A stretch of DNA of 64,000 nt. Source: Micromonospora sp. WMMA1363 (GTDB lineage Bacteria; Actinomycetota; Actinomycetes; Mycobacteriales; Micromonosporaceae). The notes beneath the pieces are model-generated. The model searched no databases. It was not told the origin of the DNA and saw nothing but the letters and a program-made list of their open reading frames with translations. Positions 1 to 64,000 of the stretch are shown piece after piece (within the stretch, counting starts at the first letter, position 1; every line of letters begins with the position of its first letter). The stretch is taken from assembly GCF_030345795.1 (NCBI RefSeq), contig NZ_JAUALB010000001.1, positions 4,766,001 to 4,830,000 on the forward strand, in the 5' to 3' direction. Made by a program: the position numbers and the translations under genes.

Positions 1-561
1 GGCAGCGGCGAGCTGCGGTTTCGTCGTCTGCGCGGGCGGACGACCGAAGTGAGCAGAGAACTTGTCGGCTACGCCGGCCAGCACGTCCAGGTCGATGCGG
101 CTCGCCTGGTTCACCTCGACTTCCACGACCGCGAAGGTGTTCACGAGCTTTGATGTGGCGTCCCGCAGTTCGACGGCATCGCAGCTGAGGGCGAGCGTCG
201 TCAGCTGATCGGTGAGCAGAGCGGCCTTGGTGCGCCGCTGGGCTAGGTATCCGAACACTCGGATGTCACTGAGGGTGTGGACCCTTCGCGACAGGTGCTG
301 CCCGGGCCGTCCGGCGAGCACGTCGGCGCTGGACAGGGCCTTCATGTCCGCTACGTATTCGGTCATCTCCAGCACGTCGCGGCGACCGTCGACCCATTGG
401 ATGGTTTCCTTCGCCACGAGCCAGGAGGGGCCTTGGCCCCGGTTCACCAGCGCGGTGAGGGAGCAGTTGGCTGCCGACAGCGACCACTGCGCGTCGTCGA
501 GGCACAGGGTGTGCTGCAGGATCGTTGTCTGGTCCGCCAGCCGCAGCCCCCTCTGTGTCAT
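1..561 (-). CDS. Unrecognised protein, partial (C-terminus beyond the left edge)
   Basis: Reading the minus strand from an ATG at 561 to the window edge gives 187 codons without a stop and with normal high-GC codon use, so it is very likely a real gene running out of the window. The visible part starts MTQRGLRLADQTTILQHTL, then has a mixed alpha/beta-looking stretch (QGPSWLVAKETIQWVDGRRD), then a helix-rich segment. I recognise no family, catalytic motif, signal peptide or membrane segment. An IS3-family element begins within about 20 bases upstream of the start codon, and the frame stays open into that boundary, so the true N-terminus and promoter may have been lost. Before the insertion it would have followed the 34-codon peptide gene and the AfsR-type regulator on the same strand. 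Confidence 0.6.
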   Translation of the reverse strand, partial: MTQRGLRLADQTTILQHTLCLDDAQWSLSAANCSLTALVNRGQGPSWLVAKETIQWVDGRRDVLEMTEYVADMKALSSADVLAGRPGQHLSRRVHTLSDIRVFGYLAQRRTKAALLTDQLTTLALSCDAVELRDATSKLVNTFAVVEVEVNQASRIDLDVLAGVADKFSAHFGRPPAQTTKPQLAAA

Positions 562-628
562 CCTTGGGGAAGGCAGGTTGACCTGCTGAAACTCTGACCC
601 GTGAGGGCGTGCAAGGAGATCCACCCCC

Positions 629-1030
629 GTGACATCGCATCACCCGGTGCCCGACCCCGAGGTACCAGCAAAGCCCCGAACAAGGACATACACCGCCGCG
701 TACAAGGCGCGGATCCTGGCCGAGTACGAGACCCTCGATAAGGCCGGCAAGGGCGCCCTGCTTCGTCGGGAAGGCCTGTACACGTCGCTGCTCGCGGCGT
801 GGAAGCATCAGCGTGACGCCGGCGCCCGCGAGGCCCTGGCCAAGCCGGCCGGGCGGCCGAAGACCGATCCGGCGGTGCTGGAGGCAGCCCGGTTGCGGGC
901 AGACAACGAGCGGCTGCGCGCCGAGTTGGACAAGGCCCGCAAGGTGATCGAGGTGCAGGGAAAACTCTCCGCGCTGTTGGGGCAACTCGCGACCGACAGC
1001 CAGCACAGCGGGAGCGAGCCGACACCATGA
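629..1030 (+). CDS. IS3-family transposase OrfA (helix-turn-helix subunit)
   Basis: This 133-residue protein has the layout of an IS3 OrfA: an N-terminal helix-turn-helix region ([17 protein letters not shown], residues about 20-70) that recognises the element ends, then a leucine-zipper-like helix ([20 protein letters not shown]) near the C-terminus for multimerisation. It starts with GTG at 629. Its TGA stop overlaps the ATG of orfB (ATGA, 1027-1030), so the two are translationally coupled or joined by frameshifting, as in other IS3 elements. Confidence 0.85.
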
Positions 1031-2046
1031 TCGACGCTGCGATCACCGAACTGACGTCGCTGATCGGCATCCGGGCGGCGTGCCGAGCCACCGGCCGGCC
1101 GCAGGCCAACCATTACCGCCGGCACCGCCAGACGCCTGCGCCACCGCGGCCGGGGCGTGAACCCAGGCCGCAGCCACGTGCCCTGAGCGCGGCCGAGCGT
1201 GACAGCGTCCGGGCGTTGCTCAACAGCCCGGACTTCGCCGACATGGCCCCCGCGGCCGTCTACCACACCCTCCTCGACGAGGGCGTGTACGTGGCGTCGG
1301 TGTCGAGCATGTACCGGATCCTGCGTGCCCACGGCGAAGTCAGGGAGCGCCGCCGTCACGCGGTGCACCCGCCGAAGGTCAAGCCCGAACTGATCGCCGA
1401 CGCCCCCAATCGCGTGTGGTCGTGGGACATCACCAAGCTGCGCGGCCCGGCCAAGCGGGACTTCTACCACCTCTACAGCGTGATCGACATCTACAGCCGT
1501 TACACCGTCGCGTGGCTGCTCGCCGAGCGCGAGGACGCCGCCCTGGCCGAACGGCTGCTGTCCGACGCGATCACCAAGCAGGGCGTCGCGCGTGAGCAGT
1601 TGACCATCCACGCCGACCGCGGCACCTCAATGGCGTCCAAGACGGTCGCGCAGATGATGGCCGACCTCGGCGTGACCAAGTCCCACTCCCGGCCCAGGTG
1701 CAGCAACGACAACCCGTTCTCCGAGGCCCAGTTCAAGACCCTGAAGTACCGGCCCGACTTCCCCGACCGCTTCGGCAGCGTCCAGGACGCCCGAGCTCAC
1801 TGCCGCGCCTTCTTCACCTGGTACAACACCATCCACCGGCACTCCGGCATCGGCTGGCACACCCCACACGACGTCCACCACGGCCACGCCCGGCAGGTCC
1901 GCGATGTCCGCGCCGACGTCCTGACCGCCGCCTACACCCGCAACCCCGAACGATTCGTCCGCGGCATCCCGCAACCACCCGCCCTGCCCACCACCGCGTG
2001 GATCAACAAGCCCGAGGACACCACGACTCAGTCAACGAACCCCTGA
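1027..2046 (+). CDS. IS3-family transposase OrfB (DDE integrase core)
   Basis: A 339-residue integrase subunit with an N-terminal HTH_21-like region and a retroviral-type catalytic core. The core shows the first acidic position in [12 protein letters not shown], the second in IHADRGTSM, and a Glu in [14 protein letters not shown], matching the DDE triad order. The C-terminal [15 protein letters not shown] motif is typical of IS3 OrfB. It catalyses strand transfer together with OrfA. No stop or frameshift is visible, so the element may still be active. Confidence 0.9.
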
Positions 2047-2083
2047 ACCGACCGCCCCAAAAAGGTTGACACCTTCCGTTCCC

Positions 2084-2103
2084 GGGTCTGACCGGTCAGA
2101 CCC
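2084..2103. terminator. Perfect 20-bp palindrome at the end of the peptide gene
   Basis: GGGTCTGACCGGTCAGACCC is a perfect inverted repeat without a loop. On the minus strand it overlaps the last codon and TGA stop of the 34-codon peptide gene (stop at 2096-2098). It could act as a terminator-like cruciform or as an operator for a dimeric regulator; the lack of a loop and U-tract makes an operator role equally plausible. Confidence 0.5.
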
Positions 2104-2200
2104 AGGTCTCTCCGGCCTGCACGGACGCCAGGGCGTCCAGGCCCTCGTCGGTCTCTTCGAGGGTCTCGATGACCTCGATGATCTCCGCAACCTGCTCCAT
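2096..2200 (-). CDS. 34-residue acidic peptide beside an AfsR-type regulator
   Basis: A minus-strand ORF of 34 codons starts at ATG 2200 with a Shine-Dalgarno stretch (GAAGGGAGA) about 6 bases upstream. The peptide begins MEQVAEIIEVIETLEETDEG, a very acidic amphipathic helix, and ends LASVQAGETWV with a single Trp one residue before the end. The helical acidic leader plus short non-charged tail resembles the layout of RiPP precursors or secreted signalling peptides, but I recognise no named family and see no maturation enzyme nearby. It lies 203 bp downstream of the SARP/NB-ARC/TPR regulator on the same strand. It is bordered by an IS3 element that may have removed partners. Confidence 0.5.
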   Translation of the reverse strand: MEQVAEIIEVIETLEETDEGLDALASVQAGETWV

Positions 2201-2403
2201 GCTGGCTCTCCCTTCAGTTGCGCCGGTGATGAGCGGATCACGACCCCCGTGCCCTGCGTACTGATCCCTTCGCTCCGGCTGCGATCAGCTTCCACGGAGC
2301 TTGCATCGCACCGTCATCCAACTTTCATCCACCGCCGTTGAGCTGGGGAAACAATGTTTACCCAGGAGGCAGCAACTGCGTCGGAGTCGCCCAGGTGCGA
2401 GAT

Positions 2404-5226
2404 TCACGCCGTCTGAGGGCTGTCGGCCAGGTCGCCGATCAGTCGCGCCATGTCTGCCTCGCCTGTGGCGTCGTTGTTCTGGCGGTAGACCTTCTGCGCC
2501 TGCCGGAACCACGCGACAGCGTCGGTGCGGTTGCCGGAGCCCAGGACCGCATGACCAATACGGACTAGGGTGTCCGCCTCGGCGGTACGGAAACCGGATC
2601 GCCGCATCATGGCGAGTCCCTCATGCAGGTACTCCAACGCTTCGGCATAGGCGCGCTTGCGAACGAACAGCGCGCCGATGCTGCTCAGAATCGCGGCCTC
2701 GTGGTGCCGCAGGCCGCCTTGCCCAGCAAGCTCGCGCCCGGTCTTCAACCGCTCGAGCCCGGCGTCGATGTCGTCCAGGGCGACCAGCGCGTCGGCGGAG
2801 TTGTTGAGGGAGTGCACGACGAGAGTCGTGTTCTGCGCAGCCTGGGCAAGTTGCAGTGCCCGCTCGTACTCGGTCAGCGCGTCGCGGTATCGACCTTGTG
2901 TCTCGTAGACGAAGCCGAGGCCGAGCAGGGAGCCGGCCGCGCCGCCCGGGTGTCCTTCCCGCTCGTAGAACTCGGTGGCCAGACGCAGGTGCCCGGCTGC
3001 GGCGTCGAGGTCATGAGTGACGGCGAGCGCGCCGCCGAGGGCATGGTAGAGGTGGGCGCGCACGAGCGGCCGGTCGATTCGGTGGGCGTCGGCCCCACAA
3101 CGCATCCAAGCGTCCACGTCGGCGGTTGAGAAGCCTGACCGCACGAAGTAGCTGTGCAGGTGGTAGATCAGCTCCACCGCCCGGTCGATGTCGTGGCGGA
3201 CCGCGACAGTGGTGATCGGCGCCAGGTTCTCGCTCTCCTCCTCGAGGAAGCTGATGGCGTCGACGTCCTCGGCGAACGGCTCGATGAACGTCTCCACCCG
3301 CGCGGTCGAGTCGGCGAAGGCGTCACGGTCTGGCCGCAGCGTGCCGTTGGCCATAGCAGCCACGGACTGGTACCAGCCCAAGAGACGATCTACAGCCTGG
3401 TCCGGCCGGTCATCGCCGGCGCGCGCCTCGAGACACTCCGCGGCGAAGGACCGGACCAGGTCATGCATAGTCAGGTAACGATCGCCGGTCTCGGTGACCA
3501 GGTGCAGCGCGATCATGTTGTCGAGGCTTCGCTGCACGACAGACAGCGGGAGCGCCGCGAGCGCCGCTACCAGCTCCGGCCGCATCCGCCGGCCGGGGTG
3601 GACCGCGAGCAGGCGAAAGAGCCGGGCGTCGTCGGCTGACAGGGTCGCGTAGGCGTTCGCCAGCACTGAGCGGACACTGCGCGCGTCGCCGTCGATGGCG
3701 AACCCGTCGAGCGACGCACCTCCCCGGGAGAGATCGGCAGCCAGGCCCTCGACCGTCAGGGACGTCTCCGCCACCAACCGCGCGGCGAGGATCCGCAAGG
3801 CCAGCGGCATCCCACCGCACAGATCGAGCAGGCGTTCCAATGCCCGACTGGCGGCCGCCGACGCTGGCTCGGTGGCGCCGAGGAGAACCGACCGGCTCTC
3901 TTCGCGGCTCAGTCCTTCCAGCGCGAGGCCCTTGACGGCCAAATGGGTGTGCAGTGCCGCCATGTTGTTACGGCTGGTCACGACCAGTTGCGTGCCGCCG
4001 CCGGGCGGGACGGCCGGCAACACCTGATCGATGGTGCCAGCGTTGTCGAGGACGATGAGTGCCTTCTTGTCGGCGATGGCCGAGCGGTACAGGGCGATCC
4101 GTCTCTCCAGCGTGGCGGGTATCTTCTGCGGCGGCAGGTTCAGGCTCTCCAGGATGTGCGCGAGCACGCCGCCCGGCGATCGGCTGGCATCCGTGCTGTG
4201 CCCGCGGAGGTCGAGGAATATGTGACCGTCCGGGAAGCGCTCCTGGGCCTGGTGGGCCCACCGCGCGACGAGTGAAGTCTTGCCCATGCCCGCCGCGCCG
4301 GCCACCACGAGCACCTGCGCCTGCCCGCAGTGCTGCTCGAGCAGTGTCAGCGCGTCGTGCCGGCCTGTGAAGGAGCCGTCTGGTGGAGGAATCTGCCTCG
4401 GTACCGGCGGCATGGCGGCGGAGAGGACCGGCGGCGGGACGGCCGCCACCGTCTCGTACGCCGCGGGGCCCAACAAGGCCGGGTCGTTCTGCAGAATGCG
4501 TTTGTGTAGTTCCTGCAGCTCTGGGCCAGGGTCGATGCCTAGCTCGTCATTCAGCAGGGTGCGCACTTTCTGGTAGGCATGCAGCGCGTCCGTCTGCCGG
4601 CCCGTGCGGTACAGCGCTGTCATGAACAGCCCGGTGAGCTGCTCGCGGAACGGGAACTCGGCGACGAGCGCGGCAAGCTCCGTCACCACCCGACCGTGTA
4701 GGCCGGCCTGCAGCTCCAAGCGCATGCAGTGTTCCCAGACCGCGGGCCGCTCCTCGTTGATGAGCAGCGCGTTCCCCTGGATGGCCCGGCTGTCGATGCC
4801 GGCGAAGGCAGGAGCACGCCACAGTCCCAGCGCTTGCCGTAATCTCGCGACGGCCGCCAGCAGATCACTGGCCTCGGCGAGCGCGCTGGCTTGGGTGACC
4901 ATGTCGCGGAAGAGGTACAGGTCGATCTGGTCCAGGTCCACGTCGAGGGAGTAGCCGGCCCGGGCGGTACGAAGGACCTCTTTAGCCGCGGCCACCCCGG
5001 CGCCCAGCCACGCCTGCCGCAACTGTGACGCTGTGTTCTGCACCTGTCGTTCCGCGGAGGCGGGCGGTTCGCCGTCCCAGAGTGCCTCGGCAAGCGCACC
5101 GATCGATACGAGGGTGTTCGGGCTCAGCAGTAAGCGCGCAAGGAAACGCTCCTGCCGGGGCGGGAGCGCGGGGAGCCGGCGCGCGGACGCCCATACCTCC
5201 AGGTTGCCGAGCACTTTGAAGTTCAT
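2404..5226 (-). CDS. AfsR/SARP-type transcriptional regulator with NB-ARC and TPR domains
   Basis: A 940-residue multidomain regulator. Residues 1-100 form an OmpR-like winged-helix SARP DNA-binding domain and about 100-250 a bacterial transcriptional activation domain (GLWRAPAFAGI, ELGIDPGPELQELHKRIL). A Walker A loop is at 310-318 (GAAGMGKTS), a Walker B-like strand reads KALIVLDNAG, and the rest of the NB-ARC module includes GGMPLALRILAARL. The C-terminal third (about 690-930) is a series of tetratricopeptide repeats such as YETQGRYRDALTEYERALQLA. This layout is that of AfsR-like activators of secondary metabolism, which use nucleotide state and a TPR-bound signal. It is alone on its strand apart from the downstream 34-codon peptide. 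Its target is unknown; it lies 17 kb from the indolocarbazole cluster. Confidence 0.93.
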   Translation of the reverse strand: MNFKVLGNLEVWASARRLPALPPRQERFLARLLLSPNTLVSIGALAEALWDGEPPASAERQVQNTASQLRQAWLGAGVAAAKEVLRTARAGYSLDVDLDQIDLYLFRDMVTQASALAEASDLLAAVARLRQALGLWRAPAFAGIDSRAIQGNALLINEERPAVWEHCMRLELQAGLHGRVVTELAALVAEFPFREQLTGLFMTALYRTGRQTDALHAYQKVRTLLNDELGIDPGPELQELHKRILQNDPALLGPAAYETVAAVPPPVLSAAMPPVPRQIPPPDGSFTGRHDALTLLEQHCGQAQVLVVAGAAGMGKTSLVARWAHQAQERFPDGHIFLDLRGHSTDASRSPGGVLAHILESLNLPPQKIPATLERRIALYRSAIADKKALIVLDNAGTIDQVLPAVPPGGGTQLVVTSRNNMAALHTHLAVKGLALEGLSREESRSVLLGATEPASAAASRALERLLDLCGGMPLALRILAARLVAETSLTVEGLAADLSRGGASLDGFAIDGDARSVRSVLANAYATLSADDARLFRLLAVHPGRRMRPELVAALAALPLSVVQRSLDNMIALHLVTETGDRYLTMHDLVRSFAAECLEARAGDDRPDQAVDRLLGWYQSVAAMANGTLRPDRDAFADSTARVETFIEPFAEDVDAISFLEEESENLAPITTVAVRHDIDRAVELIYHLHSYFVRSGFSTADVDAWMRCGADAHRIDRPLVRAHLYHALGGALAVTHDLDAAAGHLRLATEFYEREGHPGGAAGSLLGLGFVYETQGRYRDALTEYERALQLAQAAQNTTLVVHSLNNSADALVALDDIDAGLERLKTGRELAGQGGLRHHEAAILSSIGALFVRKRAYAEALEYLHEGLAMMRRSGFRTAEADTLVRIGHAVLGSGNRTDAVAWFRQAQKVYRQNNDATGEADMARLIGDLADSPQTA

Positions 5227-5348
5227 CCACCACGCCCCCGACAGATACAGTCCTACGCCCGCCGCGCGGAGGATCTGTCGAACGATTCCCGTTCGTTCCC
5301 TTGCCGGCTACCCCCGCGTCGCTTCCGCCTTTGAAAGCTCTCCAGCGT

Positions 5349-5993
5349 CTACCAGCCGCGCGACCGCCATTCGGGGAGCGACGGCCGTTCAGCGCCGAGC
5401 GTGGTGTCTGCACCGTGTCCCGGATAAACCCAGGTGTCGTCCGGCAACTTGTCGAAGATCTTGCCCTCGACATCCTGGAACAGGGTGGTGAAGGCGTCGG
5501 GATCACCGAAGGTGTTTCCCACCCCGCCGGGGAACAGCGAGTCACCGGTGAACAGATGGGGATGGCCGTCCGGGTCGTCAAACAGCAATGCGACGCCGCC
5601 AGGGGTGTGACCGGTCAGCCGGATCACCCGCAACTCGAACGCGCCGCAGGTGATGACGTCGCCGTCATGCAGCAGAATGTCTGTGGGGACAGCGATAGCC
5701 GGTGCGTCGGGCTCTCCGGTGTAGGTCGTAGCGCCAGTGGCATCGACCACTGCGGCAAGCGCGTGCTCCCAGTGATCCCAATGTTGGTGCGTGGTTACGA
5801 CGGCGTCGAGGCGACGGTCGCAGAAGTCGAGCAGAACTTCCGGCTCGTTGGCCGCGTCGATCATGAGCTGCTTGCCGGTCGATCGACAGCGCAGCAGGTA
5901 GCAGTTGTTGTCACCAGGCCCCACGGAGATCTTGCTGATGGTCAGCGCGGAAAGCTCGCGAAACCCTGGAGCCACACCGGAGTATCCCGTCAT
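5349..5993 (-). CDS. MBL-fold metallo-hydrolase (glyoxalase II-like)
   Basis: A 214-residue metallo-beta-lactamase-fold hydrolase with the metal site THQHWDHW (about residues 68-75), the second ligand GHTPGG, the Asp-containing TGDSLFPGGVG, and the final His in YPGHGADTT. The size and the opening KISVGPGDNNCYLLRC match glyoxalase II-like cytoplasmic hydrolases; the substrate (thioester or similar) is not predictable. The start codon lies only three bases from the target duplication of the IS copy at 6002-7560. The original ribosome-binding site and promoter have therefore been displaced and the gene may be silent or driven from the IS. Confidence 0.9.
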   Translation of the reverse strand: MTGYSGVAPGFRELSALTISKISVGPGDNNCYLLRCRSTGKQLMIDAANEPEVLLDFCDRRLDAVVTTHQHWDHWEHALAAVVDATGATTYTGEPDAPAIAVPTDILLHDGDVITCGAFELRVIRLTGHTPGGVALLFDDPDGHPHLFTGDSLFPGGVGNTFGDPDAFTTLFQDVEGKIFDKLPDDTWVYPGHGADTTLGAERPSLPEWRSRGW

Positions 5994-6053
5994 GTCCTAA
6001 GCTTGTCGTTTAACCTGCCGGGTCTGTCGATGTGACCCTGGTTGATCATGGGG

Positions 6054-6112
6054 GCAGCCCTTGCGTGATCATGGTTCTTGCGAAGGAGCCATGATCACGC
6101 AACAAGGGCTGC
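6054..6112 (+). promoter_or_regulatory. Long hairpin just upstream of the transposase start
   Basis: Positions 6061-6074 (TTGCGTGATCATGG) pair perfectly with 6089-6102. The stem is extended by GCAGCCC (6054-6060) pairing with GGGCTGC (6106-6112) across a 3-base bulge, giving 21 base pairs. The hairpin ends one base before the GTG start at 6114, so in a read-through transcript it would bury the translation start. The same structure is present in the second IS copy. Fold-back protection of transposase mRNA is known for other IS elements; applying it here is inference. Confidence 0.6.
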
Positions 6113-6113
6113 G

Positions 6114-7553
6114 GTGATCAGTGTGAACGATGCCGGTCGGCGTGCCGCGTTCGGGGAGTTGTCGGAGTTCCGGCAGGAGTTCTACCGGTCTCTGCGCCGC
6201 CGGGCGGACGCGTTGTTCGAGCTCACGGATTCGGTGTTGTGCACCGACGGGCCGGTCACCAGCTTGGTCGGGTTGTCACTGGCGGCGGAGCATCGTCGCG
6301 GTCACGGCGCGTTGTACGACGCGGTGAACAGCGGCGTTGTCGAGGTGGACCGGTTGCGGCGGGCGCTGGTCGGGCTGCCGTTGCCACGTGACCGCGACGG
6401 CCGGATCGTGCTGACGGTCGATGTCAGCCCGTGGTTGCGGCCCGACGCCGCGACCGCGGAGGCGCGCTCGTTCTGTCACGTGTACGGCCGTGGCCGTAAC
6501 GCCGCGCAGATGATCCCGGGCTGGGCGTACTCGTTTGTCGCCGCGCTGGAGACTGGGCGTTCGTCCTGGACCGCGGTGCTGGATGCGGTGCGGATAGGGC
6601 CGATCGAGGATGCCACCGAGGTGACCGCCGGGCAGGTTCGGGAGGTCGTCAACCGGCTTCGTGAGCACGGGCGGTGGTGTGACGGCGACCCGAGGGTGCT
6701 GATCGTGTTCGACGCCGGCTACGACGTGACCCGTCTGGCCTGGCTGCTGCGCGACCTGCCTGTGGATCTCGTGGGGCGGCTGCGTTCGGACCGGGTGCTC
6801 TACCTACCCGCCGCGGCTTCGGCGCCGGGGCGGGTCGGACGCCCGGCCCGGCACGGCGAGGTCCTCGACCTCGACCAACCGGAAGATCATCCGGACCCTG
6901 CCGTGGCCACGGTCACCGAGACCCTCCGCTACGGTACGGCGTTCGCCGACGCATGGGACCGAACCCACCCGAGGCTGACCCGCCGTGGCGGGTGGGCTGA
7001 GCATGCGGGACCGCTACCGATCATCGAGGGCACCGTCATCCGGCTGTGCGTGGACCGGCTGCCCGGTGACCGCAATCCGAAACCGGTGTGGTTGTGGGCC
7101 TGCGCGACCGGGCTGAGCGCGTCGGAGGTGCACCGAATCTGGCAGGCGCACCTGCGTCGTTTCGATGTGGAGCACACGTTCAGGCTGTTCAAGCAGACCC
7201 TCGGATGGACCCGGCCCCGGCTGCGGGATCCGCGAGCCGCCGACCGGTGGACCTGGCTGATCATCGCCGCGCACACCCAACTACGGTTGGCCCGCGATCT
7301 GGCCACCGACCTGCGTCGTCCCTGGGAGCGTCCGCCGACCAAAACCGGACGGCTGACCCCGGCCCGCGTCCGGCGCGGATTTCCGAACCTCCACCCGAAA
7401 CTCGCCCAGCCGACCAGCGCACCGAAACCCACCCGACCAGGCCCAGGACGCCCGCCAGGCTCCCGGAACAAGCACGTCAGACCACACCCGCCGGTCGGCA
7501 AGACCCAACACCAGAACGCGACGACCAATCACAACAAGCCACAAAAGGTTTAA
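6114..7553 (+). CDS. Transposase, IS701-like DDE superfamily (NF041680-type)
   Basis: About 479 residues from GTG 6114 (in-frame upstream TTG at 6078 lies inside the hairpin and is less likely). The protein resembles the large actinobacterial DDE transposases related to IS701: LTVDVSPWLRP carries the likely first Asp, VLIVFDAGYDVTRLAWLLR the second, and FDVEHTFRLFKQTLGW the Glu. The C-terminal 60 residues are basic and proline-rich (PGPGRPPGSRNKHVRPHPP). The reading frame is intact. It probably moves both copies in this window. Confidence 0.85.
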   Translation: MISVNDAGRRAAFGELSEFRQEFYRSLRRRADALFELTDSVLCTDGPVTSLVGLSLAAEHRRGHGALYDAVNSGVVEVDRLRRALVGLPLPRDRDGRIVLTVDVSPWLRPDAATAEARSFCHVYGRGRNAAQMIPGWAYSFVAALETGRSSWTAVLDAVRIGPIEDATEVTAGQVREVVNRLREHGRWCDGDPRVLIVFDAGYDVTRLAWLLRDLPVDLVGRLRSDRVLYLPAAASAPGRVGRPARHGEVLDLDQPEDHPDPAVATVTETLRYGTAFADAWDRTHPRLTRRGGWAEHAGPLPIIEGTVIRLCVDRLPGDRNPKPVWLWACATGLSASEVHRIWQAHLRRFDVEHTFRLFKQTLGWTRPRLRDPRAADRWTWLIIAAHTQLRLARDLATDLRRPWERPPTKTGRLTPARVRRGFPNLHPKLAQPTSAPKPTRPGPGRPPGSRNKHVRPHPPVGKTQHQNATTNHNKPQKV

Positions 7554-7805
7554 TCACAAGCTAAGAGTACCGATGCCGATCTAGGTGGGCGCCCGTGGTC
7601 AACGATCCGCATCGATCACAGTGTGTCCTGGTTCGGCACCCGCAGTCAGACCCTCGCCTGCCGAAAGGCCCGCCCTGCTCTGGACGCGAGTACCTGCGGT
7701 GGTCATGATCCAGTTTTGTCGGATGTCTTCACGTGCGGCGGCGCGTCACCGCCATGGGGAGGTAGGCGGACCTCTGCCTGCGTACAGGTGCAGCAGGGCT
7801 GCTAA

Positions 7806-9185
7806 TACTGCAACGGCGGGTCGTGACTTATGGCGGTTTGAGTCGTTTGCGGTAGTGGGCGGCTCGGGCTTGTTCCTGGCGGCGACGGCGGAAGTCGGAC
7901 CAGTGCAGGATGTGGTCGGCTCGACGGCGGGTGGTCAGGACGAGGTGGGCGAACAGGCGGCGGATTTCGTTGCTGCTCAGCGGGATCTGGCTGCGCTCGT
8001 TTGCGGTGGTGCCCCCTTTGCGGCTTCGAGGGCGCGGGTGACGACGAGGAACGCGGCGGCGGCCATCGCGAGGGTGATGTGGGCGTACCAGGCGTCGTAG
8101 CGGCGGACCTGGTACTGGTCCAGGCCGACCTCGTTCTTCGCGGTCTGGAACGATTCCTCCACCGACCAACGGCTACCGGCGACCCGCACCAGGTCGCGTA
8201 GTCGGGTGCCGCGGGGGCCGAAGCAGACGTAGTAGGCGATGTCGCCGGGATCCGTGATCGAGCGTCGGGCCAGGACCCAGCCGCGGCGGCCGTGGGCAAA
8301 GGTGCGGCGGATCGGCAGCCGAGCCCAGTCGTAGCGGCGCGGCCCGTGCGCGCCGTCACCACACGACAGTCGTTGCCACGCGCCCGCACGCACCCTGCCG
8401 ATCAGCTCGTCGACACCGGTGGTGGTGTGCAGCCCGGAGGGCACCCGATCGTCGCGTCGGGTGGCCATCACGTACGCGATGTCCCGATCCTCCAACCAGC
8501 CCCGCAGGCCAGGGTTCTGCCCGTAGGCCTCATCGGCCGTGAACCACGAAAACGGCACCCCCGCGGTGACCGCCCGCTCCAGCATGGCCTGCGCCTGCTG
8601 CGGCTTGGTCGCGAACCCGACGGCGTCCGGGATCGCCGAGCGCCGGCACCGGTCCCGATCACCGGTCCACGACTTCGGCAGGTACAACTCCCGATCGATC
8701 AACGCCCGACCCCGCGGCGTGGCGTAGCACAGGAACGTGCCGATCTGGCAGTTCTCGGTCTTGCCCGCCGTACCCGAATACTGCCGTTGGACCCCCGCCG
8801 ACGCACGGCCCTTCTTGACGAACCCCGTCTCGTCAGCGATGAGCACCCCGGCCGCATCGCCGATCTGGTCCACCACGTAATCGCGCACGTCATCGCGGAC
8901 CGCGTCCCGGTCCCACGCCGCGCTGCACAGCATGCCCTGCAACCCGTCCGGCGACACATGCCCAGCCTGCTCCGCGAGGGTCCAGCCGTTACGCCGCTCC
9001 AACGGTGCCAGTAGCCCCCGCACATACGCCCATGCCCGCCGCCGCGGCTCCACCCGCTCAAACCGATGCGCGAACCGGAAGAACAACTCCTCCAACCCGG
9101 CATCCCACGACCCGACCACCCGCGCATCCACCACAACCAACCAACGAATGATCAGCACCCGAAGCTACGACCCGCCGTTGCAGTA
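7806..9185 (-). mobile_element. IS701-family insertion sequence with perfect 19-bp ends
   Basis: TACTGCAACGGCGGGTCGT occurs at 7806-7824 and, inverted, at 9167-9185 without mismatch. The element (1380 bp) is flanked by the 4-bp direct repeat CTAA (7802-7805 and 9186-9189), fitting the YTAR target preference known for the IS701 family. It inserted 27 bp upstream of the small hydrolase gene at 9216, separating it from its original promoter region. Confidence 0.92.
7828..9158 (-). CDS. IS701-family transposase, frameshifted near the C-terminus
   Basis: The main frame (9158 down to 7977, 393 residues) has the IS701 core: VLIADETGFVKKGRASAGVQRQYSGTAG, SWFTADEAYGQNPGLRGWL and SVEESFQTAKNEVGLDQYQVRRY carry the DDE residues. 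After LEAAKGAPPQ that frame ends quickly. The family C-terminus (IPLSSNEIRRLFAHLVL, then HILHWSDFRRRRQEQARAAH) continues in a neighbouring frame down to 7828. The switch lies near 8005-8015 at an A3G5 run on the coding strand, which could be a slippery site or a simple mutation. If it is a mutation, the element is only movable in trans. Confidence 0.85.
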
Positions 9186-9215
9186 CTAACGGCGCAAAAC
9201 GGCTACAGTCTCCGG

Positions 9216-9755
9216 ATGACCGCTGGAATTATCGTCCCAGGCCGCGGTTACGGCCCGCAGGCGCCGTTGCTCCACCTCGCAGGCGAAGCGCTCACCGATC
9301 TCGGCGCCACCATCGAGACCATCACATGGACCGTGCCAGACGGGCTGCTGGACATCGGGCCTGAGCCTTTCGTCAGAGCGCACGTCTCGGCGGCACTGCA
9401 CCGGCTCGCCGATGCGGAGCCCGGCATGAGACCTGTGATCATCGGCAAGTCGCTCGGAACATACGCCGCCGGTTTGGCGGCTGAGCGGCAACTGCCGGCG
9501 ATCTGGCTGACGCCACTTCTGTACGACGATGCAGTGACCAAGGCGATCGCCCGTAACCCGGCGCCAGCCCTGCTCGTCGGAGGTACCCGAGATCGGACCT
9601 GGGTTTCTGACGCTGCGGCGTGGACGGGCAAGACGGTCCTGTCCATCGAAGGCGCCAACCATGACTTGCGGCCGCCTGGACCGCTGCGGGCTTACACCGA
9701 GGCCCTGGGCGCTGTCGGCACGGAGATGGAAAAGTTCCTGTCCCAACTGACCTGA
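9216..9755 (+). CDS. Small alpha/beta-hydrolase-like protein
   Basis: A 179-residue protein from ATG 9216. It shows a serine-hydrolase nucleophile elbow (PVIIGKSLGTYAAGLAAE, G-K-S-L-G with Ser near residue 77), a candidate Asp in LLVGGTRDRTWV (about 128), and a His in IEGANHDLRPPG (about 151), in the correct order for the catalytic triad. It lacks a cap domain and a signal peptide and resembles short cytoplasmic hydrolases of the dienelactone/KANL3-type group. The substrate is unknown. An IS701 element lies directly upstream. Confidence 0.75.
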   Translation: MTAGIIVPGRGYGPQAPLLHLAGEALTDLGATIETITWTVPDGLLDIGPEPFVRAHVSAALHRLADAEPGMRPVIIGKSLGTYAAGLAAERQLPAIWLTPLLYDDAVTKAIARNPAPALLVGGTRDRTWVSDAAAWTGKTVLSIEGANHDLRPPGPLRAYTEALGAVGTEMEKFLSQLT

Positions 9756-9782
9756 CCGCGGGTCATCGGAATCGCAGGGATC

Positions 9783-10310
9783 GTGGTCGGCATCCTGGGC
9801 ATCGGCGTAGCCGTTGCACTCGCACGACGCCAGCGAGCCGTCGAGAGGATGCACGCCGAGGCGGCGCTGGCAGACCAGCGTGATCGAGACGCGGCAGCCC
9901 GTCGCGAGCGTGTGGAGCAGGCGGCCAAGGTCGGTCGCCGAGACAGCTGGCGCATTCGGTTTGAAAAGATCGACGGGGAGCTCGACCAGTTGGTCGACGT
10001 CGCGTCTCGAGTACTCAATCAGGGACCCTGCACGTCGGCTGGCTTCACTGCGCTCGACCTCGAGGACATCCAGATGCGCGCGGAGCGACTCGCCGACTGC
10101 GGGATCGACCCCCTGAAGGAACCGTTGTTGGAGCTGGTGACACTGGTGGGTCGGCTGTTGGATGCCGCCATCTCGAGCAGCGCGACGCTCGACGGCTCGG
10201 ACCTTCGGGCCGCGTACCGCCTCGCCGTGACTCAGGATCGCGTCGCGCACGAGATCCGCCAGCAGGTGAGCGTCACGCGCGAGCTTCTGCACGGCGAGTG
10301 GGGCCGCTGA
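9783..10310 (+). CDS. Hypothetical protein with an N-terminal hydrophobic segment
   Basis: A possible 175-residue protein. In frame, the hydrophobic stretch VIGIAGIVVGILGIGVAVAL begins immediately after the stop of the preceding hydrolase gene, but the first usable start is GTG 9783 in the middle of it, so the true start is doubtful. After the hydrophobic segment comes a charged helix (RRQRAVERMHAEAALADQRD) and a helical remainder. It may be a small membrane-anchored coiled-coil protein. No family is recognised; codon use is compatible with coding. Confidence 0.4.
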   Translation: MVGILGIGVAVALARRQRAVERMHAEAALADQRDRDAAARRERVEQAAKVGRRDSWRIRFEKIDGELDQLVDVASRVLNQGPCTSAGFTALDLEDIQMRAERLADCGIDPLKEPLLELVTLVGRLLDAAISSSATLDGSDLRAAYRLAVTQDRVAHEIRQQVSVTRELLHGEWGR

Positions 10311-10423
10311 GCAGCTCGCTCCGGCCGGCCCGCAGCTGCGGCCGTGCTGGGAAGGGTGTCAGTCGCAGTACCTGGCCTGGCGCAACGCGTCAGGATCGAT
10401 GTCTTGGTGCGTCGTGCACCTCG

Positions 10424-10738
10424 GTGCCGGTCTCCGAATCGCTGGAGTTCTGCGGCCCGTGCGGCGAGCAGCTGGATGCGGAGATGGCCGGACAGATGTT
10501 TCCAGACGACCTGCCCTGGGCCGGACACCGCCGCAGCGAGTTGGGCGCCGAGCTCATGAGCCTCGTCGCGTTGATCAGGCGGCTGTCCGGGTTGCCGTTC
10601 GACGTGGTCAACGGCCGTCTCAACCAGGCCATGAAGGTCGCCCGGCGAGCCGACGCCGGCGCTGAGCAGTTGTGGGCCGGAATCCGCGCTGCCCGGTTGT
10701 GGCTGAGCGCGCTCACCGCATCGCACCGTGACGCATGA
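10424..10738 (+). CDS. Hypothetical protein with a Cys-x2-Cys pair
   Basis: A 104-residue frame from GTG 10424 starts VPVSESLEFCGPCGEQLDAEM and continues as a mostly helical protein (ELGAELMSLVALIRRLSGLP). The N-terminal CGPCG could be half of a zinc ribbon. Because the frame extends upstream without a clear start, this may be the 3' remnant of a longer gene. It lies between the previous hypothetical gene and a tRNA 3'-fragment, so it may belong to a decayed integrated element. Confidence 0.35.
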   Translation: MPVSESLEFCGPCGEQLDAEMAGQMFPDDLPWAGHRRSELGAELMSLVALIRRLSGLPFDVVNGRLNQAMKVARRADAGAEQLWAGIRAARLWLSALTASHRDA

Positions 10739-10920
10739 CTGGGTGCCTGCTTGTGGGTGACGGCGATCGTGGCAACGGTCAACGGTGCCCCCCGTTTACC
10801 CCCCGAAAACCCCTGCCAACGGTCCACTGCGTGTCACAAGCGCTGATTAGTCGACGATCACGTCTGTGCAGGTCAACGATGGATTCTGACGATCGATGAC
10901 AAGTCAGATAGCGTGACGTT

Positions 10921-10960
10921 CGGTAAGCGTAGGTCGACGGTTCGATTCCGTCAGGCGGCT
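10921..10960 (+). other. tRNA 3'-end fragment (probable attachment-site scar)
   Basis: The segment contains a perfect T-arm: stem GACGG (10936-10940), loop TTCGATT, stem CCGTC (10948-10952). It is followed by AGGCGGC (10953-10959), a plausible acceptor 3' strand, and a discriminator T. The matching 5' acceptor strand GCCGCCT is absent in the 80 bases upstream, and no D-arm is found. Only the 3' part of a tRNA, possibly tRNA-Thr, is present. Tyrosine-recombinase elements of actinobacteria integrate in tRNA 3' ends and leave exactly such duplicates. Confidence 0.65.
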
Positions 10961-10970
10961 CGGGGACGAC

Positions 10971-11004
10971 GAAGGGCCTGGTCACACCGCTGACCAGGCC
11001 CTTC
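10971..11004 (+). terminator. 14-bp perfect stem-loop after the tRNA fragment
   Basis: GAAGGGCCTGGTCA (10971-10984) pairs perfectly with 10991-11004 around a 6-base loop. The position directly after the tRNA 3' fragment suggests it is the tRNA's terminator carried along with the attachment site. A second hairpin (arms 11025-11035 and 11045-11055, ATAGTGATCAA) follows. Confidence 0.7.
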
Positions 11005-11147
11005 GCTATGTCTGAGGTCGAGAAATAGTGATCAAGCGCATCGTTTGATCACTATCTGAGGACAAGATTGAGGACGCAGGCCTACCCGGCGGTCTTCCTG
11101 ACCCGATCCTCGGCAAGATCCGCGGCCGTCGCACTCCTATATGCAGG

Positions 11148-11176
11148 TTGACGGTATATGACAACCAACGTAGTGT
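11148..11176 (+). promoter_or_regulatory. Promoter of the padR-like gene, probably leaderless
   Basis: TTGACG (11148-11153) and TAGTGT (11171-11176) are separated by 17 bp and fit an actinobacterial housekeeping promoter. Transcription would start about at 11183, which is the GTG start codon of the PadR-type gene, so the mRNA is probably leaderless. TATAT half-sites lie just before and within the promoter (11139-11143 and 11155-11158 region), suggesting an autoregulatory operator. Confidence 0.55.
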
Positions 11177-11182
11177 CCGTGT

Positions 11183-11542
11183 GTGACATCGATGCAGGAG
11201 CCGACGTTCTTGATCCTCACCGCGCTGGCGACGGGGCCCAAGCATGGCTACGGGGTGACTCGGGAGGTCGCCGAGCTCTCCGAGGGAGCGGTCACGCTAC
11301 GGGCCGGCACCCTCTACGGAGCCCTCGACCGTCTCGTTGAGCAGGAACTCGTCGCGGTCGACCGGCAGGAGATCGTCGACGGGCGGTTACGCCGCTACTA
11401 CCGGCTCACCGACGCCGGTGCTGCCCGGCTCGCCGAGCAGGCCCGCCGGCTGCGTAAACATGTGGCGGCGGCGGAGAGTCGACTGCAGACCCGACCGGAC
11501 TCGGCGTTCGGTTTCCCCGGCTCGTTCGGTGCTCCCGCATGA
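11183..11542 (+). CDS. PadR-family transcriptional regulator
   Basis: A 119-residue winged-helix repressor from GTG 11183. It has the PadR signature: PTFLILTALATGPKHGYGVTREV, then GTLYGALDRLVEQELVAV as recognition helix and beginning of the wing, then RRYYRLTDAGAARLAEQ and a C-terminal dimerisation helix. PadR proteins usually repress an adjacent membrane-protein operon. Here the next gene overlaps or abuts it and encodes a membrane protein that an IS has split. Confidence 0.9.
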   Translation: MTSMQEPTFLILTALATGPKHGYGVTREVAELSEGAVTLRAGTLYGALDRLVEQELVAVDRQEIVDGRLRRYYRLTDAGAARLAEQARRLRKHVAAAESRLQTRPDSAFGFPGSFGAPA

Positions 11543-11558
11543 CCGCCTCAGGGAGGTC

Positions 11559-12000
11559 ATGCGGGAGCAGCGGGCGCATGTCGAGTTGGAACGCTGGTAC
11601 CGGCGGCTGCTGTGGGCTTATCCGGTCGGTTACCGCCGTGCCCGCGGTCAGGAGATCCTCTCGGTGCTGATGGACTCCGCTGAGCCAGGCCAACGGGTGC
11701 CTGCCCGGGCCGATGTGGTGGATCTGTTGCGCGGGGCGGTGCGGCAGTGGTTCCGACTACCAGTCGGCGTGACGGCCGTGATAGCCGCCGTGCTGGCGGC
11801 CATGGTCCTGGGTGCTGTGGGAGCGGCGGCGGCCTCTTGGTCGGCGTGGCAGACAGCGGCGGATCTACCGTCCGACACGGTGGCCCTGCAAACCGCCGAG
11901 ACCGTCGTGGGTGCCCCAATACCTGCACCGGAATTCACCCGATTTGGCAGTCCGTGGATGGTCCTGCCGGAGCGTGAGGTACGCGTGGACTTCCTCTTAG
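11559..12000 (+). pseudogene. PadR-associated membrane protein, 5' half (interrupted by IS)
   Basis: The frame opening with MREQRAHVELERWYRRLLWAYP (ATG 11559; a GTG at 11529 overlapping padR is an alternative) encodes the conserved 'YRRLL-AYP-YR-GQEIL' region often found next to PadR regulators, followed by a membrane segment (VTAVIAAVLAAMVLGAVGAAAA). At CTTAG (11996-12000) it is broken by IS copy 2 and gains a few foreign codons before a stop at 12009. Removing the IS and one CTTAG rejoins it in frame with 13565-14148, giving one protein of roughly 340 residues with several membrane segments. Confidence 0.8.
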
Positions 12001-13559
12001 CTTGTGATTAAACCTTTTGTGGCTTGTTGTGATTGGTCGTCGCGTTCTGGTGTTGGGTCTTGCCGACCGGCGGGTGTGGTCTGACGTGCTTGTTCCGGGA
12101 GCCTGGCGGGCGTCCTGGGCCTGGTCGGGTGGGTTTCGGTGCGCTGGTCGGCTGGGCGAGTTTCGGGTGGAGGTTCGGAAATCCGCGCCGGACGCGGGCC
12201 GGGGTCAGCCGTCCGGTTTTGGTCGGCGGACGCTCCCAGGGACGACGCAGGTCGGTGGCCAGATCGCGGGCCAACCGTAGTTGGGTGTGCGCGGCGATGA
12301 TCAGCCAGGTCCACCGGTCGGCGGCTCGCGGATCCCGCAGCCGGGGCCGGGTCCATCCGAGGGTCTGCTTGAACAGCCTGAACGTGTGCTCCACATCGAA
12401 ACGACGCAGGTGCGCCTGCCAGATTCGGTGCACCTCCGACGCGCTCAGCCCGGTCGCGCAGGCCCACAACCACACCGGTTTCGGATTGCGGTCACCGGGC
12501 AGCCGGTCCACGCACAGCCGGATGACGGTGCCCTCGATGATCGGTAGCGGTCCCGCATGCTCAGCCCACCCGCCACGGCGGGTCAGCCTCGGGTGGGTTC
12601 GGTCCCATGCGTCGGCGAACGCCGTACCGTAGCGGAGGGTCTCGGTGACCGTGGCCACGGCAGGGTCCGGATGATCTTCCGGTTGGTCGAGGTCGAGGAC
12701 CTCGCCGTGCCGGGCCGGGCGTCCGACCCGCCCCGGCGCCGAAGCCGCGGCGGGTAGGTAGAGCACCCGGTCCGAACGCAGCCGCCCCACGAGATCCACA
12801 GGCAGGTCGCGCAGCAGCCAGGCCAGACGGGTCACGTCGTAGCCGGCGTCGAACACGATCAGCACCCTCGGGTCGCCGTCACACCACCGCCCGTGCTCAC
12901 GAAGCCGGTTGACGACCTCCCGAACCTGCCCGGCGGTCACCTCGGTGGCATCCTCGATCGGCCCTATCCGCACCGCATCCAGCACCGCGGTCCAGGACGA
13001 ACGCCCAGTCTCCAGCGCGGCGACAAACGAGTACGCCCAGCCCGGGATCATCTGCGCGGCGTTACGGCCACGGCCGTACACGTGACAGAACGAGCGCGCC
13101 TCCGCGGTCGCGGCGTCGGGCCGCAACCACGGGCTGACATCGACCGTCAGCACGATCCGGCCGTCGCGGTCACGTGGCAACGGCAGCCCGACCAGCGCCC
13201 GCCGCAACCGGTCCACCTCGACAACGCCGCTGTTCACCGCGTCGTACAACGCGCCGTGACCGCGACGATGCTCCGCCGCCAGTGACAACCCGACCAAGCT
13301 GGTGACCGGCCCGTCGGTGCACAACACCGAATCCGTGAGCTCGAACAACGCGTCCGCCCGGCGGCGCAGAGACCGGTAGAACTCCTGCTGGAACTCCGAC
13401 AACTCCCCGAACGCGGCACGCCGACCGGCATCGTTCACACTGATCACCGCAGCCCTTGTTGCGTGATCATGGCTCCTTCGCAAGAACCATGATCACGCAA
13501 GGGCTGCCCCCATGATCGACCAGGGTCACATCGACAGACCCGGCAGGTTAAACGACAAG
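12001..13559 (-). mobile_element. 1559-bp insertion sequence, copy 2 (inverted)
   Basis: The same element as at 6002-7560 in opposite orientation, with CTTAG at both sides (11996-12000 and 13560-13564), which is CTAAG when read in element orientation. It interrupts the membrane-protein gene next to padR. The two halves of that gene still line up in frame across the IS, so the 4.4-kb segment between the two IS copies has not been inverted since this insertion. Confidence 0.9.
12008..13447 (-). CDS. Transposase, IS701-like DDE superfamily (copy 2)
   Basis: This is identical to the transposase at 6114-7553 except for Gln instead of Arg in the segment LSEFQQEFYRSL near residue 19. From GTG 13447 it is 479 residues, with the same candidate catalytic positions (LTVDVSPWLRP, VLIVFDAGYD, FDVEHTFRLFKQ) and the same hairpin upstream of its start (13449-13507). 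The frame is intact, so both copies could make active transposase. Confidence 0.85.
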   Translation of the reverse strand: MISVNDAGRRAAFGELSEFQQEFYRSLRRRADALFELTDSVLCTDGPVTSLVGLSLAAEHRRGHGALYDAVNSGVVEVDRLRRALVGLPLPRDRDGRIVLTVDVSPWLRPDAATAEARSFCHVYGRGRNAAQMIPGWAYSFVAALETGRSSWTAVLDAVRIGPIEDATEVTAGQVREVVNRLREHGRWCDGDPRVLIVFDAGYDVTRLAWLLRDLPVDLVGRLRSDRVLYLPAAASAPGRVGRPARHGEVLDLDQPEDHPDPAVATVTETLRYGTAFADAWDRTHPRLTRRGGWAEHAGPLPIIEGTVIRLCVDRLPGDRNPKPVWLWACATGLSASEVHRIWQAHLRRFDVEHTFRLFKQTLGWTRPRLRDPRAADRWTWLIIAAHTQLRLARDLATDLRRPWERPPTKTGRLTPARVRRGFPNLHPKLAQPTSAPKPTRPGPGRPPGSRNKHVRPHPPVGKTQHQNATTNHNKPQKV

Positions 13560-13564
13560 CTTAG

Positions 13565-14148
13565 GGCAGCGGAACTGGACGGTCGAAGCAGCGCAGGCGC
13601 GGCTGCGGGCCGACGGCTGGACAAGTCGCCCCGTCGTGACCTTTCCCTCTCCTGCGTACGAGCGGTGGAAGGCCGTCCAGAGGTTTCAGGCAACCCGAGG
13701 CGGCCTCGTCCTCACCGTCACCGCGACTACCACCTCAACCGGTGCAGTACCGCAGACCAGCGTCTCCCCAGCCCCGCGGGTGTGGGAACCGGGAGCGATC
13801 CTGCTGGGCTGGCTCGTCGGGGCGGTGACCGGCTGGGTCCTCGCCGGCTGGGTGGTGCACCGTCTTCGACGCCGGGCGTTACCGCGCCGGCTGGCCGCTT
13901 TCGCGCTAGGCCTCACCGCGCTCTGGCTCGCCGCCAGTCCCATCATCAGCCTGTACGCGGCGCCGGGCGGGCCCGCTTTCACCGATCTCCCTAGCGTCTA
14001 TGTTATCTCCTCGGCCTATCAATTGGTCGTGAGCAGTCCCTCCGCCGAGAGGGTCGGCGGAGCGATGGTGATCGGACTCGCGATCCTCGTTCTGGCGGCC
14101 ACGGGCCGACGCCGGCCCATAGCACGGCCCACGGCAACGGTGTCCTAG
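13565..14148 (+). pseudogene. PadR-associated membrane protein, 3' half
   Basis: This is the continuation of the frame cut at 12000. After the IS the codons read GQRNWTVEAAQARLRADG, then the stretch from GTG 13636 (VTFPSPAYERWKAVQRF). At least two membrane segments follow (EPGAILLGWLVGAVTGWVLAGWVV and VGGAMVIGLAILVLAA, plus ALGLTALWLAASPIISLYA). It has no start signal of its own and is probably not translated as a separate protein. A strong stem-loop follows the stop. Confidence 0.8.
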
Positions 14149-14154
14149 ACGAGC

Positions 14155-14198
14155 GGCCCGGGTTCAGCCCGCCAAACTCGCCGGGCTGAACCCGGGCC
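14155..14198 (+). terminator. 17-bp stem-loop terminator
   Basis: GGCCCGGGTTCAGCCCG (14155-14171) pairs perfectly with 14182-14198 around a 10-base loop, directly after the stop of the interrupted membrane-protein gene at 14148. It fits a factor-independent terminator of the padR operon. Confidence 0.8.
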
Positions 14199-14214
14199 AT
14201 GTCCAGCGGCGGGG

Positions 14215-15581
14215 GAGTGTCAAGTTAACGGCTGATCTTGGTTGTTGAGGTGGTCAGTTGTTGGCCGGGGTGAGCCGGCCTTCGAAGGCGATCTGGAAGG
14301 CGTTCAGTGGTGCTTTCCAGCGCATGGTCCAGCGTCGGCGGCCGGCTCCGGTCGGGTCGAGGCTCATCAAGGCCATGTAGACGCACTTGAGTGCGGCCTG
14401 CTCGTTCGGGAAGTGGCCACGAGCTCGCACGGCCCTGCGGATACGGGCGTTGACGGACTCGATCGCGTTCGTGGAGCAGATGACCTTGCGGATCTCCACG
14501 TCGAAGGCGAGGAACGGCACGAACTCCGCCCACGCGTTCTCCCACAGCTTCACGATCGCCGGATACTTACGGCCCCACGCCTCGGCGAACTCGAGGAACC
14601 GCTCGGTGGCGGCGTCCTCGGTCGCCGCGGTGTAGACCGGCCGCAGCGCTTTGGCGATCTTGTCCCAGTCCTGCCGGGCGGCGTAGCGGAACGAGTTGCG
14701 CAGCAGGTGCACCACACACGTCTGCACGATCGTGCGCGGCCACACCGTCTCCACCGTCTCCGGCAGTCCCTTGAGCCCGTCACAGACCAGCATCAGCACG
14801 TCGGCCACGCCGCGGTTCTTCAACTCGGTGAGCACGTGCAGCCAGTACTTGGCGCCCTCGCCGCCGTCACCGGCCCAGATACCGAGGATGTCGCGGTGGC
14901 CGTCGACGGTGACCGCCATCGCGAGGTAGATCGGCCGGTTCGCGACCTGACCGTCCCTGATCTTGACGTTGATGGCGTCGATGAACACGACCGGGTAGAC
15001 CCGGTCCAGGGGCCGGTTCTGCCACTCGGCCATGCCGTCCATGACCTTGTCGGTGATCGTGGAGATGGTCTGCTTCGACACCTCAGCGCCGTAGACCTCA
15101 GCCAGGTGCGCGGCGATCTCGCCGTGGGTCAGGCCCTTGGCCGACAGCGACAGGACCATGTCGTCGACGCCGGTCAGACGCCGCTGCCGCTTACGCACGA
15201 TCTGCGGCTCGAACGTCCCGGCGGCGTCGCGTGGGACCCGCACCTCGACCGGCCCGACGTCGGTGAGCACCGTCTTGGTCCGGCTGCCGTTACGGGTGTT
15301 CCCGCTACCCCGACCCGCCGGGTCGTGCTTGTCGTAGCCGACGTGGTCGGTGATCTCCCCATCCAACGCCGACTCGAGGACCCGCTTCGTCAGCTGCTGC
15401 AGCAGCCCACCCTCGCCGGTCAGCTTCAACCCGTCACCACGAGCCCGATCGACCAGCATCGCGATCAACTGCTCATCCGTGACCGCACCCACCGGCTCCA
15501 CGGCCGGCTGTCCCACGGTGGTCTCGGTCGTCATCTGGCGTCTCTCCCTTGATCGGTCGATCAGCCGTTATTTGTACAGTC
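14215..15581 (-). mobile_element. IS256-family insertion sequence
   Basis: Imperfect inverted repeats bound the element: GAGTGTCAAGTTAACGG on the left, followed by CTGATC, versus GACTGTACAAATAACGG on the right, also followed by CTGATC. It contains a single intact transposase gene. No 8-9 bp target duplication is visible at the flanks, so one side may have been rearranged after insertion. Confidence 0.8.
14254..15534 (-). CDS. IS256-family transposase
   Basis: A 426-residue mutator-type transposase. The DDE residues fall in YPVVFIDAINVKIRDG, VLMLVCDGLKGLPE and the C-terminal STNAIESVNARIRRAVRARG. The conserved WAGDGGEGAKYWLHVLTEL and the CVVHLLRNSFRYA segment are typical of the family. The ATG at 15534 and family-typical length indicate an intact gene. 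Confidence 0.95.
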   Translation of the reverse strand: MTTETTVGQPAVEPVGAVTDEQLIAMLVDRARGDGLKLTGEGGLLQQLTKRVLESALDGEITDHVGYDKHDPAGRGSGNTRNGSRTKTVLTDVGPVEVRVPRDAAGTFEPQIVRKRQRRLTGVDDMVLSLSAKGLTHGEIAAHLAEVYGAEVSKQTISTITDKVMDGMAEWQNRPLDRVYPVVFIDAINVKIRDGQVANRPIYLAMAVTVDGHRDILGIWAGDGGEGAKYWLHVLTELKNRGVADVLMLVCDGLKGLPETVETVWPRTIVQTCVVHLLRNSFRYAARQDWDKIAKALRPVYTAATEDAATERFLEFAEAWGRKYPAIVKLWENAWAEFVPFLAFDVEIRKVICSTNAIESVNARIRRAVRARGHFPNEQAALKCVYMALMSLDPTGAGRRRWTMRWKAPLNAFQIAFEGRLTPANN

Positions 15582-16165
15582 CCGGTCCCGGCGCGGCCAG
15601 GCGCGAGGTCGTTGTCTGTCTGACCCCCCACCGGCGTGGTCGGGTGATTCTGATTGACCCCGCCTGGCCGCGGCCGTTTCACTTCATGCCACCAGGGCAG
15701 ACCTTGCGTGGCGGAGGAATGACCGGCACCGGGACCCCCGGCCTGCCAACCGTCCGCCTTACCGGACGGTGAAGAACACGGCCACCCACAACTTCACCAG
15801 TGAGAGCCTCCCGGCGCATCGATTCTGCGCCGCACGGGATCGCCGTCAAGACCAAGCCGCTGACGCGGTCGACCTCCGGTCGAGTCCTGACCCCGACCCC
15901 TCACCGGCGTTTGCCCGCACCGAGCCGGGAATCAGCACAAACCGGTCGCAGCAGTCCGACCGAGAAGGGTTGACACGGCCCCACTCCTTCAGGAATGACA
16001 GTGCCCCGTCTAGCCCTCACGGCCCAGGGTCTTTGCGTTGTCGATGTGCGGGGGCTATGAGCTGGGATGACACGTGTTGGTAGGGGGCAACTGAGGACGG
16101 GTGCGACCCATCGGTGGTCATGGGGTTTGTCTAGAACGTCATGATCCCGGCGGGTCGCACCCGCG
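15582..16165. other. About 580 bp without a recognisable gene
   Basis: No reading frame here shows a recognisable protein. The right end contains GGGTGCGACCC (16099-16109) and an inverted copy of GGGTCGCACCC (16153-16163), about 45 bp apart and right beside the truncated uvrA-like gene. This suggests the end of a lost mobile element or a rearrangement scar. Confidence 0.4.
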
Positions 16166-16168
16166 CAT

Positions 16169-16896
<728 letters not shown>

Positions 16897-16994
16897 GCCG
16901 CCATGCACCGAGACGGTCGTGTGGCCCGTCGGGCCGCACGACGACGCACCGTTCGCGCGAATAGCCTGCGACGACCCGACTATCGGCGGGGCGG

Positions 16995-17640
16995 GACGGT
17001 GTGCCCAGCCGGAAAGGAACTTGCCGGGCACCAGCCACGGCCCGAGGCGACCGAAGAAGGTGTCCGTCCACCTCGCCGGCGAACGCCAGCGAATCCCCGT
17101 ACAGTCGGCTGACCGGCAACAGGCCGAACTCCATCGCGGTGACGATGCCCAGGTTGTCTCTGGCGCTGCGGGTCGCCGAGAACAGCTCGGGCTCGGTCAC
17201 TGCCGTGGCGTGGCAGAGGGCGCCGTCGAGGTTGACAACATCGAGTGCGGTCACGTGGTCGCTCGCCTATCCGAATGCTCTGCCCATGGTGGGCTCAGCC
17301 CGCCTCCCAGGGGTAGCCGACCACACCCACGGTCGCCGACGAGCCGTTGAGCGGGGCGAGGCCGTGCGGCGCGGTCGCCTCGACGACCTGCTGCCAGCGC
17401 ACTCCGGCACCCACCCGGGCGCGTCGGAGCTTCGTGTCGATCGCTACCGCTGCGGCGCGTGGGTGACCAACACGGCGTCGCGCACGGCCGGGAGACTGGT
17501 GTGGCCGGTGTTCAGCACGGCGACGGGACGGCCGTGGGCGCCGGCGAGGCGGACGGTGGGCGACGACGTGGCCCGGCACTCGGTCGAGCGCGGCTCTTCG
17601 CGCCGGTGGCACGGCCATCGGCGCCGATCGTGGTGCCGCC
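16995..17640 (-). pseudogene. FAD-binding oxidoreductase (BBE type), decayed
   Basis: Minus-strand pieces in three frames read in order as one flavoprotein. RPVAVLNTGHTSLPAVRDAVLV comes first (about 17525-17447), then VAIDTKLRRARVGAGVRWQQV and HGLAPLNGSSATVGVVGY (down to about 17300), which is the FAD/PCMH region. Last is ELFSATRSARDNLGIVTAMEFGLLPV with LYGDSLAFAGE (about 17195-17065). Frameshifts and small deletions separate the pieces and the C-terminal half is absent. It is a pseudogene of a berberine-bridge-type FAD-linked oxidase. Confidence 0.75.
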
Positions 17641-17830
17641 TGTCGGGCCGGCGGACCGGATGACAGAAGTCCGCACGAGGATCAGCGGGCGCCGATGTGC
17701 CAGCGGAGCGGACTGAACTGGCCTGCGTCGCGGTGATCCGGCCGGCCGATAGATGACGGCCTCCGTCAGCGGACACCGGGGCCGCGTACGGGGAGCGCCG
17801 GGCGTCGCCGGATTCGCGATCCTGGTCTGG

Positions 17831-18799
17831 TCAGGGCCGGTTGGCGCGGCGGAAGACATGCCGGTAGGTCTGCGGCGAGACACTGGTGACCCGGCGGAAG
17901 TGCTGGCGCAGGCTCACCGCGGTGCCGAACCCGGTCCGGCGGGCGATCCGCTCGACCGGCTCGTCGGTCGTCTCAAGCAGCTCCTGCGCCAACCGGACCC
18001 GCTGCTCCAGCAACCACTGCAACGGGCTGGTGCCGAGCGTGTCCCGGAACCGCCGGGTAACGGTGCGTGGGCTCAGGTGCGCCTGCTCGGCCAGCTGCGT
18101 CACGGTCAGCGGCTGGTCCAGGCGCCGTCGCGCCCACTCCAGCAGCGGGGCCAGATCCGAGCGTGGTTCGCCGCGGGTCACCGGCTGGGCGAACTGGGCC
18201 TGGCCGCCGTCGCGGTGCGGTGGCACCACCATCCGACGGGCCACGTCGTTGGCGATTGCGGCACCGTGGTCCAGCCGGACCAGATGCAGGCAGAGGTCGA
18301 TTGCCGAGCCGGTCCCGGCGGAGGTGAGCACGTCCCCCTCGTCGATGTAGAGCACGGTGGGGTCGACCTTCACCTGGGGAAACCGGTGGGCGAAGTCGAC
18401 GGCGTTCATCCAGTGCGTGGTGGCCCGCCGGCCGTCGAGCAGGCCGGCGGCGGCGAGCAGGTAGGCGCCGCTGCAGATCGAGACCATCCGTACACCCCGG
18501 GCGTGGGCCTGCCGCAGCACGTCGAGCAGCGCCGGGGGCGGCTCCCGCTGGGTCGTTCGGTCGCAGGCGGGCACGATCACCGTGTCGGCGGCAAGTAGGT
18601 CATCCATCCGATACGGGGCTTCGATCCACAGGCCGCCGCTGGTCCGCAAGGGACCGGGTTCGACGGCGCAGAGCCGCAGCTCGTACCAGGGTTCGACCAG
18701 GTCGGAGCGGTCGATGCCGAAGACCTCACAGGGTACGGCGAACTCGAAGACGGGCATCGCGTCGGTGACCGCGATCGCCACCACGTGCCGCAGCTTCAT
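17831..18799 (-). CDS. GlxA/FtrA-type AraC-family transcriptional regulator
   Basis: A 322-residue regulator. Residues 1-190 form a DJ-1/PfpI-like domain (VSICSGAYLLAAAGLLDGRRATTHW with the elbow Cys), and residues about 215-315 form an AraC-type double helix-turn-helix (LTVTQLAEQAHLSPRTVTRRFRD, then ERIARRTGFGTAVSLRQHFRRV). Such proteins usually activate a neighbouring catabolic or transport gene. It is divergent from the APC permease with 71 bp between the starts, so control of that transporter is likely. Confidence 0.93.
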   Translation of the reverse strand: MKLRHVVAIAVTDAMPVFEFAVPCEVFGIDRSDLVEPWYELRLCAVEPGPLRTSGGLWIEAPYRMDDLLAADTVIVPACDRTTQREPPPALLDVLRQAHARGVRMVSICSGAYLLAAAGLLDGRRATTHWMNAVDFAHRFPQVKVDPTVLYIDEGDVLTSAGTGSAIDLCLHLVRLDHGAAIANDVARRMVVPPHRDGGQAQFAQPVTRGEPRSDLAPLLEWARRRLDQPLTVTQLAEQAHLSPRTVTRRFRDTLGTSPLQWLLEQRVRLAQELLETTDEPVERIARRTGFGTAVSLRQHFRRVTSVSPQTYRHVFRRANRP

Positions 18800-18870
18800 G
18801 GCCGAAATCTATCGCAGATTGGCGTTCCGGCCACTGTCACCCGTACCCCTGCCAACGCGATCCTGGCCGG

Positions 18871-20163
18871 GTGACCGAAACGTTGACCAAAGCCCGGCCG
18901 CCAGCGCGGACGGCCGGCCGGCTGACCGTGGCGACCGGCACCGCGCTCTACCTCGGCGCGGTGCTCGGCACCGGCGTGATCGCACTGCCCGCGCTCGCCG
19001 CGGCCGTGGCCGGCCCGGCATCGCTGCTCGCCTGGCTCGGCCTGGTGATCCTGTCCATGCCGCTGGCGGCGACCTTCGCCGCGCTCGGCGCACGCCACCC
19101 CGACGCCGGTGGCGTCTCCACGTATGTCCGCAAAGCCTTCGGGCCGCGGGCCGCGACCGTCGTCGGCTGGTGCTTCTACTTCGCGGTCCCGGCCGGCGCG
19201 CCGACCGCGGCGCTCTTCGCCGGAGCCTACGTGGCGCAGGCGCTGGGCGGAGGCCGGAGCACCGTGGCGGTCACCGCAGCCACCCTGCTCGCGGCGGTGA
19301 CGGCGGCGAACGCGTTCGGCGTGAAGCTTTCCGGCCGGCTTCAGCTGGTGCTCGCCGGGCTGCTGGTGAGCCTGCTCGCCACCGCGGTGATCGCCTCGCT
19401 GCCGCACGCCCAATGGGCAAACCTGCGACCGTTCGCGCCGCACGGCTGGACCGCGATCGTCCCCGCGGCGTTGCTGCTGGTGTGGAGCTTCGCCGGTTGG
19501 GAGGCGATCACCCACCTGGCGGCGGACTTCCGGCGGCCAGCCCGCGATCTGCCTCGCGCCGCCACCGTCGCGGTGGTCCTGGTCGGCGCGCTCTACCTCG
19601 CGGTCGCCGGCGCGACCGTGCTGGTCCTCGGACCGGCGGCCGGCTCCACCGAGGCGCCGCTGGCGCAGCTGCTCGACCACGGCATCGGCGGGCCTGCGCA
19701 CCTGATCGCGGCCGTCGCCGCCCTGCTGCTCACGTTCGGCACGATGAACGCGTACGTCGCCGGGGCCGCCAAACTCGGCGCCGCGCTCGGCCGCGACGGC
19801 GGCCTGCCGGGCTGGTTGGCGCGGGGTAGCGGCGCTGGCGAGGTGCCGCGGCGCAGCCTCGGTCTCGTCGCCGGCCTCAGCGCTCTGGTGCTGGCGGTCG
19901 TGCTGGCCGCCGGCACCGGTCCGAAGCCGTTGGTGATGCTCGCGACCGGCAACTTCATCCTGGTGTACGTGCTTGGCGCGGCCGCCGCGCTGCGCCTGCT
20001 TCCCCGGCGTAGCCGGGCCCACTGGTACGCCCGCTTCTCTCTGGTGGCCGTCGTCGGGCTATTGGCAACGGCCGGCTGGTATCTGCTCTGGCCGCTGCTG
20101 CTCGCCGCCGGCGCCCTGCTCTTCCTGCGGCTGCGCCCAGCCGACCTTGGTGAACCCGAATAG
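18871..20163 (+). CDS. APC-family amino-acid permease
   Basis: A 430-residue polytopic membrane protein with about 11-12 hydrophobic segments. The first carries the APC signature GTALYLGAVLGTGVIALPALAAA (unwound helix GTG), and later segments include WSFAGWEAITHLAADFRRPARDLPRA, the conserved consensus loop. It likely moves an amino acid or amine by proton symport or exchange across the cytoplasmic membrane. GTG 18871 is the start. The divergent GlxA-type regulator probably governs it. Confidence 0.9.
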   Translation: MTETLTKARPPARTAGRLTVATGTALYLGAVLGTGVIALPALAAAVAGPASLLAWLGLVILSMPLAATFAALGARHPDAGGVSTYVRKAFGPRAATVVGWCFYFAVPAGAPTAALFAGAYVAQALGGGRSTVAVTAATLLAAVTAANAFGVKLSGRLQLVLAGLLVSLLATAVIASLPHAQWANLRPFAPHGWTAIVPAALLLVWSFAGWEAITHLAADFRRPARDLPRAATVAVVLVGALYLAVAGATVLVLGPAAGSTEAPLAQLLDHGIGGPAHLIAAVAALLLTFGTMNAYVAGAAKLGAALGRDGGLPGWLARGSGAGEVPRRSLGLVAGLSALVLAVVLAAGTGPKPLVMLATGNFILVYVLGAAAALRLLPRRSRAHWYARFSLVAVVGLLATAGWYLLWPLLLAAGALLFLRLRPADLGEPE

Positions 20164-20255
20164 GATCATGCAATGCCAATCTACCCTTCGAGCAGCGACG
20201 CCCGGCCGACCGGCCGGGCCAGGGCGGGTCAGCGGGGTCGACGGAGTCGGCGTCG

Positions 20256-20891
20256 GTGAGCGGCCGGGGATCCGTCGTCCTCGGGTCAGTGATGGTCGTC
20301 GCGCTGTGTTGCTGCGGTCTGTCGGTCATTGGGAGGCTGACCGGCGGAGCGCCGGACGCCGAGTCGGCCCGTCCCAGCCCCTCGGTTACTGTGCCGAAGC
20401 CCAAGCCGACCCGGCCCTCGCCAACCCCGACAAGCGCCAGCCCGTCGCCGAGTTTGAGTAAAATCCCGAACTGGTCCCAGCGGACCTATCGGGTCGGCCA
20501 GAAGATTCCGGGTGGCAACGAGTGTGCGACCCGAGAGCATCTGGACCGGCTCTGCTTCGAATACGTCGTGCGCGGCGTCACCTGCGGCATCCGCGAGGCC
20601 GACGGGTACCGGGCTCGCGGCCAGTACTGCCGGGTGGAGGTCACCGCCACCAATGTCATCGACATGCCGAGAGAGCCCCAATTCGGCGGGCTGGTCCACG
20701 ACAAGGCCGGGCGGGAGTACACGGACGAGTTCCAAATCATCGACGGCAGGGACGGGAGCCTCAACCCCGGCCTCACGGCGCGCGCCCACGTCTACTTCGA
20801 CATGCCGCCGGGGGTCAGGCCCGCGAAGCTCACCATGAGGCTCGGCTACGGCCGATCCAGCTCGGGACGGACGGTCCTGCTCGACGGGTGA
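20256..20891 (+). CDS. Secreted or anchored protein with a DUF4352-like domain
   Basis: A 211-residue protein from GTG 20256 with GGAG 9 bases upstream. The N-terminus has a hydrophobic segment (VVLGSVMVVALCCCGLSVIG) that is a signal anchor or a possible lipoprotein signal. A Pro/Ser/Thr-rich linker follows (residues about 35-70), then a beta-sandwich domain with the DUF4352/telokin-like pattern (VEVTATNVIDMPREPQFGG, DKAGREYTDEFQI, LNPGLTARAHVYFDMP). Such domains are extracytoplasmic and of unknown ligand. Confidence 0.75.
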   Translation: MSGRGSVVLGSVMVVALCCCGLSVIGRLTGGAPDAESARPSPSVTVPKPKPTRPSPTPTSASPSPSLSKIPNWSQRTYRVGQKIPGGNECATREHLDRLCFEYVVRGVTCGIREADGYRARGQYCRVEVTATNVIDMPREPQFGGLVHDKAGREYTDEFQIIDGRDGSLNPGLTARAHVYFDMPPGVRPAKLTMRLGYGRSSSGRTVLLDG

Positions 20892-20978
20892 GGCAGCGCC
20901 ATGTGGGTATCACAGGTGCGGCGAGCATGGCACCACTGGGGTTGACCCGGTTTGACGGACAGGGTCGGTAAGTTGATC

Positions 20979-21875
20979 TCACGCTACCTTGCTCGTTGGC
21001 CTGCGGGAATAGGCCGTCGCCTCATACTCGGCCGGGCTCATGTAGTCCAGGGTGGAATGGCGGCGGCGGGTGTTGTACCACCCCTCGATCCACTCGAAGA
21101 TCGCCGCACGGGCGGCGGCCCGGGTCGGCCACGCCCTCCGGTCGAGCAGTTCGGTCTTGATCGTGGCGAAGAACGACTCCGCGACGGCGTTGTCCCAGCA
21201 CTGACCCCGCCCACCAACCGACAACCGCACCCCGTTGCGGTCGGCCAGCCGGGCGTACTGCGCACTCGTGTACTGGCAACCCCGGTCGCTGTGGAAGATC
21301 ACCGGCCCGGTCGGGCGTCGGACGGCGATCGCGTTGGACAACGCCTGAGCGGGCAGATCGGTCCGTAGGTGGTCGGCGGTCGCCCAGCCCACAACCCGGC
21401 GTGAGGCGATGTCGATGACGGTGGCGAGGTACAGCCAGCCCTCCCACGTGTGGATGTAGGTGATGTCGCCGCACCAGCGGGTGTCGACCCGGCCGGCGGC
21501 GACGTCGAAGTCCCGGCGGATCAGGTCCGCCGACAACGCCGCCCCCGGGTCGGGCACGGTCGTGGTGCGCCACCGCTTCGGCGTGCGGCCGCACAACCCG
21601 GCGCCCCGCATCAGCCGGGCGACCCGCTTGCCGGAGTGCCGCCGCCCCTGGGCGGCGAGTTCGGCGCGGACCCGGGGTGCGCCGTAGGTGCCGGCCGAGT
21701 CGGCGTGGATCTGCGCGATGCGGGCGGCGAGGTCTGCGTCGTCGCGTTCCCGCCGCGACGGCCCGGCACGGTGCTGGTAGTAGGCGGACCGGGAGACCTC
21801 CAGCAGCTCACAGGAACGCTTCACGTTCCCGTCGGGCCGCGCCTTCTCCGCCTCGATGAACGGGTACACGTTCAC
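20979..21875 (-). CDS. IS3-family transposase OrfB
   Basis: A 298-residue integrase subunit from GTG 21875, whose first bases overlap the orfA stop (GTGA). The catalytic core shows TRWCGDITYIHTWEGWLYL, VIFHSDRGCQYTS and CWDNAVAESFFATIKTEL, the three DDE positions, followed by WYNTRRRHSTLDYMSPAEYE. The frame stays open further upstream, so an OrfAB fusion by frameshifting is possible, as is usual for the family. Confidence 0.93.
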   Translation of the reverse strand: MNVYPFIEAEKARPDGNVKRSCELLEVSRSAYYQHRAGPSRRERDDADLAARIAQIHADSAGTYGAPRVRAELAAQGRRHSGKRVARLMRGAGLCGRTPKRWRTTTVPDPGAALSADLIRRDFDVAAGRVDTRWCGDITYIHTWEGWLYLATVIDIASRRVVGWATADHLRTDLPAQALSNAIAVRRPTGPVIFHSDRGCQYTSAQYARLADRNGVRLSVGGRGQCWDNAVAESFFATIKTELLDRRAWPTRAAARAAIFEWIEGWYNTRRRHSTLDYMSPAEYEATAYSRRPTSKVA

Positions 21876-22183
21876 CGGGTCTCCCTCACGAAGAAAGCCG
21901 TGGCCCGTTTCAGGATGTCGACGTCCTCGCGGAGCCGGCGGTTCTCCCGCCGCAGCCGCGCCAGCTCGTCGCGCTCGTCGCTGGTCAACCCGTCGCTGCG
22001 GGTGCCGGCGTCGATGTCGGCCTGCCTGACCCACTCACGGACCGCGGTCTCGGTCAGGTCGAAGTCCCTCACGACCTGCGCCACCGATCGGTCACCCCGC
22101 CGGCACACCTCGACGATCTCCGCCTTGAACTCCGGCGTGAACGCTCTGCGCGGCCGGCGTGGCTTCTTGCCCATGCCTTCCAT
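21872..22183 (-). CDS. IS3-family transposase OrfA
   Basis: A 103-residue OrfA from ATG 22183 (an in-frame start at 22237 lies in the terminal repeat and is unlikely). It has the HTH pattern RAFTPEFKAEIVEVCRRGDRSVAQVVRDF, a second helix pair LTETAVREWVRQADID, and a leucine-zipper-like end LARLRRENRRLREDVDILKRA. The GGGAGG at 22195-22200 is its ribosome-binding site. Confidence 0.9.
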   Translation of the reverse strand: MEGMGKKPRRPRRAFTPEFKAEIVEVCRRGDRSVAQVVRDFDLTETAVREWVRQADIDAGTRSDGLTSDERDELARLRRENRRLREDVDILKRATAFFVRETR

Positions 22184-22401
22184 GATGAACATCCTCCCGA
22201 GGAGCACACAGCCCCTCTGAGCTGGGATGTCCGTCAAACCGGGTCAGGCCCACCACCCGGCGGGCAGCGGATGGGTGGGGCGCCGTGGCATGCATCGACC
22301 GCGGGCCCCATGCCCACCGACACACGGCGGGAATGGGGCCTGCGCCGCCCACCACCGACCACCCGTTCGTGGGTATCGGGCCACCCCGCTGCCTCGCCGC
22401 G

Positions 22402-23868
22402 TCACACGCCGTGATCCAGGCGGACCGTGCCGGCGTTGAGGCAGGAAAGCAAGGTGCGGGCCTGGACGTTGAGGTAGTGGCCGTGCTGGGCGAGATTGTT
22501 GAGCTGGCCCGGGGTGGCCCAGCGGAACCCGGTGGGCGGATCGAGCGGTGCCTGCGCCTCGTCGGCCTCGACGAACAGATAGTTGCTCTCGGCGTTGAGG
22601 AACCGGCCGCCCTCCTCGGAGTGCACCGCGGCGTAGCGAATGCGGTCGGGGTCGGCGGCGTGCACGACGTCGAGGAAGCACGGGCGCTGTGGCTCGGGCA
22701 GGTGCGTCCAGTTTTCTGGCGTGCACTGCACCGTCGGCGCCAGTTCGACGGTATCCAGGAACCCGGCCTCCACCTTTGCCTGCACCAGCAGGTGCGGTAC
22801 GCCCGCGAGGCGGCGGACGAGGAATGCGGCCACGCCGGTGCTCGTCGGCTCGAACAGCGGCTGCGACCAGCCGGTGACCTCGCGGTTGCCGGCCTCGACC
22901 CCGACGGCGACCAGGCGGAAGTACCGGCCGTCCGCCCGGCCGATAGAGTGCTCGCCGCGCTCCCACTCGTCGATGCCGGCCAGCGGCACACGCTCGACGG
23001 CCACGTCGTGGCGGGACCGCTCGACGGTGAACCAGGACAGCAGCTCCGCGTCGGTATGCAGGGCACCCGGCTCGGCCGGCGCCACCGGACAGCAGGCGAG
23101 GACCGTCCGGGCGTCCATGTTGACCACGTTGTCGCGACGCAGCAGCTCGCCGATCTGCCCGAGCGTGAGCCAGCAGAAGTCGTCGTCCACCGGCACGTGG
23201 TCCACCGCCTCGACCACGATGTTGCGGTTGGACTTGCGGTAAAACCAGGAACCGTGCTCCGACTGGAGTACGTCGGTGAGAACGAGGCCGCGGCTTCGGT
23301 CCGTGAAGTACTCCAGGTACTTCACGGGCGTCCCACGGTGGGCGCCGGTGTAGTTGCTGCGGGTGGCCTGCACCGTGGGTGACAGCTGCAACAGGTTGGG
23401 GTTGCCGGGCTCCATCTTGGCTTGCATGAGGAAGTGCAGCACGCCGTCGAACTCCTTGGCGAGGATGCCCAAGATGCCCACCTCGGGCTGCCGGATGATC
23501 GGCTGCTGCCACCGGCGGATCGCCCCTTCGTCGAGGCTCACGTCGAGTCCTTCGACGGAGAAGAATCGGCCGGTGCGGTGGTGCAGGTTGCCGGTGTCCG
23601 CTGCGAAGAACCAGCTGTCCAGAGCATCGAGCGGAATTCGCTCGACTCGGAAGTGGTGGGCCCGGGCCCGCTCGGCGAGCCATCCGGCGACATCGGCCGT
23701 GCGCAGCGCGGCACCCTCGGAGCGCACGGACGTCGAGCGGGCCAGCCGTTGCGCCAGGGTGTCGTCGGCGCGCGGGCGCAGCGCGGCCGTCGGGTGCTTC
23801 GGCGGCTCGGTCTCCGCCGTGCCTGGGCGCCCGGCCGAGGCCGGGCGGTCGGAACGGTACCGGGTCAC
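22402..23868 (-). CDS. staJ: NDP-hexose 2,3-dehydratase (StaJ-type)
   Basis: A 488-residue protein made of two tandem homologous halves (about residues 70-280 and 290-485), the hallmark of NDP-4-keto-6-deoxyhexose 2,3-dehydratases. Compare HFLMQAKMEPGNPNLLQLSPT in the first half with LVQAKVEAGFLDTVELAPTVQ in the second, each followed by a conserved N-W/Y segment. It removes the C2 hydroxyl to make a 2-deoxy-3-keto sugar for the amino-deoxyhexose of staurosporine-type compounds. GTG 23868 overlaps the staK stop (GTGA), indicating coupled translation. It is the last gene of the minus-strand operon; an IS3 element follows. Confidence 0.92.
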   Translation of the reverse strand: MTRYRSDRPASAGRPGTAETEPPKHPTAALRPRADDTLAQRLARSTSVRSEGAALRTADVAGWLAERARAHHFRVERIPLDALDSWFFAADTGNLHHRTGRFFSVEGLDVSLDEGAIRRWQQPIIRQPEVGILGILAKEFDGVLHFLMQAKMEPGNPNLLQLSPTVQATRSNYTGAHRGTPVKYLEYFTDRSRGLVLTDVLQSEHGSWFYRKSNRNIVVEAVDHVPVDDDFCWLTLGQIGELLRRDNVVNMDARTVLACCPVAPAEPGALHTDAELLSWFTVERSRHDVAVERVPLAGIDEWERGEHSIGRADGRYFRLVAVGVEAGNREVTGWSQPLFEPTSTGVAAFLVRRLAGVPHLLVQAKVEAGFLDTVELAPTVQCTPENWTHLPEPQRPCFLDVVHAADPDRIRYAAVHSEEGGRFLNAESNYLFVEADEAQAPLDPPTGFRWATPGQLNNLAQHGHYLNVQARTLLSCLNAGTVRLDHGV

Positions 23869-24863
23869 GACAACCCCTCCTCCGCTCCGCTGGCGCAGAA
23901 GTTGACCGTGCGACGTAGCGCTTCCGTCAACGGCACCTGTGGGCGCCAGCCGCTGACCGTTTGGAACGCCGTCGCGTCGATCGTCACGCTGTGGAAGTCG
24001 CCCGGCTCCGCGTGCGGGGGTGGCGGCACCGAGACAACCCGCACCGGCGGCTTGCCGGTGCGGTCGGCGACCAGGTCCGCCACCGTGGTAAACACCTCGC
24101 CCAGGGGTAGCCCGCGCCCGGATCCGAGCAGCCACGCCCGCCCGGCCAGGGCGTCAACGTGGTCGACCGCCGCGACCAGCGCCCGCGCCACATCCTCGAT
24201 GTAGAGCAGGTCACGGCGCACCGTGCCGTCGTGCCACATGGTGATCGGTTCCCCAGCCAGGGCACGTCGCACCATCGTGGACACTACGCCCTTGTCCCGA
24301 GCGGTGGAGCGCGGACCATACCCGAACACCGTGGGCAGCCGGATCGACACGGCTCGCAAGAGCCCCTCGGCGTGGGCGTCGAGCAGCACCCGTTCGGCCG
24401 CGAGCTTCTGCCGGTCGTACTCGCCCTTCGGACGGTCGGGCTCGCTGCCGTCGAGGACCTCCTTGTCAGTGGGCCCGACCTGCGAGGCGGCGCCCGCGAA
24501 GACCACGGGCAGGGGCGGGCCGGTCCGGTCGTCGTCCCGCAGCACTGCGACGAGGTCACGGACCAAACCGACGTTGACGCGCTCGGCGGCCGAGTCGCCC
24601 TCGTTGATGCGCCAGGTCGTCGATCCGGCGATGTACGCGATGGTGTGGATGACGGCGTCTGCGCCGGCGACGGCCTCGGCCAGGCGGCCGGGCTCGGTGA
24701 GGTCGGCGGTGTGTACCTCGACCTCGGCACGGGCATCCGCGGGGACCGGGGCCGCGCGGCGCGAGACGGCCCGCACCCGGACGTCACGCGCGGCCAGTCC
24801 GCGCAGTACGGCGGAGCCGACGAAGCCGGTCGCGCCGAGTAGCACGATGAGGGGACGATTCAC
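23865..24863 (-). CDS. staK: NDP-hexose 4-ketoreductase (StaK-type)
   Basis: A 332-residue extended short-chain dehydrogenase with the nucleotide-binding motif VLLGATGFVGSAVLRGL at the N-terminus, the acidic strand end VHTADLTEPG, and the catalytic YDRQK (Y-x3-K). It reduces the 4-keto group of the deoxysugar intermediate. GTG 24863 overlaps the staE stop; GTG 24869, two codons upstream, is an alternative. Its stop overlaps the staJ start, so staE-staK-staJ form a tightly coupled unit. Confidence 0.9.
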   Translation of the reverse strand: MNRPLIVLLGATGFVGSAVLRGLAARDVRVRAVSRRAAPVPADARAEVEVHTADLTEPGRLAEAVAGADAVIHTIAYIAGSTTWRINEGDSAAERVNVGLVRDLVAVLRDDDRTGPPLPVVFAGAASQVGPTDKEVLDGSEPDRPKGEYDRQKLAAERVLLDAHAEGLLRAVSIRLPTVFGYGPRSTARDKGVVSTMVRRALAGEPITMWHDGTVRRDLLYIEDVARALVAAVDHVDALAGRAWLLGSGRGLPLGEVFTTVADLVADRTGKPPVRVVSVPPPPHAEPGDFHSVTIDATAFQTVSGWRPQVPLTEALRRTVNFCASGAEEGLS

Positions 24864-25489
24864 TGCCACAGCTTCGCCTCCACGTCTCGGCACACCGCGT
24901 AGTCGGTCAGCAGGCCGCGATCGCGTGCGTCGGCGAGTGTGGGGGCGGCCCGGTCCCGGTCGGACTGAATCGGAGCGATCCCGGCCGGCAGGGGCAGCCC
25001 CAGCGCCGGGTCCAGCGGCGAGACCGCCCGCTCGTTCTCCGCCACGTAGCCTTCGGACATCGCGTACACGATCATGGAGTCGTCCTTCAGTGACAGGAAG
25101 GCGTGACCAACTCCCACGGGGATGTAGAGCGCCCGGCAGGTGTCGCCGTCGAGTTCGGTGCTCTCCCACCGGCCGAAGGTGGGTGAGCCGACCCGCAGGT
25201 CGACCAGAAAGTCCTGGACCCGCCCGTAAGGGCAGTAGACGTACTTCGCCCGCCCCGGCGGCGTGGCGGTGTAGTGAATGCCGCGCAGTACTCCACGGGC
25301 CGACAGGTTGTGGCTGATGTCACGCACCGGGAACAGCGGCCAGCCGACCGTCCCGGCGAATGCCGGCTCCTGGTACGGCGAAGCGAAGAGGCCGCGCTCG
25401 TCCCGGTAGACGGGGGGCGTGAACTCGACGGCCCCCTCGATGGCAAGCCGGCGCACCTGCACGCCGCCGATGGCTTTACCTTCCTTCAT
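24860..25489 (-). CDS. staE: dTDP-4-keto-6-deoxyhexose 3,5-epimerase (StaE-type)
   Basis: A 209-residue cupin-fold epimerase of RmlC type. LRGIHYTATPPGRAKYVYC carries the catalytic His and the phosphate-binding Lys region, DLRVGSPTFGRWESTEL follows, and IPVGVGHAFLSLKDDSMIVY carries the second conserved His. ATG 25489 has a good ribosome-binding site (GGAAGGGACC) and matches the family length; longer in-frame starts reach into intergenic DNA. It sets the L-configuration of the amino sugar. A 222-bp gap separates it from the aminotransferase gene upstream. Confidence 0.93.
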   Translation of the reverse strand: MKEGKAIGGVQVRRLAIEGAVEFTPPVYRDERGLFASPYQEPAFAGTVGWPLFPVRDISHNLSARGVLRGIHYTATPPGRAKYVYCPYGRVQDFLVDLRVGSPTFGRWESTELDGDTCRALYIPVGVGHAFLSLKDDSMIVYAMSEGYVAENERAVSPLDPALGLPLPAGIAPIQSDRDRAAPTLADARDRGLLTDYAVCRDVEAKLWQ

Positions 25490-25711
25490 CGGAGGTCCCT
25501 TCCGGAAACGCTTTCGCTGCTTGTCCTGCGAGGATTGAGATGGGACGGTGCGCTGGAGCGGCGACCACCAGGGCTCGACGCCGGCCAGGAGGTCGTGCCG
25601 CGAGGACTGGTCCGTCGGCACTGTCGTAGCCGCCGCCGGGGTCGTGGATGCCGACGGTGGCGGCCCTGCGTGGGACCGCCCTCGTCCTGGATTCCGGGGT
25701 TCGACGTGAGC

Positions 25712-26833
25712 TCACAGTGCGGCCAGAACCTTGCGCAGGGCCGCGGCCACCCGCTCCTGCTCCGACTCGGACAGGGAGGGGTACATGGGCAACGAGAAGA
25801 TCTCCTTGGCCAGCCGCTCGGTCACCGGCAGAGACCCCTCGGCGTAGCCGAGGTGCGCGAAGCCGCTCATGGTGTGTACCGGCCACGGGTAGCTGATGTT
25901 CAGCGAGATGTCGTAGGCCTGCAGCGCCTGAAGGATCGCGTCGCGTTGCGGGTGCCGGACCACGTAGACGTAGTAGACGTGGGTGTTGCCCGGGTTGGTG
26001 GTGGGTAGCAGCAGACCACCAGGACCGGTGAGGTCGCCGAGCAGTTGCTGCCAGCGCCGGGCGACGGCGTTGCGCCCGGCGATGTACTCGTCCAACCGGC
26101 CCAGCTTGCGTCGCAGGATTTCGGCCTGCACCTCGTCGAGGCGTGAGTTGTGCCCCGGTGTTCGTACGACGTAGTAGACCTTGTCCATGCCGTAGTACCG
26201 CAGCTGCCTGAGGTTGCGGTCGGTCCGCTCGTCGGCGGTGATCACGGCCCCGCCGTCGCCGTACGCTCCGAGGACCTTGGTGGGGTAGAAGGAGAAGGCG
26301 GCCGCGTCGCCCGTGGTACCCGCGAGACGCCCGTGCTGACGGGCACCGTGGGACTGGGCACAGTCCTCCAGGATCTTCAGGCCGTGCTCCTCGGCGAGCC
26401 GTACGAGCGGCGCCATGTCGACGCACTGGCCGTAGAGGTGCACGGGTAGGATCGCGCGGGTGCGCGGCGTGATGGCGGCTGCGACCTGGTCGGTGTCCAT
26501 GAGGAAGTCGTCCTCGCGGATGTCGACGAAGACCGGCGTCGCTCCGGCACCCACGGTGGCGACCACGGTGGGTGCCGCGGTGTTGGAGACCGTGATGACC
26601 TCGTCGCCGGGGCCGATGCCGAGCGCTTCCAGACCCAGCTTCACGGCGTTGGTGCCGTTGTCGACGCCAGTGGCGTACGGCAGCGAGTGGTACGCGGCGA
26701 ACTCCCGCTCGAAGCCCTTGACGCTCTCACCGAGCACCAGTTGGCCCGAGCCGAACACCGTTTGGACCGCGTCGAGGATGTCGTCCTTTTCCTTGGCGTA
26801 TTCCGGTAGGTAGTCCCACACACGGGTCGTCAC
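25712..26833 (-). CDS. staI: PLP-dependent NDP-hexose aminotransferase (StaI-type)
   Basis: A 373-residue DegT/DnrJ/EryC1-family sugar aminotransferase. The PLP lysine lies in [20 protein letters not shown] (about residue 185), the cofactor-binding Asp in [13 protein letters not shown], and the N-terminal [20 protein letters not shown] is typical. It transfers an amino group to C3 of the keto sugar, giving the nitrogen that StaMA-type enzymes methylate. The 241-bp spacing from staA suggests possible separate transcription. Confidence 0.93.
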
Positions 26834-27074
26834 TTGGTTGGCTCCTGGTTGTCGAAACGGATGGGGTGCACAGGCCGGCTCAGGTGTCTGCGGTGGTGGG
26901 CGACGCCGAACCGTTGGCCACGACGAACGCGTCGTGGGCCGGTCGTCGGCAGGGCGTGCGTCAGCGGGCCAGCTGCCGGGTAGCTGTCCTCGGGCGAGAT
27001 CAAGGCATGCCTTTTTCCATTTCTGCGGAGGGATTGGCGGATCGGGGTTCGGTACCCGCTCGGGTGTTCCGGTG

Positions 27075-27944
27075 TCAGCCGGCGGCGGTCACTTCCATCA
27101 CGTACTGCCCGTATGGGGATTGAGCGAGCCGGCGGCCGAGGCGGTGGCAGGCTTCCTGGTCGATGAACCCCATGCGCCAGGCGATCTCCTCGAGGCAGGC
27201 GATCCGGACGCCTTGGCGGTGCTCCAGGATCTGCACGTACTGGCTCGCCTCGGTCAGCGCGTCATGGGTGCCCGTGTCCAGCCACACGAAGCCGCGTCCC
27301 AGGGAGATCAGCTCGGCCCTGCCCCGCTCGAGGTAGACGCGGTTGACATCGGTGATCTCCAGCTCTCCCCGTGCGGAGGGACGTAGGTCCCGGACGATGT
27401 CGAGGACCGTGTTGTCGTAGAGGTAGAGCCCGGTGATGGCCAGGTTGGAGCGCGGCCGGGCAGGCTTCTCCTCCAGGCCGACGAGCCGTCCGCGCGCGTC
27501 CACCTCGCCCACTCCGTAGCGCTCGGGGTCGCGCACCGGGTAGCCGAACAGCACGCAGCCGTCGATGTCGGCTGCGCTCCCCTGCAGCATGCCGCTGAAG
27601 CCTGGGCCGTGGAAGATGTTGTCGCCCAGCACGAGCGCGACGGAGTCGTCGCCGATGTGGTCGGCGCCGATGCGGAAGGCGTCGGCCAGCCCGCGGGGCT
27701 TGTCCTGTTCGGCGTAGCTGAGCGACAGCCCGAGCTCGGAGCCGTCGCGCAGCAGCCGCCGGAACAGCGGCAAATCGTCCGGCGAGGAGATGATCTGTAT
27801 GTCGGTGATGCCCGCCAGCATGAGTACCGACAGGGGGTAGTAGATCATCGGCTTGTCGTAGACCGGGAGGAGTTGCTTCGACACGCCGAGAGTGATCGGA
27901 TGCAGCCGGGTTCCATGCCCGCCCGCCAGGATTAGTCCCTTCAC
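27075..27944 (-). CDS. staA: Glucose-1-phosphate thymidylyltransferase (StaA/RmlA-type)
   Basis: A 289-residue nucleotidyltransferase, the usual RmlA length, from GTG 27944 next to GGCAGTGGC. It shows the signature [36 protein letters not shown], then [12 protein letters not shown] with the metal-binding Asp, and [22 protein letters not shown]. It makes dTDP-glucose from glucose-1-phosphate and dTTP, the first step of deoxysugar synthesis. The following enzyme, a 4,6-dehydratase (StaB), is not in the window. Confidence 0.93.
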
Positions 27945-28071
27945 GCCACTGCCTCCATGTGTGCACTCTTTCCGCGTCGGAGCAGATTTCCGGATACTGG
28001 ACGGCGGCTGCCTACGGACGAACTTTCCCTTTCGGTGTTCCCGCCCGTCCCGCGGTCCTGAGACTTCCTGG

Positions 28072-29724
28072 TCAGACCATTGACGAATTGGCTGAGCCGG
28101 TCGGCGCCTCGGCGCGGTTGCCTCGTATCGTGTCGACGAATTCGGCTGGGTCCGCAGGCAGGTCGTCGCCCCGCCATGCCACATGGCCGTCTGGACGGAC
28201 CAGTACGAAGGGCCGTTCGTAGAGCTTTGCGATCTCCTCGTCGCGTCCGTTCCGCACGGTCAGGGGTACGGCTCGCTCGGTGAACGCGCGCTCGAGCGCC
28301 GCGAGTTCGCCGTGCTCGGCGAAGGACAGCAGGACGAACCCGCGCCCGAACAGGTCGAGTGTGGAGGTGGTGGCGTCCCACCACGCGTGCGCGGCGCGGC
28401 AGCCCGGGTCGCCGCCGGGACGCCAGTCGGCGTCCGGCAGGCCACGACGGATCGGCGCCTGGGGGTCGGCGATGACGATCGGGGAGCGGTAACACAGCCC
28501 GAAGTGAATGTCCGGCGCGTCGAACTCCCGGTGTGCTCCGCTGTCTTTCAGTCGCTGTGCCATCTCCGCGCGAGCCTGTTCACCCTCGGGGCCGTTCAAG
28601 TGTATTTCGGGTGGGACCTGCCGGCGCATGGTGCGTTGCAGGTTGAGATTGGCCTCCTGCAGGCTTTCCACCGCGATCGGTCTGCGCTCGGTTTCGTACG
28701 TGTCCAACAGGTGGCACCCGGCCCAGCCGTTCAGTGCGGCGGCGAGTTTCCAGCCCAGATCGGCGGCGTCGCCCAGTCCGGTGTTGAGCCCGAAGCCGCC
28801 GGAGGGGGAGAGCGTGTGCGCGGCGTCGCCGGCGAGGAAGATCCTTCCCGCTCGGTAGCGGTCGGCGACCCGGTGGGTGAGATGCCACTCGCCGTCGCTC
28901 AGCAGTTCCACCGGCGTGTCGAGGGCGATGGCGTCCTTGATCAGCGACTGTGCGTCGAGCCGGGTGACGGCGGGGTCTGCGTTGACGACCAGGTTGTACA
29001 GGTCACCTCCGTTCAACGAGCGCATGGGAAAGCGCAACGTGGACGACAGCATGAGGAAGTAGACGAGGGCGGCGCGGTCGCCGAGTTGCCGCTTGAGGTC
29101 GGGAGCGCGGAAGAGGATGTTCCGGAAGACCTGGGTCTTGTGGCGCGGCGGAGCGTCGATGCCGCAGGCCTGACGGATGGGAGAGGCGGCGCCGTCGCAG
29201 GCAACCAGGAACCGCGCCCGGACGGTGCCTGTCGTGCCGGTGTCACGGTCGGTGAGAACGGCCTCGACATGGTCGTCTGTTTGCTGTACGCGGTCGACGG
29301 TCGTCTTGAGTCGCAGCGGACCGTTCGGGTGGACGCCCACGGCACGCGTCAGCAGCGGGTTCAGCCAGTGCGCCGGGCATATCTGATCGGGCTCGGGGGT
29401 GTGGGTGAAGGCCGTGCGGGTCGCCGCCGTTCCCCGGCGGTACCGGTGGACCTCGTGGCCGCCGACCCTGGTGACCCAGGCGATGTCCAGGGGGTGGTCG
29501 GCAGGCCATCCTGCGCTGCGGATGGCATCTGCGACACCCCACCGGCGAAACAGTTCCATCGAGCGTGGGCCGATCGTGCTCACCTTGGGGTGCCGGACGT
29601 TTCCGTCGCCCGCATCGACGACCACGCAGTCGATCCCGCGGTACGTCAGGTCCAGCGCCAGCGCCATCCCGACCGGGCCGCCGCCCACGATGAGCACGTC
29701 GGTCCACTCGCCGGAGTTCGTCAT
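28072..29724 (-). CDS. staC: FAD monooxygenase of indolocarbazole aglycone formation (StaC/RebC)
   Basis: A 550-residue class A flavoprotein with the GxGxxG dinucleotide motif VLIVGGGPVGMALALDLTYRG near the N-terminus, a central DG motif (FLVACDGAASPIRQACG), and the second FAD motif GRIFLAGDAAHTLSPSGGFGLNTGLGDAADLGWK. With the P450 StaP it converts chromopyrrolic acid to the aglycone; StaC-type enzymes give K252c and RebC-type enzymes the imide arcyriaflavin. Assignment as StaC rests on the staurosporine-type sugar and P450 genes around it. ATG 29724 has AAGGACGG upstream; a longer frame start at 29781 is less likely. Confidence 0.88.
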   Translation of the reverse strand: MTNSGEWTDVLIVGGGPVGMALALDLTYRGIDCVVVDAGDGNVRHPKVSTIGPRSMELFRRWGVADAIRSAGWPADHPLDIAWVTRVGGHEVHRYRRGTAATRTAFTHTPEPDQICPAHWLNPLLTRAVGVHPNGPLRLKTTVDRVQQTDDHVEAVLTDRDTGTTGTVRARFLVACDGAASPIRQACGIDAPPRHKTQVFRNILFRAPDLKRQLGDRAALVYFLMLSSTLRFPMRSLNGGDLYNLVVNADPAVTRLDAQSLIKDAIALDTPVELLSDGEWHLTHRVADRYRAGRIFLAGDAAHTLSPSGGFGLNTGLGDAADLGWKLAAALNGWAGCHLLDTYETERRPIAVESLQEANLNLQRTMRRQVPPEIHLNGPEGEQARAEMAQRLKDSGAHREFDAPDIHFGLCYRSPIVIADPQAPIRRGLPDADWRPGGDPGCRAAHAWWDATTSTLDLFGRGFVLLSFAEHGELAALERAFTERAVPLTVRNGRDEEIAKLYERPFVLVRPDGHVAWRGDDLPADPAEFVDTIRGNRAEAPTGSANSSMV

Positions 29725-29811
29725 GTCGTCCCGTCCTTCTTCGATGCCTGGGATCGGATGGCCCGGGGCGCCGGGGAGCACGCTCAGTGGCCTCCCCGGC
29801 GCCTGGGTGGC

Positions 29812-30654
29812 CTACGGACGTTCCGCGGTGGCCAGAAGGCAGCCGAAGTCGTCGACGCCTTCCAGGTCGGAGGGCTTGAAGGCCTCGTCGGAGAACTCGA
29901 AGTTGCCTTCGTTCAGGGCCGCGGGGCGCTCATCGGCGACCGGCACCTTCGCCAGTTCGTACGACAGGCGCAACGTGGTCTGCTCGGTGACGTCGAGGAT
30001 CTCGCGCAGCCGCAGACCGGAACGGTGCAGCATCGGAACGTAGTCGTCGATGTCCGCCATGGTCGACATCAGGTCGCGGCAGAACTTGTCGACACCCTGG
30101 GGTCGGACGTCCTTACGCGGGAATCGATCGAACACGTCGGTCAGGACGAGCCGGCCGCCGGGCACAAGTACTCGGCACACCTCGCTGAGCACCTGCTGCC
30201 GGTCCGGCATGTGGCACATCGACTCCAGCGCCATGACGGCGTCGAACGACTTGTCCGGGAACGGAAGCCGCATCGCGTCGCCGTGCTGGAACACGGCGCG
30301 GTCGGCGACCCCGGCCTCGGCCGACAGCCGGTTGGCGGTCTTGATCTGCTCCTCGCTGATGCTGATGCCGGTGACCCGCGCACCGGTCTTGGCCACGACC
30401 CGCAGACCGGGACCACCGACCCCGCAGCCCAGGTCAAGGACATGGGAGGACGCGTTCACTTTCAACCGCTCGATGAACACATCGGTCAGCCGGTCCATTG
30501 CCTCGTCGATCGAGGCATCGGATTCCGGAGTGTCCCAGTATCCGATGTGCACGTTGGGATTGAAGGTGCCGTCGTTCATCGCGCTCAGGGTGAGCCGGTC
30601 GTACAGCTCGCCGACCGCGTTCGGCACAGGTAGGGTTTGCGCGACGTTGGTCAT
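29812..30654 (-). CDS. SAM-dependent sugar methyltransferase (RebM-like; StaMA position)
   Basis: A 280-residue class I methyltransferase with motif I VLDLGCGVGGPGLRVV, then VTGISISEEQIKTANRLSAEAG, DAMRLPFPDKSFDAVMALESMCHMPD and a lid region with GGIDEY-like IDDYVPML. It strongly resembles RebM and related glycoside methyltransferases. Its position directly after staP matches StaMA, the enzyme assigned to N-methylation of the staurosporine sugar, as I recall the Streptomyces cluster. O-methylation cannot be excluded. It is the only methyltransferase in the cluster. ATG 30654 has GAAAGG upstream. Confidence 0.85.
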   Translation of the reverse strand: MTNVAQTLPVPNAVGELYDRLTLSAMNDGTFNPNVHIGYWDTPESDASIDEAMDRLTDVFIERLKVNASSHVLDLGCGVGGPGLRVVAKTGARVTGISISEEQIKTANRLSAEAGVADRAVFQHGDAMRLPFPDKSFDAVMALESMCHMPDRQQVLSEVCRVLVPGGRLVLTDVFDRFPRKDVRPQGVDKFCRDLMSTMADIDDYVPMLHRSGLRLREILDVTEQTTLRLSYELAKVPVADERPAALNEGNFEFSDEAFKPSDLEGVDDFGCLLATAERP

Positions 30655-30972
30655 GGTTGCCGCCTTTCTGGTGGACCGAAGTGACTGGGCAGTGGAGCGT
30701 GATGCCCTCGGTGGGTCAGACGTCCCACTCCGGCACCGGGGCCGGTGCGGAGACGCTTGGGGTGAAAACGGGTGCGCCATCGATGGCGTGTCTGCGTGCT
30801 TTCAATCTGCTCCTGCGGTTGGATGGACGGCTCGGCGAATGTCGCAGCGTCGACCGCACTTCGCGTGGTGCGTCGATGCCGTTGTCGTGCCGGCCGGGGT
30901 GAACGAGGGCCATGTCATCGACGAAGACGATGACGTGTGGTGGGATGCGGCAGGCTGTGCCGGACGGCCGCG

Positions 30973-32268
30973 TCACCGTTGTCGATCTTCCGCGGGGTGA
31001 CGGTGCGTGGTCGCGGGCCGGGCGGTGGTGTCGGACGTGTCGAGGACCAGACGTTCCGGCCCGTGGAAGACCATGTCGTCGGCGTAGTCGACCTGCTGGG
31101 CTCCGTGGCTCAGCGTGGGGACGCCGTCCAGCAGCGCCCGGAGGCCGATCTCGATCTCGGCGCGGGCCAGCGTCGCTCCCAGGCAGTAGTGGATGCCCAG
31201 GCCGAAGCCCAGGTGTCGGTCGGCAGGGCGATGCACGTCCAGGACGTCGGGTCGCGGGAAGCGCTCCGGGTCCCGGTTCGCCGAGCCCAACAGCGCGACC
31301 ACTCGGCTGCCGCGTGGTACGTCATGCCCGCCGAGGCTGGTGTCCTGGTGGGCCCACCGTGTCACGGCCTGCACTGGTGGGTCGTAGCGCAGGAACTCCT
31401 CGATTGCATCCGATGGCAGCTCGCGAGCGCCGCGCAGCTCGTCGAGCACCTCCGGGTGTGCCCGCAGCGCCAGCACCGCCTTCGCCAGCGAGTTGGTCGT
31501 GGTCTCGTGCCCGGCGGTCAGTAGGTGAACGCAGGTCCCCACGATCCCGTCCACGCTCAGCGGCGCACCGCGGTCCCGCGCGTGAACCAAGATTGTGATC
31601 AGGTCGTCGCGGTCGCTTCCACGCCGCAGGCGCACCTGCTCCCGGAAATAGTCGGTGAACTCCTGGGCGGCGGCTTCGGCCCGGGCATAGCCGTCGGCGC
31701 CCCGGCGCGCTCGCGCGGTGCTGGCTTCCTGCAGCGCCACCGCGTTGGCACGCAGCCAGGCGTGCCGTTCCTTCGGAATGCCGAGTAGTTCGGAGATGAC
31801 GAGGATGGGCAACGGCGCGGCGAAGCCTTCGACGAGGTCGATCTCCTGTTGCCCACCGAGTCGGGCCAGGAGCTCCCGCGCGATCTGCGCGATGCGTGGC
31901 CGTAGTGCGGTGACGATCCGGGGGGAGAATTCCTTGCCGAGCAACGAGCGTAGTTCGGTGTGGCGCGGCGGGTCCATGAACACCAGCCAGTTCTCGACGA
32001 TGGCCCGTAGGGCCCGCTGCTCGGCCGGAACCGGGACGGACGTCGCCGCGGCGTCGACGGATCTCCCCCGGCCGAAGCGGCTGCTCGAGAGCACCTGGAC
32101 CACCTCGTCGTAGGAGAACACGTAGAAGGTGCCCGGAGTGGCACCGTCGCGTGCTCCTTCATGCACCGCGGCGGCCTGCCGGTAGCGCTGGTACACCGGG
32201 TAGGGGTTGGCGATGTCCTCCCTGCCCCAGCCGGTCAGGTCGAACCGCGGCAGCGTCGCGGATGGCAT
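30973..32268 (-). CDS. staP: Cytochrome P450 StaP (chromopyrrolic acid aryl coupling)
   Basis: A 431-residue CYP245A-like P450. From ATG 32268 (GAAGGAGA upstream) it begins [21 protein letters not shown]-helix [18 protein letters not shown], the E-x-x-R region, and the heme ligand loop [20 protein letters not shown] are complete. [18 protein letters not shown] and [17 protein letters not shown] match my memory of StaP very closely. It catalyses the C-C bond closure and decarboxylation of chromopyrrolic acid, working with StaC. The neighbours staD and staO supply the substrate. Confidence 0.94.
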
Positions 32269-32326
32269 GCGGTCTCCTTCTGCAGTCAGCACGGTGTTTG
32301 CGTCGGGCACGCCGGCCCAGGCACTG

Positions 32327-35300
32327 TCACGGCCGGAAGTGGTTGGCCCAGAACGTGCTCAGCTCCGCCACCCGAGGGGGCACCAGGGGACACTTGCCGC
32401 ACTCTGCCGCGAGATCGTCGAGGCGCAGCGCGATCCCGCGCCTGGCCACGTCCGGGCGGGACACCGGCACCGGCTGCTCAGGCAGTTCGAACGACGGCCC
32501 CGCCGTCGCGCCGCGCCGTCCCGACGGCAGTGTCACCAGCAGCTCCGCCAGCGGGCGCATAAGGCCCGTCATCATGTCGATTGCCGCGTTCATCAGGTCG
32601 GACCGCCGCAGGCTTCCATCCGGGCGCTCACCGAAGTGCTGCGCCATCAGCTGAAGTGCCATGAAGTACGCGCGGTTGAACAGGTCCATGACCGCTCGGG
32701 CGTCCGGATCGGTGACCGTTACCATGGCCGGGTTTCCACTCCGGAGCGTCGGGTTTCGCACGACCGGGTAGACCGGGCGCCAGGGCTCGCCGCCTGGGAC
32801 GATCGCGCCGCGGAGGAGTTCGCCGATCCGCAGGAACGCGGTGTAGTGCGACTCCTCGTCGGTTCCGGCGCCGAGCACTCCACCCTCTCCCTGCTCGGTG
32901 ATGACGTCGATCGCGAACAGCGCGCTGGACAGATCGTCGACCTCGAGCTGGTAGTCGGGGTGGCGCCGATTGATCGACTCCCGTAGGAAGAGGTGGTGTT
33001 CTCCGCCTCCGCGGCCCTTGTCGACCAGGAAGAGGTCGGGTATGTGCTGCAGGCCGTCCCGGATGGTGGCGTACAACTCGCTCAGTGAGGCGTAGGCGTG
33101 CCTGTCGTCGTGGATCGCCGCGGCGTTGCCTCGTCGCACGTCGCCCACGAGGTCGTCTGGCCGTTCGATCAGCGTGAACCGCTCCACACTGCCGTGTCCC
33201 AGTCCCTCGAGGGAGAAGTCCAGCGGCACCGGCAGCTCGTGGTTGATCGTGCCGAAGTCAATCCTTGGCACGTGGAAGGGTTCGCCGAGCGCGGCGATGA
33301 TGTTGTTGACCAAGAGGAAGTGGATCATTTCCTCGCGGGCGATGGTCATCAGCATGCTGCGGATGCCCTCGTCGAGGGTTTCGCCGCCGTCGCCGCAGGC
33401 CAGTCGGAGCTGCTCGGGCGTCCACACGCCCTGTCGGACGTACTCCAGACCGGCGCCGTGGGTGGGCACGGAGTAGGCCGCGTACAGGTACTGGAGCATG
33501 ACGGCCAACTCGATCGCCGCCGCCTCGCGTAGCACCTGCACGAGCCGGTCACGCGTGGTGATCCTGCTGCTGCCGCGGCCTGCCGCGGGCACGGTCAGCA
33601 GGGCCGCGTCCGGTACCTGCTGCGCCCGCAGGTACTTCAGCAGGAGCCGTGCCTTCGGCTCGGACAGATCCCGCGTCGGCGGCATGTAGTAGGTCTTCGC
33701 CTTGTTGCGCGGATCGCACATCTGCCAGATCAACTTCGCGTACGTCTCCACCCTGCAGCGGTCCGCCAGGCTGAAGACCTCCGCCTTCATGAAGGAGAAC
33801 ACGTGCTCGTAGAAGGCGAAGACCTCGCGGTAGACCAGATCGAACGTCACGGCGTCCTGGTCGACTCCGGCCAGGCGCCAGTCGTCGGGCAGTACGCGTA
33901 CCGACAGGTACCCCGCGCCTGGCCAATAGTCGAGCGTGTCGTCGTGGTCGTAGGCCAGTGCCGCCGAGCCGGGTACGTCCACGTCGCAGGGCAGGTCACC
34001 AGCGTCGGTGGACAGCAGGACCAGGGCGGTACCGGCGGTCGCACCCCGCATGGTGAACCATCCGCGGCCCGCGTGGTCGGTGTCCAGGACGCAGGCACTC
34101 GACCAGTTGCCGGGATCTTCCCGGCGGCCCGCACGGAGCCGGACGACGTCGATGTCGGAGCACCGCGCCTCGGGGGAGCACGCCGCCGCCTCGCGAGGGA
34201 GAGCCCGGGGGTTGAAGAACTGCCGTACGCCGATCTCGCGGATCGGGCGCGGACGACCCCGCACGAAGGCCCGCACGGGCACCTCGACGTCGTGGTCCGC
34301 CTCGTCAGGGTCCCGCGGGTGCTCCAGGATGAGGGACGCTTCATCGACCTGGACGTTGATTTCTCGTTCCCGTAGCCGCACCACCGGGCGGTCGGGACCG
34401 GTGGTCACCAGCCGCAGCGCCTCCTCGGCGGCGGCCTCGGCTGGCATCTCGATGGGAGCGGTTACCAGGCCGCAGGCCAGGACGTACTCCTGCCCGAGAT
34501 AGGTTTCCCTGGGCAACCGGGCCACCAGCCGATCGCTGCTCGCGGTGCGCAGTTCGAGGTCCCCGACATCGACCGGTCCGGCCGCTGACGCGGGTACCGC
34601 GGTGATCAGGTTGAAGGTGACGTGGTCGTCGGTCAGCTCGACGGACAGGTTGTGCAGCCCGCCGGGATTCCGGCTCGCCCCGCGGCTGCCCGGGACGAGC
34701 AGGCGGCCCGCCGGGTACGTGCACAGCTCGTGTGGGTGCCAGGGGGCGACCGTCCCGCGTAGTTGCCACCGGCTCGGCTGGTCGGGTGCGGCCGGCACGG
34801 ACATGTGGCTGAGCGCGAACTGCACCACCAGACCGCCTGCTCCCGCGTCCTTCAGTAGGCGCACGGCTGGCGAGACGGTCGCCCCGTCAAGCCACGTCAG
34901 TTCGTCCTCGGTCACGACGAACTGGTGCACCACGGACCCGCGCAGTTCCTTCGCCTGCCAGTGGTCGCCGACGTCGACGACATGGTTGGCGTTGTGCCAT
35001 CTCGGCGGCTGGAAGCCGCGGACGTCTCCCGTGGCCAGGTAGCTGACGTCGTGGGATCGTCCGTCCCGCCCGAGGCCGAGCTGCCCGACCATGAGCGTCG
35101 TGGTCCGGTCGGAGGACGGGTCGACGTCGAAGACGCGGGCCCGGTTGACCGTCGTGGCGAGGTACTCGTTGTAGTGCCCCCACATGTCGACACCGCGTCC
35201 GATCAGCGGATCCGCGGTGTCGATCTTTCCCGCGTGGACCTCGACGCTGACGATCCGCGCGTCGACCGAGAAATGTCCGTTCCCCGCGAAGTGCCTGCCC

Positions 35301-35536
35301 TTGGCCGCGCTGAAGGGTCCGTCGGGGCTGGGGCGGCCCGTGTGGTCGAAGCGCGGTCCCAGCCGGTCGAGGTAGTCGTGGTACGCATGGGCCGGGTGCT
35401 CCACGGGGAAGGGCCTGCCGTCGTCGGTGAGCGCCGTGTTCGTCGCCAGGTCCACCAGACCGTTGCGCGGGCCGGTGGGCAGGTGCGTCGTCGCCGTTCC
35501 GCGGAAGTGCAGCCGAGGCAGGTCGAAGACGCTCAT
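32327..35536 (-). CDS. staD: Chromopyrrolic acid synthase StaD/RebD
   Basis: A 1069-residue protein starting [20 protein letters not shown], almost the same opening as RebD and StaD. RebD is a heme enzyme that couples two indole-3-pyruvate imine units into chromopyrrolic acid. The C-terminal half contains the ferritin-like segment ([33 protein letters not shown]) shared with VioB. ATG 35536 overlaps the staO stop (ATGA), fitting the tight cooperation of the two enzymes, since StaO's product is unstable. Length is within the family range (about 1010-1120). Confidence 0.95.
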
Positions 35537-37041
35537 GCCGACTTCTCCGTGCGGCTCGGCCGGGTGGCGGCGAACTCGGGTCCAGGCTCGTCCCACTCGA
35601 TTTCGTGCGCGGCGTCGATGGCCGATTCGATCGCACCCTCGATCCACGCGGGCTTCGACGAACAGTGCTCGCCCGCGAAGAACAGCCGCTTCTGCGGTCG
35701 GGCCGCCTCCAGTCGCTCGGCCTCGCGGAGGGCCGCTTTCTGTCCCCATCGGACGGTGGCCGCACCGAGGGACCATTGGTGCAGGCCCCAGGCCCGCGCC
35801 GCCACGCCCATGATCATGCCCGGCCTGCGCAGCTCGGGGTGCATCTCGCTCAGTTCCCGGATGATGAGCGCGTTCCGCTCCACCTCGCTCAGCCTGCTGA
35901 GCTCGTCGGCGTCCGGCCCGATGCTGTAGCTGGCGAGCAGAACGGCGCCGAGTGCCGGATCGCCGTCGGCCGGCGGGTAGTAGGTCTGCCGCACGTGTCC
36001 GCCGGTGAAGGATGCGCCGCCGCTGATCCCGTCTTTCTGCCAGAAGGCTTCGCGGCAGTGCAGGGCGATCTTGGTGGCCGCCCAGTACTTCGTCTGATGG
36101 ACGATGTCCAGCTTGTCCTGGTCGAATCCGGCCAGCCGCATCGTCCTGAGTACCGTGAACGGAATGGTGCAGACCACGTAGTCGCAGCTCGTGGCGACGA
36201 TCCCCGCACCATGACGGACGTGCAGGACCACCTCGTCGTCCCGGACGTCGATGCTCACCACCTCCCGGCCGGTCGAGATCGGCCCCCTGATCTTCGCGGC
36301 TAGTCGCCGGGGCAGCAGGTCCATCCCGTCCCGCAGTCGCACGAGTTTGGAACCCGTCTCGTCCAGTACGTCGTCGAGAAACCGCTCGAGGTGCGGCGGG
36401 CAGAGCGACCGGAATAGGGGATGGTCGGCGTAGAAGGAGTGCAGGTCGATTCGGTTTCCCGCGGTCCCGGACCGGTACGGCGTCAGATCGATGTCGTCGA
36501 TGAGGTCAAGTAGTTCCACGCCGATTTCGTTGTGCATTCCGTCGTAGAACTGGCGGGGGGCGATAGCCCTGATGGTGGCATCCAGCCAGGCACCGAAAAG
36601 CAGGGTGTTCTCTCGGTACCGCCGGTTCGGCAACCCGGCCACGAACTCCTTGACCAGCGTTTCGTGCGCGTCCCGCACCCGGAGGTATCCAGCAGAACTA
36701 GGCAGATACGCGGCGTCATCGGAGAAAAGCGTTTGAAACCGGCAAACCTGGTCTTGTAGACCTAGTTCGGCGATGTAGTGCCTGGTCAGCCGATGCCCCG
36801 TGGGGATCCGCATTGCTCCGAGCTCGGCGAAAGGTCCGGGCTGACCGTCGACAGGAAACCGGTGTGTGTCGATGCGTCCACCGACATCGCGGCTTGCTTC
36901 GATGACCTCGACGTGATGCCCGAGGCGCTCCAGCTCATATGCGGTTACCAGCCCGGCGATGCCCGCACCGATGACGGTGACGCGCTTCCGCTCACTGATG
37001 TCGGGGCCTGGCCCGCCACTGTCTTGCAAGGGTGTCACCAC
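35533..37041 (-). CDS. staO: L-tryptophan oxidase StaO/RebO
   Basis: A 502-residue flavin amine oxidase with the FAD motif VTVIGAGIAGLVTAYELERLGHHVEVIEA near residue 20, the following RIDTHRF with GAMRIP, and the C-terminal FFAGEHCSSKPAWIEGAIESA that closes the FAD site. It oxidises L-tryptophan to indole-3-pyruvate imine. The starts GTG 37041 and GTG 37038 lie at proper distance from GAGAGGA; an ATG-like start at 37065 overlaps that site. No halogenase gene is present, so unsubstituted tryptophan is the likely substrate. It is the first gene of the minus-strand operon. Confidence 0.93.
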   Translation of the reverse strand: MVTPLQDSGGPGPDISERKRVTVIGAGIAGLVTAYELERLGHHVEVIEASRDVGGRIDTHRFPVDGQPGPFAELGAMRIPTGHRLTRHYIAELGLQDQVCRFQTLFSDDAAYLPSSAGYLRVRDAHETLVKEFVAGLPNRRYRENTLLFGAWLDATIRAIAPRQFYDGMHNEIGVELLDLIDDIDLTPYRSGTAGNRIDLHSFYADHPLFRSLCPPHLERFLDDVLDETGSKLVRLRDGMDLLPRRLAAKIRGPISTGREVVSIDVRDDEVVLHVRHGAGIVATSCDYVVCTIPFTVLRTMRLAGFDQDKLDIVHQTKYWAATKIALHCREAFWQKDGISGGASFTGGHVRQTYYPPADGDPALGAVLLASYSIGPDADELSRLSEVERNALIIRELSEMHPELRRPGMIMGVAARAWGLHQWSLGAATVRWGQKAALREAERLEAARPQKRLFFAGEHCSSKPAWIEGAIESAIDAAHEIEWDEPGPEFAATRPSRTEKSA

Positions 37042-37318
37042 AGATTTCCTCTCGACGCGACGCAAAGCACGGGAATGTGCTCGAAAGGCGATGACGGAAT
37101 CGGCTCGTTGACCATTGTTGGGCCCGAGGACGCGCGTTCACATCACGTGGTCGGCGGGTGCACGGGTGGGTTGCCCTGCGGTCCGTCGAGTCGATCGCGG
37201 CGGCTCGGCCGGGCCATCCTGCGTGGCCGCGCAGGTTTCGTCCCGAGGCGGTGTCCAAGGCCCGGAGTTCGGTGACACTGGCGGGCGATGAACCTGAAGC
37301 CCGACGGAGGCGATGTTG
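37042..37318. promoter_or_regulatory. Divergent promoter region between staO and staG
   Basis: This is 277 bp of non-coding DNA from which the two main transcripts of the cluster diverge. It is the most likely binding region for the LuxR-type activator StaR. I could not pick out a convincing paired operator by eye; TTGACCATTG (37109-37118) is a candidate promoter element for the rightward direction. Confidence 0.6.
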
Positions 37319-38626
37319 ATGCGAGTGTTGATCGCTACCACACCGGCACCGGGACATGTGGTCAGCATGGTGGAGGTGGCGGGCGAGCTGGCTCAGCGCG
37401 GGCATGAGGTGCGGTGGTACACCGGCCGGGCATTCCAGCCGCAGGTGGAGCAGGCCGGGGCGCGCTTCGAGCCCATGAGTGCCGCGCTCGACTTCGGCGG
37501 CAGGAGCCGGGAGGAGGCCTTCCCGAGCCACGCCGGACTGACCGGACTGGCCAGTTTCAAGATCGGTATCCGGGACATCTTCTACCGGACCGCGCCGGGG
37601 CAGCTCACCGACCTGCTCGCGGTGCTCGAACGCTTTCCCGCCGACTGCATCCTCGCCGACGACATGTGCTACGGCGCCTGCTTCGCAAGCGAGCGCACCG
37701 GACTACCGTTGGCCTGGCTGAGCAACTCGATCTATATCCTTGGCAGTAGGGACACCGCGCCGCTCGGCTTGGGACTGCCGCCGAGCTCCTCCCCGCTCGG
37801 GCGGGTGCGCAACGCCCTACTTCGATTCGTCGGGGACCAGGTGTCCATGCGGGACCTGCGCAGGGAAGCCGACCACACACGAGCCGCGGTGGACCTGCCG
37901 CGGCTGAGGACGCGGGCCATGGAGAACATCGCTCGCCCACCGGACCTGTACCTGGTGAGCACCGTGCCCTCGTTCGAGTTTTCCCGCAGCGACCTGCTTC
38001 CGGGCACACACTTCATCGGCGGTCTCTTCGGACTCCCCCCGGAGAAGTTCGAGCCGCCCGGCTGGTGGGCGGAGCTGCAGGCAGGTAAGCCGGTGGTGTT
38101 GATCACCCAGGGCACCACCGCCAACGACGTCGACCGGCTGCTCGTTCCCGCAGTCCGGGCACTGGCCGACGAGGACCTCCTCGTTGTGGTCACCACGGGA
38201 AGCGACCTGGATGTCGACCTGCTGCGGCCACTGCCGGGCAACGTCCGGCTGGAGCGGTTCATTCCCTACCACCACCTGCTGCCGCACGTGGACGTGATGC
38301 TGACCAATGGGGGCTACAACGGCGTGAACGCCGCCCTCGCCCAAGGCGTGCCCCTGGTCGCCGCACCGGCCACCGAGGAGAACCCCGACGTCGCGGCGCG
38401 AATCAAGTGGTCCGGGGCGGGGGTCGTCCTCGCCCGACGTGCCGTCTCCGAGGCCAGCCTGCGTGCGGCCGTGACCACCGTACTGAACGACGGGCGCTAT
38501 CGGGAGCGGGCACGCGCGCTGTCCCGCGAACACCAGCGTTGCGACGCCCCACGACGGGCCGCCGAGCTCATCGAATCCATGGCCGAATCCCAGGGTCGAG
38601 TCCCCACCGGAGGTATCACACAGTGA
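37319..38626 (+). CDS. staG: Indolocarbazole N-glycosyltransferase StaG/RebG
   Basis: A 435-residue GT-B fold UGT-like enzyme. The N-terminal MRVLIATTPAPGHVVSMVEVAGELAQRGHEVRWYTG is the acceptor-side start and the C-terminal HVDVMLTNGGYNGVNAALAQGVPLVAAPATEENPDVA is the nucleotide-sugar loop. The NGGY form in place of HGG is seen in RebG/StaG-like enzymes. It makes the first N-glycosidic bond on the aglycone. ATG 37319 lies 8 bases after GGAGG and is preferred over ATG 37313, which is too close. Its stop overlaps the staN start. Confidence 0.93.
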   Translation: MRVLIATTPAPGHVVSMVEVAGELAQRGHEVRWYTGRAFQPQVEQAGARFEPMSAALDFGGRSREEAFPSHAGLTGLASFKIGIRDIFYRTAPGQLTDLLAVLERFPADCILADDMCYGACFASERTGLPLAWLSNSIYILGSRDTAPLGLGLPPSSSPLGRVRNALLRFVGDQVSMRDLRREADHTRAAVDLPRLRTRAMENIARPPDLYLVSTVPSFEFSRSDLLPGTHFIGGLFGLPPEKFEPPGWWAELQAGKPVVLITQGTTANDVDRLLVPAVRALADEDLLVVVTTGSDLDVDLLRPLPGNVRLERFIPYHHLLPHVDVMLTNGGYNGVNAALAQGVPLVAAPATEENPDVAARIKWSGAGVVLARRAVSEASLRAAVTTVLNDGRYRERARALSREHQRCDAPRRAAELIESMAESQGRVPTGGITQ

Positions 38627-39846
38627 GTGTCACCACGAACACCGACTTGGCCGAAGCCCCCGAGACGACGATGCCGGTCGACCCGGGGCCGTTCGACTGC
38701 ATGCCGGAGCTGCTTGCGGCGGCGCGGGTGGCGCCGGTCGTGCGGATTCCCTACCTCGACAAGCACGCGTGGGTCGTGTGCGACCGCGAGCTGGTGAAGA
38801 TCGCGCTCACCCACCCCAAGATGGGTAAGGACATCACCCTCGTTCCAGACTGGATGCGCAAGCCGGGCCTGATGGTGGGAGCGCAGCCGCCCCCGGAGTA
38901 CGCGCGTGCCATGATCATGAGTGACGGTGAGAACCACGCGCGGATCCGACGGGTCCACGCGCCGGTGCTGAGCCCGCGGAACACCGAGCGATGGGGCGAG
39001 CGGGTCGCCGTCAAGGTCGAGGGATTCCTCGACGAACTCGAGCAGGCCTCCAGGGGCAGCGCCGAGGTCAACGTGGTCACGGACTACACGCACAAGATCC
39101 CGCTGGCGTTCATCTCCGAGATGCTCGGTCTGCCTCCGGAGGCGGAGCAGCGGCTGCGGGGCATCACCGACATCATGCTGTACTCATCTGACTACGCGGC
39201 CCGCCGGGAGGCGATCGGAGGGCTGTTCGGGGCGGTCGAGGATTGGGTGCGCAACCCGGCCGTGCTGCGCGACGGTGTGATCACGGGGCTGCTGGCCTCC
39301 TCCGACGGGCCGGACGCGGCGGTCACCGAGGGCGAGGTCATCGTCTGGACCCTAGGGATGATCATCACTGGCTACGAGACGACCGGGAGCCTGATCTCCG
39401 CTTCGCTCTACGAGGCCCTGCGGCGTCCCGCGCAGGAGCGACCGCGAACCGACGAGGACCTCCGGGCGTGGATCGAGGAAACCCTGCGGGTGCACCCGCC
39501 GTTTCCGCACCCGACCTGGCGCTTCCCCCTCGAGGACATCGATCTCGGTGGGTACCTGATTCCCAAGGGGGCGCCTGTGCAGGTCAGCATCGCGGCGGCG
39601 AACCGTAACCCGGACGAGGGAGCCGACAGCTTCGACGCGGAACGACAGGGACACGGACACCTTTCCTTCGGCCTCGGAGCGCACTACTGCATCGGCGCCT
39701 CGCTGGTTCGGCTCGAGGCGCAGATCGCGGTGCGCGGTTTCCTGCAGCGGTTCCCACAGGCGCGGTTGAGCACCGGCACCGCCGTCCAGTGGGAGTCGGA
39801 ATGGATGATTCGCCGAATGAGCGTGCTGCCCGCCGTGTTGACCTGA
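38623..39846 (+). CDS. staN: Cytochrome P450 StaN (second C-N bond)
   Basis: A 407-residue P450 from GTG 38623, which overlaps the staG stop (GTGA) with GGAGG 9 bases before. I-helix region GMIITGYETTGSLISASLY has Thr-Gly in place of the usual Ala-Gly; E-x-x-R is in IEETLRVHPPF and the heme loop is LSFGLGAHYCIGASLVRLE. In staurosporine biosynthesis StaN joins the sugar to the second indole nitrogen. This gene, absent in rebeccamycin-type clusters, is the main sign that the product is bridged through two C-N bonds. Confidence 0.92.
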   Translation: MSVTTNTDLAEAPETTMPVDPGPFDCMPELLAAARVAPVVRIPYLDKHAWVVCDRELVKIALTHPKMGKDITLVPDWMRKPGLMVGAQPPPEYARAMIMSDGENHARIRRVHAPVLSPRNTERWGERVAVKVEGFLDELEQASRGSAEVNVVTDYTHKIPLAFISEMLGLPPEAEQRLRGITDIMLYSSDYAARREAIGGLFGAVEDWVRNPAVLRDGVITGLLASSDGPDAAVTEGEVIVWTLGMIITGYETTGSLISASLYEALRRPAQERPRTDEDLRAWIEETLRVHPPFPHPTWRFPLEDIDLGGYLIPKGAPVQVSIAAANRNPDEGADSFDAERQGHGHLSFGLGAHYCIGASLVRLEAQIAVRGFLQRFPQARLSTGTAVQWESEWMIRRMSVLPAVLT

Positions 39847-39851
39847 GTCGG

Positions 39852-39904
39852 GAGTGCGCGCGACCCGGGAGCCTGACCGGCCGGGCTCTGGGCCACGCGC
39901 ACTC
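39852..39904. terminator. Bidirectional terminator between staN and staR
   Basis: GAGTGCGCG (39852-39860) pairs with CGCGCACTC (39896-39904), with further imperfect pairing inside. It lies in the 80-bp gap between the convergent ends of staN and staR and would stop transcription from both sides. Confidence 0.6.
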
Positions 39905-39926
39905 ATCGACCAAGTCTTTGCCGGAG

Positions 39927-42900
39927 CTATGCCGTCGAGGCTTCGGGGCGGGACGTGCGCAGGGCCTCGCACCGGATCAGCGCCGAACGGGATCGGATCC
40001 CGAGCTTGCGGTAGATCTGCCGCAGGTGGAACCCGACCGTATGTGGCGAGATGAACAGGTGGGTCGCGGTCTGCTGGTTGGTGAGCCCGCCGGCAACCAG
40101 TTTCGCCACCTTTCGTTCGGTCTCGGTGAGGCTGTCCCAGCCCGATACCGGCCGCTTGACGTGCTTCCAGTGTCGGCGCCACACTCCGAGCCCGCGCAGC
40201 CGAGCGCGCACGCGGGCAGCGTCCCGATCTCCCCCGAGCGCGCCGTAGGCGTTCATCGCACGGTCCAACTCGGCGATCGCGGTCTCGTGATCGCCTCGGT
40301 CGAGCAGGATACCGGCGTGGTCCTCGGCGGCTGTGGCCTGAGCCCACGGGTTTCGGTGCAGTCTGCCCGCCTCGGCCAGGGCGTCCGCGTCTGCTTCGGC
40401 GAGCGCGCGGGCATGCACGGCCGCGCCGAGCACCGCGGGAACGCGTGGGTTGCGCGCGCTGAGGGACTCGGTCGTGTCAACCACCGCTCGGGCGATATCC
40501 GGCCGGTCAGCCGCGAGCGCGCAGCGGACCCACCAGGCCGCGGCCGCCGGGTCCTCCAGGACGATCTCGCACGGGGTAACGGCCTGCGTCCCGATCTCAG
40601 CCAACACCTCGACCGCCGCCGTGGGGCCCGCCTGGGCCTCGGCCAGCTGCGCCTGCAGGAGGAGGCGGGCCGCCCGCCAGGGATTGGAGGCGTCCTGCGG
40701 GCACTTCCTCGCCAAGGCGTTCAAGTGATCTTCGGCGTGGTTCGGCGCTCCACGGCGCAATGCGACGTGGGCCAGCACCAGCCACGCCTGTGGAGCGAGA
40801 ATCGGCACGTACCGGCCGTCTTGCCCCGTGCCGGCCCGCGCCGCCTCCTCGGCCTCGTCCAGCCGCCCGCGAACAAGGCTCAGGGGGGCCCTGAGCGCAG
40901 CCCCGACCGCGGCGGCCGGGGTCCTCGCAGTCGAGGCTGTTGTCTGGGCATACCCGTGAACCACCGCCTCCGCCTCCTCGTATTCGTCAATTCTGGTCAG
41001 GGCGAAGGCCAGGAACCAGCGCGGATCGAGGACCTGAACGCCGTCACCAACCTGGTTGAGCGCGACGGCGTCACGCAGCGCCGCCACCGCGTCGCCCACC
41101 TGGCCGTCTCGCCACCGGTCCAACGCATGGACAGTCATGGCGGCTACTCGCACAGCCCCGTCATGAAGGTCCGGTCCGTTGAGGATCGCCCGCACTCGTC
41201 CGACTGCCATGCTGTCCCCGGTCAGGTAGGACGCGGCGAGGTGGGTGACGAGGGCCTCGCCGGGCTGGAATCCGCCTTCCTGCCTCGCCAGCGCGTCCTC
41301 TGTGGCTCGGCGGGCCGCCAGCGCGTCGCCCCGCAGCAGCAACGCGGTCGACATCGACGCCTGCAGGGCGGCGATGTCCCCGGCGGGTGCCACCGACGCA
41401 GCGCCTGCCAGACTCGCGGCCTCATCGATCGCGTCCCTGGCCACGGTGACCGCCTCGTCCAGGTTACCCACCGTGGTGAGTGCTTTCACCGCGGTGTTCG
41501 CAAGGCGCGTGCGCTCGACCCGTCCGGGGCCCAGCAGTTCCATGCCGCGGGTCGCCAGCGACGCCGCGGTTGCGGGATCGGTGGCTACCAGCCGTCGGGC
41601 TCCCTCGGCGATGACATCGAGTTCCTTGGCATCATGGGGCTGGGCTACGTGCGCCAGTTGGAGGGCGGCGCGTTCGACGCCGTCAGGATGCGACAGCAGG
41701 GTCTCCGCCGCCTGCCGGCGCAGCAGCGCGCGTACCGGTGGGGGCACGGAGTCGAGTAGTACCCGCCAGATCGGCTCGGTGCGGAACGCGAGCCGATGCT
41801 CCTCACGACAGACCAGAACCCCGCGTTCCACCGCCTCGTGCACCGCCGTCAGCAGGCCAGCAGGCGACTCGTCGAGCATGGCCGACAGGTCCTCCGGTGC
41901 AAACGGCGATCCGAGCACGGCGGCCAGCCGGAGAGACTTGACGGTGGGGGCGGAGAGTTGCAGAAGACTCTCCTCGATCATCAGGGAAAGGCGTTTTGGC
42001 ACCGGCGCGGGCACACCCACGGCGGTCCCGGTGGGGGCGCTGCCGGGTGATCCGGGAGTCAACCGCGAGGTGCCGTCGACAGTGCATATGTCGCCATCCT
42101 CCATCAGCCCGCGTACCAGCTCGATGACCGCGCAGGGCGAATCGTTGACGCTTTCCACCAGGGCGAGGACCGCTGGGTCGGGGACGGCTCCGGTGTGGTC
42201 GGCTACCAGGTGCGCCAACGCTTCGCCCGTGAGCGGACTCAGCCGCAGGATCGGCTCTACGGCGACCCTGCCCCGAAGCCTGCTCAGGCAGGTCGTCATC
42301 GGCTCCGAAGGCGCGGCGCCCGCTGGCGAGGTGAAGGCCAGCAGCCAGACAACCGGTCGACCCTCGTGGGCCAGGATGAGGTCGCACAACGCCATCAGCG
42401 TGGAAGGATCGGCCAGGTGCAGGTCGTCGAGCGTGACGATGGTGGGGATGTGTTGCGCGGCGTGGCGTAACCGCGCCCGCGCTGTCTCGACCGTGGACGT
42501 CACCCTCGGGCTGTGAACTCCGTTGGCGACGATGCCCGGCGTGGGCAGCTGAGCGCCGGTAGCCACCTGCGCCGCCCCCGGCACGGCGTTTTCACCGGCC
42601 GCGACGCCATTGACGACGGCGAAGCTCATGTCGTCGGCGATGTTGGCGGCCTCGATCAGGAGGCGGGTCTTGCCGCTGCCGGATGCTGCCGTCACCATGA
42701 GGACCCTGCTCTGTCGGACGGCGGCTACCCTCTGCAGGTTCGTGCTGATCTGCTCCAACTGCTCTTCCCGGCCGCGTACCTTCCGCAACCGGAGTGCGTG
42801 GAGCCGTACCGGATTCTCCGTGTCCCGGTTGTGGGTGACGGGCGAAACCGTCTCCCGCCGACCCGGAAGCTGGCGCAGGCGGTGCAGATCGGTTTCCCCG

Positions 42901-42980
42901 GAGCCCACTGACACACGGTGATGGCCAGGGGCGCGGGCAGCCACAGTTGTGGCGTGTAACCCGAGTGCAGCCTTGTTCAT
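39927..42980 (-). CDS. staR: LuxR-family LAL regulator (StaR-type)
   Basis: A 1017-residue 'large ATP-binding LuxR' regulator. A Walker A motif is at about 98-106 (AASGSGKTRL), a Walker B-like strand is IPTIVTLDDLHLADP, a long helical TPR-like middle follows, and the C-terminal LuxR helix-turn-helix covers about 955-1005 (SLTETERKVAKLVAGGLTNQQTATHLFISPHTVGFHLRQIYRKLGI). StaR is the LAL-type activator of the staurosporine cluster, and the same role is likely here. ATG 42980 has GGGAGGG upstream. It forms the right border of the cluster and converges with staN. Confidence 0.92.
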   Translation of the reverse strand: MNKAALGLHATTVAARAPGHHRVSVGSGETDLHRLRQLPGRRETVSPVTHNRDTENPVRLHALRLRKVRGREEQLEQISTNLQRVAAVRQSRVLMVTAASGSGKTRLLIEAANIADDMSFAVVNGVAAGENAVPGAAQVATGAQLPTPGIVANGVHSPRVTSTVETARARLRHAAQHIPTIVTLDDLHLADPSTLMALCDLILAHEGRPVVWLLAFTSPAGAAPSEPMTTCLSRLRGRVAVEPILRLSPLTGEALAHLVADHTGAVPDPAVLALVESVNDSPCAVIELVRGLMEDGDICTVDGTSRLTPGSPGSAPTGTAVGVPAPVPKRLSLMIEESLLQLSAPTVKSLRLAAVLGSPFAPEDLSAMLDESPAGLLTAVHEAVERGVLVCREEHRLAFRTEPIWRVLLDSVPPPVRALLRRQAAETLLSHPDGVERAALQLAHVAQPHDAKELDVIAEGARRLVATDPATAASLATRGMELLGPGRVERTRLANTAVKALTTVGNLDEAVTVARDAIDEAASLAGAASVAPAGDIAALQASMSTALLLRGDALAARRATEDALARQEGGFQPGEALVTHLAASYLTGDSMAVGRVRAILNGPDLHDGAVRVAAMTVHALDRWRDGQVGDAVAALRDAVALNQVGDGVQVLDPRWFLAFALTRIDEYEEAEAVVHGYAQTTASTARTPAAAVGAALRAPLSLVRGRLDEAEEAARAGTGQDGRYVPILAPQAWLVLAHVALRRGAPNHAEDHLNALARKCPQDASNPWRAARLLLQAQLAEAQAGPTAAVEVLAEIGTQAVTPCEIVLEDPAAAAWWVRCALAADRPDIARAVVDTTESLSARNPRVPAVLGAAVHARALAEADADALAEAGRLHRNPWAQATAAEDHAGILLDRGDHETAIAELDRAMNAYGALGGDRDAARVRARLRGLGVWRRHWKHVKRPVSGWDSLTETERKVAKLVAGGLTNQQTATHLFISPHTVGFHLRQIYRKLGIRSRSALIRCEALRTSRPEASTA

Positions 42981-42999
42981 GGTATCCCTCCCCAGAGAC

Positions 43000-43785
43000 T
43001 TGTGCAGATCCGTCGCGCGGTGATGCGCAACGCGCTGGTGACGTCACCGATCGGTCGCTGACCCGCTCACCCGCGTGTCAACGGCCGATTCGAAACTCGG
43101 CGTAGGCGGCCAGTAGCTCTCCCTCCTGGCGGTCCCGGCTGCTTGCCAACGCCGGCCAGATGCGTGTCCCGCCGCGTGGTGGCGCTCGGATTCGTGCAGG
43201 GCCTTGACTCCTCACTCCGTGGAAGGTCGATCGAATCGATGGCCGTCGCCGCAGGTCACGACGACGTGGGCCCGGCGCGGGAACCGGTCGACGGGGCGGC
43301 GGACCTTGATGCCGAGGTCGTCGACGGTGCACCAGGCGACGGTCACGCCGGCCTCGGCGGCGGTCTGGCCAGGCCTCGCAGAAGTGTCTCCTGCCGCTGC
43401 CCGAGGGGCCGCGGACTGACGGGAGACCGACACGTTCCCCTTGTGGCGCAACCGATCCACGCTGCGCGTCACGGTTCGGCCCCCGCGAGCGGTGCCGCCT
43501 CCTCGCCGCGCTGGTAGACCGGATGCGGATCAGGCGGTGGTCGGCGAAGCGTCCCGCCGGCACCGCTGTTCCCGGCGTCCGCCCGATCTGGTCGACACCG
43601 TGCGGCGTGGCCGGGCCGACGGCCTCGGCCATCGGGCGGCGAACCTCGCGGGCCCTGGCTGCGGTGGCCCTGGCTGCGGCGGCCTCGACCGGGCTGGCCG
43701 AGCCAGGAGGCAAGCTCCACCTCAGGTGCTCAACGCCGCCGATTCAAGCCGCCATCGCAGCTTCGACCACGTCGAACGACGGACG
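43000..43785. other. About 790 bp with only degraded coding signal
   Basis: No intact gene is recognised. On the minus strand, protein-like pieces lie in different frames, for example VTVAWCTVDDLGIKVRRPVDRF (about 43360-43295) and, at the end, ASSRDRQEGELLAAYAEFRIGR (about 43144-43081). This suggests a decayed gene of unknown family between the cluster and the repeat array. Confidence 0.4.
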
Positions 43786-43941
43786 CCGGGTCGGGTAGCC
43801 CTGCGTGGATACTGGGTCGGGTAACCCCGCTCGGACCCTGGGTCGGGTAACCCCGCTCGGACCCTGGGTCGGGTAACCCCGCTCGGACCCTGGGTCGGGT
43901 GACCCCGCTCGGATCCTGGTTTGGGTAACCCGGTCCGGGGA
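43786..43941. repeat. Six 26-bp tandem repeats with a GGGTAACCC core
   Basis: Three perfect units start at 43812, 43838 and 43864, each beginning CTGGGTCGGGTAACCCCGCT. Degenerate units lie before (43786) and after (43890, 43916). The unit contains the near-palindrome GGGTAACCC. As 26 is not a multiple of three, the array is not a coding repeat. Spacing of about 2.5 helical turns resembles iterated protein-binding sites. It lies 200 bp upstream of the FAD oxidase gene. Confidence 0.9.
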
Positions 43942-44146
43942 CCAGGATGGCGGTAGTCACCCAACCACCCTAGGTGCTCGGATCTGCGGGTGCAATGCGA
44001 GGCTTGTTCCACGAAGGTGGGATCGCTGCCGGCGCCCTACCGGTACCGTTCGAATTCTCGCCGTGCTCAGGTCACCGGCCCGTCCTAGCTGCTACATATG
44101 AACCGGCGCGGCCATCCGTACAGGCAACCGGGGTGAGGAGGGCGGC

Positions 44147-45640
44147 ATGGCATGGCGGCCGACATGGCGGCAGGTGCTGACCCACGGCGCGGCCGCGGCC
44201 GGCCTACTCGCACTGGGCAGCCTCGTGACCCGGGCCGTCGCCAACTGGGTCGCCGAGGGCGCGATCCCGCCCCCGGTGCCCCCGGGGCCGGTTCTCGACG
44301 ACGCCAGCCGGATCAACCCGACCAGGGTGCGCGGCGTTCTGTACGCCGCATCCAGCGCTGAAGGTACCGCGCGGGTAGTCACGCCGCTGCTCCACCGCAT
44401 TGCCAGCGGCGCCGACCCGGCCCTGGCCGTCGCGGGCGTGCGGCATTCGATGGGGGGGCAGAGCATGCTGACTGGCGGCTGGGTGCTCGACACTCGGCCG
44501 CTGAACACCATCGCGCTGGACAGCGCAGCGGGCGTGGTTCGCGTGGGCGCCGGCGTTACCTGGCGGGAGCTGATCCCGGTGCTCAACGCCGCCGGGTTCT
44601 CGCCCAAGGTCATGCAGGCGAACCATGACTTTTCGGTGGGCGGGTCGCTCAGCGTGAACTGTCACGGCTGGCACGCCAACCACCCGCCGATCGCCGCGAC
44701 GGTCCGCGGTCTGCGCCTGCTCACCGCAACCGGAGAGATCGTCAGCTGCGGGCCGGCGGAGAACACCGAGCTGTTCAGCCTCGTGCTGGGCGGCTACGGC
44801 CTGTTCGGCGTGATCCTCGAGGCGGATCTCGAGGTGTGGCCCGATGTGCGCTGCACGCCGTACTTCGATCCGGTCCGCACCGCCGACTACACGGAGGCGT
44901 TCCTCCGGCTCGTCTCCGGCGCAGACACCGAGCTGGCGTATGGCCGGCTGTCGGTCGCCCCACGCAGCTTCCTCGAGGAGGCGATCATCGTCCGGTTCGT
45001 CGCCGACCCGGGCACGCGCGGCGAGGTGCTCCCCCTGGCCGGTAGTCTGGCCTCACGGGAGTTGCAGCGTGCGGTCTTCCGTAACTCGGCCGGCAGCGAC
45101 CTGGGCAAGATGGTCCGGTGGGGCTTCGAACGCGAGGTCGGCCCCTGGCTGGCCAACCCGTTGAGCCGCAGCAGTATCCAGGACGAGCCCGTTGCGGTTT
45201 TCGCCGACCAGTCAGTGGAGACGTGCGACATCCTGCACGAGTACTTCGTGCCGCACCCGGCGTTGGCGACGTTCGTCGCGGCAGCCCGGGAGATCATCCA
45301 ACGGTCGGATGAGAACGTGCTCAACGTCACCGTCCGCGACGTCCGCCGGGACACCCGCAGCGCCCTCGCGTATGCCCGGGAGGACATGTTCGGGGTGGTG
45401 ATGAACTTCCGGCAGCAACGCACGACCGAGGCGGACGCGCGGATGCGTACCCTGACGCGCGCGCTGATCGATGCCGTGCTGGACGTGAACGGCTCGTTCT
45501 ACCTGCCGTACCGGCTGCACGCCACGCGCGACCAGCTGCGTCGCGCCTACCCTGGCTGGGACGCCGCCATGGCGGCCAAGTCACGGATGGACCCGAAGCG
45601 GGTCTTCCGAAATGCCCTGTACGACACCTACGCAAGCTAG
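44147..45640 (+). CDS. Membrane-anchored FAD-dependent oxidase (PCMH type)
   Basis: A 497-residue flavoprotein. A hydrophobic segment (LTHGAAAAGLLALGSLVTRAVANWV, residues about 11-35) probably anchors it or acts as signal. The FAD/PCMH domain (about 65-240) includes VAGVRHSMGGQSMLTGGWVLDT, VVRVGAGVTWRELIPVLNAAGF and GYGLFGVILEADLEVW. The C-terminus (YPGWDAAMAAKSRMDPKRVFRNALY) resembles aldonolactone-oxidase/DprE1-like proteins. The substrate is unknown. ATG 44147 follows a GGGAGGGCGGC-like ribosome-binding site. The following TetR gene is 92 bp downstream. Confidence 0.85.
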   Translation: MAWRPTWRQVLTHGAAAAGLLALGSLVTRAVANWVAEGAIPPPVPPGPVLDDASRINPTRVRGVLYAASSAEGTARVVTPLLHRIASGADPALAVAGVRHSMGGQSMLTGGWVLDTRPLNTIALDSAAGVVRVGAGVTWRELIPVLNAAGFSPKVMQANHDFSVGGSLSVNCHGWHANHPPIAATVRGLRLLTATGEIVSCGPAENTELFSLVLGGYGLFGVILEADLEVWPDVRCTPYFDPVRTADYTEAFLRLVSGADTELAYGRLSVAPRSFLEEAIIVRFVADPGTRGEVLPLAGSLASRELQRAVFRNSAGSDLGKMVRWGFEREVGPWLANPLSRSSIQDEPVAVFADQSVETCDILHEYFVPHPALATFVAAAREIIQRSDENVLNVTVRDVRRDTRSALAYAREDMFGVVMNFRQQRTTEADARMRTLTRALIDAVLDVNGSFYLPYRLHATRDQLRRAYPGWDAAMAAKSRMDPKRVFRNALYDTYAS

Positions 45641-45695
45641 CAAGCTACTGCGGGGTCGGGCGGTCAGCGTGGGCGGGGCGCCGGCGACGGCTGTC

Positions 45696-45724
45696 CTTGT
45701 CGACAAGAAGTGAATGATGGTTCA
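45696..45724. promoter_or_regulatory. Palindromes before the tetR-type gene
   Basis: CTTGTCGACAAG (45696-45707) is a perfect 12-bp palindrome, followed by TGAATGATGGTTCA (45711-45724) with inverted TGAA/TTCA arms. They end 8 bases before the GTG start of the TetR-family gene, a usual place for an autoregulatory operator. Confidence 0.6.
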
Positions 45725-45732
45725 ATCCTTGC

Positions 45733-46332
45733 GTGGCGTACCGGACGACCGAGCGGGTCAAGGCCCGGCTCAACGCGTCGCGCGAGCGGACGATCGCGGC
45801 GGCCCTGAAAACCATGGCCGAGCACGGTTACGCCGGCTGCACCGTCGCCGCCATCGCCGAGCGGGCGGGCATCGCCACCGGCAGCGTCTACCGTCACTTC
45901 CCGGCCAAGGCGGACCTGTTCGCCGAGGTCTTCCGGGTGGCGGCACAGCGCGAGATCGACGCGGTCTCCCGCGCCGCCGCGCGGGAGAGCACGGCGGTAT
46001 CCCAACTGGCGGCGGTCGTGGCCACCTTCGCGGGGCGGGCGTTGCAGTCGCCGCGCCTGGCGTACGCGCTGCTCGCCGAGCCCGTGGACCCGGCGGTTGA
46101 CGCGCAGCGGCTGATCTTCCGCCGCGCTCACGCCGACTTGATCGCCGGCTACGTTGCGCGGGGAGTGGAAGCCGGTGAACTGCCCCCGCAGGATCCGGAG
46201 CTGACCGCGACCGCCGTGGTCGGTGCCCTCGCCGAGGCCATGGTCGGCCCGCTCGCCGCCGGGATCGCCGGCCCCGACACCATCCCCGGACTGACCAGAT
46301 TCATCCACCGCGCGTTGGGAGTGTCACCGTGA
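45733..46332 (+). CDS. TetR-family transcriptional regulator
   Basis: A 199-residue TetR protein from GTG 45733. The N-terminal HTH reads RERTIAAALKTMAEHGYAGCTVAAIAERAGIATGSVYRHFPAKADLFAEVF; the rest is a helical ligand-binding domain. It overlaps the acyl-CoA dehydrogenase gene by 4 bases (GTGA, 46329-46332), so it probably controls that gene together with itself, as acyl-CoA-sensing TetR proteins often do. Confidence 0.93.
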   Translation: MAYRTTERVKARLNASRERTIAAALKTMAEHGYAGCTVAAIAERAGIATGSVYRHFPAKADLFAEVFRVAAQREIDAVSRAAARESTAVSQLAAVVATFAGRALQSPRLAYALLAEPVDPAVDAQRLIFRRAHADLIAGYVARGVEAGELPPQDPELTATAVVGALAEAMVGPLAAGIAGPDTIPGLTRFIHRALGVSP

Positions 46333-47957
46333 CCACACACGAGGTGTTCAACCAGGTGCCGCCGCTGATCGGCTACGACGCGGCGGACGATCCGGCGCTG
46401 CTGGAGGGGCTGGCGCGGGAGGGCGCCGGCTGGGCGGCCGGAGAGCTGCACGACCTCGGTCGCCTCGGCGGCGGTCCCGAGGCGACCGAGCATGGCCGGT
46501 TGGCCAACGAGCACCCGCCGGTGCTGCGTACCCACGACCGCTACGGCCACCGGGTGGACGAGGTGGAGTTCCACCCGTCCTGGCACGAGCTGATGCGGGC
46601 GGCGGTTACCCACGGCCTGCACGCCGCGCCGTGGGCCGACGACCGGGCCGGCGCACACGTCGCCCGTGCCGCGAAGTTCTACACCTGGCGACCCGACGCC
46701 GGTCACGGCTGCCCGATCTCGATGACGTACGCGGTGGTGCCGGCGCTGCGGCACGCCCCGGAGCTGGCCGCCCGGTACGAGCCGCTACTGACCGCCCCGG
46801 TGTACGACCCCGGGCTGCGGGCGCCGCTGGGCAAGCGGGGACTGCTGGCGGGCATGTCGATGACCGAGAAGCAGGGTGGCTCGGACGTCCGCGCCAACAC
46901 CACCACCGCGCGGCCCGAGCCGGACGGCAGCTACCGGCTCGTGGGGCACAAGTGGTTCACCTCGGCACCGATGTGCGACGTGTTCCTCACTCTCGCCCAG
47001 GCCCCCGGCGGGCTCACCTGCTTCCTGGTTCCCCGCGTGCTGCCGGACGACACCCGCAACCCGATGCACCTGATGCGCCTGAAGGACAAGCTCGGCAACC
47101 GCTCGAACGCCTCGTCCGAAATCGAGTACGAGCACGCGGTGGCCTGGCGGGTCGGTGACGAGGGCCGGGGCGTCCGCACGATCATCGACATGGTCAACCT
47201 GACCCGGCTCGACTGCCTGATCGGCGCGGCGGCGGGGATGCGCCAGGGTGTGCTCACCGCGGTCCACCACGCGGCGCACCGGCAGGCCTTCGGCCGTTAC
47301 CTGGTCGACCAGCCGCTGATGCGTAACGTGCTGGCGGACCTGGCGGTGGAGTCCGAGGCGGCGACCATCCTCATGCTGCGACTGGCCGGGGCGACGGACC
47401 GCTCGGCGCGGGGCGACGCCGACGAGACCGCGTTCAAGCGGCTGGCCGTCGCGGTCGGCAAGTACTGGGTCTGCAAGCGCTGGCCCGGACACGCCGCCGA
47501 GGCCCTGGAATGCCTGGGGGGCAACGGGTACGTGGAGGAGTCGGGGATGCCGCGGCTGTTCCGCGAGTCGCCGCTCAACGGGATCTGGGAGGGGTCGGGC
47601 AACGTGGCGGCGCTGGACGTACTGCGCGCCCTGACCCGGGAGCCGCAGGTGCTGGCCGCGTTCGAGGCCGAGGTGGCCACCGCCGCCGGCGCCGACCCCC
47701 GGCTGGACGCGGCCGTGCGGCGGCTGCGCGGCGACCTGGCCGAGGAGTCCGCGGTGGAGCTGCGGGCCCGGCGGACGGTGGAGCGGCTTGCCCTCGTTCT
47801 GCAGGGTTCGTTGCTGGTGCGGCACGGCCACCCGGCCGTCGCCGACGCCTTCTGCGCGTCCCGGCTGGGCGGCGAGCACGGCTACGCGTACGGGACGCTG
47901 CCGGGCGGCGTCGACCTCGCCGCGATCATCGGACGAGCCACCCCGAAGGTGGGCTGA
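46329..47957 (+). CDS. Acyl-CoA dehydrogenase, AidB-like
   Basis: A 542-residue flavoprotein with the AidB-like long N-terminus (FNQVPPLIGYDAADDPALLEGL) and typical segments GMSMTEKQGGSDVRANTTTA, HKWFTSAPMCDVFLTLAQ, GRYLVDQPLMRNVLADLAVE and ECLGGNGYVEESGMPRLFRESPLNGIWEGSGNV. AidB protects E. coli DNA during alkylation stress; actinobacterial relatives may be genuine acyl-CoA dehydrogenases. The GTG start overlaps the tetR stop. Confidence 0.93.
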   Translation: MTTHEVFNQVPPLIGYDAADDPALLEGLAREGAGWAAGELHDLGRLGGGPEATEHGRLANEHPPVLRTHDRYGHRVDEVEFHPSWHELMRAAVTHGLHAAPWADDRAGAHVARAAKFYTWRPDAGHGCPISMTYAVVPALRHAPELAARYEPLLTAPVYDPGLRAPLGKRGLLAGMSMTEKQGGSDVRANTTTARPEPDGSYRLVGHKWFTSAPMCDVFLTLAQAPGGLTCFLVPRVLPDDTRNPMHLMRLKDKLGNRSNASSEIEYEHAVAWRVGDEGRGVRTIIDMVNLTRLDCLIGAAAGMRQGVLTAVHHAAHRQAFGRYLVDQPLMRNVLADLAVESEAATILMLRLAGATDRSARGDADETAFKRLAVAVGKYWVCKRWPGHAAEALECLGGNGYVEESGMPRLFRESPLNGIWEGSGNVAALDVLRALTREPQVLAAFEAEVATAAGADPRLDAAVRRLRGDLAEESAVELRARRTVERLALVLQGSLLVRHGHPAVADAFCASRLGGEHGYAYGTLPGGVDLAAIIGRATPKVG

Positions 47958-48432
47958 CCAGGTGGGTGCGGAGCGGACTGGCCCGAGGCCGTCAGCAAGC
48001 CCGCACCGACACTGAAATCGCCCTTCATCGTCACTGCCTGCGACATCGTCATCGGCTGTCAGCGCGCTGGCGGCGACGCCTACGCCGTCCGCGTCGCCAG
48101 CCGGGCCAGTCGCCTTCCAGAGTGGCCTCCATATCGGTCGTGACCAGCGGAAACCCTAGAACTCGGGGGCCCTGTCGGGTGGCGTGCGGTGGTTGTGCCG
48201 GGCGGATTCGGCGAGGGGATGCGAACTAACGGTGTCGATTGAGTTGCCGGGGGTGAGCAATAGTTGCCGAGTGTATATCTCGAACAGGTAAACACTCGCC
48301 ACTCTGATTGTCCTTAGTTACCGATAAGGAAATGAATTTTCATTGACACAGAGCCATGTGGTGCATAGCCTTGCTGTCGCGGAGCTCGGCCGGCAACGTA
48401 TGAATCATCTTTGGATTACCGAGGGGGTAGTC
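47958..48432. other. 475-bp intergenic region containing a promoter
   Basis: No gene is recognised. The second half is notably AT-richer than the surroundings. It holds the palindrome AATGAATTTTCATT (48331-48344) and a promoter for the following secreted-protein gene. Confidence 0.6.
48343..48371 (+). promoter_or_regulatory. Consensus-like promoter of the secreted-protein gene
   Basis: TTGACA (48343-48348) and TAGCCT (48366-48371) are 17 bp apart. An inverted repeat with arms AATGAA/TTCATT (48331-48344) touches the -35 box and could be an operator. The predicted transcript has a leader of about 55 bases with GAGGGGG before GTG 48433. Confidence 0.6.
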
Positions 48433-49107
48433 GTGCGGATCATGGGCAAAGTGGCTGCGGTGTCCGCCGCAGTTGGCGTCGCGTTGGCTTTCGGAGCCAC
48501 GCCGGCCTACGCAAAGACAAAGGAGTACGACGCCAATACGTGGACGAAGCGCCAGAAGAATTTTTTTGAGAACAAGGTGTTGAATTGCGAGAAGATTCAG
48601 GCCAAGTCGAATCCCCGCAAGGCCGACAACTGTGCAATCAAGTTTGAGGGCACGTTCACCCCGCTCCCGCGAGCTAAGCAGGAACTGCTCTCCGGTAGCC
48701 ACTACAACTTCTCCAACGACAGGCAGGTGGCTGTCTACTCAATCGCTCTCGGCTACTCGGTGTCGCACAACGTCTCGTTCAACTTCTCCATCAAGGCGGC
48801 AGGAAACGGAGGGGACGGCAGCTTCTCGATCGGTTACTCGAAGACCAATACTCACACGAGTACGGAGACCTGGGGGTACAACCAGTGGATCCTTCCGTGC
48901 TACCGGGGCTGGGCGACCGTCGCGCCGAGTAGAGCGAACTACAAGGGAACGATCTACATTGAGCGCGAGAAGCGCAGAGACCTCGCCGTCAAGAACGTTG
49001 ACATGACGGTGGAGAGCAGGCGATTGGCCGATTTCTTTACCTACTCCGCGCCCATCAGCGAGGCAGAAAAGAAGGCGCTAGGGCAGGAGTGCACACCAGT
49101 CCCCTAG
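48433..49107 (+). CDS. Secreted protein, possible beta-pore-forming-toxin-like fold
   Basis: A 224-residue protein from GTG 48433 with a clear signal peptide (MGKVAAVSAAVGVALAFGATPAYA, cleavage after AYA). The mature part is rich in Asn, Ser, Thr and Lys, with alternating patterns VSHNVSFNFSIKAAGNGG and FSIGYSKTNTHTSTETWG, as in amphipathic hairpins of aerolysin-type pore formers, and two or more Cys. No family is recognised and the toxin idea is inference. Codon use is clearly less GC-rich than that of its neighbours, suggesting transfer. An IS982 element is inserted exactly at its TAG stop. Confidence 0.75.
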   Translation: MRIMGKVAAVSAAVGVALAFGATPAYAKTKEYDANTWTKRQKNFFENKVLNCEKIQAKSNPRKADNCAIKFEGTFTPLPRAKQELLSGSHYNFSNDRQVAVYSIALGYSVSHNVSFNFSIKAAGNGGDGSFSIGYSKTNTHTSTETWGYNQWILPCYRGWATVAPSRANYKGTIYIEREKRRDLAVKNVDMTVESRRLADFFTYSAPISEAEKKALGQECTPVP

Positions 49108-50129
49108 ACGATCTATTCCAAGGGGTACGGGGTAGTGAAGGGAGGCGAGGGCGTCCATGATCGAAGTTGCGAAGCAACGATGACCATGGAGGCCACGTGC
49201 ACGTCGATCGGGACACCCTCGCCACCGCACTGTACGTGAAGATCGACGACGTGTTGAAGTCGTCGCCCCAGCTCACCCGGTGGCGACCCGCGGTCGGGAT
49301 CGCCCCGAAGATCACCGACGCCGAACTGATCACCCTCGCGGTGCTGCAAGCCCTGCTCGGCTACCACAAAGAAGCCCGCTGGATCCGTCACGCCCGCATG
49401 AACCTGACCCACCTGTTCCCCTACATCCCGAAACAGCCCGGGTACAACAAGCGGCTACGGACACTCGGCACGCAGATCACCCACCTGATCCGGGTCCTGG
49501 CCCTGGACACCGACCTGTGGCAGCACCCGGTGCGCATCGCCGACTCCACCCCGGTGGAATGCGGACGCTCCCGCGAGACCGTCACACGCTCTGATCTGGC
49601 CGGGTGGGCCACCTACGGCTACTGCGCCTCGCACTCGCGTCGCTTCTGGGGCCTGCGTCTGCACCTGGTCACCACCGTGCACGGACTGCCCGTGGCATTC
49701 GCCCTGACCACCGCCAAGACCGACGAACGCGAAGCACTCATGGACCTGTTCGACCTGGACACCGGCCTGTTGACCCACCCCGACGGGCTGATCCTGGTCG
49801 TGGACAAGGGCTACCGCGACGCCGCCACCGAACGACAGCTCACCGAACGCGGCGTCACCATGATCCGCCCCGCCTACCGCACCGAGAAGCCACGCCCCGG
49901 ACGGACACTGCTGCGCGCTGTGCGACAGAACATCGAGTCCGTCAACCAAACCCTCAAAGGTCAACTCGACCTCGAACGACACGGCGGCCGTACCGGCACC
50001 GGCGTACTCGTACGCGTCGCACAACGCATCCTCGCCATGACCGCCGCGATCTGGCACAACTGGACCACCGGCCAACCCGTCATGCGCTCCCTCATCGCCT
50101 ACGACCACTGATCCCTCGGAATAGATCGT
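49108..50129 (+). mobile_element. IS982-family insertion sequence
   Basis: Terminal inverted repeats ACGATCTATTCC (49108-49119 and inverted 50118-50129) flank the element, with CTAG directly repeated on both sides (49104-49107 and 50130-50133). If CTAG is the target duplication, the TAG stop of the secreted-protein gene belongs to the original target and that gene is intact. The element holds one transposase gene. Confidence 0.8.
49167..50111 (+). CDS. IS982-family transposase
   Basis: About 300 residues; the likely start is GTG 49197 (VHVDRDTLATALYVKIDDVL), as the longer frame from 49167 is close to the IS end. Catalytic positions lie in VRIADSTPVECGRSRET, LILVVDKGYRDAATERQL and NIESVNQTLKGQLDLERHGGR. 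YGYCASHSRRFWGLRLHLVTT is typical for the family. The frame is intact. Confidence 0.92.
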   Translation: MRSNDDHGGHVHVDRDTLATALYVKIDDVLKSSPQLTRWRPAVGIAPKITDAELITLAVLQALLGYHKEARWIRHARMNLTHLFPYIPKQPGYNKRLRTLGTQITHLIRVLALDTDLWQHPVRIADSTPVECGRSRETVTRSDLAGWATYGYCASHSRRFWGLRLHLVTTVHGLPVAFALTTAKTDEREALMDLFDLDTGLLTHPDGLILVVDKGYRDAATERQLTERGVTMIRPAYRTEKPRPGRTLLRAVRQNIESVNQTLKGQLDLERHGGRTGTGVLVRVAQRILAMTAAIWHNWTTGQPVMRSLIAYDH

Positions 50130-50402
50130 CTAGCTGGTGGCCCGGCCACCGTCGGCCTGTGCCGGCGGTGGCCGGACGCGTTGCACCCCATCACCGTGAG
50201 GTCGGGAGTCGCCCACACCCGAAGCGGCGCGTGACCCGGCGGATGCTGATCTCCGCCGTAACGTGACCCTCCCCCATCCGTTGACCCGGGTGGCGGCACG
50301 CCGCCACCCGACAGCCTAGAGGCGGGTCCACCAGGGGCGAGGTTTGCCCGCCGGAGTCGGGGGTACAGCCGCGCCGGCAGGACCCGAGCAGGAGGCCCGG
50401 TC

Positions 50403-50906
50403 ATGGAGAGCCGACTCAAGGTGCTCGGCCACCCCGTTCACCCGATGCTGGTGACGTTCCCGGTCGCCCTGCTCGTGACCGCGGTGCTGTTCGACATCGT
50501 CGACACCGTCGGCGGTCCGGACTTCCTCGGCGAGGTCGCGTACTGGAACGTCAGCGTCGGGCTCGTCGGTGGCCTGCTGGCCGCGGTGGCCGGGACGTTC
50601 GACCTGCTGGCCATCCCCACCGGCACCCGCGCGAAGCGGGTGGCGCTCAGCCACGCCGCCGCGAACGTGGCGGTGATCCTGCTCTTCGCCGCGGTCTGGG
50701 TGGTCCGGCTCAACGCCGACTCCCGGGCCGCCGGCGGTGCGCTCATCGCGATCGAGGTCGTCGCCCTGGCCATCCTCGGCGTCAGCGCCTGGCTCGGTGG
50801 TGAACTGGTGGACCGGCTCGGAGTCGGCATCGACCGTGACGCCGACCTGGACGCGCCCAGCTCGCTGCGGTCCCCGACGGCGACCCAGCGGATCGGAGAG
50901 GTGTAG
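50403..50906 (+). CDS. DUF2231 membrane protein
   Basis: A 167-residue protein with four hydrophobic segments. The N-terminal KVLGHPVHPMLVTFPVALLVTAVLFDIV is the DUF2231 signature (G-H-P-x-H-P). These inner-membrane proteins are common in actinobacteria and of unknown function. The TAG stop overlaps the GTG start of the Hsp20 gene, so the two are cotranscribed. Confidence 0.9.
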   Translation: MESRLKVLGHPVHPMLVTFPVALLVTAVLFDIVDTVGGPDFLGEVAYWNVSVGLVGGLLAAVAGTFDLLAIPTGTRAKRVALSHAAANVAVILLFAAVWVVRLNADSRAAGGALIAIEVVALAILGVSAWLGGELVDRLGVGIDRDADLDAPSSLRSPTATQRIGEV

Positions 50907-51451
50907 TGACTGACCACAGCGGCGGCGGCTTCGGTCGGGGCGGGCACGGTCGGCAGCAGGGCTGGAACCCGATGGGCGAGCTGCAATCGCTGCGCGCCGA
51001 GCTGGGCCGGCTGGTCGGCGGCCGCTCCGGCTCGCCCGACCTGGAGCTGACCGAAATCGCCGACGGCTGGGAGGTCGTCGTGCGCCTGCCGGGCGTCGCA
51101 CCCGAGGAGGTGGCGGTCGAGCTGAACGACCGCGAGCTGTGCGTACGGGCCCGGTCGGAGGCCGAGGTCAATGCGGACCACGGGATCCCGGGTGGCTTCG
51201 AGACCCGAGGCTTCGAGTATCGGGTGGACCTGCCGTCGCGGGCGGACCCGAATGCGGTGGACGCGGTGATGGACCACGGGCTGCTCCGGATCCGGCTGCC
51301 CCGGGCGGCGCGACCCGTGCCCCGCACCATCACCGTCGGCCGCACCGGCAGGCGTGGACCCGCCGGCGGCACGCCGCTGCCGGTCGACCCGGCGGCCGAC
51401 CGGGAGTTGCACCACCCCGACACCGCCGTCGGCGGGATCGACCGGCCATAG
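50906..51451 (+). CDS. Hsp20/alpha-crystallin small heat-shock protein
   Basis: A 181-residue protein. The alpha-crystallin domain spans about residues 48-140 (LTEIADGWEVVVRLPGVAPEEVAVELNDRELCVRARSE, then FEYRVDLPSRADPNAVDAVMDHGLLRIRLPRA). It probably holds unfolding proteins as an oligomer in the cytoplasm. The C-terminal tail is Pro/Gly-rich and lacks an obvious I-x-I motif. Confidence 0.9.
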   Translation: MTDHSGGGFGRGGHGRQQGWNPMGELQSLRAELGRLVGGRSGSPDLELTEIADGWEVVVRLPGVAPEEVAVELNDRELCVRARSEAEVNADHGIPGGFETRGFEYRVDLPSRADPNAVDAVMDHGLLRIRLPRAARPVPRTITVGRTGRRGPAGGTPLPVDPAADRELHHPDTAVGGIDRP

Positions 51452-51458
51452 GAGTCAC

Positions 51459-52583
51459 ATGGACGCCCCGAATCTGCTCGGCCCGGCCACCGGGCGCGTC
51501 CCCGACGCCGAGCGGATCGCGGTGCTGCGCGCCAACGCGCTCGGCGACTTCATCTTCATCCTGCCGGCGTTGGACGCGCTCCGGGCCGCGTACCCCCGGG
51601 CGGAGATCGTGCTGCTCGGCGCGCCGTGGCACGCGAAGCTCTGGCGCGACCGGCCCGGCCCGGTGGACCGGCTCCTGGTGGTGCCGCCGGCGCCCGGGAT
51701 CCGGGAACCGGAGCCCGGCGAGCAGCCGGAGTCGACGATGGTGGACTTCCTCGGCGCGGCCCGCGAGGAACGCTTCGACCTGGCGTTGCAGTTACACGGC
51801 GGCGGCGCCAACTCCAACCCGGTCGTCGCGGGCCTCGGCGCCCGGCTGACGGCGGGCCTGCGCGCGGCGGACGCGCCGCCGCTGGACCGCTGGCTGCGAT
51901 ACGTCTACTACCAGCACGAAGTGATCCGCTACCTGGAGGTGGCGGCGCTGGTGGGCGCCCCGGCCACCACCGTCGTCCCGACCCTGGCCGTCACCGACGC
52001 CGACCGGGCGGAGGCGGCGGAGATCCTCGGCCCGCCGCGGCGGCCCCGGGTCGCGCTGCACCCGGGCGCCACCGACACCCGGCGGCGCTGGCCGGCGGAC
52101 CGCTTCGCGGAGGTGGCCCGGGAGCTGCACGGCGACGGGTGCGAGGTGCTGGTCACCGGCACTACCGGCGAGCAGGCGGTGGTGGAGCGGGTGGTAGCGG
52201 CGGCCGGGGTGCCGGTGCGCCCCCAGGTCGGCACGCTCAGCCTCGGTGGGCTGGTCGGCTGCTACGCGGGCTGCGCACTGGTGGTCGCCAACGACACCGG
52301 TCCGCTGCACCTGGCCGCGGCGGTGGGCACCGCCACGGTCGGCGTCTTCTGGGTGGGTAACCTCATCAACACGGCGAACCCGCTCCGGGCCCGGCACCGC
52401 CCGATCAGCTCGTGGACGGTGCACTGCCCGGTCTGCGGCGTCGACTGTGTCCCCGGCATCTACCCGCACCGCCCCGGCGACGGCGACTGCCCGCACCGTG
52501 ACTCCTTCGTCACCGACGTTCCCGCGATCGAGGTGCTCGAGGCCGCCCGCGAGCTGCTGGCGGTGAACGGCGGGCGTTCCTGA
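51459..52583 (+). CDS. GT9-family glycosyltransferase (heptosyltransferase-like)
   Basis: A 374-residue GT-B enzyme from ATG 51459 (GGAG upstream). N-terminal IAVLRANALGDFIFILPALDALRAAYP and the C-terminal VALHPGATDTRRRWPADRFAEVA and VVANDTGPLHLAAAVGTATVGVFW are GT9 hallmarks. A C-terminal Cys cluster (CPVCGVDCVPGIYPHRPGDGDCPH) could bind metal. GT9 members use ADP-heptose-like donors, in agreement with the HldE-type gene close by on the other strand. Confidence 0.92.
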   Translation: MDAPNLLGPATGRVPDAERIAVLRANALGDFIFILPALDALRAAYPRAEIVLLGAPWHAKLWRDRPGPVDRLLVVPPAPGIREPEPGEQPESTMVDFLGAAREERFDLALQLHGGGANSNPVVAGLGARLTAGLRAADAPPLDRWLRYVYYQHEVIRYLEVAALVGAPATTVVPTLAVTDADRAEAAEILGPPRRPRVALHPGATDTRRRWPADRFAEVARELHGDGCEVLVTGTTGEQAVVERVVAAAGVPVRPQVGTLSLGGLVGCYAGCALVVANDTGPLHLAAAVGTATVGVFWVGNLINTANPLRARHRPISSWTVHCPVCGVDCVPGIYPHRPGDGDCPHRDSFVTDVPAIEVLEAARELLAVNGGRS

Positions 52584-52616
52584 CGTCGCCGGCGCGCAAG
52601 GACCCCTGGCGACACC

Positions 52617-53495
52617 TCACGCCGGCTGCGGGAGGTCATCCTCGGCGAGGAGCACCTCCCACGCCTCCACCTCGCGCTCGGTCACCGTGGTCGGTGACTC
52701 CAGGTGGTACGCCCCGCTGGGCAGGACGCCGGCGCCGCCGTGCCGCGCCAGCACGGCCAACTGGGCCGCCACATCCTCGCCCTGGTGTTTCTCCCGCACC
52801 CGACGCCAGAACTCGAAGCCGCCCGCGTCGACCAGTTTCGCCCGGTCGTAGAGCACGCAACCGCCGATCCAGGAGACCTTGTAAGCCCGCCACGTCCCCG
52901 GCGGCAGGCCCAGCTTCTCGGTGACGTGCAGCAGGTTCGCCGCCGGGTGGATGGCCGCGCGCTGCCACTGCGGAGTTCCCGGGCGGACCCGCTCCGGCAC
53001 CGGCGGCCCGTCCCACTCCTCGTAGTGCCGGTGCGTCTCCGGTCGGACGTCGTCGAGGTAGGACAGGCCGTGCACCGCGTTGCCGACGAACCCGCAGCCC
53101 AACTCCTCGATCGCGGTGACCAGTCGGCGCAGCGATCCCGGCTCCAGCCACACGTCGTCGTCGAGGCAGAGCACGTACCGGCCGGCGGAGGCGGCCAGGA
53201 GCGAGGCGCGGTGCTCGGCCAACCCGCGCCGCGGCAACCGTCGGGTCAGCAGCACCGGGTGCCCCCGGTGGCGCAGTGCCCGGACCATGGTGGCTGCCGC
53301 GGGGTGCGCGTACGCGGGCTCCCCGTCGGACTGGTCGCTGACCACCACCCCGAAGCCACCCACCCCCTCCTGGGCGGCCAGCCCGGACAGGGTGACCGCC
53401 AGTTCGGCGGGCCGGTTCCGGGTCGGGATCAGCACGTCGAGGTGCCGCGCGGCGCGGAACTGGTCGCAGGTGCCGAGGTCGAGCGGTCGGTTCAC
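52617..53495 (-). CDS. GT2-family glycosyltransferase
   Basis: A 292-residue GT-A enzyme. LDVLIPTRNRPAELAVTLSGLAAQ is the nucleotide-binding start, RYVLCLDDDVWLEPGSLRRLV carries the metal-binding DDD, and GGCVLYDRAKLVDAGGFEFW and HQGEDVAAQLAV are the usual acceptor-side motifs. GTG 53495 overlaps the stop of the HldE-type gene (GTGA), so they act together on a sugar polymer or glycolipid. Confidence 0.92.
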   Translation of the reverse strand: MNRPLDLGTCDQFRAARHLDVLIPTRNRPAELAVTLSGLAAQEGVGGFGVVVSDQSDGEPAYAHPAAATMVRALRHRGHPVLLTRRLPRRGLAEHRASLLAASAGRYVLCLDDDVWLEPGSLRRLVTAIEELGCGFVGNAVHGLSYLDDVRPETHRHYEEWDGPPVPERVRPGTPQWQRAAIHPAANLLHVTEKLGLPPGTWRAYKVSWIGGCVLYDRAKLVDAGGFEFWRRVREKHQGEDVAAQLAVLARHGGAGVLPSGAYHLESPTTVTEREVEAWEVLLAEDDLPQPA

Positions 53496-55243
53496 GCCTG
53501 ACCCGCCACCGGCGACGTGGTGCCCTGGGCGCGAATCCGGTCGATGATCGCCGACGTGGACCGGTCCGGTACGTACCCGAGCGTGCGGACCTGACCGCCG
53601 AGCCGGCGTACCAGCGGCGCCTCCGGCACCATCTCCGGTGGGTAGTCGCCACCCTTGACGTAGACGTCCGGGCGAACGGTCTCGATGAGCCGGGCCGGCG
53701 AGTCCTCCTCGAAGACGACCACGTGGTCCACGCAGGTCAGCGCCGCCAACAGGGCCACCCGGTCCTCGACCGGGTTCACCGGCCGGTCGGTTCCCTTGAG
53801 CCGGCGGACGCTGCCGTCGGAGTTGACCGCCACCACCAGCAGGTCGCCGAGGGCGCGGGCCTGCTCCAGGTACCTGACGTGCCCCCGGTGCAGCACGTCG
53901 AAGCAGCCGTTGGTGAAGACCACCGAGCGGCCAGCCCGCCGGTGCTCGGTGACGATCGCCGCCAGTCCGTCGGCCGCGACCAGGGTCGGTTGGCCGGCGG
54001 CGTCGGCGGGGGAGTCGAGCGCGGCGAGGAGATCCTTCCGCCGACACACGCAGGTGCCGGTATCCGAGACGGTGACGGTGGCCGCGAGTTGGGCCAGCTG
54101 CGCGGCGGTGGGCAGCGGCGCGTCGGCGGCCAGGGCGAGCGTCATGGCCGCCAGGTACGCGTCTCCGGCCCCGACCGCGTGACTCGCCGGTACCGGGGTG
54201 CTGTGGCTGCGGCGTCGCTCCCCGTCCGGCCCGCCGACCACCGCACCGTCGGTGTCCAGCGTCACCGCCACGACGTCGGCCCCGGTGTGTGCCCGCAGCT
54301 CGGCCAGGCGGGACTCGGCGAGCTTCGCGCGGTCCACGCCCGCACCGGCCGTGGCGTTCACGGTGACGCCGGTGCCGGTGACGCTGAGCCCGTCCCCGGT
54401 CATCGCTACCCGGTCCTCGGCCGGGCCTGGCTCGCCGGTCGGCCCGAGCCGGGCGGACGAGCCGTCGCCCGGGGACACGCCTACGGTCAGCTCGGACGGG
54501 CCGTCGGACGGGTCGCCGTCCGGGTGGTCCAGGTGTAGGGCGTTGGCGGCCGGCCGGGCGATGGTCCGGGCGAGCAGCCGGGCCGCCTCGGCGAAACTCG
54601 GGGTCACCACCGTTGGGGCGAGGCCCCGCCAGTCGGCGAGGTCGTGCGCGTCCAGGGCGACGGTCGCGTACCGCTCCCGGTTGGCGACCAGCCAGGCGCG
54701 GACCGGCGTGGGCAGCGCCCCCAGGGCGTAGTCGCAGACCACCAGGGTCGGCGCCGTCCCGTCGGCAGCCGCCCGCAGCTCCTCGGTGGCGCTGTCCAGC
54801 GCGGTGAGCAGGCCAGCGATCCCGTCGTCGTCGAGGGCGTCGTCGGGGGCGCCGGAGTCCTCCCGCAGGAGGATCTGGTTGCCGGCCAGCATGCGCCGTT
54901 TGACGGGCGTGGCGCGGACCGGCTGGTTGACCGTGCGGTCCCACACTCCGGCCCGGTCCAGGCAGTCGTGCAGCTCGTCCCCGGCCACGTCCGCGCCGAC
55001 CGGTGCGACCAGCGCGGCCCGGCCGCCGAGCGCGGCGATGTTCACGGCGGTGTTCGCCGCGCCGCCGGCCGCGGAGATCCGCCGCCGCAGGGTGAGGACC
55101 GGGGCGGGTGCCTCCCGGCAGAGCCGGTCGGACTCGGCGAACCGCCACTCGTCGAGCAGCGCGTCCCCGACGACCAGGACGGCGCGCCCGAGCCAGCTCT
55201 CGACCACGGCGGCGAGCCGGCGCTGTTCCGCTGCTGCTGCCAT
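53492..55243 (-). CDS. hldE: Bifunctional heptose-7-phosphate kinase / 1-phosphate adenylyltransferase (HldE-type)
   Basis: A 583-residue fusion. The N-terminal PfkB/ribokinase-like kinase (about 1-400) has SAAGGAANTAVNIAALGG and the catalytic ASHAVGAGDAYLAAM. The C-terminal nucleotidyltransferase (about 440-583) has VVFTNGCFDVLHRGHVRYLEQARALGD (HxGH) and YVKGGDYPPE. It prepares ADP-heptose from heptose-7-phosphate. Compared with the about 477-residue E. coli enzyme it has an extra low-complexity segment around residues 240-330 in the kinase half. A heptose pathway in a Gram-positive suggests a heptose-containing surface glycan. Confidence 0.9.
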   Translation of the reverse strand: MAAAAEQRRLAAVVESWLGRAVLVVGDALLDEWRFAESDRLCREAPAPVLTLRRRISAAGGAANTAVNIAALGGRAALVAPVGADVAGDELHDCLDRAGVWDRTVNQPVRATPVKRRMLAGNQILLREDSGAPDDALDDDGIAGLLTALDSATEELRAAADGTAPTLVVCDYALGALPTPVRAWLVANRERYATVALDAHDLADWRGLAPTVVTPSFAEAARLLARTIARPAANALHLDHPDGDPSDGPSELTVGVSPGDGSSARLGPTGEPGPAEDRVAMTGDGLSVTGTGVTVNATAGAGVDRAKLAESRLAELRAHTGADVVAVTLDTDGAVVGGPDGERRRSHSTPVPASHAVGAGDAYLAAMTLALAADAPLPTAAQLAQLAATVTVSDTGTCVCRRKDLLAALDSPADAAGQPTLVAADGLAAIVTEHRRAGRSVVFTNGCFDVLHRGHVRYLEQARALGDLLVVAVNSDGSVRRLKGTDRPVNPVEDRVALLAALTCVDHVVVFEEDSPARLIETVRPDVYVKGGDYPPEMVPEAPLVRRLGGQVRTLGYVPDRSTSAIIDRIRAQGTTSPVAGQA

Positions 55244-55365
55244 GCCCTGCCGGGTCCCCCCGGCCAGTCGGATCAAACCTGGGGTGTCGGGGAGTGGCGA
55301 CCGCCGGGTGGACACTGGTCGAGGCCGACGTCGTGCGGGGCGTCCTGCTTGAGGATCAGGGCGTC

Positions 55366-55857
55366 CTACTTGAGGATCAGGCGGTTGGTCTGCTCGAAGA
55401 CGTCCAGGTCGGCCAGGGTCTCCGGGACGCTGGCCGACAGCGGGCCCGGCAGGCGGGTGCGGTCGAAGAAGCCGGCGTCGAGGGTCTCGTCGGTGACCCG
55501 GGCCAGTTCGCCGTCCCACTCCTCGATCCGGAAGGCGGTGGTGAAGATCTGGTACGTGTGCCCGTACATGTTGGTGTGGGTTCGGTCCGGGCCGGTGTAG
55601 AGGGCGAACGCGCTGACTCGCAGCGCCCGCAGGCCGGTTTCCTCGCGGACCTCCCGGACGGCGCAGTCGGCGATCGACTCGCCCAGCTCCATCGCCCCGG
55701 CCGGCATGGCCCACTGGCCGTTGTCGGAGCGCTGGATCAGCAGGATGCGGCCGACGTTGTCGCGGACAACCGCTCGGGCGCCAACGAACATCAACGTCCG
55801 GTTGCCGGCGATGGCGCGCAGTTGTCCGACGTACGATTCTGCCCAGGAGATGCTCAC
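55366..55857 (-). CDS. NUDIX hydrolase
   Basis: A 163-residue protein from GTG 55857 with a full Nudix box (GAMELGESIADCAVREVREETGL). The N-terminal half (LMFVGARAVVRDNVGRILLIQRSDNGQWAMPAG) matches the family. It hydrolyses a nucleoside diphosphate linked to another group; the exact substrate is unknown. It lies 122 bp after the HldE gene start on the same strand and is divergent from the acyl-CoA ligase. Confidence 0.93.
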   Translation of the reverse strand: MSISWAESYVGQLRAIAGNRTLMFVGARAVVRDNVGRILLIQRSDNGQWAMPAGAMELGESIADCAVREVREETGLRALRVSAFALYTGPDRTHTNMYGHTYQIFTTAFRIEEWDGELARVTDETLDAGFFDRTRLPGPLSASVPETLADLDVFEQTNRLILK

Positions 55858-55941
55858 CCCGGACAATCTACGCACCTTCGTCGGGGTGGTCCCGAGATCG
55901 GGGCTTCCCAAGTTGTGACCGCCGACACTAGCTTGTTGCCC

Positions 55942-57591
55942 ATGCGTAGCACGATGATGGACGCCCCCCTCCAGGTCTCCCGGATCCTCGACCACGGCTC
56001 CAGCGTGCACGGCACGGCCGAGGTGGTCACCTGGACCGGTGCCGAGCCCCGCCGGATGACGTACGCCGAGGTGGGGCGGGCTGCCGCCCGGCTGGCGCAC
56101 GCACTGCGCGACGAGTGCGGCGTGACCGGCGACGACCGCGTCGCCACCTTCCTGTGGAACAACAACGAGCACCTGGTGGCGTACTTCGCTGTGCCCAGCA
56201 TGGGCGCGGTGCTGCACACCCTCAACATCCGTCTCTTTCCCGACCAGGTCGCCTACATCGCCAACCACGCCGAGGACCGGGTGGTGCTGGTCGACACGAC
56301 GCTGATCCCACTGCTGGCGAGGGTGATCGGCGACATGACCACCGTGCGGCACGTGGTGGTGGTCGGCGGCGGCGATCCTGCCCCGCTCGTGGCGGCGGCC
56401 GGGGACCGGATCGCCGTGCACCACTGGGATGCCCTCTTGGCGGATCGATCGGACCACTACGACTGGCCGGAGGTGGACGAGCGGGACGCCGCCGCCCTCT
56501 GCTACACCTCCGGGACAACCGGGCACCCCAAGGGGGTGGCCTACTCGCACCGTTCGATCTACCTGCACTCGATGCAGATCTGCATGCCGGAGTCGTTCGG
56601 CCTCGGGCCGAACGACCGGGAGTTGGCGATCGTGCCGATGTTTCACGCCATGTCGTGGGGCCTGCCCTACGCGGCCTTCCTCTCCGGCGCGTCGCTGATC
56701 ATGCCGGACCGGTTCCTCCAGGCGGCGCCGATCGCCGAGATGATCGCCGCCGAGCGGCCCACGCTGGCCGGTGCCGTGCCGACCATCTGGAACGACCTGC
56801 TCGCTCACCTGGACAGCAACGACGTGGACACCTCCACACTGACCGAGGTGATCGTCGGCGGGTCGGCCTGTCCACCGGCGCTGATGCACGCGTTCGAGGA
56901 GCGTCACGGCATCCGGGTGATCCACGCCTGGGGGATGACCGAGACGTCGCCGCTCGGCTCGGTGGCCCGTCCGCCGGCCGGCGCGGGCGGTGCCCAGGCG
57001 TGGCGGTACCGCTACACCCAGGGCCGGGTCCCCGCCGCGGTCGAGGCCCGGATCGTCGGCCCGCTGGCCGAGCGGCTGCCCGCCGACGGGACATCCGTGG
57101 GTGAGCTGGAGGTCCGCGGGCCGTGGGTCACCGGGCGGTACGTCGGCGACGAGAGCCCGGACGAGGAGAAGTTCCGGGACGGTTGGCTGCGTACCGGTGA
57201 CGTCGGCACCCTGTCGCCGGACGGCTACATCACCCTGACCGACCGGGCCAAGGACGTGATCAAGTCCGGCGGGGAGTGGATCTCCTCGGTGGAGTTGGAG
57301 AATGCGCTGATGGCCCACCCGGACGTGGTGGAGGCCTGTGTGGTGGGCGTACCGGACGAGCGCTGGGGCGAGCGCCCGTTGGCGACGGTGGTGCTCCGCG
57401 AGGGCGCGACCGCCGATGTGCCGGAGCTGCGGGACTTCCTCGCCGCGTCGGTGGCCCGCTGGCAACTGCCCGAGCGGTGGGCGGTGATCGACGCCGTGCC
57501 GAAGACGAGTGTGGGTAAGTTCGACAAGAAGGTCGTCCGGTCCCGGTACGCCGACGGCGACCTGGACGTCCGCGCGTTGACGGCCCCGTAA
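55942..57591 (+). CDS. Medium/long-chain acyl-CoA ligase (AMP-forming)
   Basis: A 549-residue ANL-superfamily adenylating enzyme. It has the P-loop CYTSGTTGHPKGVAYSHR (about 175-192), the A5 motif HAWGMTETSPLGSV, the hinge WLRTGDVGTLSPDGYITLTDRAKDVIKSGGEW, and the catalytic Lys in PKTSVGKFDKK. It activates a fatty or aromatic acid to its CoA ester. ATG 55942; an ATGATG at 55951 is an alternative. A terminator hairpin follows. Confidence 0.94.
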   Translation: MRSTMMDAPLQVSRILDHGSSVHGTAEVVTWTGAEPRRMTYAEVGRAAARLAHALRDECGVTGDDRVATFLWNNNEHLVAYFAVPSMGAVLHTLNIRLFPDQVAYIANHAEDRVVLVDTTLIPLLARVIGDMTTVRHVVVVGGGDPAPLVAAAGDRIAVHHWDALLADRSDHYDWPEVDERDAAALCYTSGTTGHPKGVAYSHRSIYLHSMQICMPESFGLGPNDRELAIVPMFHAMSWGLPYAAFLSGASLIMPDRFLQAAPIAEMIAAERPTLAGAVPTIWNDLLAHLDSNDVDTSTLTEVIVGGSACPPALMHAFEERHGIRVIHAWGMTETSPLGSVARPPAGAGGAQAWRYRYTQGRVPAAVEARIVGPLAERLPADGTSVGELEVRGPWVTGRYVGDESPDEEKFRDGWLRTGDVGTLSPDGYITLTDRAKDVIKSGGEWISSVELENALMAHPDVVEACVVGVPDERWGERPLATVVLREGATADVPELRDFLAASVARWQLPERWAVIDAVPKTSVGKFDKKVVRSRYADGDLDVRALTAP

Positions 57592-57654
57592 CGTTCTCCG
57601 ACGGCCGGTCGCCTCTCGCGGGGGAGGAGCGCTGTCGCGGCCTCCCTCCCCAGA

Positions 57655-57687
57655 GCGGCCCCGGCGTTCGCACCGCGCCGGGGCCGC
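57655..57687 (+). terminator. 12-bp stem-loop after the acyl-CoA ligase gene
   Basis: GCGGCCCCGGCG (57655-57666) pairs perfectly with 57676-57687 around a 9-base loop, 63 bp after the ligase stop. Confidence 0.75.
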
Positions 57688-57779
57688 CCGTTCCACGCGG
57701 GGTGACCCGCACCGTCATTCTTGCGAAACTTGTTCGCCTATGCCCCGACTATGACGAAACATACTCAGGTCGATCGGGA

Positions 57780-58796
57780 TCACCGGTCGTCGGTGGCGCT
57801 GATCAGCACCTTGCCGACGGCGGCGTTCTCCACCGCCTGGTGCGCCGCCGCAGTCGCGGCCAGCGAGTAGTGGTGCAGCGGGAGCCCCGCCTCCTCGCCG
57901 ACCCGGATGCCACCCTGCGCGACCGCCGCCGCCACGTCGGCGACCGCCTGGGCCTTCGCCGCCTTCGGCTCGGTGTAGACGAGCACGAACTGCCAACGGG
58001 CGTTCAATACCATCAGGGGCCGGACCGGTAGGGCCACCTCGGCGCCGCCGTCGTCGGCGTACACACAGACCGCACCGCCCGGCCGGAGTAGCTGGACAAC
58101 GGCGCCGGCGTTGCGCGCCGCGGAGACCTCGACGACCACGTGCACCCCGTCGGGCACGATCTTGCGGACTTCCTCGACGACGTCCTGCTTGCGGTAGTTG
58201 ACCACGAAGTCGGCGCCGGCCGCCGCCGCGAGCTGCGCCTTCTCCGCGCTGCTCACCGTCGCGACCACGCAGGCGTCGGCCCAGCGGGCGAGTTGGATCG
58301 CCGCGTTGCCGACCGCGCCCGCCCCGCCCTGCACCAGCACGGTGTGGTCGCTCAACGCACCGGCGTGCAGCGCGTCCGGCAGGTACTCGCCGGCGGTCAG
58401 GCAGCGGTGCGCGGTCAGGAACGGGATGCCCAGACAGGCGCCGAGATCGAATGAGGCGTCGCCGAGGCGTACCGCCTGGCGGACCGGGACGACCGTGTAC
58501 TCGGCGGCCGTCCCCCACGGCCGCTGCCAGGCGGCCTCCCAGAGCCAGACCCGCTCCCCGACCAGGTGCTGGTCGACGCCGTCGCCGACCGCCTCGACCA
58601 CGCCCGCGCCGTCCTGCCCGGGCGTCTGCCAGCCGGCGGGCAGCGGCCACTGCTGTCGCGACTTCCAGTCCGTCGGGTTCACCCCGGACACCGCCACCCG
58701 GACCAGCACCTCACCGGCGCCGGGTTCCGGCACGGGCCGGTCGACCAGCTGCAGCACCGAGGCGTCGCCGGTGCGCTCGTACACGATCGCCTTCAT
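57780..58796 (-). CDS. NADPH:quinone oxidoreductase family protein (MDR superfamily)
   Basis: A 338-residue medium-chain dehydrogenase/reductase without the structural zinc cysteines. It has MKAIVYERTGDASVLQLVDRPVPEPGAGEVLVRV at the start, PGQDGAGVVEAVGDGV, and the cofactor loop VLVQGGAGAVGNAAIQLARW (AxxGxxG variant GAVG). It probably reduces a quinone or enone with NADPH. ATG 58796 is chosen because it begins the conserved MKAI. Confidence 0.92.
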   Translation of the reverse strand: MKAIVYERTGDASVLQLVDRPVPEPGAGEVLVRVAVSGVNPTDWKSRQQWPLPAGWQTPGQDGAGVVEAVGDGVDQHLVGERVWLWEAAWQRPWGTAAEYTVVPVRQAVRLGDASFDLGACLGIPFLTAHRCLTAGEYLPDALHAGALSDHTVLVQGGAGAVGNAAIQLARWADACVVATVSSAEKAQLAAAAGADFVVNYRKQDVVEEVRKIVPDGVHVVVEVSAARNAGAVVQLLRPGGAVCVYADDGGAEVALPVRPLMVLNARWQFVLVYTEPKAAKAQAVADVAAAVAQGGIRVGEEAGLPLHHYSLAATAAAHQAVENAAVGKVLISATDDR

Positions 58797-59031
58797 CCCC
58801 GTCTCCTCACCCACCGGCAGCACGGCGTGCCCGCTCGGCACGCCTGCCGTACCCGGCCGGCACCCGGTCATGCCGCGGTCCGTTCCCCACGTGCCTCGAC
58901 CGATCCCACCGACCCTCTCGACCGATCCCACCGACCCGGAAACCGTACAACCAGGTGGTCGGCGGGAGGGATGGGCGAGCGGCGGTGTCTGCCCCGGCTG
59001 AGCCGGAGCCGGTCGACGCTGAGGATCAGGA

Positions 59032-59685
59032 TCAGGCGAGCCGGTCCACCGTCGCCGGCGTCAGCTCCACGATCTCCCCGAGCACCGCCGCCGCGAGTTG
59101 CTCCGCGGCCGGGTCCAGCGGGTACGACCCGTGCGGCACCGCCACCACCGTCATCCCGGCGGCGGCCGCGGAGCGCACACCGTTGGAGGAGTCCTCGACC
59201 GCGACGCAGCGCGCCGGATCGACGCCCAGCCGCTCGGCGACCGCCAGGTACACGTCGGGCGCCGGCTTTCCGTGCGAGGTCTCCTCGGTCGACAGCGTCG
59301 CGCCGAACGCGTCGGTCAGGCCCGTCGCCGCCAGCGCCGCCGCGATCAGCCGGGTCGGGGAGGAACTGGCCAGGCCGAGCGGCCACCGCCCGGCCATCCG
59401 GTGCACGACCTCGACGGCGCCGTCGACCACGGGTACGCGCTTCGTGTACCGCCGGGTCATCTCCTCGACCACCTCGGCGGCGACCTGCTCGGCCGTCCGG
59501 TCGACACCCAGCTCCCGGCTCAGGTAGCGGGACCACTCACCGGTGCTCATGCCCATCAGTCGGCGCTGGGTGTCGGCCTGCCACGTGCCGCCGTGCGTCG
59601 CCACGTAGGCTCGCCGGACGTCCTCCCAGACCGGCTCCGAGTCCACGATCACGCCGTCCAGGTCGAAGACCACCGCATCCGCCAC
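59032..59685 (-). CDS. HAD-superfamily sugar-phosphate phosphatase
   Basis: A 217-residue HAD hydrolase with motif I AVVFDLDGVIVDSEPVWEDV, motif II LGLASSSPTRLI, the Lys in TSHGKPAPDVYLAVAERLGV, and the acidic motif CVAVEDSSNGVRSAAAAGM. The cap lies between I and II as in beta-phosphoglucomutase-like/GPH-type phosphatases. GTG 59685 is the start. A sugar or polyol phosphate is the likely substrate. Confidence 0.93.
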   Translation of the reverse strand: MADAVVFDLDGVIVDSEPVWEDVRRAYVATHGGTWQADTQRRLMGMSTGEWSRYLSRELGVDRTAEQVAAEVVEEMTRRYTKRVPVVDGAVEVVHRMAGRWPLGLASSSPTRLIAAALAATGLTDAFGATLSTEETSHGKPAPDVYLAVAERLGVDPARCVAVEDSSNGVRSAAAAGMTVVAVPHGSYPLDPAAEQLAAAVLGEIVELTPATVDRLA

Positions 59686-59717
59686 GCCCCCATCCTGCCG
59701 GACCGACCGGGGTCGGG

Positions 59718-60584
59718 TCAGCCCTGGAGCGCCGGTAGGCCGATCGGGCTGTCCGGCGGTATCACGGTGTGGCTGGCGCGGGCGATCGGGTCGAGCAGCT
59801 CGCACAGCCGCTCGGTGCGGTCCGGACCGAGCACCCGCCACGGGCGGGCGGCGGCGCTGTCGGTGGCGTCCTCGACCGCGCGGAACTCGGCCCGACCCTG
59901 CTCGGTCGGTTCGCCGTCCGGAGTGAGCCAGCCCCGCCCGACCAACCGTCCCCGGGCCGCCGTCCACTGCTGGTCGGTCCAGCCCCGGCCCAGCAGGTTG
60001 ACCGCCGGCATCCCCACCGCGACCCGCCAGGACAGCGTCTCCACCGGGTCGAGATCGGCGGCCACCAACGCCGCGACGTGCCCGTCGCCGCGGTGCTCGC
60101 GCAGCGTGGTAGCGGCCTGCCAGAGCCGGGCGAGCGGGTACTCGCCGCGGGGGAGCGCCGAGTTCGCCGCCCCCAGCACCCGGCCGGCCACCTCGACCTC
60201 GGCCGCGGCGGCCTCCAGCAGCTCGGCGGCCTCGGTGAGATGCGACTCGGGCAGCTCGTACGTCAGCTCGGCGAGGGCCTGCACCGCGCCGGTGAGGCGA
60301 GCCCGCAACGCCTCCTCCGGGGAGGCCAACTCCCAGACGGCCGGCAGGGCCCGGCCCACCATGTGTGGGGCGAAGTTGAAGAACGCGGCGACCACCGGTG
60401 CGGCGTCCGTCGCGCCGAGCGGAGCGGCCCGGCCGGCGAAGTAACCCCGCCAGTAGCCGCGCAGCCCGGCCGCCTCGTACGCGGCGCGGGCACGCGGATG
60501 GAAGTAGGTGACCGCGTGCACCGGCTCGAAGTGGGTCCACAACCGGCGTGGGATCCGCCCGGCATCGTCGTCCGTCACGTGCAC
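59718..60584 (-). CDS. SCO6745-family protein
   Basis: A 288-residue mostly helical protein with IPRRLWTHFEPVHAVTYFHPRARAAYEAAGLRGYWRGYFAGRAAPLG at the start, then FFNFAPHMVGRALPAVWELASPEEAL, the pattern of the actinobacterial SCO6745 family; the C-terminal part (GRGWLTPDGEPTEQGRAEF) looks like a winged helix. Function unknown. It starts at GTG 60584 or 60578, 32 bp upstream of the HAD gene, with which it is probably cotranscribed. Confidence 0.85.
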   Translation of the reverse strand: MHVTDDDAGRIPRRLWTHFEPVHAVTYFHPRARAAYEAAGLRGYWRGYFAGRAAPLGATDAAPVVAAFFNFAPHMVGRALPAVWELASPEEALRARLTGAVQALAELTYELPESHLTEAAELLEAAAAEVEVAGRVLGAANSALPRGEYPLARLWQAATTLREHRGDGHVAALVAADLDPVETLSWRVAVGMPAVNLLGRGWTDQQWTAARGRLVGRGWLTPDGEPTEQGRAEFRAVEDATDSAAARPWRVLGPDRTERLCELLDPIARASHTVIPPDSPIGLPALQG

Positions 60585-60721
60585 CTCCGCTTCGGCGTCA
60601 TCCCGGCACGGGCGGGGCCGCCCGGGATGACGCCGAACCTACTGCCAGCGGGTGACGGCCCGAAAGCCGGTTGTGGGCAACCGCACCGCTCCCGGATGAC
60701 ATCCGGGTGCGGATCCGTCGG

Positions 60722-61354
60722 TCACTGCGCGGCCAGGACGTCCACGACGAAGCGCAGCGGACCGCTCGGCCGGCCGCCGGACGAGTCGGTGCCATACGCC
60801 AGCTCGGCGGGGATGTCCAACTGCACCCGGCTGCCGACGGTCACGCCGACCAGACCCTGGTCCCAGCCCGGGATGACCTGTCCGACGCCGATCGCGAAGC
60901 TCGCCGGCTCGCCCCGCTGCCAGGAGGAGTCGAACTCCTTGCCGTCGGCGTAGAAGACGCCCACGTAGTTGGTGGTGATCGTCTGGCCGGTCGTCACCTC
61001 GGGGCCGGTGCCCTTGATCAGCGGCGTCACCGCCAGCTTCGTCAGCTCGCCCGTGCCGGCCTCGACCACGGGCTTGGTGTTCAGCGCCGGGTCCGCCCCC
61101 TCCGGCAGCGGGGCGCCCGCGCCACCGGCGCTGGCGGAGGGGGTGCCCGCCGAGGGGGTGCTCGCCGCCGGGTCCGCCTCCTCCCCGCCCCGCCCGACCA
61201 ACACGAAAACGGTGATCAACACCGCCACGACGGCGACCCCACCGAGACCGCCGGCCCAGGCCTGTCGGCGTCGCTTCGCCTCGGCCGCCTTCTGGGCGGC
61301 GAGCTGGGCGGCCAGTCGCCGCTCCGACTTCTGGGACCGGTTCTGCGTCGTCAC
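60722..61354 (-). CDS. Membrane-anchored FKBP-type peptidyl-prolyl isomerase
   Basis: A 210-residue protein from GTG 61354. A basic N-terminus (SERRLAAQLAAQKAAEAKRRRQ) precedes one membrane segment (GLGGVAVVAVLITVFVLVG), then a Ser/Pro/Ala linker and a C-terminal FKBP domain (GQTITTNYVGVFYADGKEFDSSW, IPGWDQGLVGVTVGSRVQLDIPAELAYG, LRFVVDVL). It likely folds secreted proteins outside the membrane. Confidence 0.92.
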   Translation of the reverse strand: MTTQNRSQKSERRLAAQLAAQKAAEAKRRRQAWAGGLGGVAVVAVLITVFVLVGRGGEEADPAASTPSAGTPSASAGGAGAPLPEGADPALNTKPVVEAGTGELTKLAVTPLIKGTGPEVTTGQTITTNYVGVFYADGKEFDSSWQRGEPASFAIGVGQVIPGWDQGLVGVTVGSRVQLDIPAELAYGTDSSGGRPSGPLRFVVDVLAAQ

Positions 61355-61627
61355 GGCGTCGACTCCCTGCTCGAAGGTGGTGGCCGGCACCGCGTGCCGG
61401 AGGGGGGAAGGCCGACGCACACGGTACCCGCCCGAGTCCCCGGTGTGCAGGCGTCGGTCCGTCTTGCGGTCAGCCGGCCAGCACCGCCGGGCGCCGGTAA
61501 CGTCACGAATGCGGCGATCCTCACCAACGGCGGTTTGCCCTGCCGGTCGAGCCGCAGCTCGGCGGCCGCTGGCGCCAACGGGGAACATCCGCTACGCACG
61601 GGCTGGGAAGCGCCGCGTCCGTGCACC

Positions 61628-62647
61628 TCAGGCCGTCTTGCGGGAGGCCTTCTTCGCGGCGGCTTTCTTGGCGGGCGCCTTCTCGGCCGGCTCGGCCTTC
61701 TTCGCGGTCGTCTTCCTGGCGGCGGCCCTCTTGGGCGCGGTCTTCTTCTCGGCCGCCTTCCCGGTGGCGGCCTTCTTCGGCGCGGTCTTCTTCCCAGCCG
61801 CCTTCTGCTGCGCCGATCGCGCGGCGGAGATCGGCGTCGGCTCGCCGGCGCCGCCGGCCGGTGCCTCCCCCCGGGCGGCCCGGGCCCGGTCCACGGACGC
61901 CTTCAGCGCGGCCATCAGGTCCACCGCTGCCGGTGGTGCCTCCTCGGCCTCCTCCGGCTGGACGACCTCGCGGCCCTCCACCTTCGCGTCGATGACCTCC
62001 TGCAGCGCGGCCCGGTAGTCGTCGGTGAACGAGTCCGGCTGGAAGTCGCCGGCCATCGAGTCGATCAGCGAGCTGGCCATCGCCAGCTCCGGGGGCCGGA
62101 CCTTCAGGTCCTCGTCCAGGAAGCCGAAGTCCGGCTTTCGGATCTCGTCGGGCCACAGCATGGTGTTCAGCAGCAGCACGCCCTCGTGGACCCGGAGCGT
62201 CGCGAGCTGCTCCCGCTGGCGGATCGCCACCTTGACGACGGCCACCCGCTCCGAGTCGGTGAGCGCGTCGCGCAGCAGCACGTACGGCTTGGCGGCAGTG
62301 CCCTCCGGCTCCAGGAAGTACGACTTGTTGTAGAGGATCGGGTCTACCTGGTCCGCGGGGACGAACTCCAGCACGTCGATCGCGTGCGAGGTGCTCAGCG
62401 GCAGATCGGCGAAGTCCTCGTCGGTGAGGATCACCATCTCGCCGCCGCCGATGTCGTACCCCTTGGCGATGTCGTCGTAGCTGACCTCCTCGCCGCAGAC
62501 CTGGCAGGTGCGCCTGTAGCGGATGCGGCCGCCGTCCTCCCGGTGCACCTGGTGGAACCGGATGTCCTTCTCCTCGGTCGCGGAGTACAGCTTCACCCCG
62601 ATCGAGACCAGCCCGAACGACACCGCTCCCTTCCAGATGGCCCGCAT
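61628..62647 (-). CDS. ku: Ku protein of non-homologous end joining
   Basis: A 339-residue bacterial Ku from ATG 62647 (GAGAGGAG upstream). Conserved parts are RAIWKGAVSFGLVSIGVKLYSATEE, FHQVHREDGGRIRYRRTCQVCGEEV, YFLEPEGTAAKPYVLLRDAL and LLLNTMLWPDEIR. The tail is a long Lys/Ala-rich extension (KAAEKKTAPKRAAARKTTAK) like the DNA-binding tails of mycobacterial-type Ku. It binds double-strand ends and recruits LigD. It is divergent from the ligase gene by 65 bp. Confidence 0.95.
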   Translation of the reverse strand: MRAIWKGAVSFGLVSIGVKLYSATEEKDIRFHQVHREDGGRIRYRRTCQVCGEEVSYDDIAKGYDIGGGEMVILTDEDFADLPLSTSHAIDVLEFVPADQVDPILYNKSYFLEPEGTAAKPYVLLRDALTDSERVAVVKVAIRQREQLATLRVHEGVLLLNTMLWPDEIRKPDFGFLDEDLKVRPPELAMASSLIDSMAGDFQPDSFTDDYRAALQEVIDAKVEGREVVQPEEAEEAPPAAVDLMAALKASVDRARAARGEAPAGGAGEPTPISAARSAQQKAAGKKTAPKKAATGKAAEKKTAPKRAAARKTTAKKAEPAEKAPAKKAAAKKASRKTA

Positions 62648-62712
62648 CCCGCGCTCCTCTCCCGGGGCTCTGACCAGAATCGCAAACGATCGAACCGGAT
62701 GCACGCGCTTCC

Positions 62713-63672
62713 GTGCGCAACTACAGTCAGGAGGTGCCCGGCGCGCCGTTGAAGCCGATGCTCGCGATGACCGGGCAGCTCCCCGCCGGTGCCGGCTGGG
62801 CGTACGAGTTCAAGTGGGACGGGGTCCGCGCGCTCGCCGACATCTCCGCCGGCCGGCAGCACCTGTACGCCCGCTCCGGCGTCGAGGTCACCGCCGCGTA
62901 CCCGGAACTGATTCCGTTGGCCGAGCAGGTCGACGACGCGTTGCTGGACGGCGAGGTGGTGCTCTTCACCGACGGTCAGCCGTCGTTCACCGCCCTCGCC
63001 GAGCGGATGCACGTCCGCAACGCGACCAAGGCCGCCCGGTTGGCGGCCAGCATCCCGGTCACGTACATGATCTTCGACCTGCTCCGGTTGCGCGACGCGG
63101 ACCTCACCGGCCGTCCCTGGCACGAGCGGCGCGCGGTGCTGGAGTCGCTCGGCCTCGGCGCCGCCCGGTGGGCGGTGCCACCCGCCTTCCCCGACGGGCC
63201 GGCGACCTATGCGGCGGCCGGTGAGCACGGGCTCGAAGGGGTGATGGCCAAGCGGGTCGACTCGGTCTACCGCGCCGGGGTGCGCTCGCCGGACTGGGTG
63301 AAGGTCAAGCTGGAGGTCACCGGAGACTTCGTGGTCGGCGGCTGGCGGCCCGGCGCCCGACGGGTCGGCGGCCTGCTGGTCGGGGTGCCCCGTCCAGACG
63401 GCCGGCTCACCTTCCGCGGCCGGGTCGGCGGAGGGATCGGCGCGGCCCTCGAACGGGAACTGCTGCGCGAGTTGGAGCCGCTGCGCGTCGCCGGGTCGCC
63501 GTTCGCCGGGGACGTGCCGCGCGAGGACGCGCGGGGGGCGATCTGGGTGACCCCCCAGGTGGTGGTGGAGATCAAGTATGGGCAGCGCACCCCGGACGGG
63601 CGGCTGCGTTTCCCCCGGATCCTGCGCCTGCGGCCGGACAAGCCACCCGAGGAGGTCGACGATGCCAGCTGA
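62713..63672 (+). CDS. ligD: ATP-dependent DNA ligase domain protein (LigD ligase)
   Basis: A 319-residue stand-alone ligase. The catalytic Lys is in YEFKWDGVRALADI; LDGEVVLF, YMIFDLLRL, EGVMAKRVDSVYRAG and WVKVKLEVTGDFVVGGW are the further nucleotidyltransferase motifs, and the OB-fold end carries TPQVVVEIKYGQRTPDGRLRFPR. It seals breaks in NHEJ. GTG 62713 is the assumed start. The stop overlaps the ATG of the polymerase gene, so the LigD functions are split in two coupled genes instead of one fusion. Confidence 0.93.
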   Translation: MRNYSQEVPGAPLKPMLAMTGQLPAGAGWAYEFKWDGVRALADISAGRQHLYARSGVEVTAAYPELIPLAEQVDDALLDGEVVLFTDGQPSFTALAERMHVRNATKAARLAASIPVTYMIFDLLRLRDADLTGRPWHERRAVLESLGLGAARWAVPPAFPDGPATYAAAGEHGLEGVMAKRVDSVYRAGVRSPDWVKVKLEVTGDFVVGGWRPGARRVGGLLVGVPRPDGRLTFRGRVGGGIGAALERELLRELEPLRVAGSPFAGDVPREDARGAIWVTPQVVVEIKYGQRTPDGRLRFPRILRLRPDKPPEEVDDAS

Positions 63673-64000
63673 CCGGTTGACGGTGGACGTCGAGGGGCGG
63701 GCCCTGGAGCTGTCCAACCTGGACAAGCTCCTCTATCCGAAGGTCGGCTTCACCAAGGGTGAGGTGATCGACTACTACACCCGGATCGCCCCGGCGCTGC
63801 TGCCCCACCTGGCCGACCGGGCGCTCACCCGGATCCGCTTCCCGAACGGTGTCGACGGCGGCTCGTTCTTCGAGAAGAACGCGCCGGCCGCCACCCCCGG
63901 CTGGGTACGCGCCGAGACGCTGCCCGCCCCCGGCTCGAGCAAGGGCCGGGACGCCATCGACTACGTGGTCGCCGACGACCTGCCCACCCTGGTCTGGCTG
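63662..64000 (+). CDS. ligD: LigD polymerase/primase domain protein, partial
   Basis: From ATG 63662, 113 codons run open to the window edge. The start LTVDVEGRALELSNLDKLLYP, then GEVIDYYTRIAPALLPHLADRALTRIRFPNG and FFEKNAPAATPGWV, is the typical N-terminus of the archaeo-eukaryotic-primase-type LigD polymerase. It fills gaps at ends held by Ku. It overlaps the ligase gene by 11 bases. Confidence 0.93.
   Translation, partial: MPADRLTVDVEGRALELSNLDKLLYPKVGFTKGEVIDYYTRIAPALLPHLADRALTRIRFPNGVDGGSFFEKNAPAATPGWVRAETLPAPGSSKGRDAIDYVVADDLPTLVWL

Follow-up and report, generated by a model that had tools for sequence, protein, structure and literature searches.

A staurosporine-type gene cluster of the Salinispora layout in Micromonospora sp. 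WMMA1363, with signs of a sugar-cassette exchange

Staurosporine is a parent of kinase-inhibitor drugs; K252a-type clusters are set apart by a sugar without an amino group and by dihydrostreptose genes. PMC13200232 reports retrieval of 196 clusters with colocalised StaD, StaO, StaG, and StaN, and the cluster described here is itself one of many of a known kind. The Streptomyces sta/spc clusters (TP-A0274, S. sanyensis) contain staMA and staB, as tabulated in PMC3640393 (Table 1), and are arranged R B A N G O D P MA J K I E MB C. They share O, D, P, C, G, N, MB, and R with our cluster, which differs from them in order, in lacking StaMA, and, relative to S. purpureus, in the class of its StaA.

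The window, a 64,000-nucleotide stretch of the WMMA1363 genome, contains open frames for StaR, N, G, O, D, P, a methyltransferase, C, A, I, E, K, and J between positions 22402 and 42980 (Table 1). These include all 13 genes that a first-pass annotation had named from sequence alone, as well as the leftward run O-D-P-methyltransferase-C-A-I-E-K-J with an IS3 element beyond it. That annotation correctly remarked that the order departs from Streptomyces as remembered, but overlooked that it is the order of the Salinispora clusters: it recurs in S. oceanensis L002, S. mooreana L004, S. cortesiana L025 (where staR lies outside the stretch covered), and a further cluster, G079. In all four, StaA resembles that of the window and StaMA is likewise missing. 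Cluster proteins are 68–92% identical to their Salinispora-type counterparts (most 78–92%; StaR 68–72%, across three loci). The neighbouring genes differ. Comparison with loci from named genomes, with sequences in the PDB, and with tables in the literature supports, at the level of sequence, a staurosporine-type cluster of Salinispora layout. The host is related to Salinispora, a marine bacterium.

Table 1. Features of the cluster and its flank, in window coordinates
Feature	Predicted product	Coordinates	Strand	Basis
staR	LuxR/LAL-type regulator	39927..42980 (ORF coordinates)	-	GerE and AAA_16 Pfam domains
staN	P450 for second C-N bond, 391 aa	38671..39846	+	start inferred; heme motif FGLGAHYCIG
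staG	N-glycosyltransferase	37313..38626	+	identity to known StaG
staO	L-tryptophan oxidase	35533..37041	-	start inferred; Amino_oxidase Pfam domain
staD	chromopyrrolic acid synthase, 1069 aa	32327..35536	-	ferritin-like/VioB family
staP	aryl-aryl coupling P450	30973..32268	-	heme motif (10 residues)
staMB ortholog	O-methyltransferase, 280 aa	29812..30654	-	identity and quick tree
staC	flavoprotein expected to give K252c	28072..29724	-	residue comparison with 4eip and RebC
staA	glucose-1-phosphate thymidylyltransferase, RmlA-short class	27075..27944	-	TIGR01207, 431 bits (cut-off 361)
staB scar (probable)	remnant of the 3' end of a deleted gene	26834..26877 (~44 bp)	-	blastn match to S. oceanensis
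staI	NDP-sugar 3-aminotransferase	25712..26833	-	DegT family
staE	NDP-sugar epimerase	24860..25489	-	start inferred; dTDP_sugar_isom Pfam
staK	4-ketoreductase	23865..24893	-	start inferred; Epimerase (NAD-epimerase) Pfam
staJ	NDP-hexose 2,3-dehydratase	22402..23871	-	start inferred; Hexose_dehydrat Pfam, 531 bits
IS3 element	IS3 family	20937..22252	-	NF033516, 326 bits

The gene identities are directly demonstrated, and the enzyme functions assigned to them rest on established knowledge of their families. StaO and StaD, whose start codon (ATG) overlaps the staO stop, are 84–85% and 78–81% identical to the Salinispora-type proteins and would convert tryptophan to chromopyrrolic acid, from which StaP and StaC are predicted to form K252c. 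StaP has 2z3t as its closest solved structure (649 bits; the second-best match scores 235). Among natural enzymes whose structures are solved, RebC comes nearest to StaC. At all ten positions that separate wild-type RebC (2r0c) from 4eip, a RebC engineered to be StaC-like, StaC carries the 4eip residue. Because of these residues and the StaP match, the aglycone should be K252c. A violacein pathway, to which StaD or StaP might have aligned better, was rejected: StaD scores 769 bits against the VioB model TIGR04492 (cut-off 1250), the VioA model NF053546 reaches 30 bits (cut-off 600), and StaDs of sta clusters reach 80–81% identity to ours.

StaG (87–91% identical to Salinispora-type StaG, 82% to that of S. 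purpureus) would attach the sugar, and StaN (83–86% and 80%) would close the second C-N bond; both genes required for two such bonds are present. StaR is the putative cluster regulator. For the 2,3,6-trideoxy-3-aminosugar, five genes of the set A, B, J, I, E, and K are in place. StaI is 90–92% identical to Salinispora-type and 74% to S. purpureus StaI, StaE 84% on average to four Salinispora-type proteins and 59% to S. purpureus StaE, and StaK 86–89% to four Salinispora-type proteins and 57% to S. purpureus StaK. Loss of staK was considered and ruled out, as its frame, overlapped by an upstream extension of the staJ ORF, is intact and its Pfam domain present.

The sixth gene, staB, is absent from the cluster. 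With blastn, S. oceanensis aligns at 87% over 103 columns (E 8e-30) across the staI start and about 44 bp beyond it, which in that species is the end of staB. This stretch is probably a remnant of a deleted staB, though it could be a short, conserved upstream sequence. Elsewhere in the group, staB encodes 356 residues in S. oceanensis L002 and S. cortesiana, 336 of the 356 residues without stops in G079, and two fragments in S. mooreana L004. A genomic rmlB (TIGR01181, 433 bits) adjoins rmlA and rmlD in the host genome, and this housekeeping 4,6-dehydratase could stand in for StaB, so that StaA, RmlB, StaJ, StaI, StaE, and StaK would together yield a dTDP-2,3,6-trideoxy-3-aminohexose.

The IS3 element lies 149 bp past the stop codon of staJ. 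It has 25-bp inverted repeats (92% complementary), is flanked on both sides by CCAC (20933–20936 and 22253–22256) and therefore looks like a simple insertion. The same flanks and distance rule out truncation of the cluster by the element.

The methyltransferase, described earlier as RebM-like, is instead a StaMB ortholog: it is 80–81% identical to two NCBI-named StaMB proteins (P0006, P0011), and in a quick tree it falls within the StaMB clade (SH-aLRT 100), separate from StaMA. The O-methylation expected of the staurosporine type is thus provided for, StaMB being its predicted catalyst, and the N-methyltransferase StaMA is lacking. No StaMA ortholog was found in the host genome, where long matches besides StaMB are only 37–39% identical, or in four sta-positive congeners (G067, G079, G089, G119). 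With staMA gone, N-methylation would come from an unlinked enzyme or from StaMB itself, or be absent.

N-methylation of the sugar in trans is plausible, if short of probable. The 37–39% matches represent three StaMA-like paralogs elsewhere in the genome (C1:5763301, 1906180, and 707172), but none is common to all five sta-positive genomes examined, and S. oceanensis (G067) has no match except StaMB at E 1e-20; an enzyme of another family is possible. Somewhat unlikely is an end product that is only O-methylated (4'-N-demethylstaurosporine), nothing having replaced StaMA. The missing ortholog agrees with this, as do 14 sites that mark the StaMB of the window clade, none of which has shifted towards StaMA and four of which have moved away. 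Against it, S. arenicola shows m/z 467.2085, annotated as staurosporine and corresponding to two methyl groups (PMC10817652), and its cluster is said in a legend of PMC3158105 to be without a staMB homolog, which would leave one methyltransferase there. Furthermore, PMC9054317 and PMC2707044 describe a Micromonospora strain, considered here by its products, that makes staurosporine and 4'-N-methyl-5'-hydroxystaurosporine. Rather unlikely, finally, is that one StaMB-type enzyme performs both N- and O-methylation after loss of staMA in a cassette swap, or that a foreign cassette yields a sugar epimer and so an isomer of staurosporine, which would escape mass spectrometry alone. Bifunctionality through convergence on StaMA was rejected, with 0 of the 14 sites shifted in that direction; a stricter definition yielded no sites at all.

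The sugar genes seem, from their sequences, to have a history different from that of the core, and those of Streptomyces appear to be of another lineage. We compared mean identities among six Streptomyces-type clusters (five Streptomyces, one Kribbella), three from Lentzea, and five of the window clade, giving for each gene the clade-to-six value and then the six-to-Lentzea value. Core genes give R 58/34, O 75/70, D 72/65, P 68/61, MB 77/72, and C 75/72, with G 77/73 and N 79/80; the sugar genes give I 73/80, E 58/73, K 55/70, and J 61/71. From 46 loci obtained, 22 entered this comparison, plus the window and G079. Left out were the sta clusters L011 and L022 (the latter with split frames), four loci later used as outgroup rows (L012, L017, L036, L044), the cyanobacterial, Chromobacterium, and Pedobacter loci, and the remaining non-sta loci.

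Trees covered C, P, G, O, D, MB, E, K, I, and J. In those of C, P, G (with two outgroup rows only), O, D, and MB, the sta copies all fall together in one clade. For E (p 9e-7), K (6e-5), I (0.017), and J (0.041) a single sta clade was rejected, as it was again for K (2.7e-5) when the outgroup was confined to loci or genomes in which no StaD or StaO was found. Outgroup rows were picked by likeness to the window StaK, and several are long-branched; of 555 StaK homologs found, the best 120 were listed, 25 being used in a 43-row K test and six in the later E, K, and I tests. The StaK homologs include some at 73–77%, such as P0246, P0250, and P0253.

Because the core genes group among other sta clusters and the sugar genes do not, the trees and gene order point to a swap of the cassette in which staMA, too, disappeared. 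In the lineage of the host and Salinispora, a block A-(B)-I-E-K-J would have taken the place of two blocks of the Streptomyces type, B-A and J-K-I-E, and staMA, which adjoins J in Streptomyces, would have been lost with them. It is improbable that the sugar genes are orthologs of the Streptomyces ones, merely faster-evolving or rearranged, although the 43-row K test (p 0.17) and the E test with the long row L119 removed (p 0.10) did not reject one sta clade. Four sugar genes deviate together, StaA is RmlA-short where S. purpureus StaA is RmlA-long (TIGR01208, 448 bits), the order is altered with staMA gone from beside the old block, and the K, I, and J tests speak against it.

We found no donor cluster that carries the entire A-B-I-E-K-J block. 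In 200 genomes of the family (10 StaK candidates scored in each, with E values up to 1e-110), only G036, at 63%, appeared besides the genome's own. In L118, L120, and L122 the E protein, and in L120 the I protein as well, resembles that of S. purpureus more than that of the window, which fits two sugar-gene lineages and does not make them window-like donors. Flanking genes for an AidB-like protein (46329) and a permease (18871) were both matched in 7 of 60 relatives and shown at no empty site; in two of the seven they share a contig, at distances of about 457 and 693 kb, whereas in five they lie on different contigs. The literature searched, with most subscription papers outside it, yielded no report of a sugar-cassette swap in sta clusters.

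The product is very probably an aminosugar indolocarbazole with two C-N bonds, and a complete-looking staurosporine-type pathway, with StaB replaced by RmlB and a cassette swap that cost it staMA, is as a whole a likely reading. The separation from rebeccamycin and K252a types by StaN, aminosugar genes, and a missing halogenase holds, and the StaC residues and the StaP match support it. No halogenase family matched the 13 genes in Pfam, nor the subset of other window ORFs scanned with Pfam; an NCBIfam scan covered 12 of the 13 (staK left out), with the best 25 families listed for some genes. A rebeccamycin, AT2433, or K252a type, with which the O, D, P, and C core is shared, is therefore scarcely credible, given 4eip-type rather than RebC-type residues, no Pfam halogenase among the 13 genes, and the presence of StaN and of aminosugar genes.

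In the four Salinispora-type clusters read, StaMB is the sole methyltransferase and staMA the missing gene. We infer, there being no named S. arenicola locus among them, that in S. arenicola too the missing gene may be staMA rather than staMB. Clusters with StaMB alone bear on the staMB absence given in the PMC3158105 legend and on the statement in PMC6426641 that no O-methyltransferase was found for staurosporine in the cluster of S. pacifica CNY703. The value of the locus lies in a likely natural exchange of sugar cassettes within the staurosporine pathway and in the question of double methylation that clusters with StaMB alone raise.

The cluster comprises 13 genes; read in the direction of staO, staR runs forward, staN and staG are reversed, and staO, staD, staP, staMB, staC, staA, staI, staE, staK and staJ follow, all forward, up to an IS3 element. 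The gene names in the first-pass annotation, which had called a staurosporine-type cluster, are borne out by protein family assignments. The nearest solved structure to StaP is 2z3t (649 bits, versus 235 for the second), which we take to be StaP itself. StaC matches 4eip, presumably RebC made StaC-like, more closely than wild-type RebC, and carries the 4eip residue at 10 of the 10 positions that distinguish the two. These matches, together with StaG, StaN and the aminosugar genes, predict a K252c aglycone that carries an aminosugar and two C-N bonds.

The host genome is 6.5 Mb in 20 contigs, and under the classification used Salinispora falls inside its genus, presumably Micromonospora as GTDB defines it. 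A search across 151 genomes of the genus found StaD in five: the host's own, S. oceanensis, S. mooreana, S. cortesiana and a fourth Salinispora-type genome (G079).

Table 1 of PMC3640393 lists two Streptomyces clusters, those of S. sanyensis and TP-A0274, with the gene order R, B, A, N, G, O, D, P, MA, J, K, I, E, MB, C; unlike these, the window cluster lacks both staMA and staB. Its sole methyltransferase is 80–81% identical to two proteins named StaMB by NCBI and, in a quick tree, groups in the StaMB clade (SH-aLRT 100), separate from the clade of methyltransferases that follow staP in other clusters. Besides StaMB, long StaMA matches in the host genome are 37–39% identical; no StaMA ortholog was found in any of the five sta-positive genomes, and in S. 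oceanensis a StaMA search at E 1e-20 matched nothing except StaMB. A legend in PMC3158105 describes staMB as absent from the S. arenicola cluster, and a 2019 paper reports finding no O-methyltransferase in the S. pacifica CNY703 staurosporine cluster (PMC6426641), whereas the clusters analysed here are the opposite, with staMB retained and staMA missing. An ion of m/z 467.2085 from S. arenicola SH-78 is annotated as staurosporine in PMC10817652. Provided that the S. arenicola cluster is alike, N-methylation would have to come from one StaMB-type enzyme or from an unlinked enzyme; the sites marking StaMB of this clade (the window and Salinispora-type clusters) show no convergence on StaMA.

By identity, the core (non-sugar) proteins of this clade match those of six Streptomyces/Kribbella clusters as well as, or better than, the six match Lentzea, with the two comparisons about equal for StaN; for the sugar proteins, identity to the six falls 7 to 15 points below that of the six to Lentzea. 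In trees of C, P, G, O, D and MB, all sta copies form one clade (support 95–100) in which this clade is nested, its exact neighbours varying by gene. A single sta clade was rejected for E (p 9e-7), K (6e-5), I (0.017) and J (0.041). It was again rejected for I with three outgroup rows (0.027) and for K (2.7e-5) with the outgroup restricted to loci or genomes that yielded no StaD (L118–L122, which contain no StaD or StaO, and the remaining rows, from genomes without a StaD match), and was not rejected for K with 43 rows (p 0.17) or for E minus one long row (p 0.10). The StaA class also differs from that of the Streptomyces-type StaA of S. purpureus. Our reading of these sequences is that the sugar blocks were probably replaced, and that staMA, because it adjoined one of the replaced blocks, would have been lost in the replacement.

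Among the best 120 of 555 StaK homologs, the window protein is followed by four entries at 85–90% identity, S. mooreana among them, and below that group by Streptomyces, Actinokineospora, Actinoplanes and others at 77% or less; StaK of S. purpureus is 57% identical. Two aminosugar clusters without StaD or StaO, L118 and L119, encode StaI-like proteins 76–77% identical to window StaI. L119, whose genome lacks StaD, has J-I-E-K grouped together; its I, E and K are 77, 62 and 62% identical to the window proteins versus 72, 53 and 52% to those of S. purpureus, and its J is about equally close to both (50 and 49%). The Streptomyces sp. TRM49041 sta cluster (L018) has StaMA beside StaMB, and the stretch examined yielded none of J, K, I and E. 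Its sugar genes may be unlinked, as a StaK-like protein named for this strain (P0269, 71% identical to window StaK) lies on a contig of different length (62,416 versus 117,763 bases).

A match between the window and S. oceanensis spans the start of staI and continues for ~44 bp into sequence that in S. oceanensis forms the end of staB. In S. mooreana, where the deletion differs, all that remains of staB is a pair of fragments, 23 and 53 residues long, between staA and staI (18150–18760 of its locus). Based on these remnants, staB apparently decayed in two lineages. An rmlB gene adjoining rmlA and rmlD elsewhere in the host genome could supply the missing StaB step.

Transposases flank the cluster on both sides, and the left 16 kb of the window is rich in them. 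Judged by its sequence, the IS3 element is apparently a simple insertion; a search of 60 relatives for two flank genes (AidB-like and permease) did not show an empty site. The ORF preceding the DDE_Tnp_1 gene lies in the 2-kb bin with the lowest GC content in the window (0.617) and had no match in Pfam at E 1e-8. The tRNA-Ala call may be doubtful because it overlaps the integrase ORF. The Ku and ligase genes are arranged as in bacterial end-joining repair.

Features of the window (positions in nucleotides)
Feature	Position	Strand	Remark
tRNA-Ala call	1023–1116		94 bases
rve integrase	1027–2046		
DDE_5 transposase, pair member	6078–7553	+	490/491 residues identical within pair
DDE_5	7977–9158		
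DDE_5 transposase, pair member	12008–13483	-	opposite orientation
Mutator	14254–15534		
Staurosporine-type cluster	22402–42980		
ORF	48343–49107		
DDE_Tnp_1 transposase	49167–50111		right of cluster
Ku and ATP-dependent DNA ligase	61628–63672		adjacent, divergent

The window cluster is a further example of the known Salinispora-type staurosporine cluster, reduced more by the loss of staB, and its points of interest are the history of its sugar genes and the question posed by its one methyltransferase.
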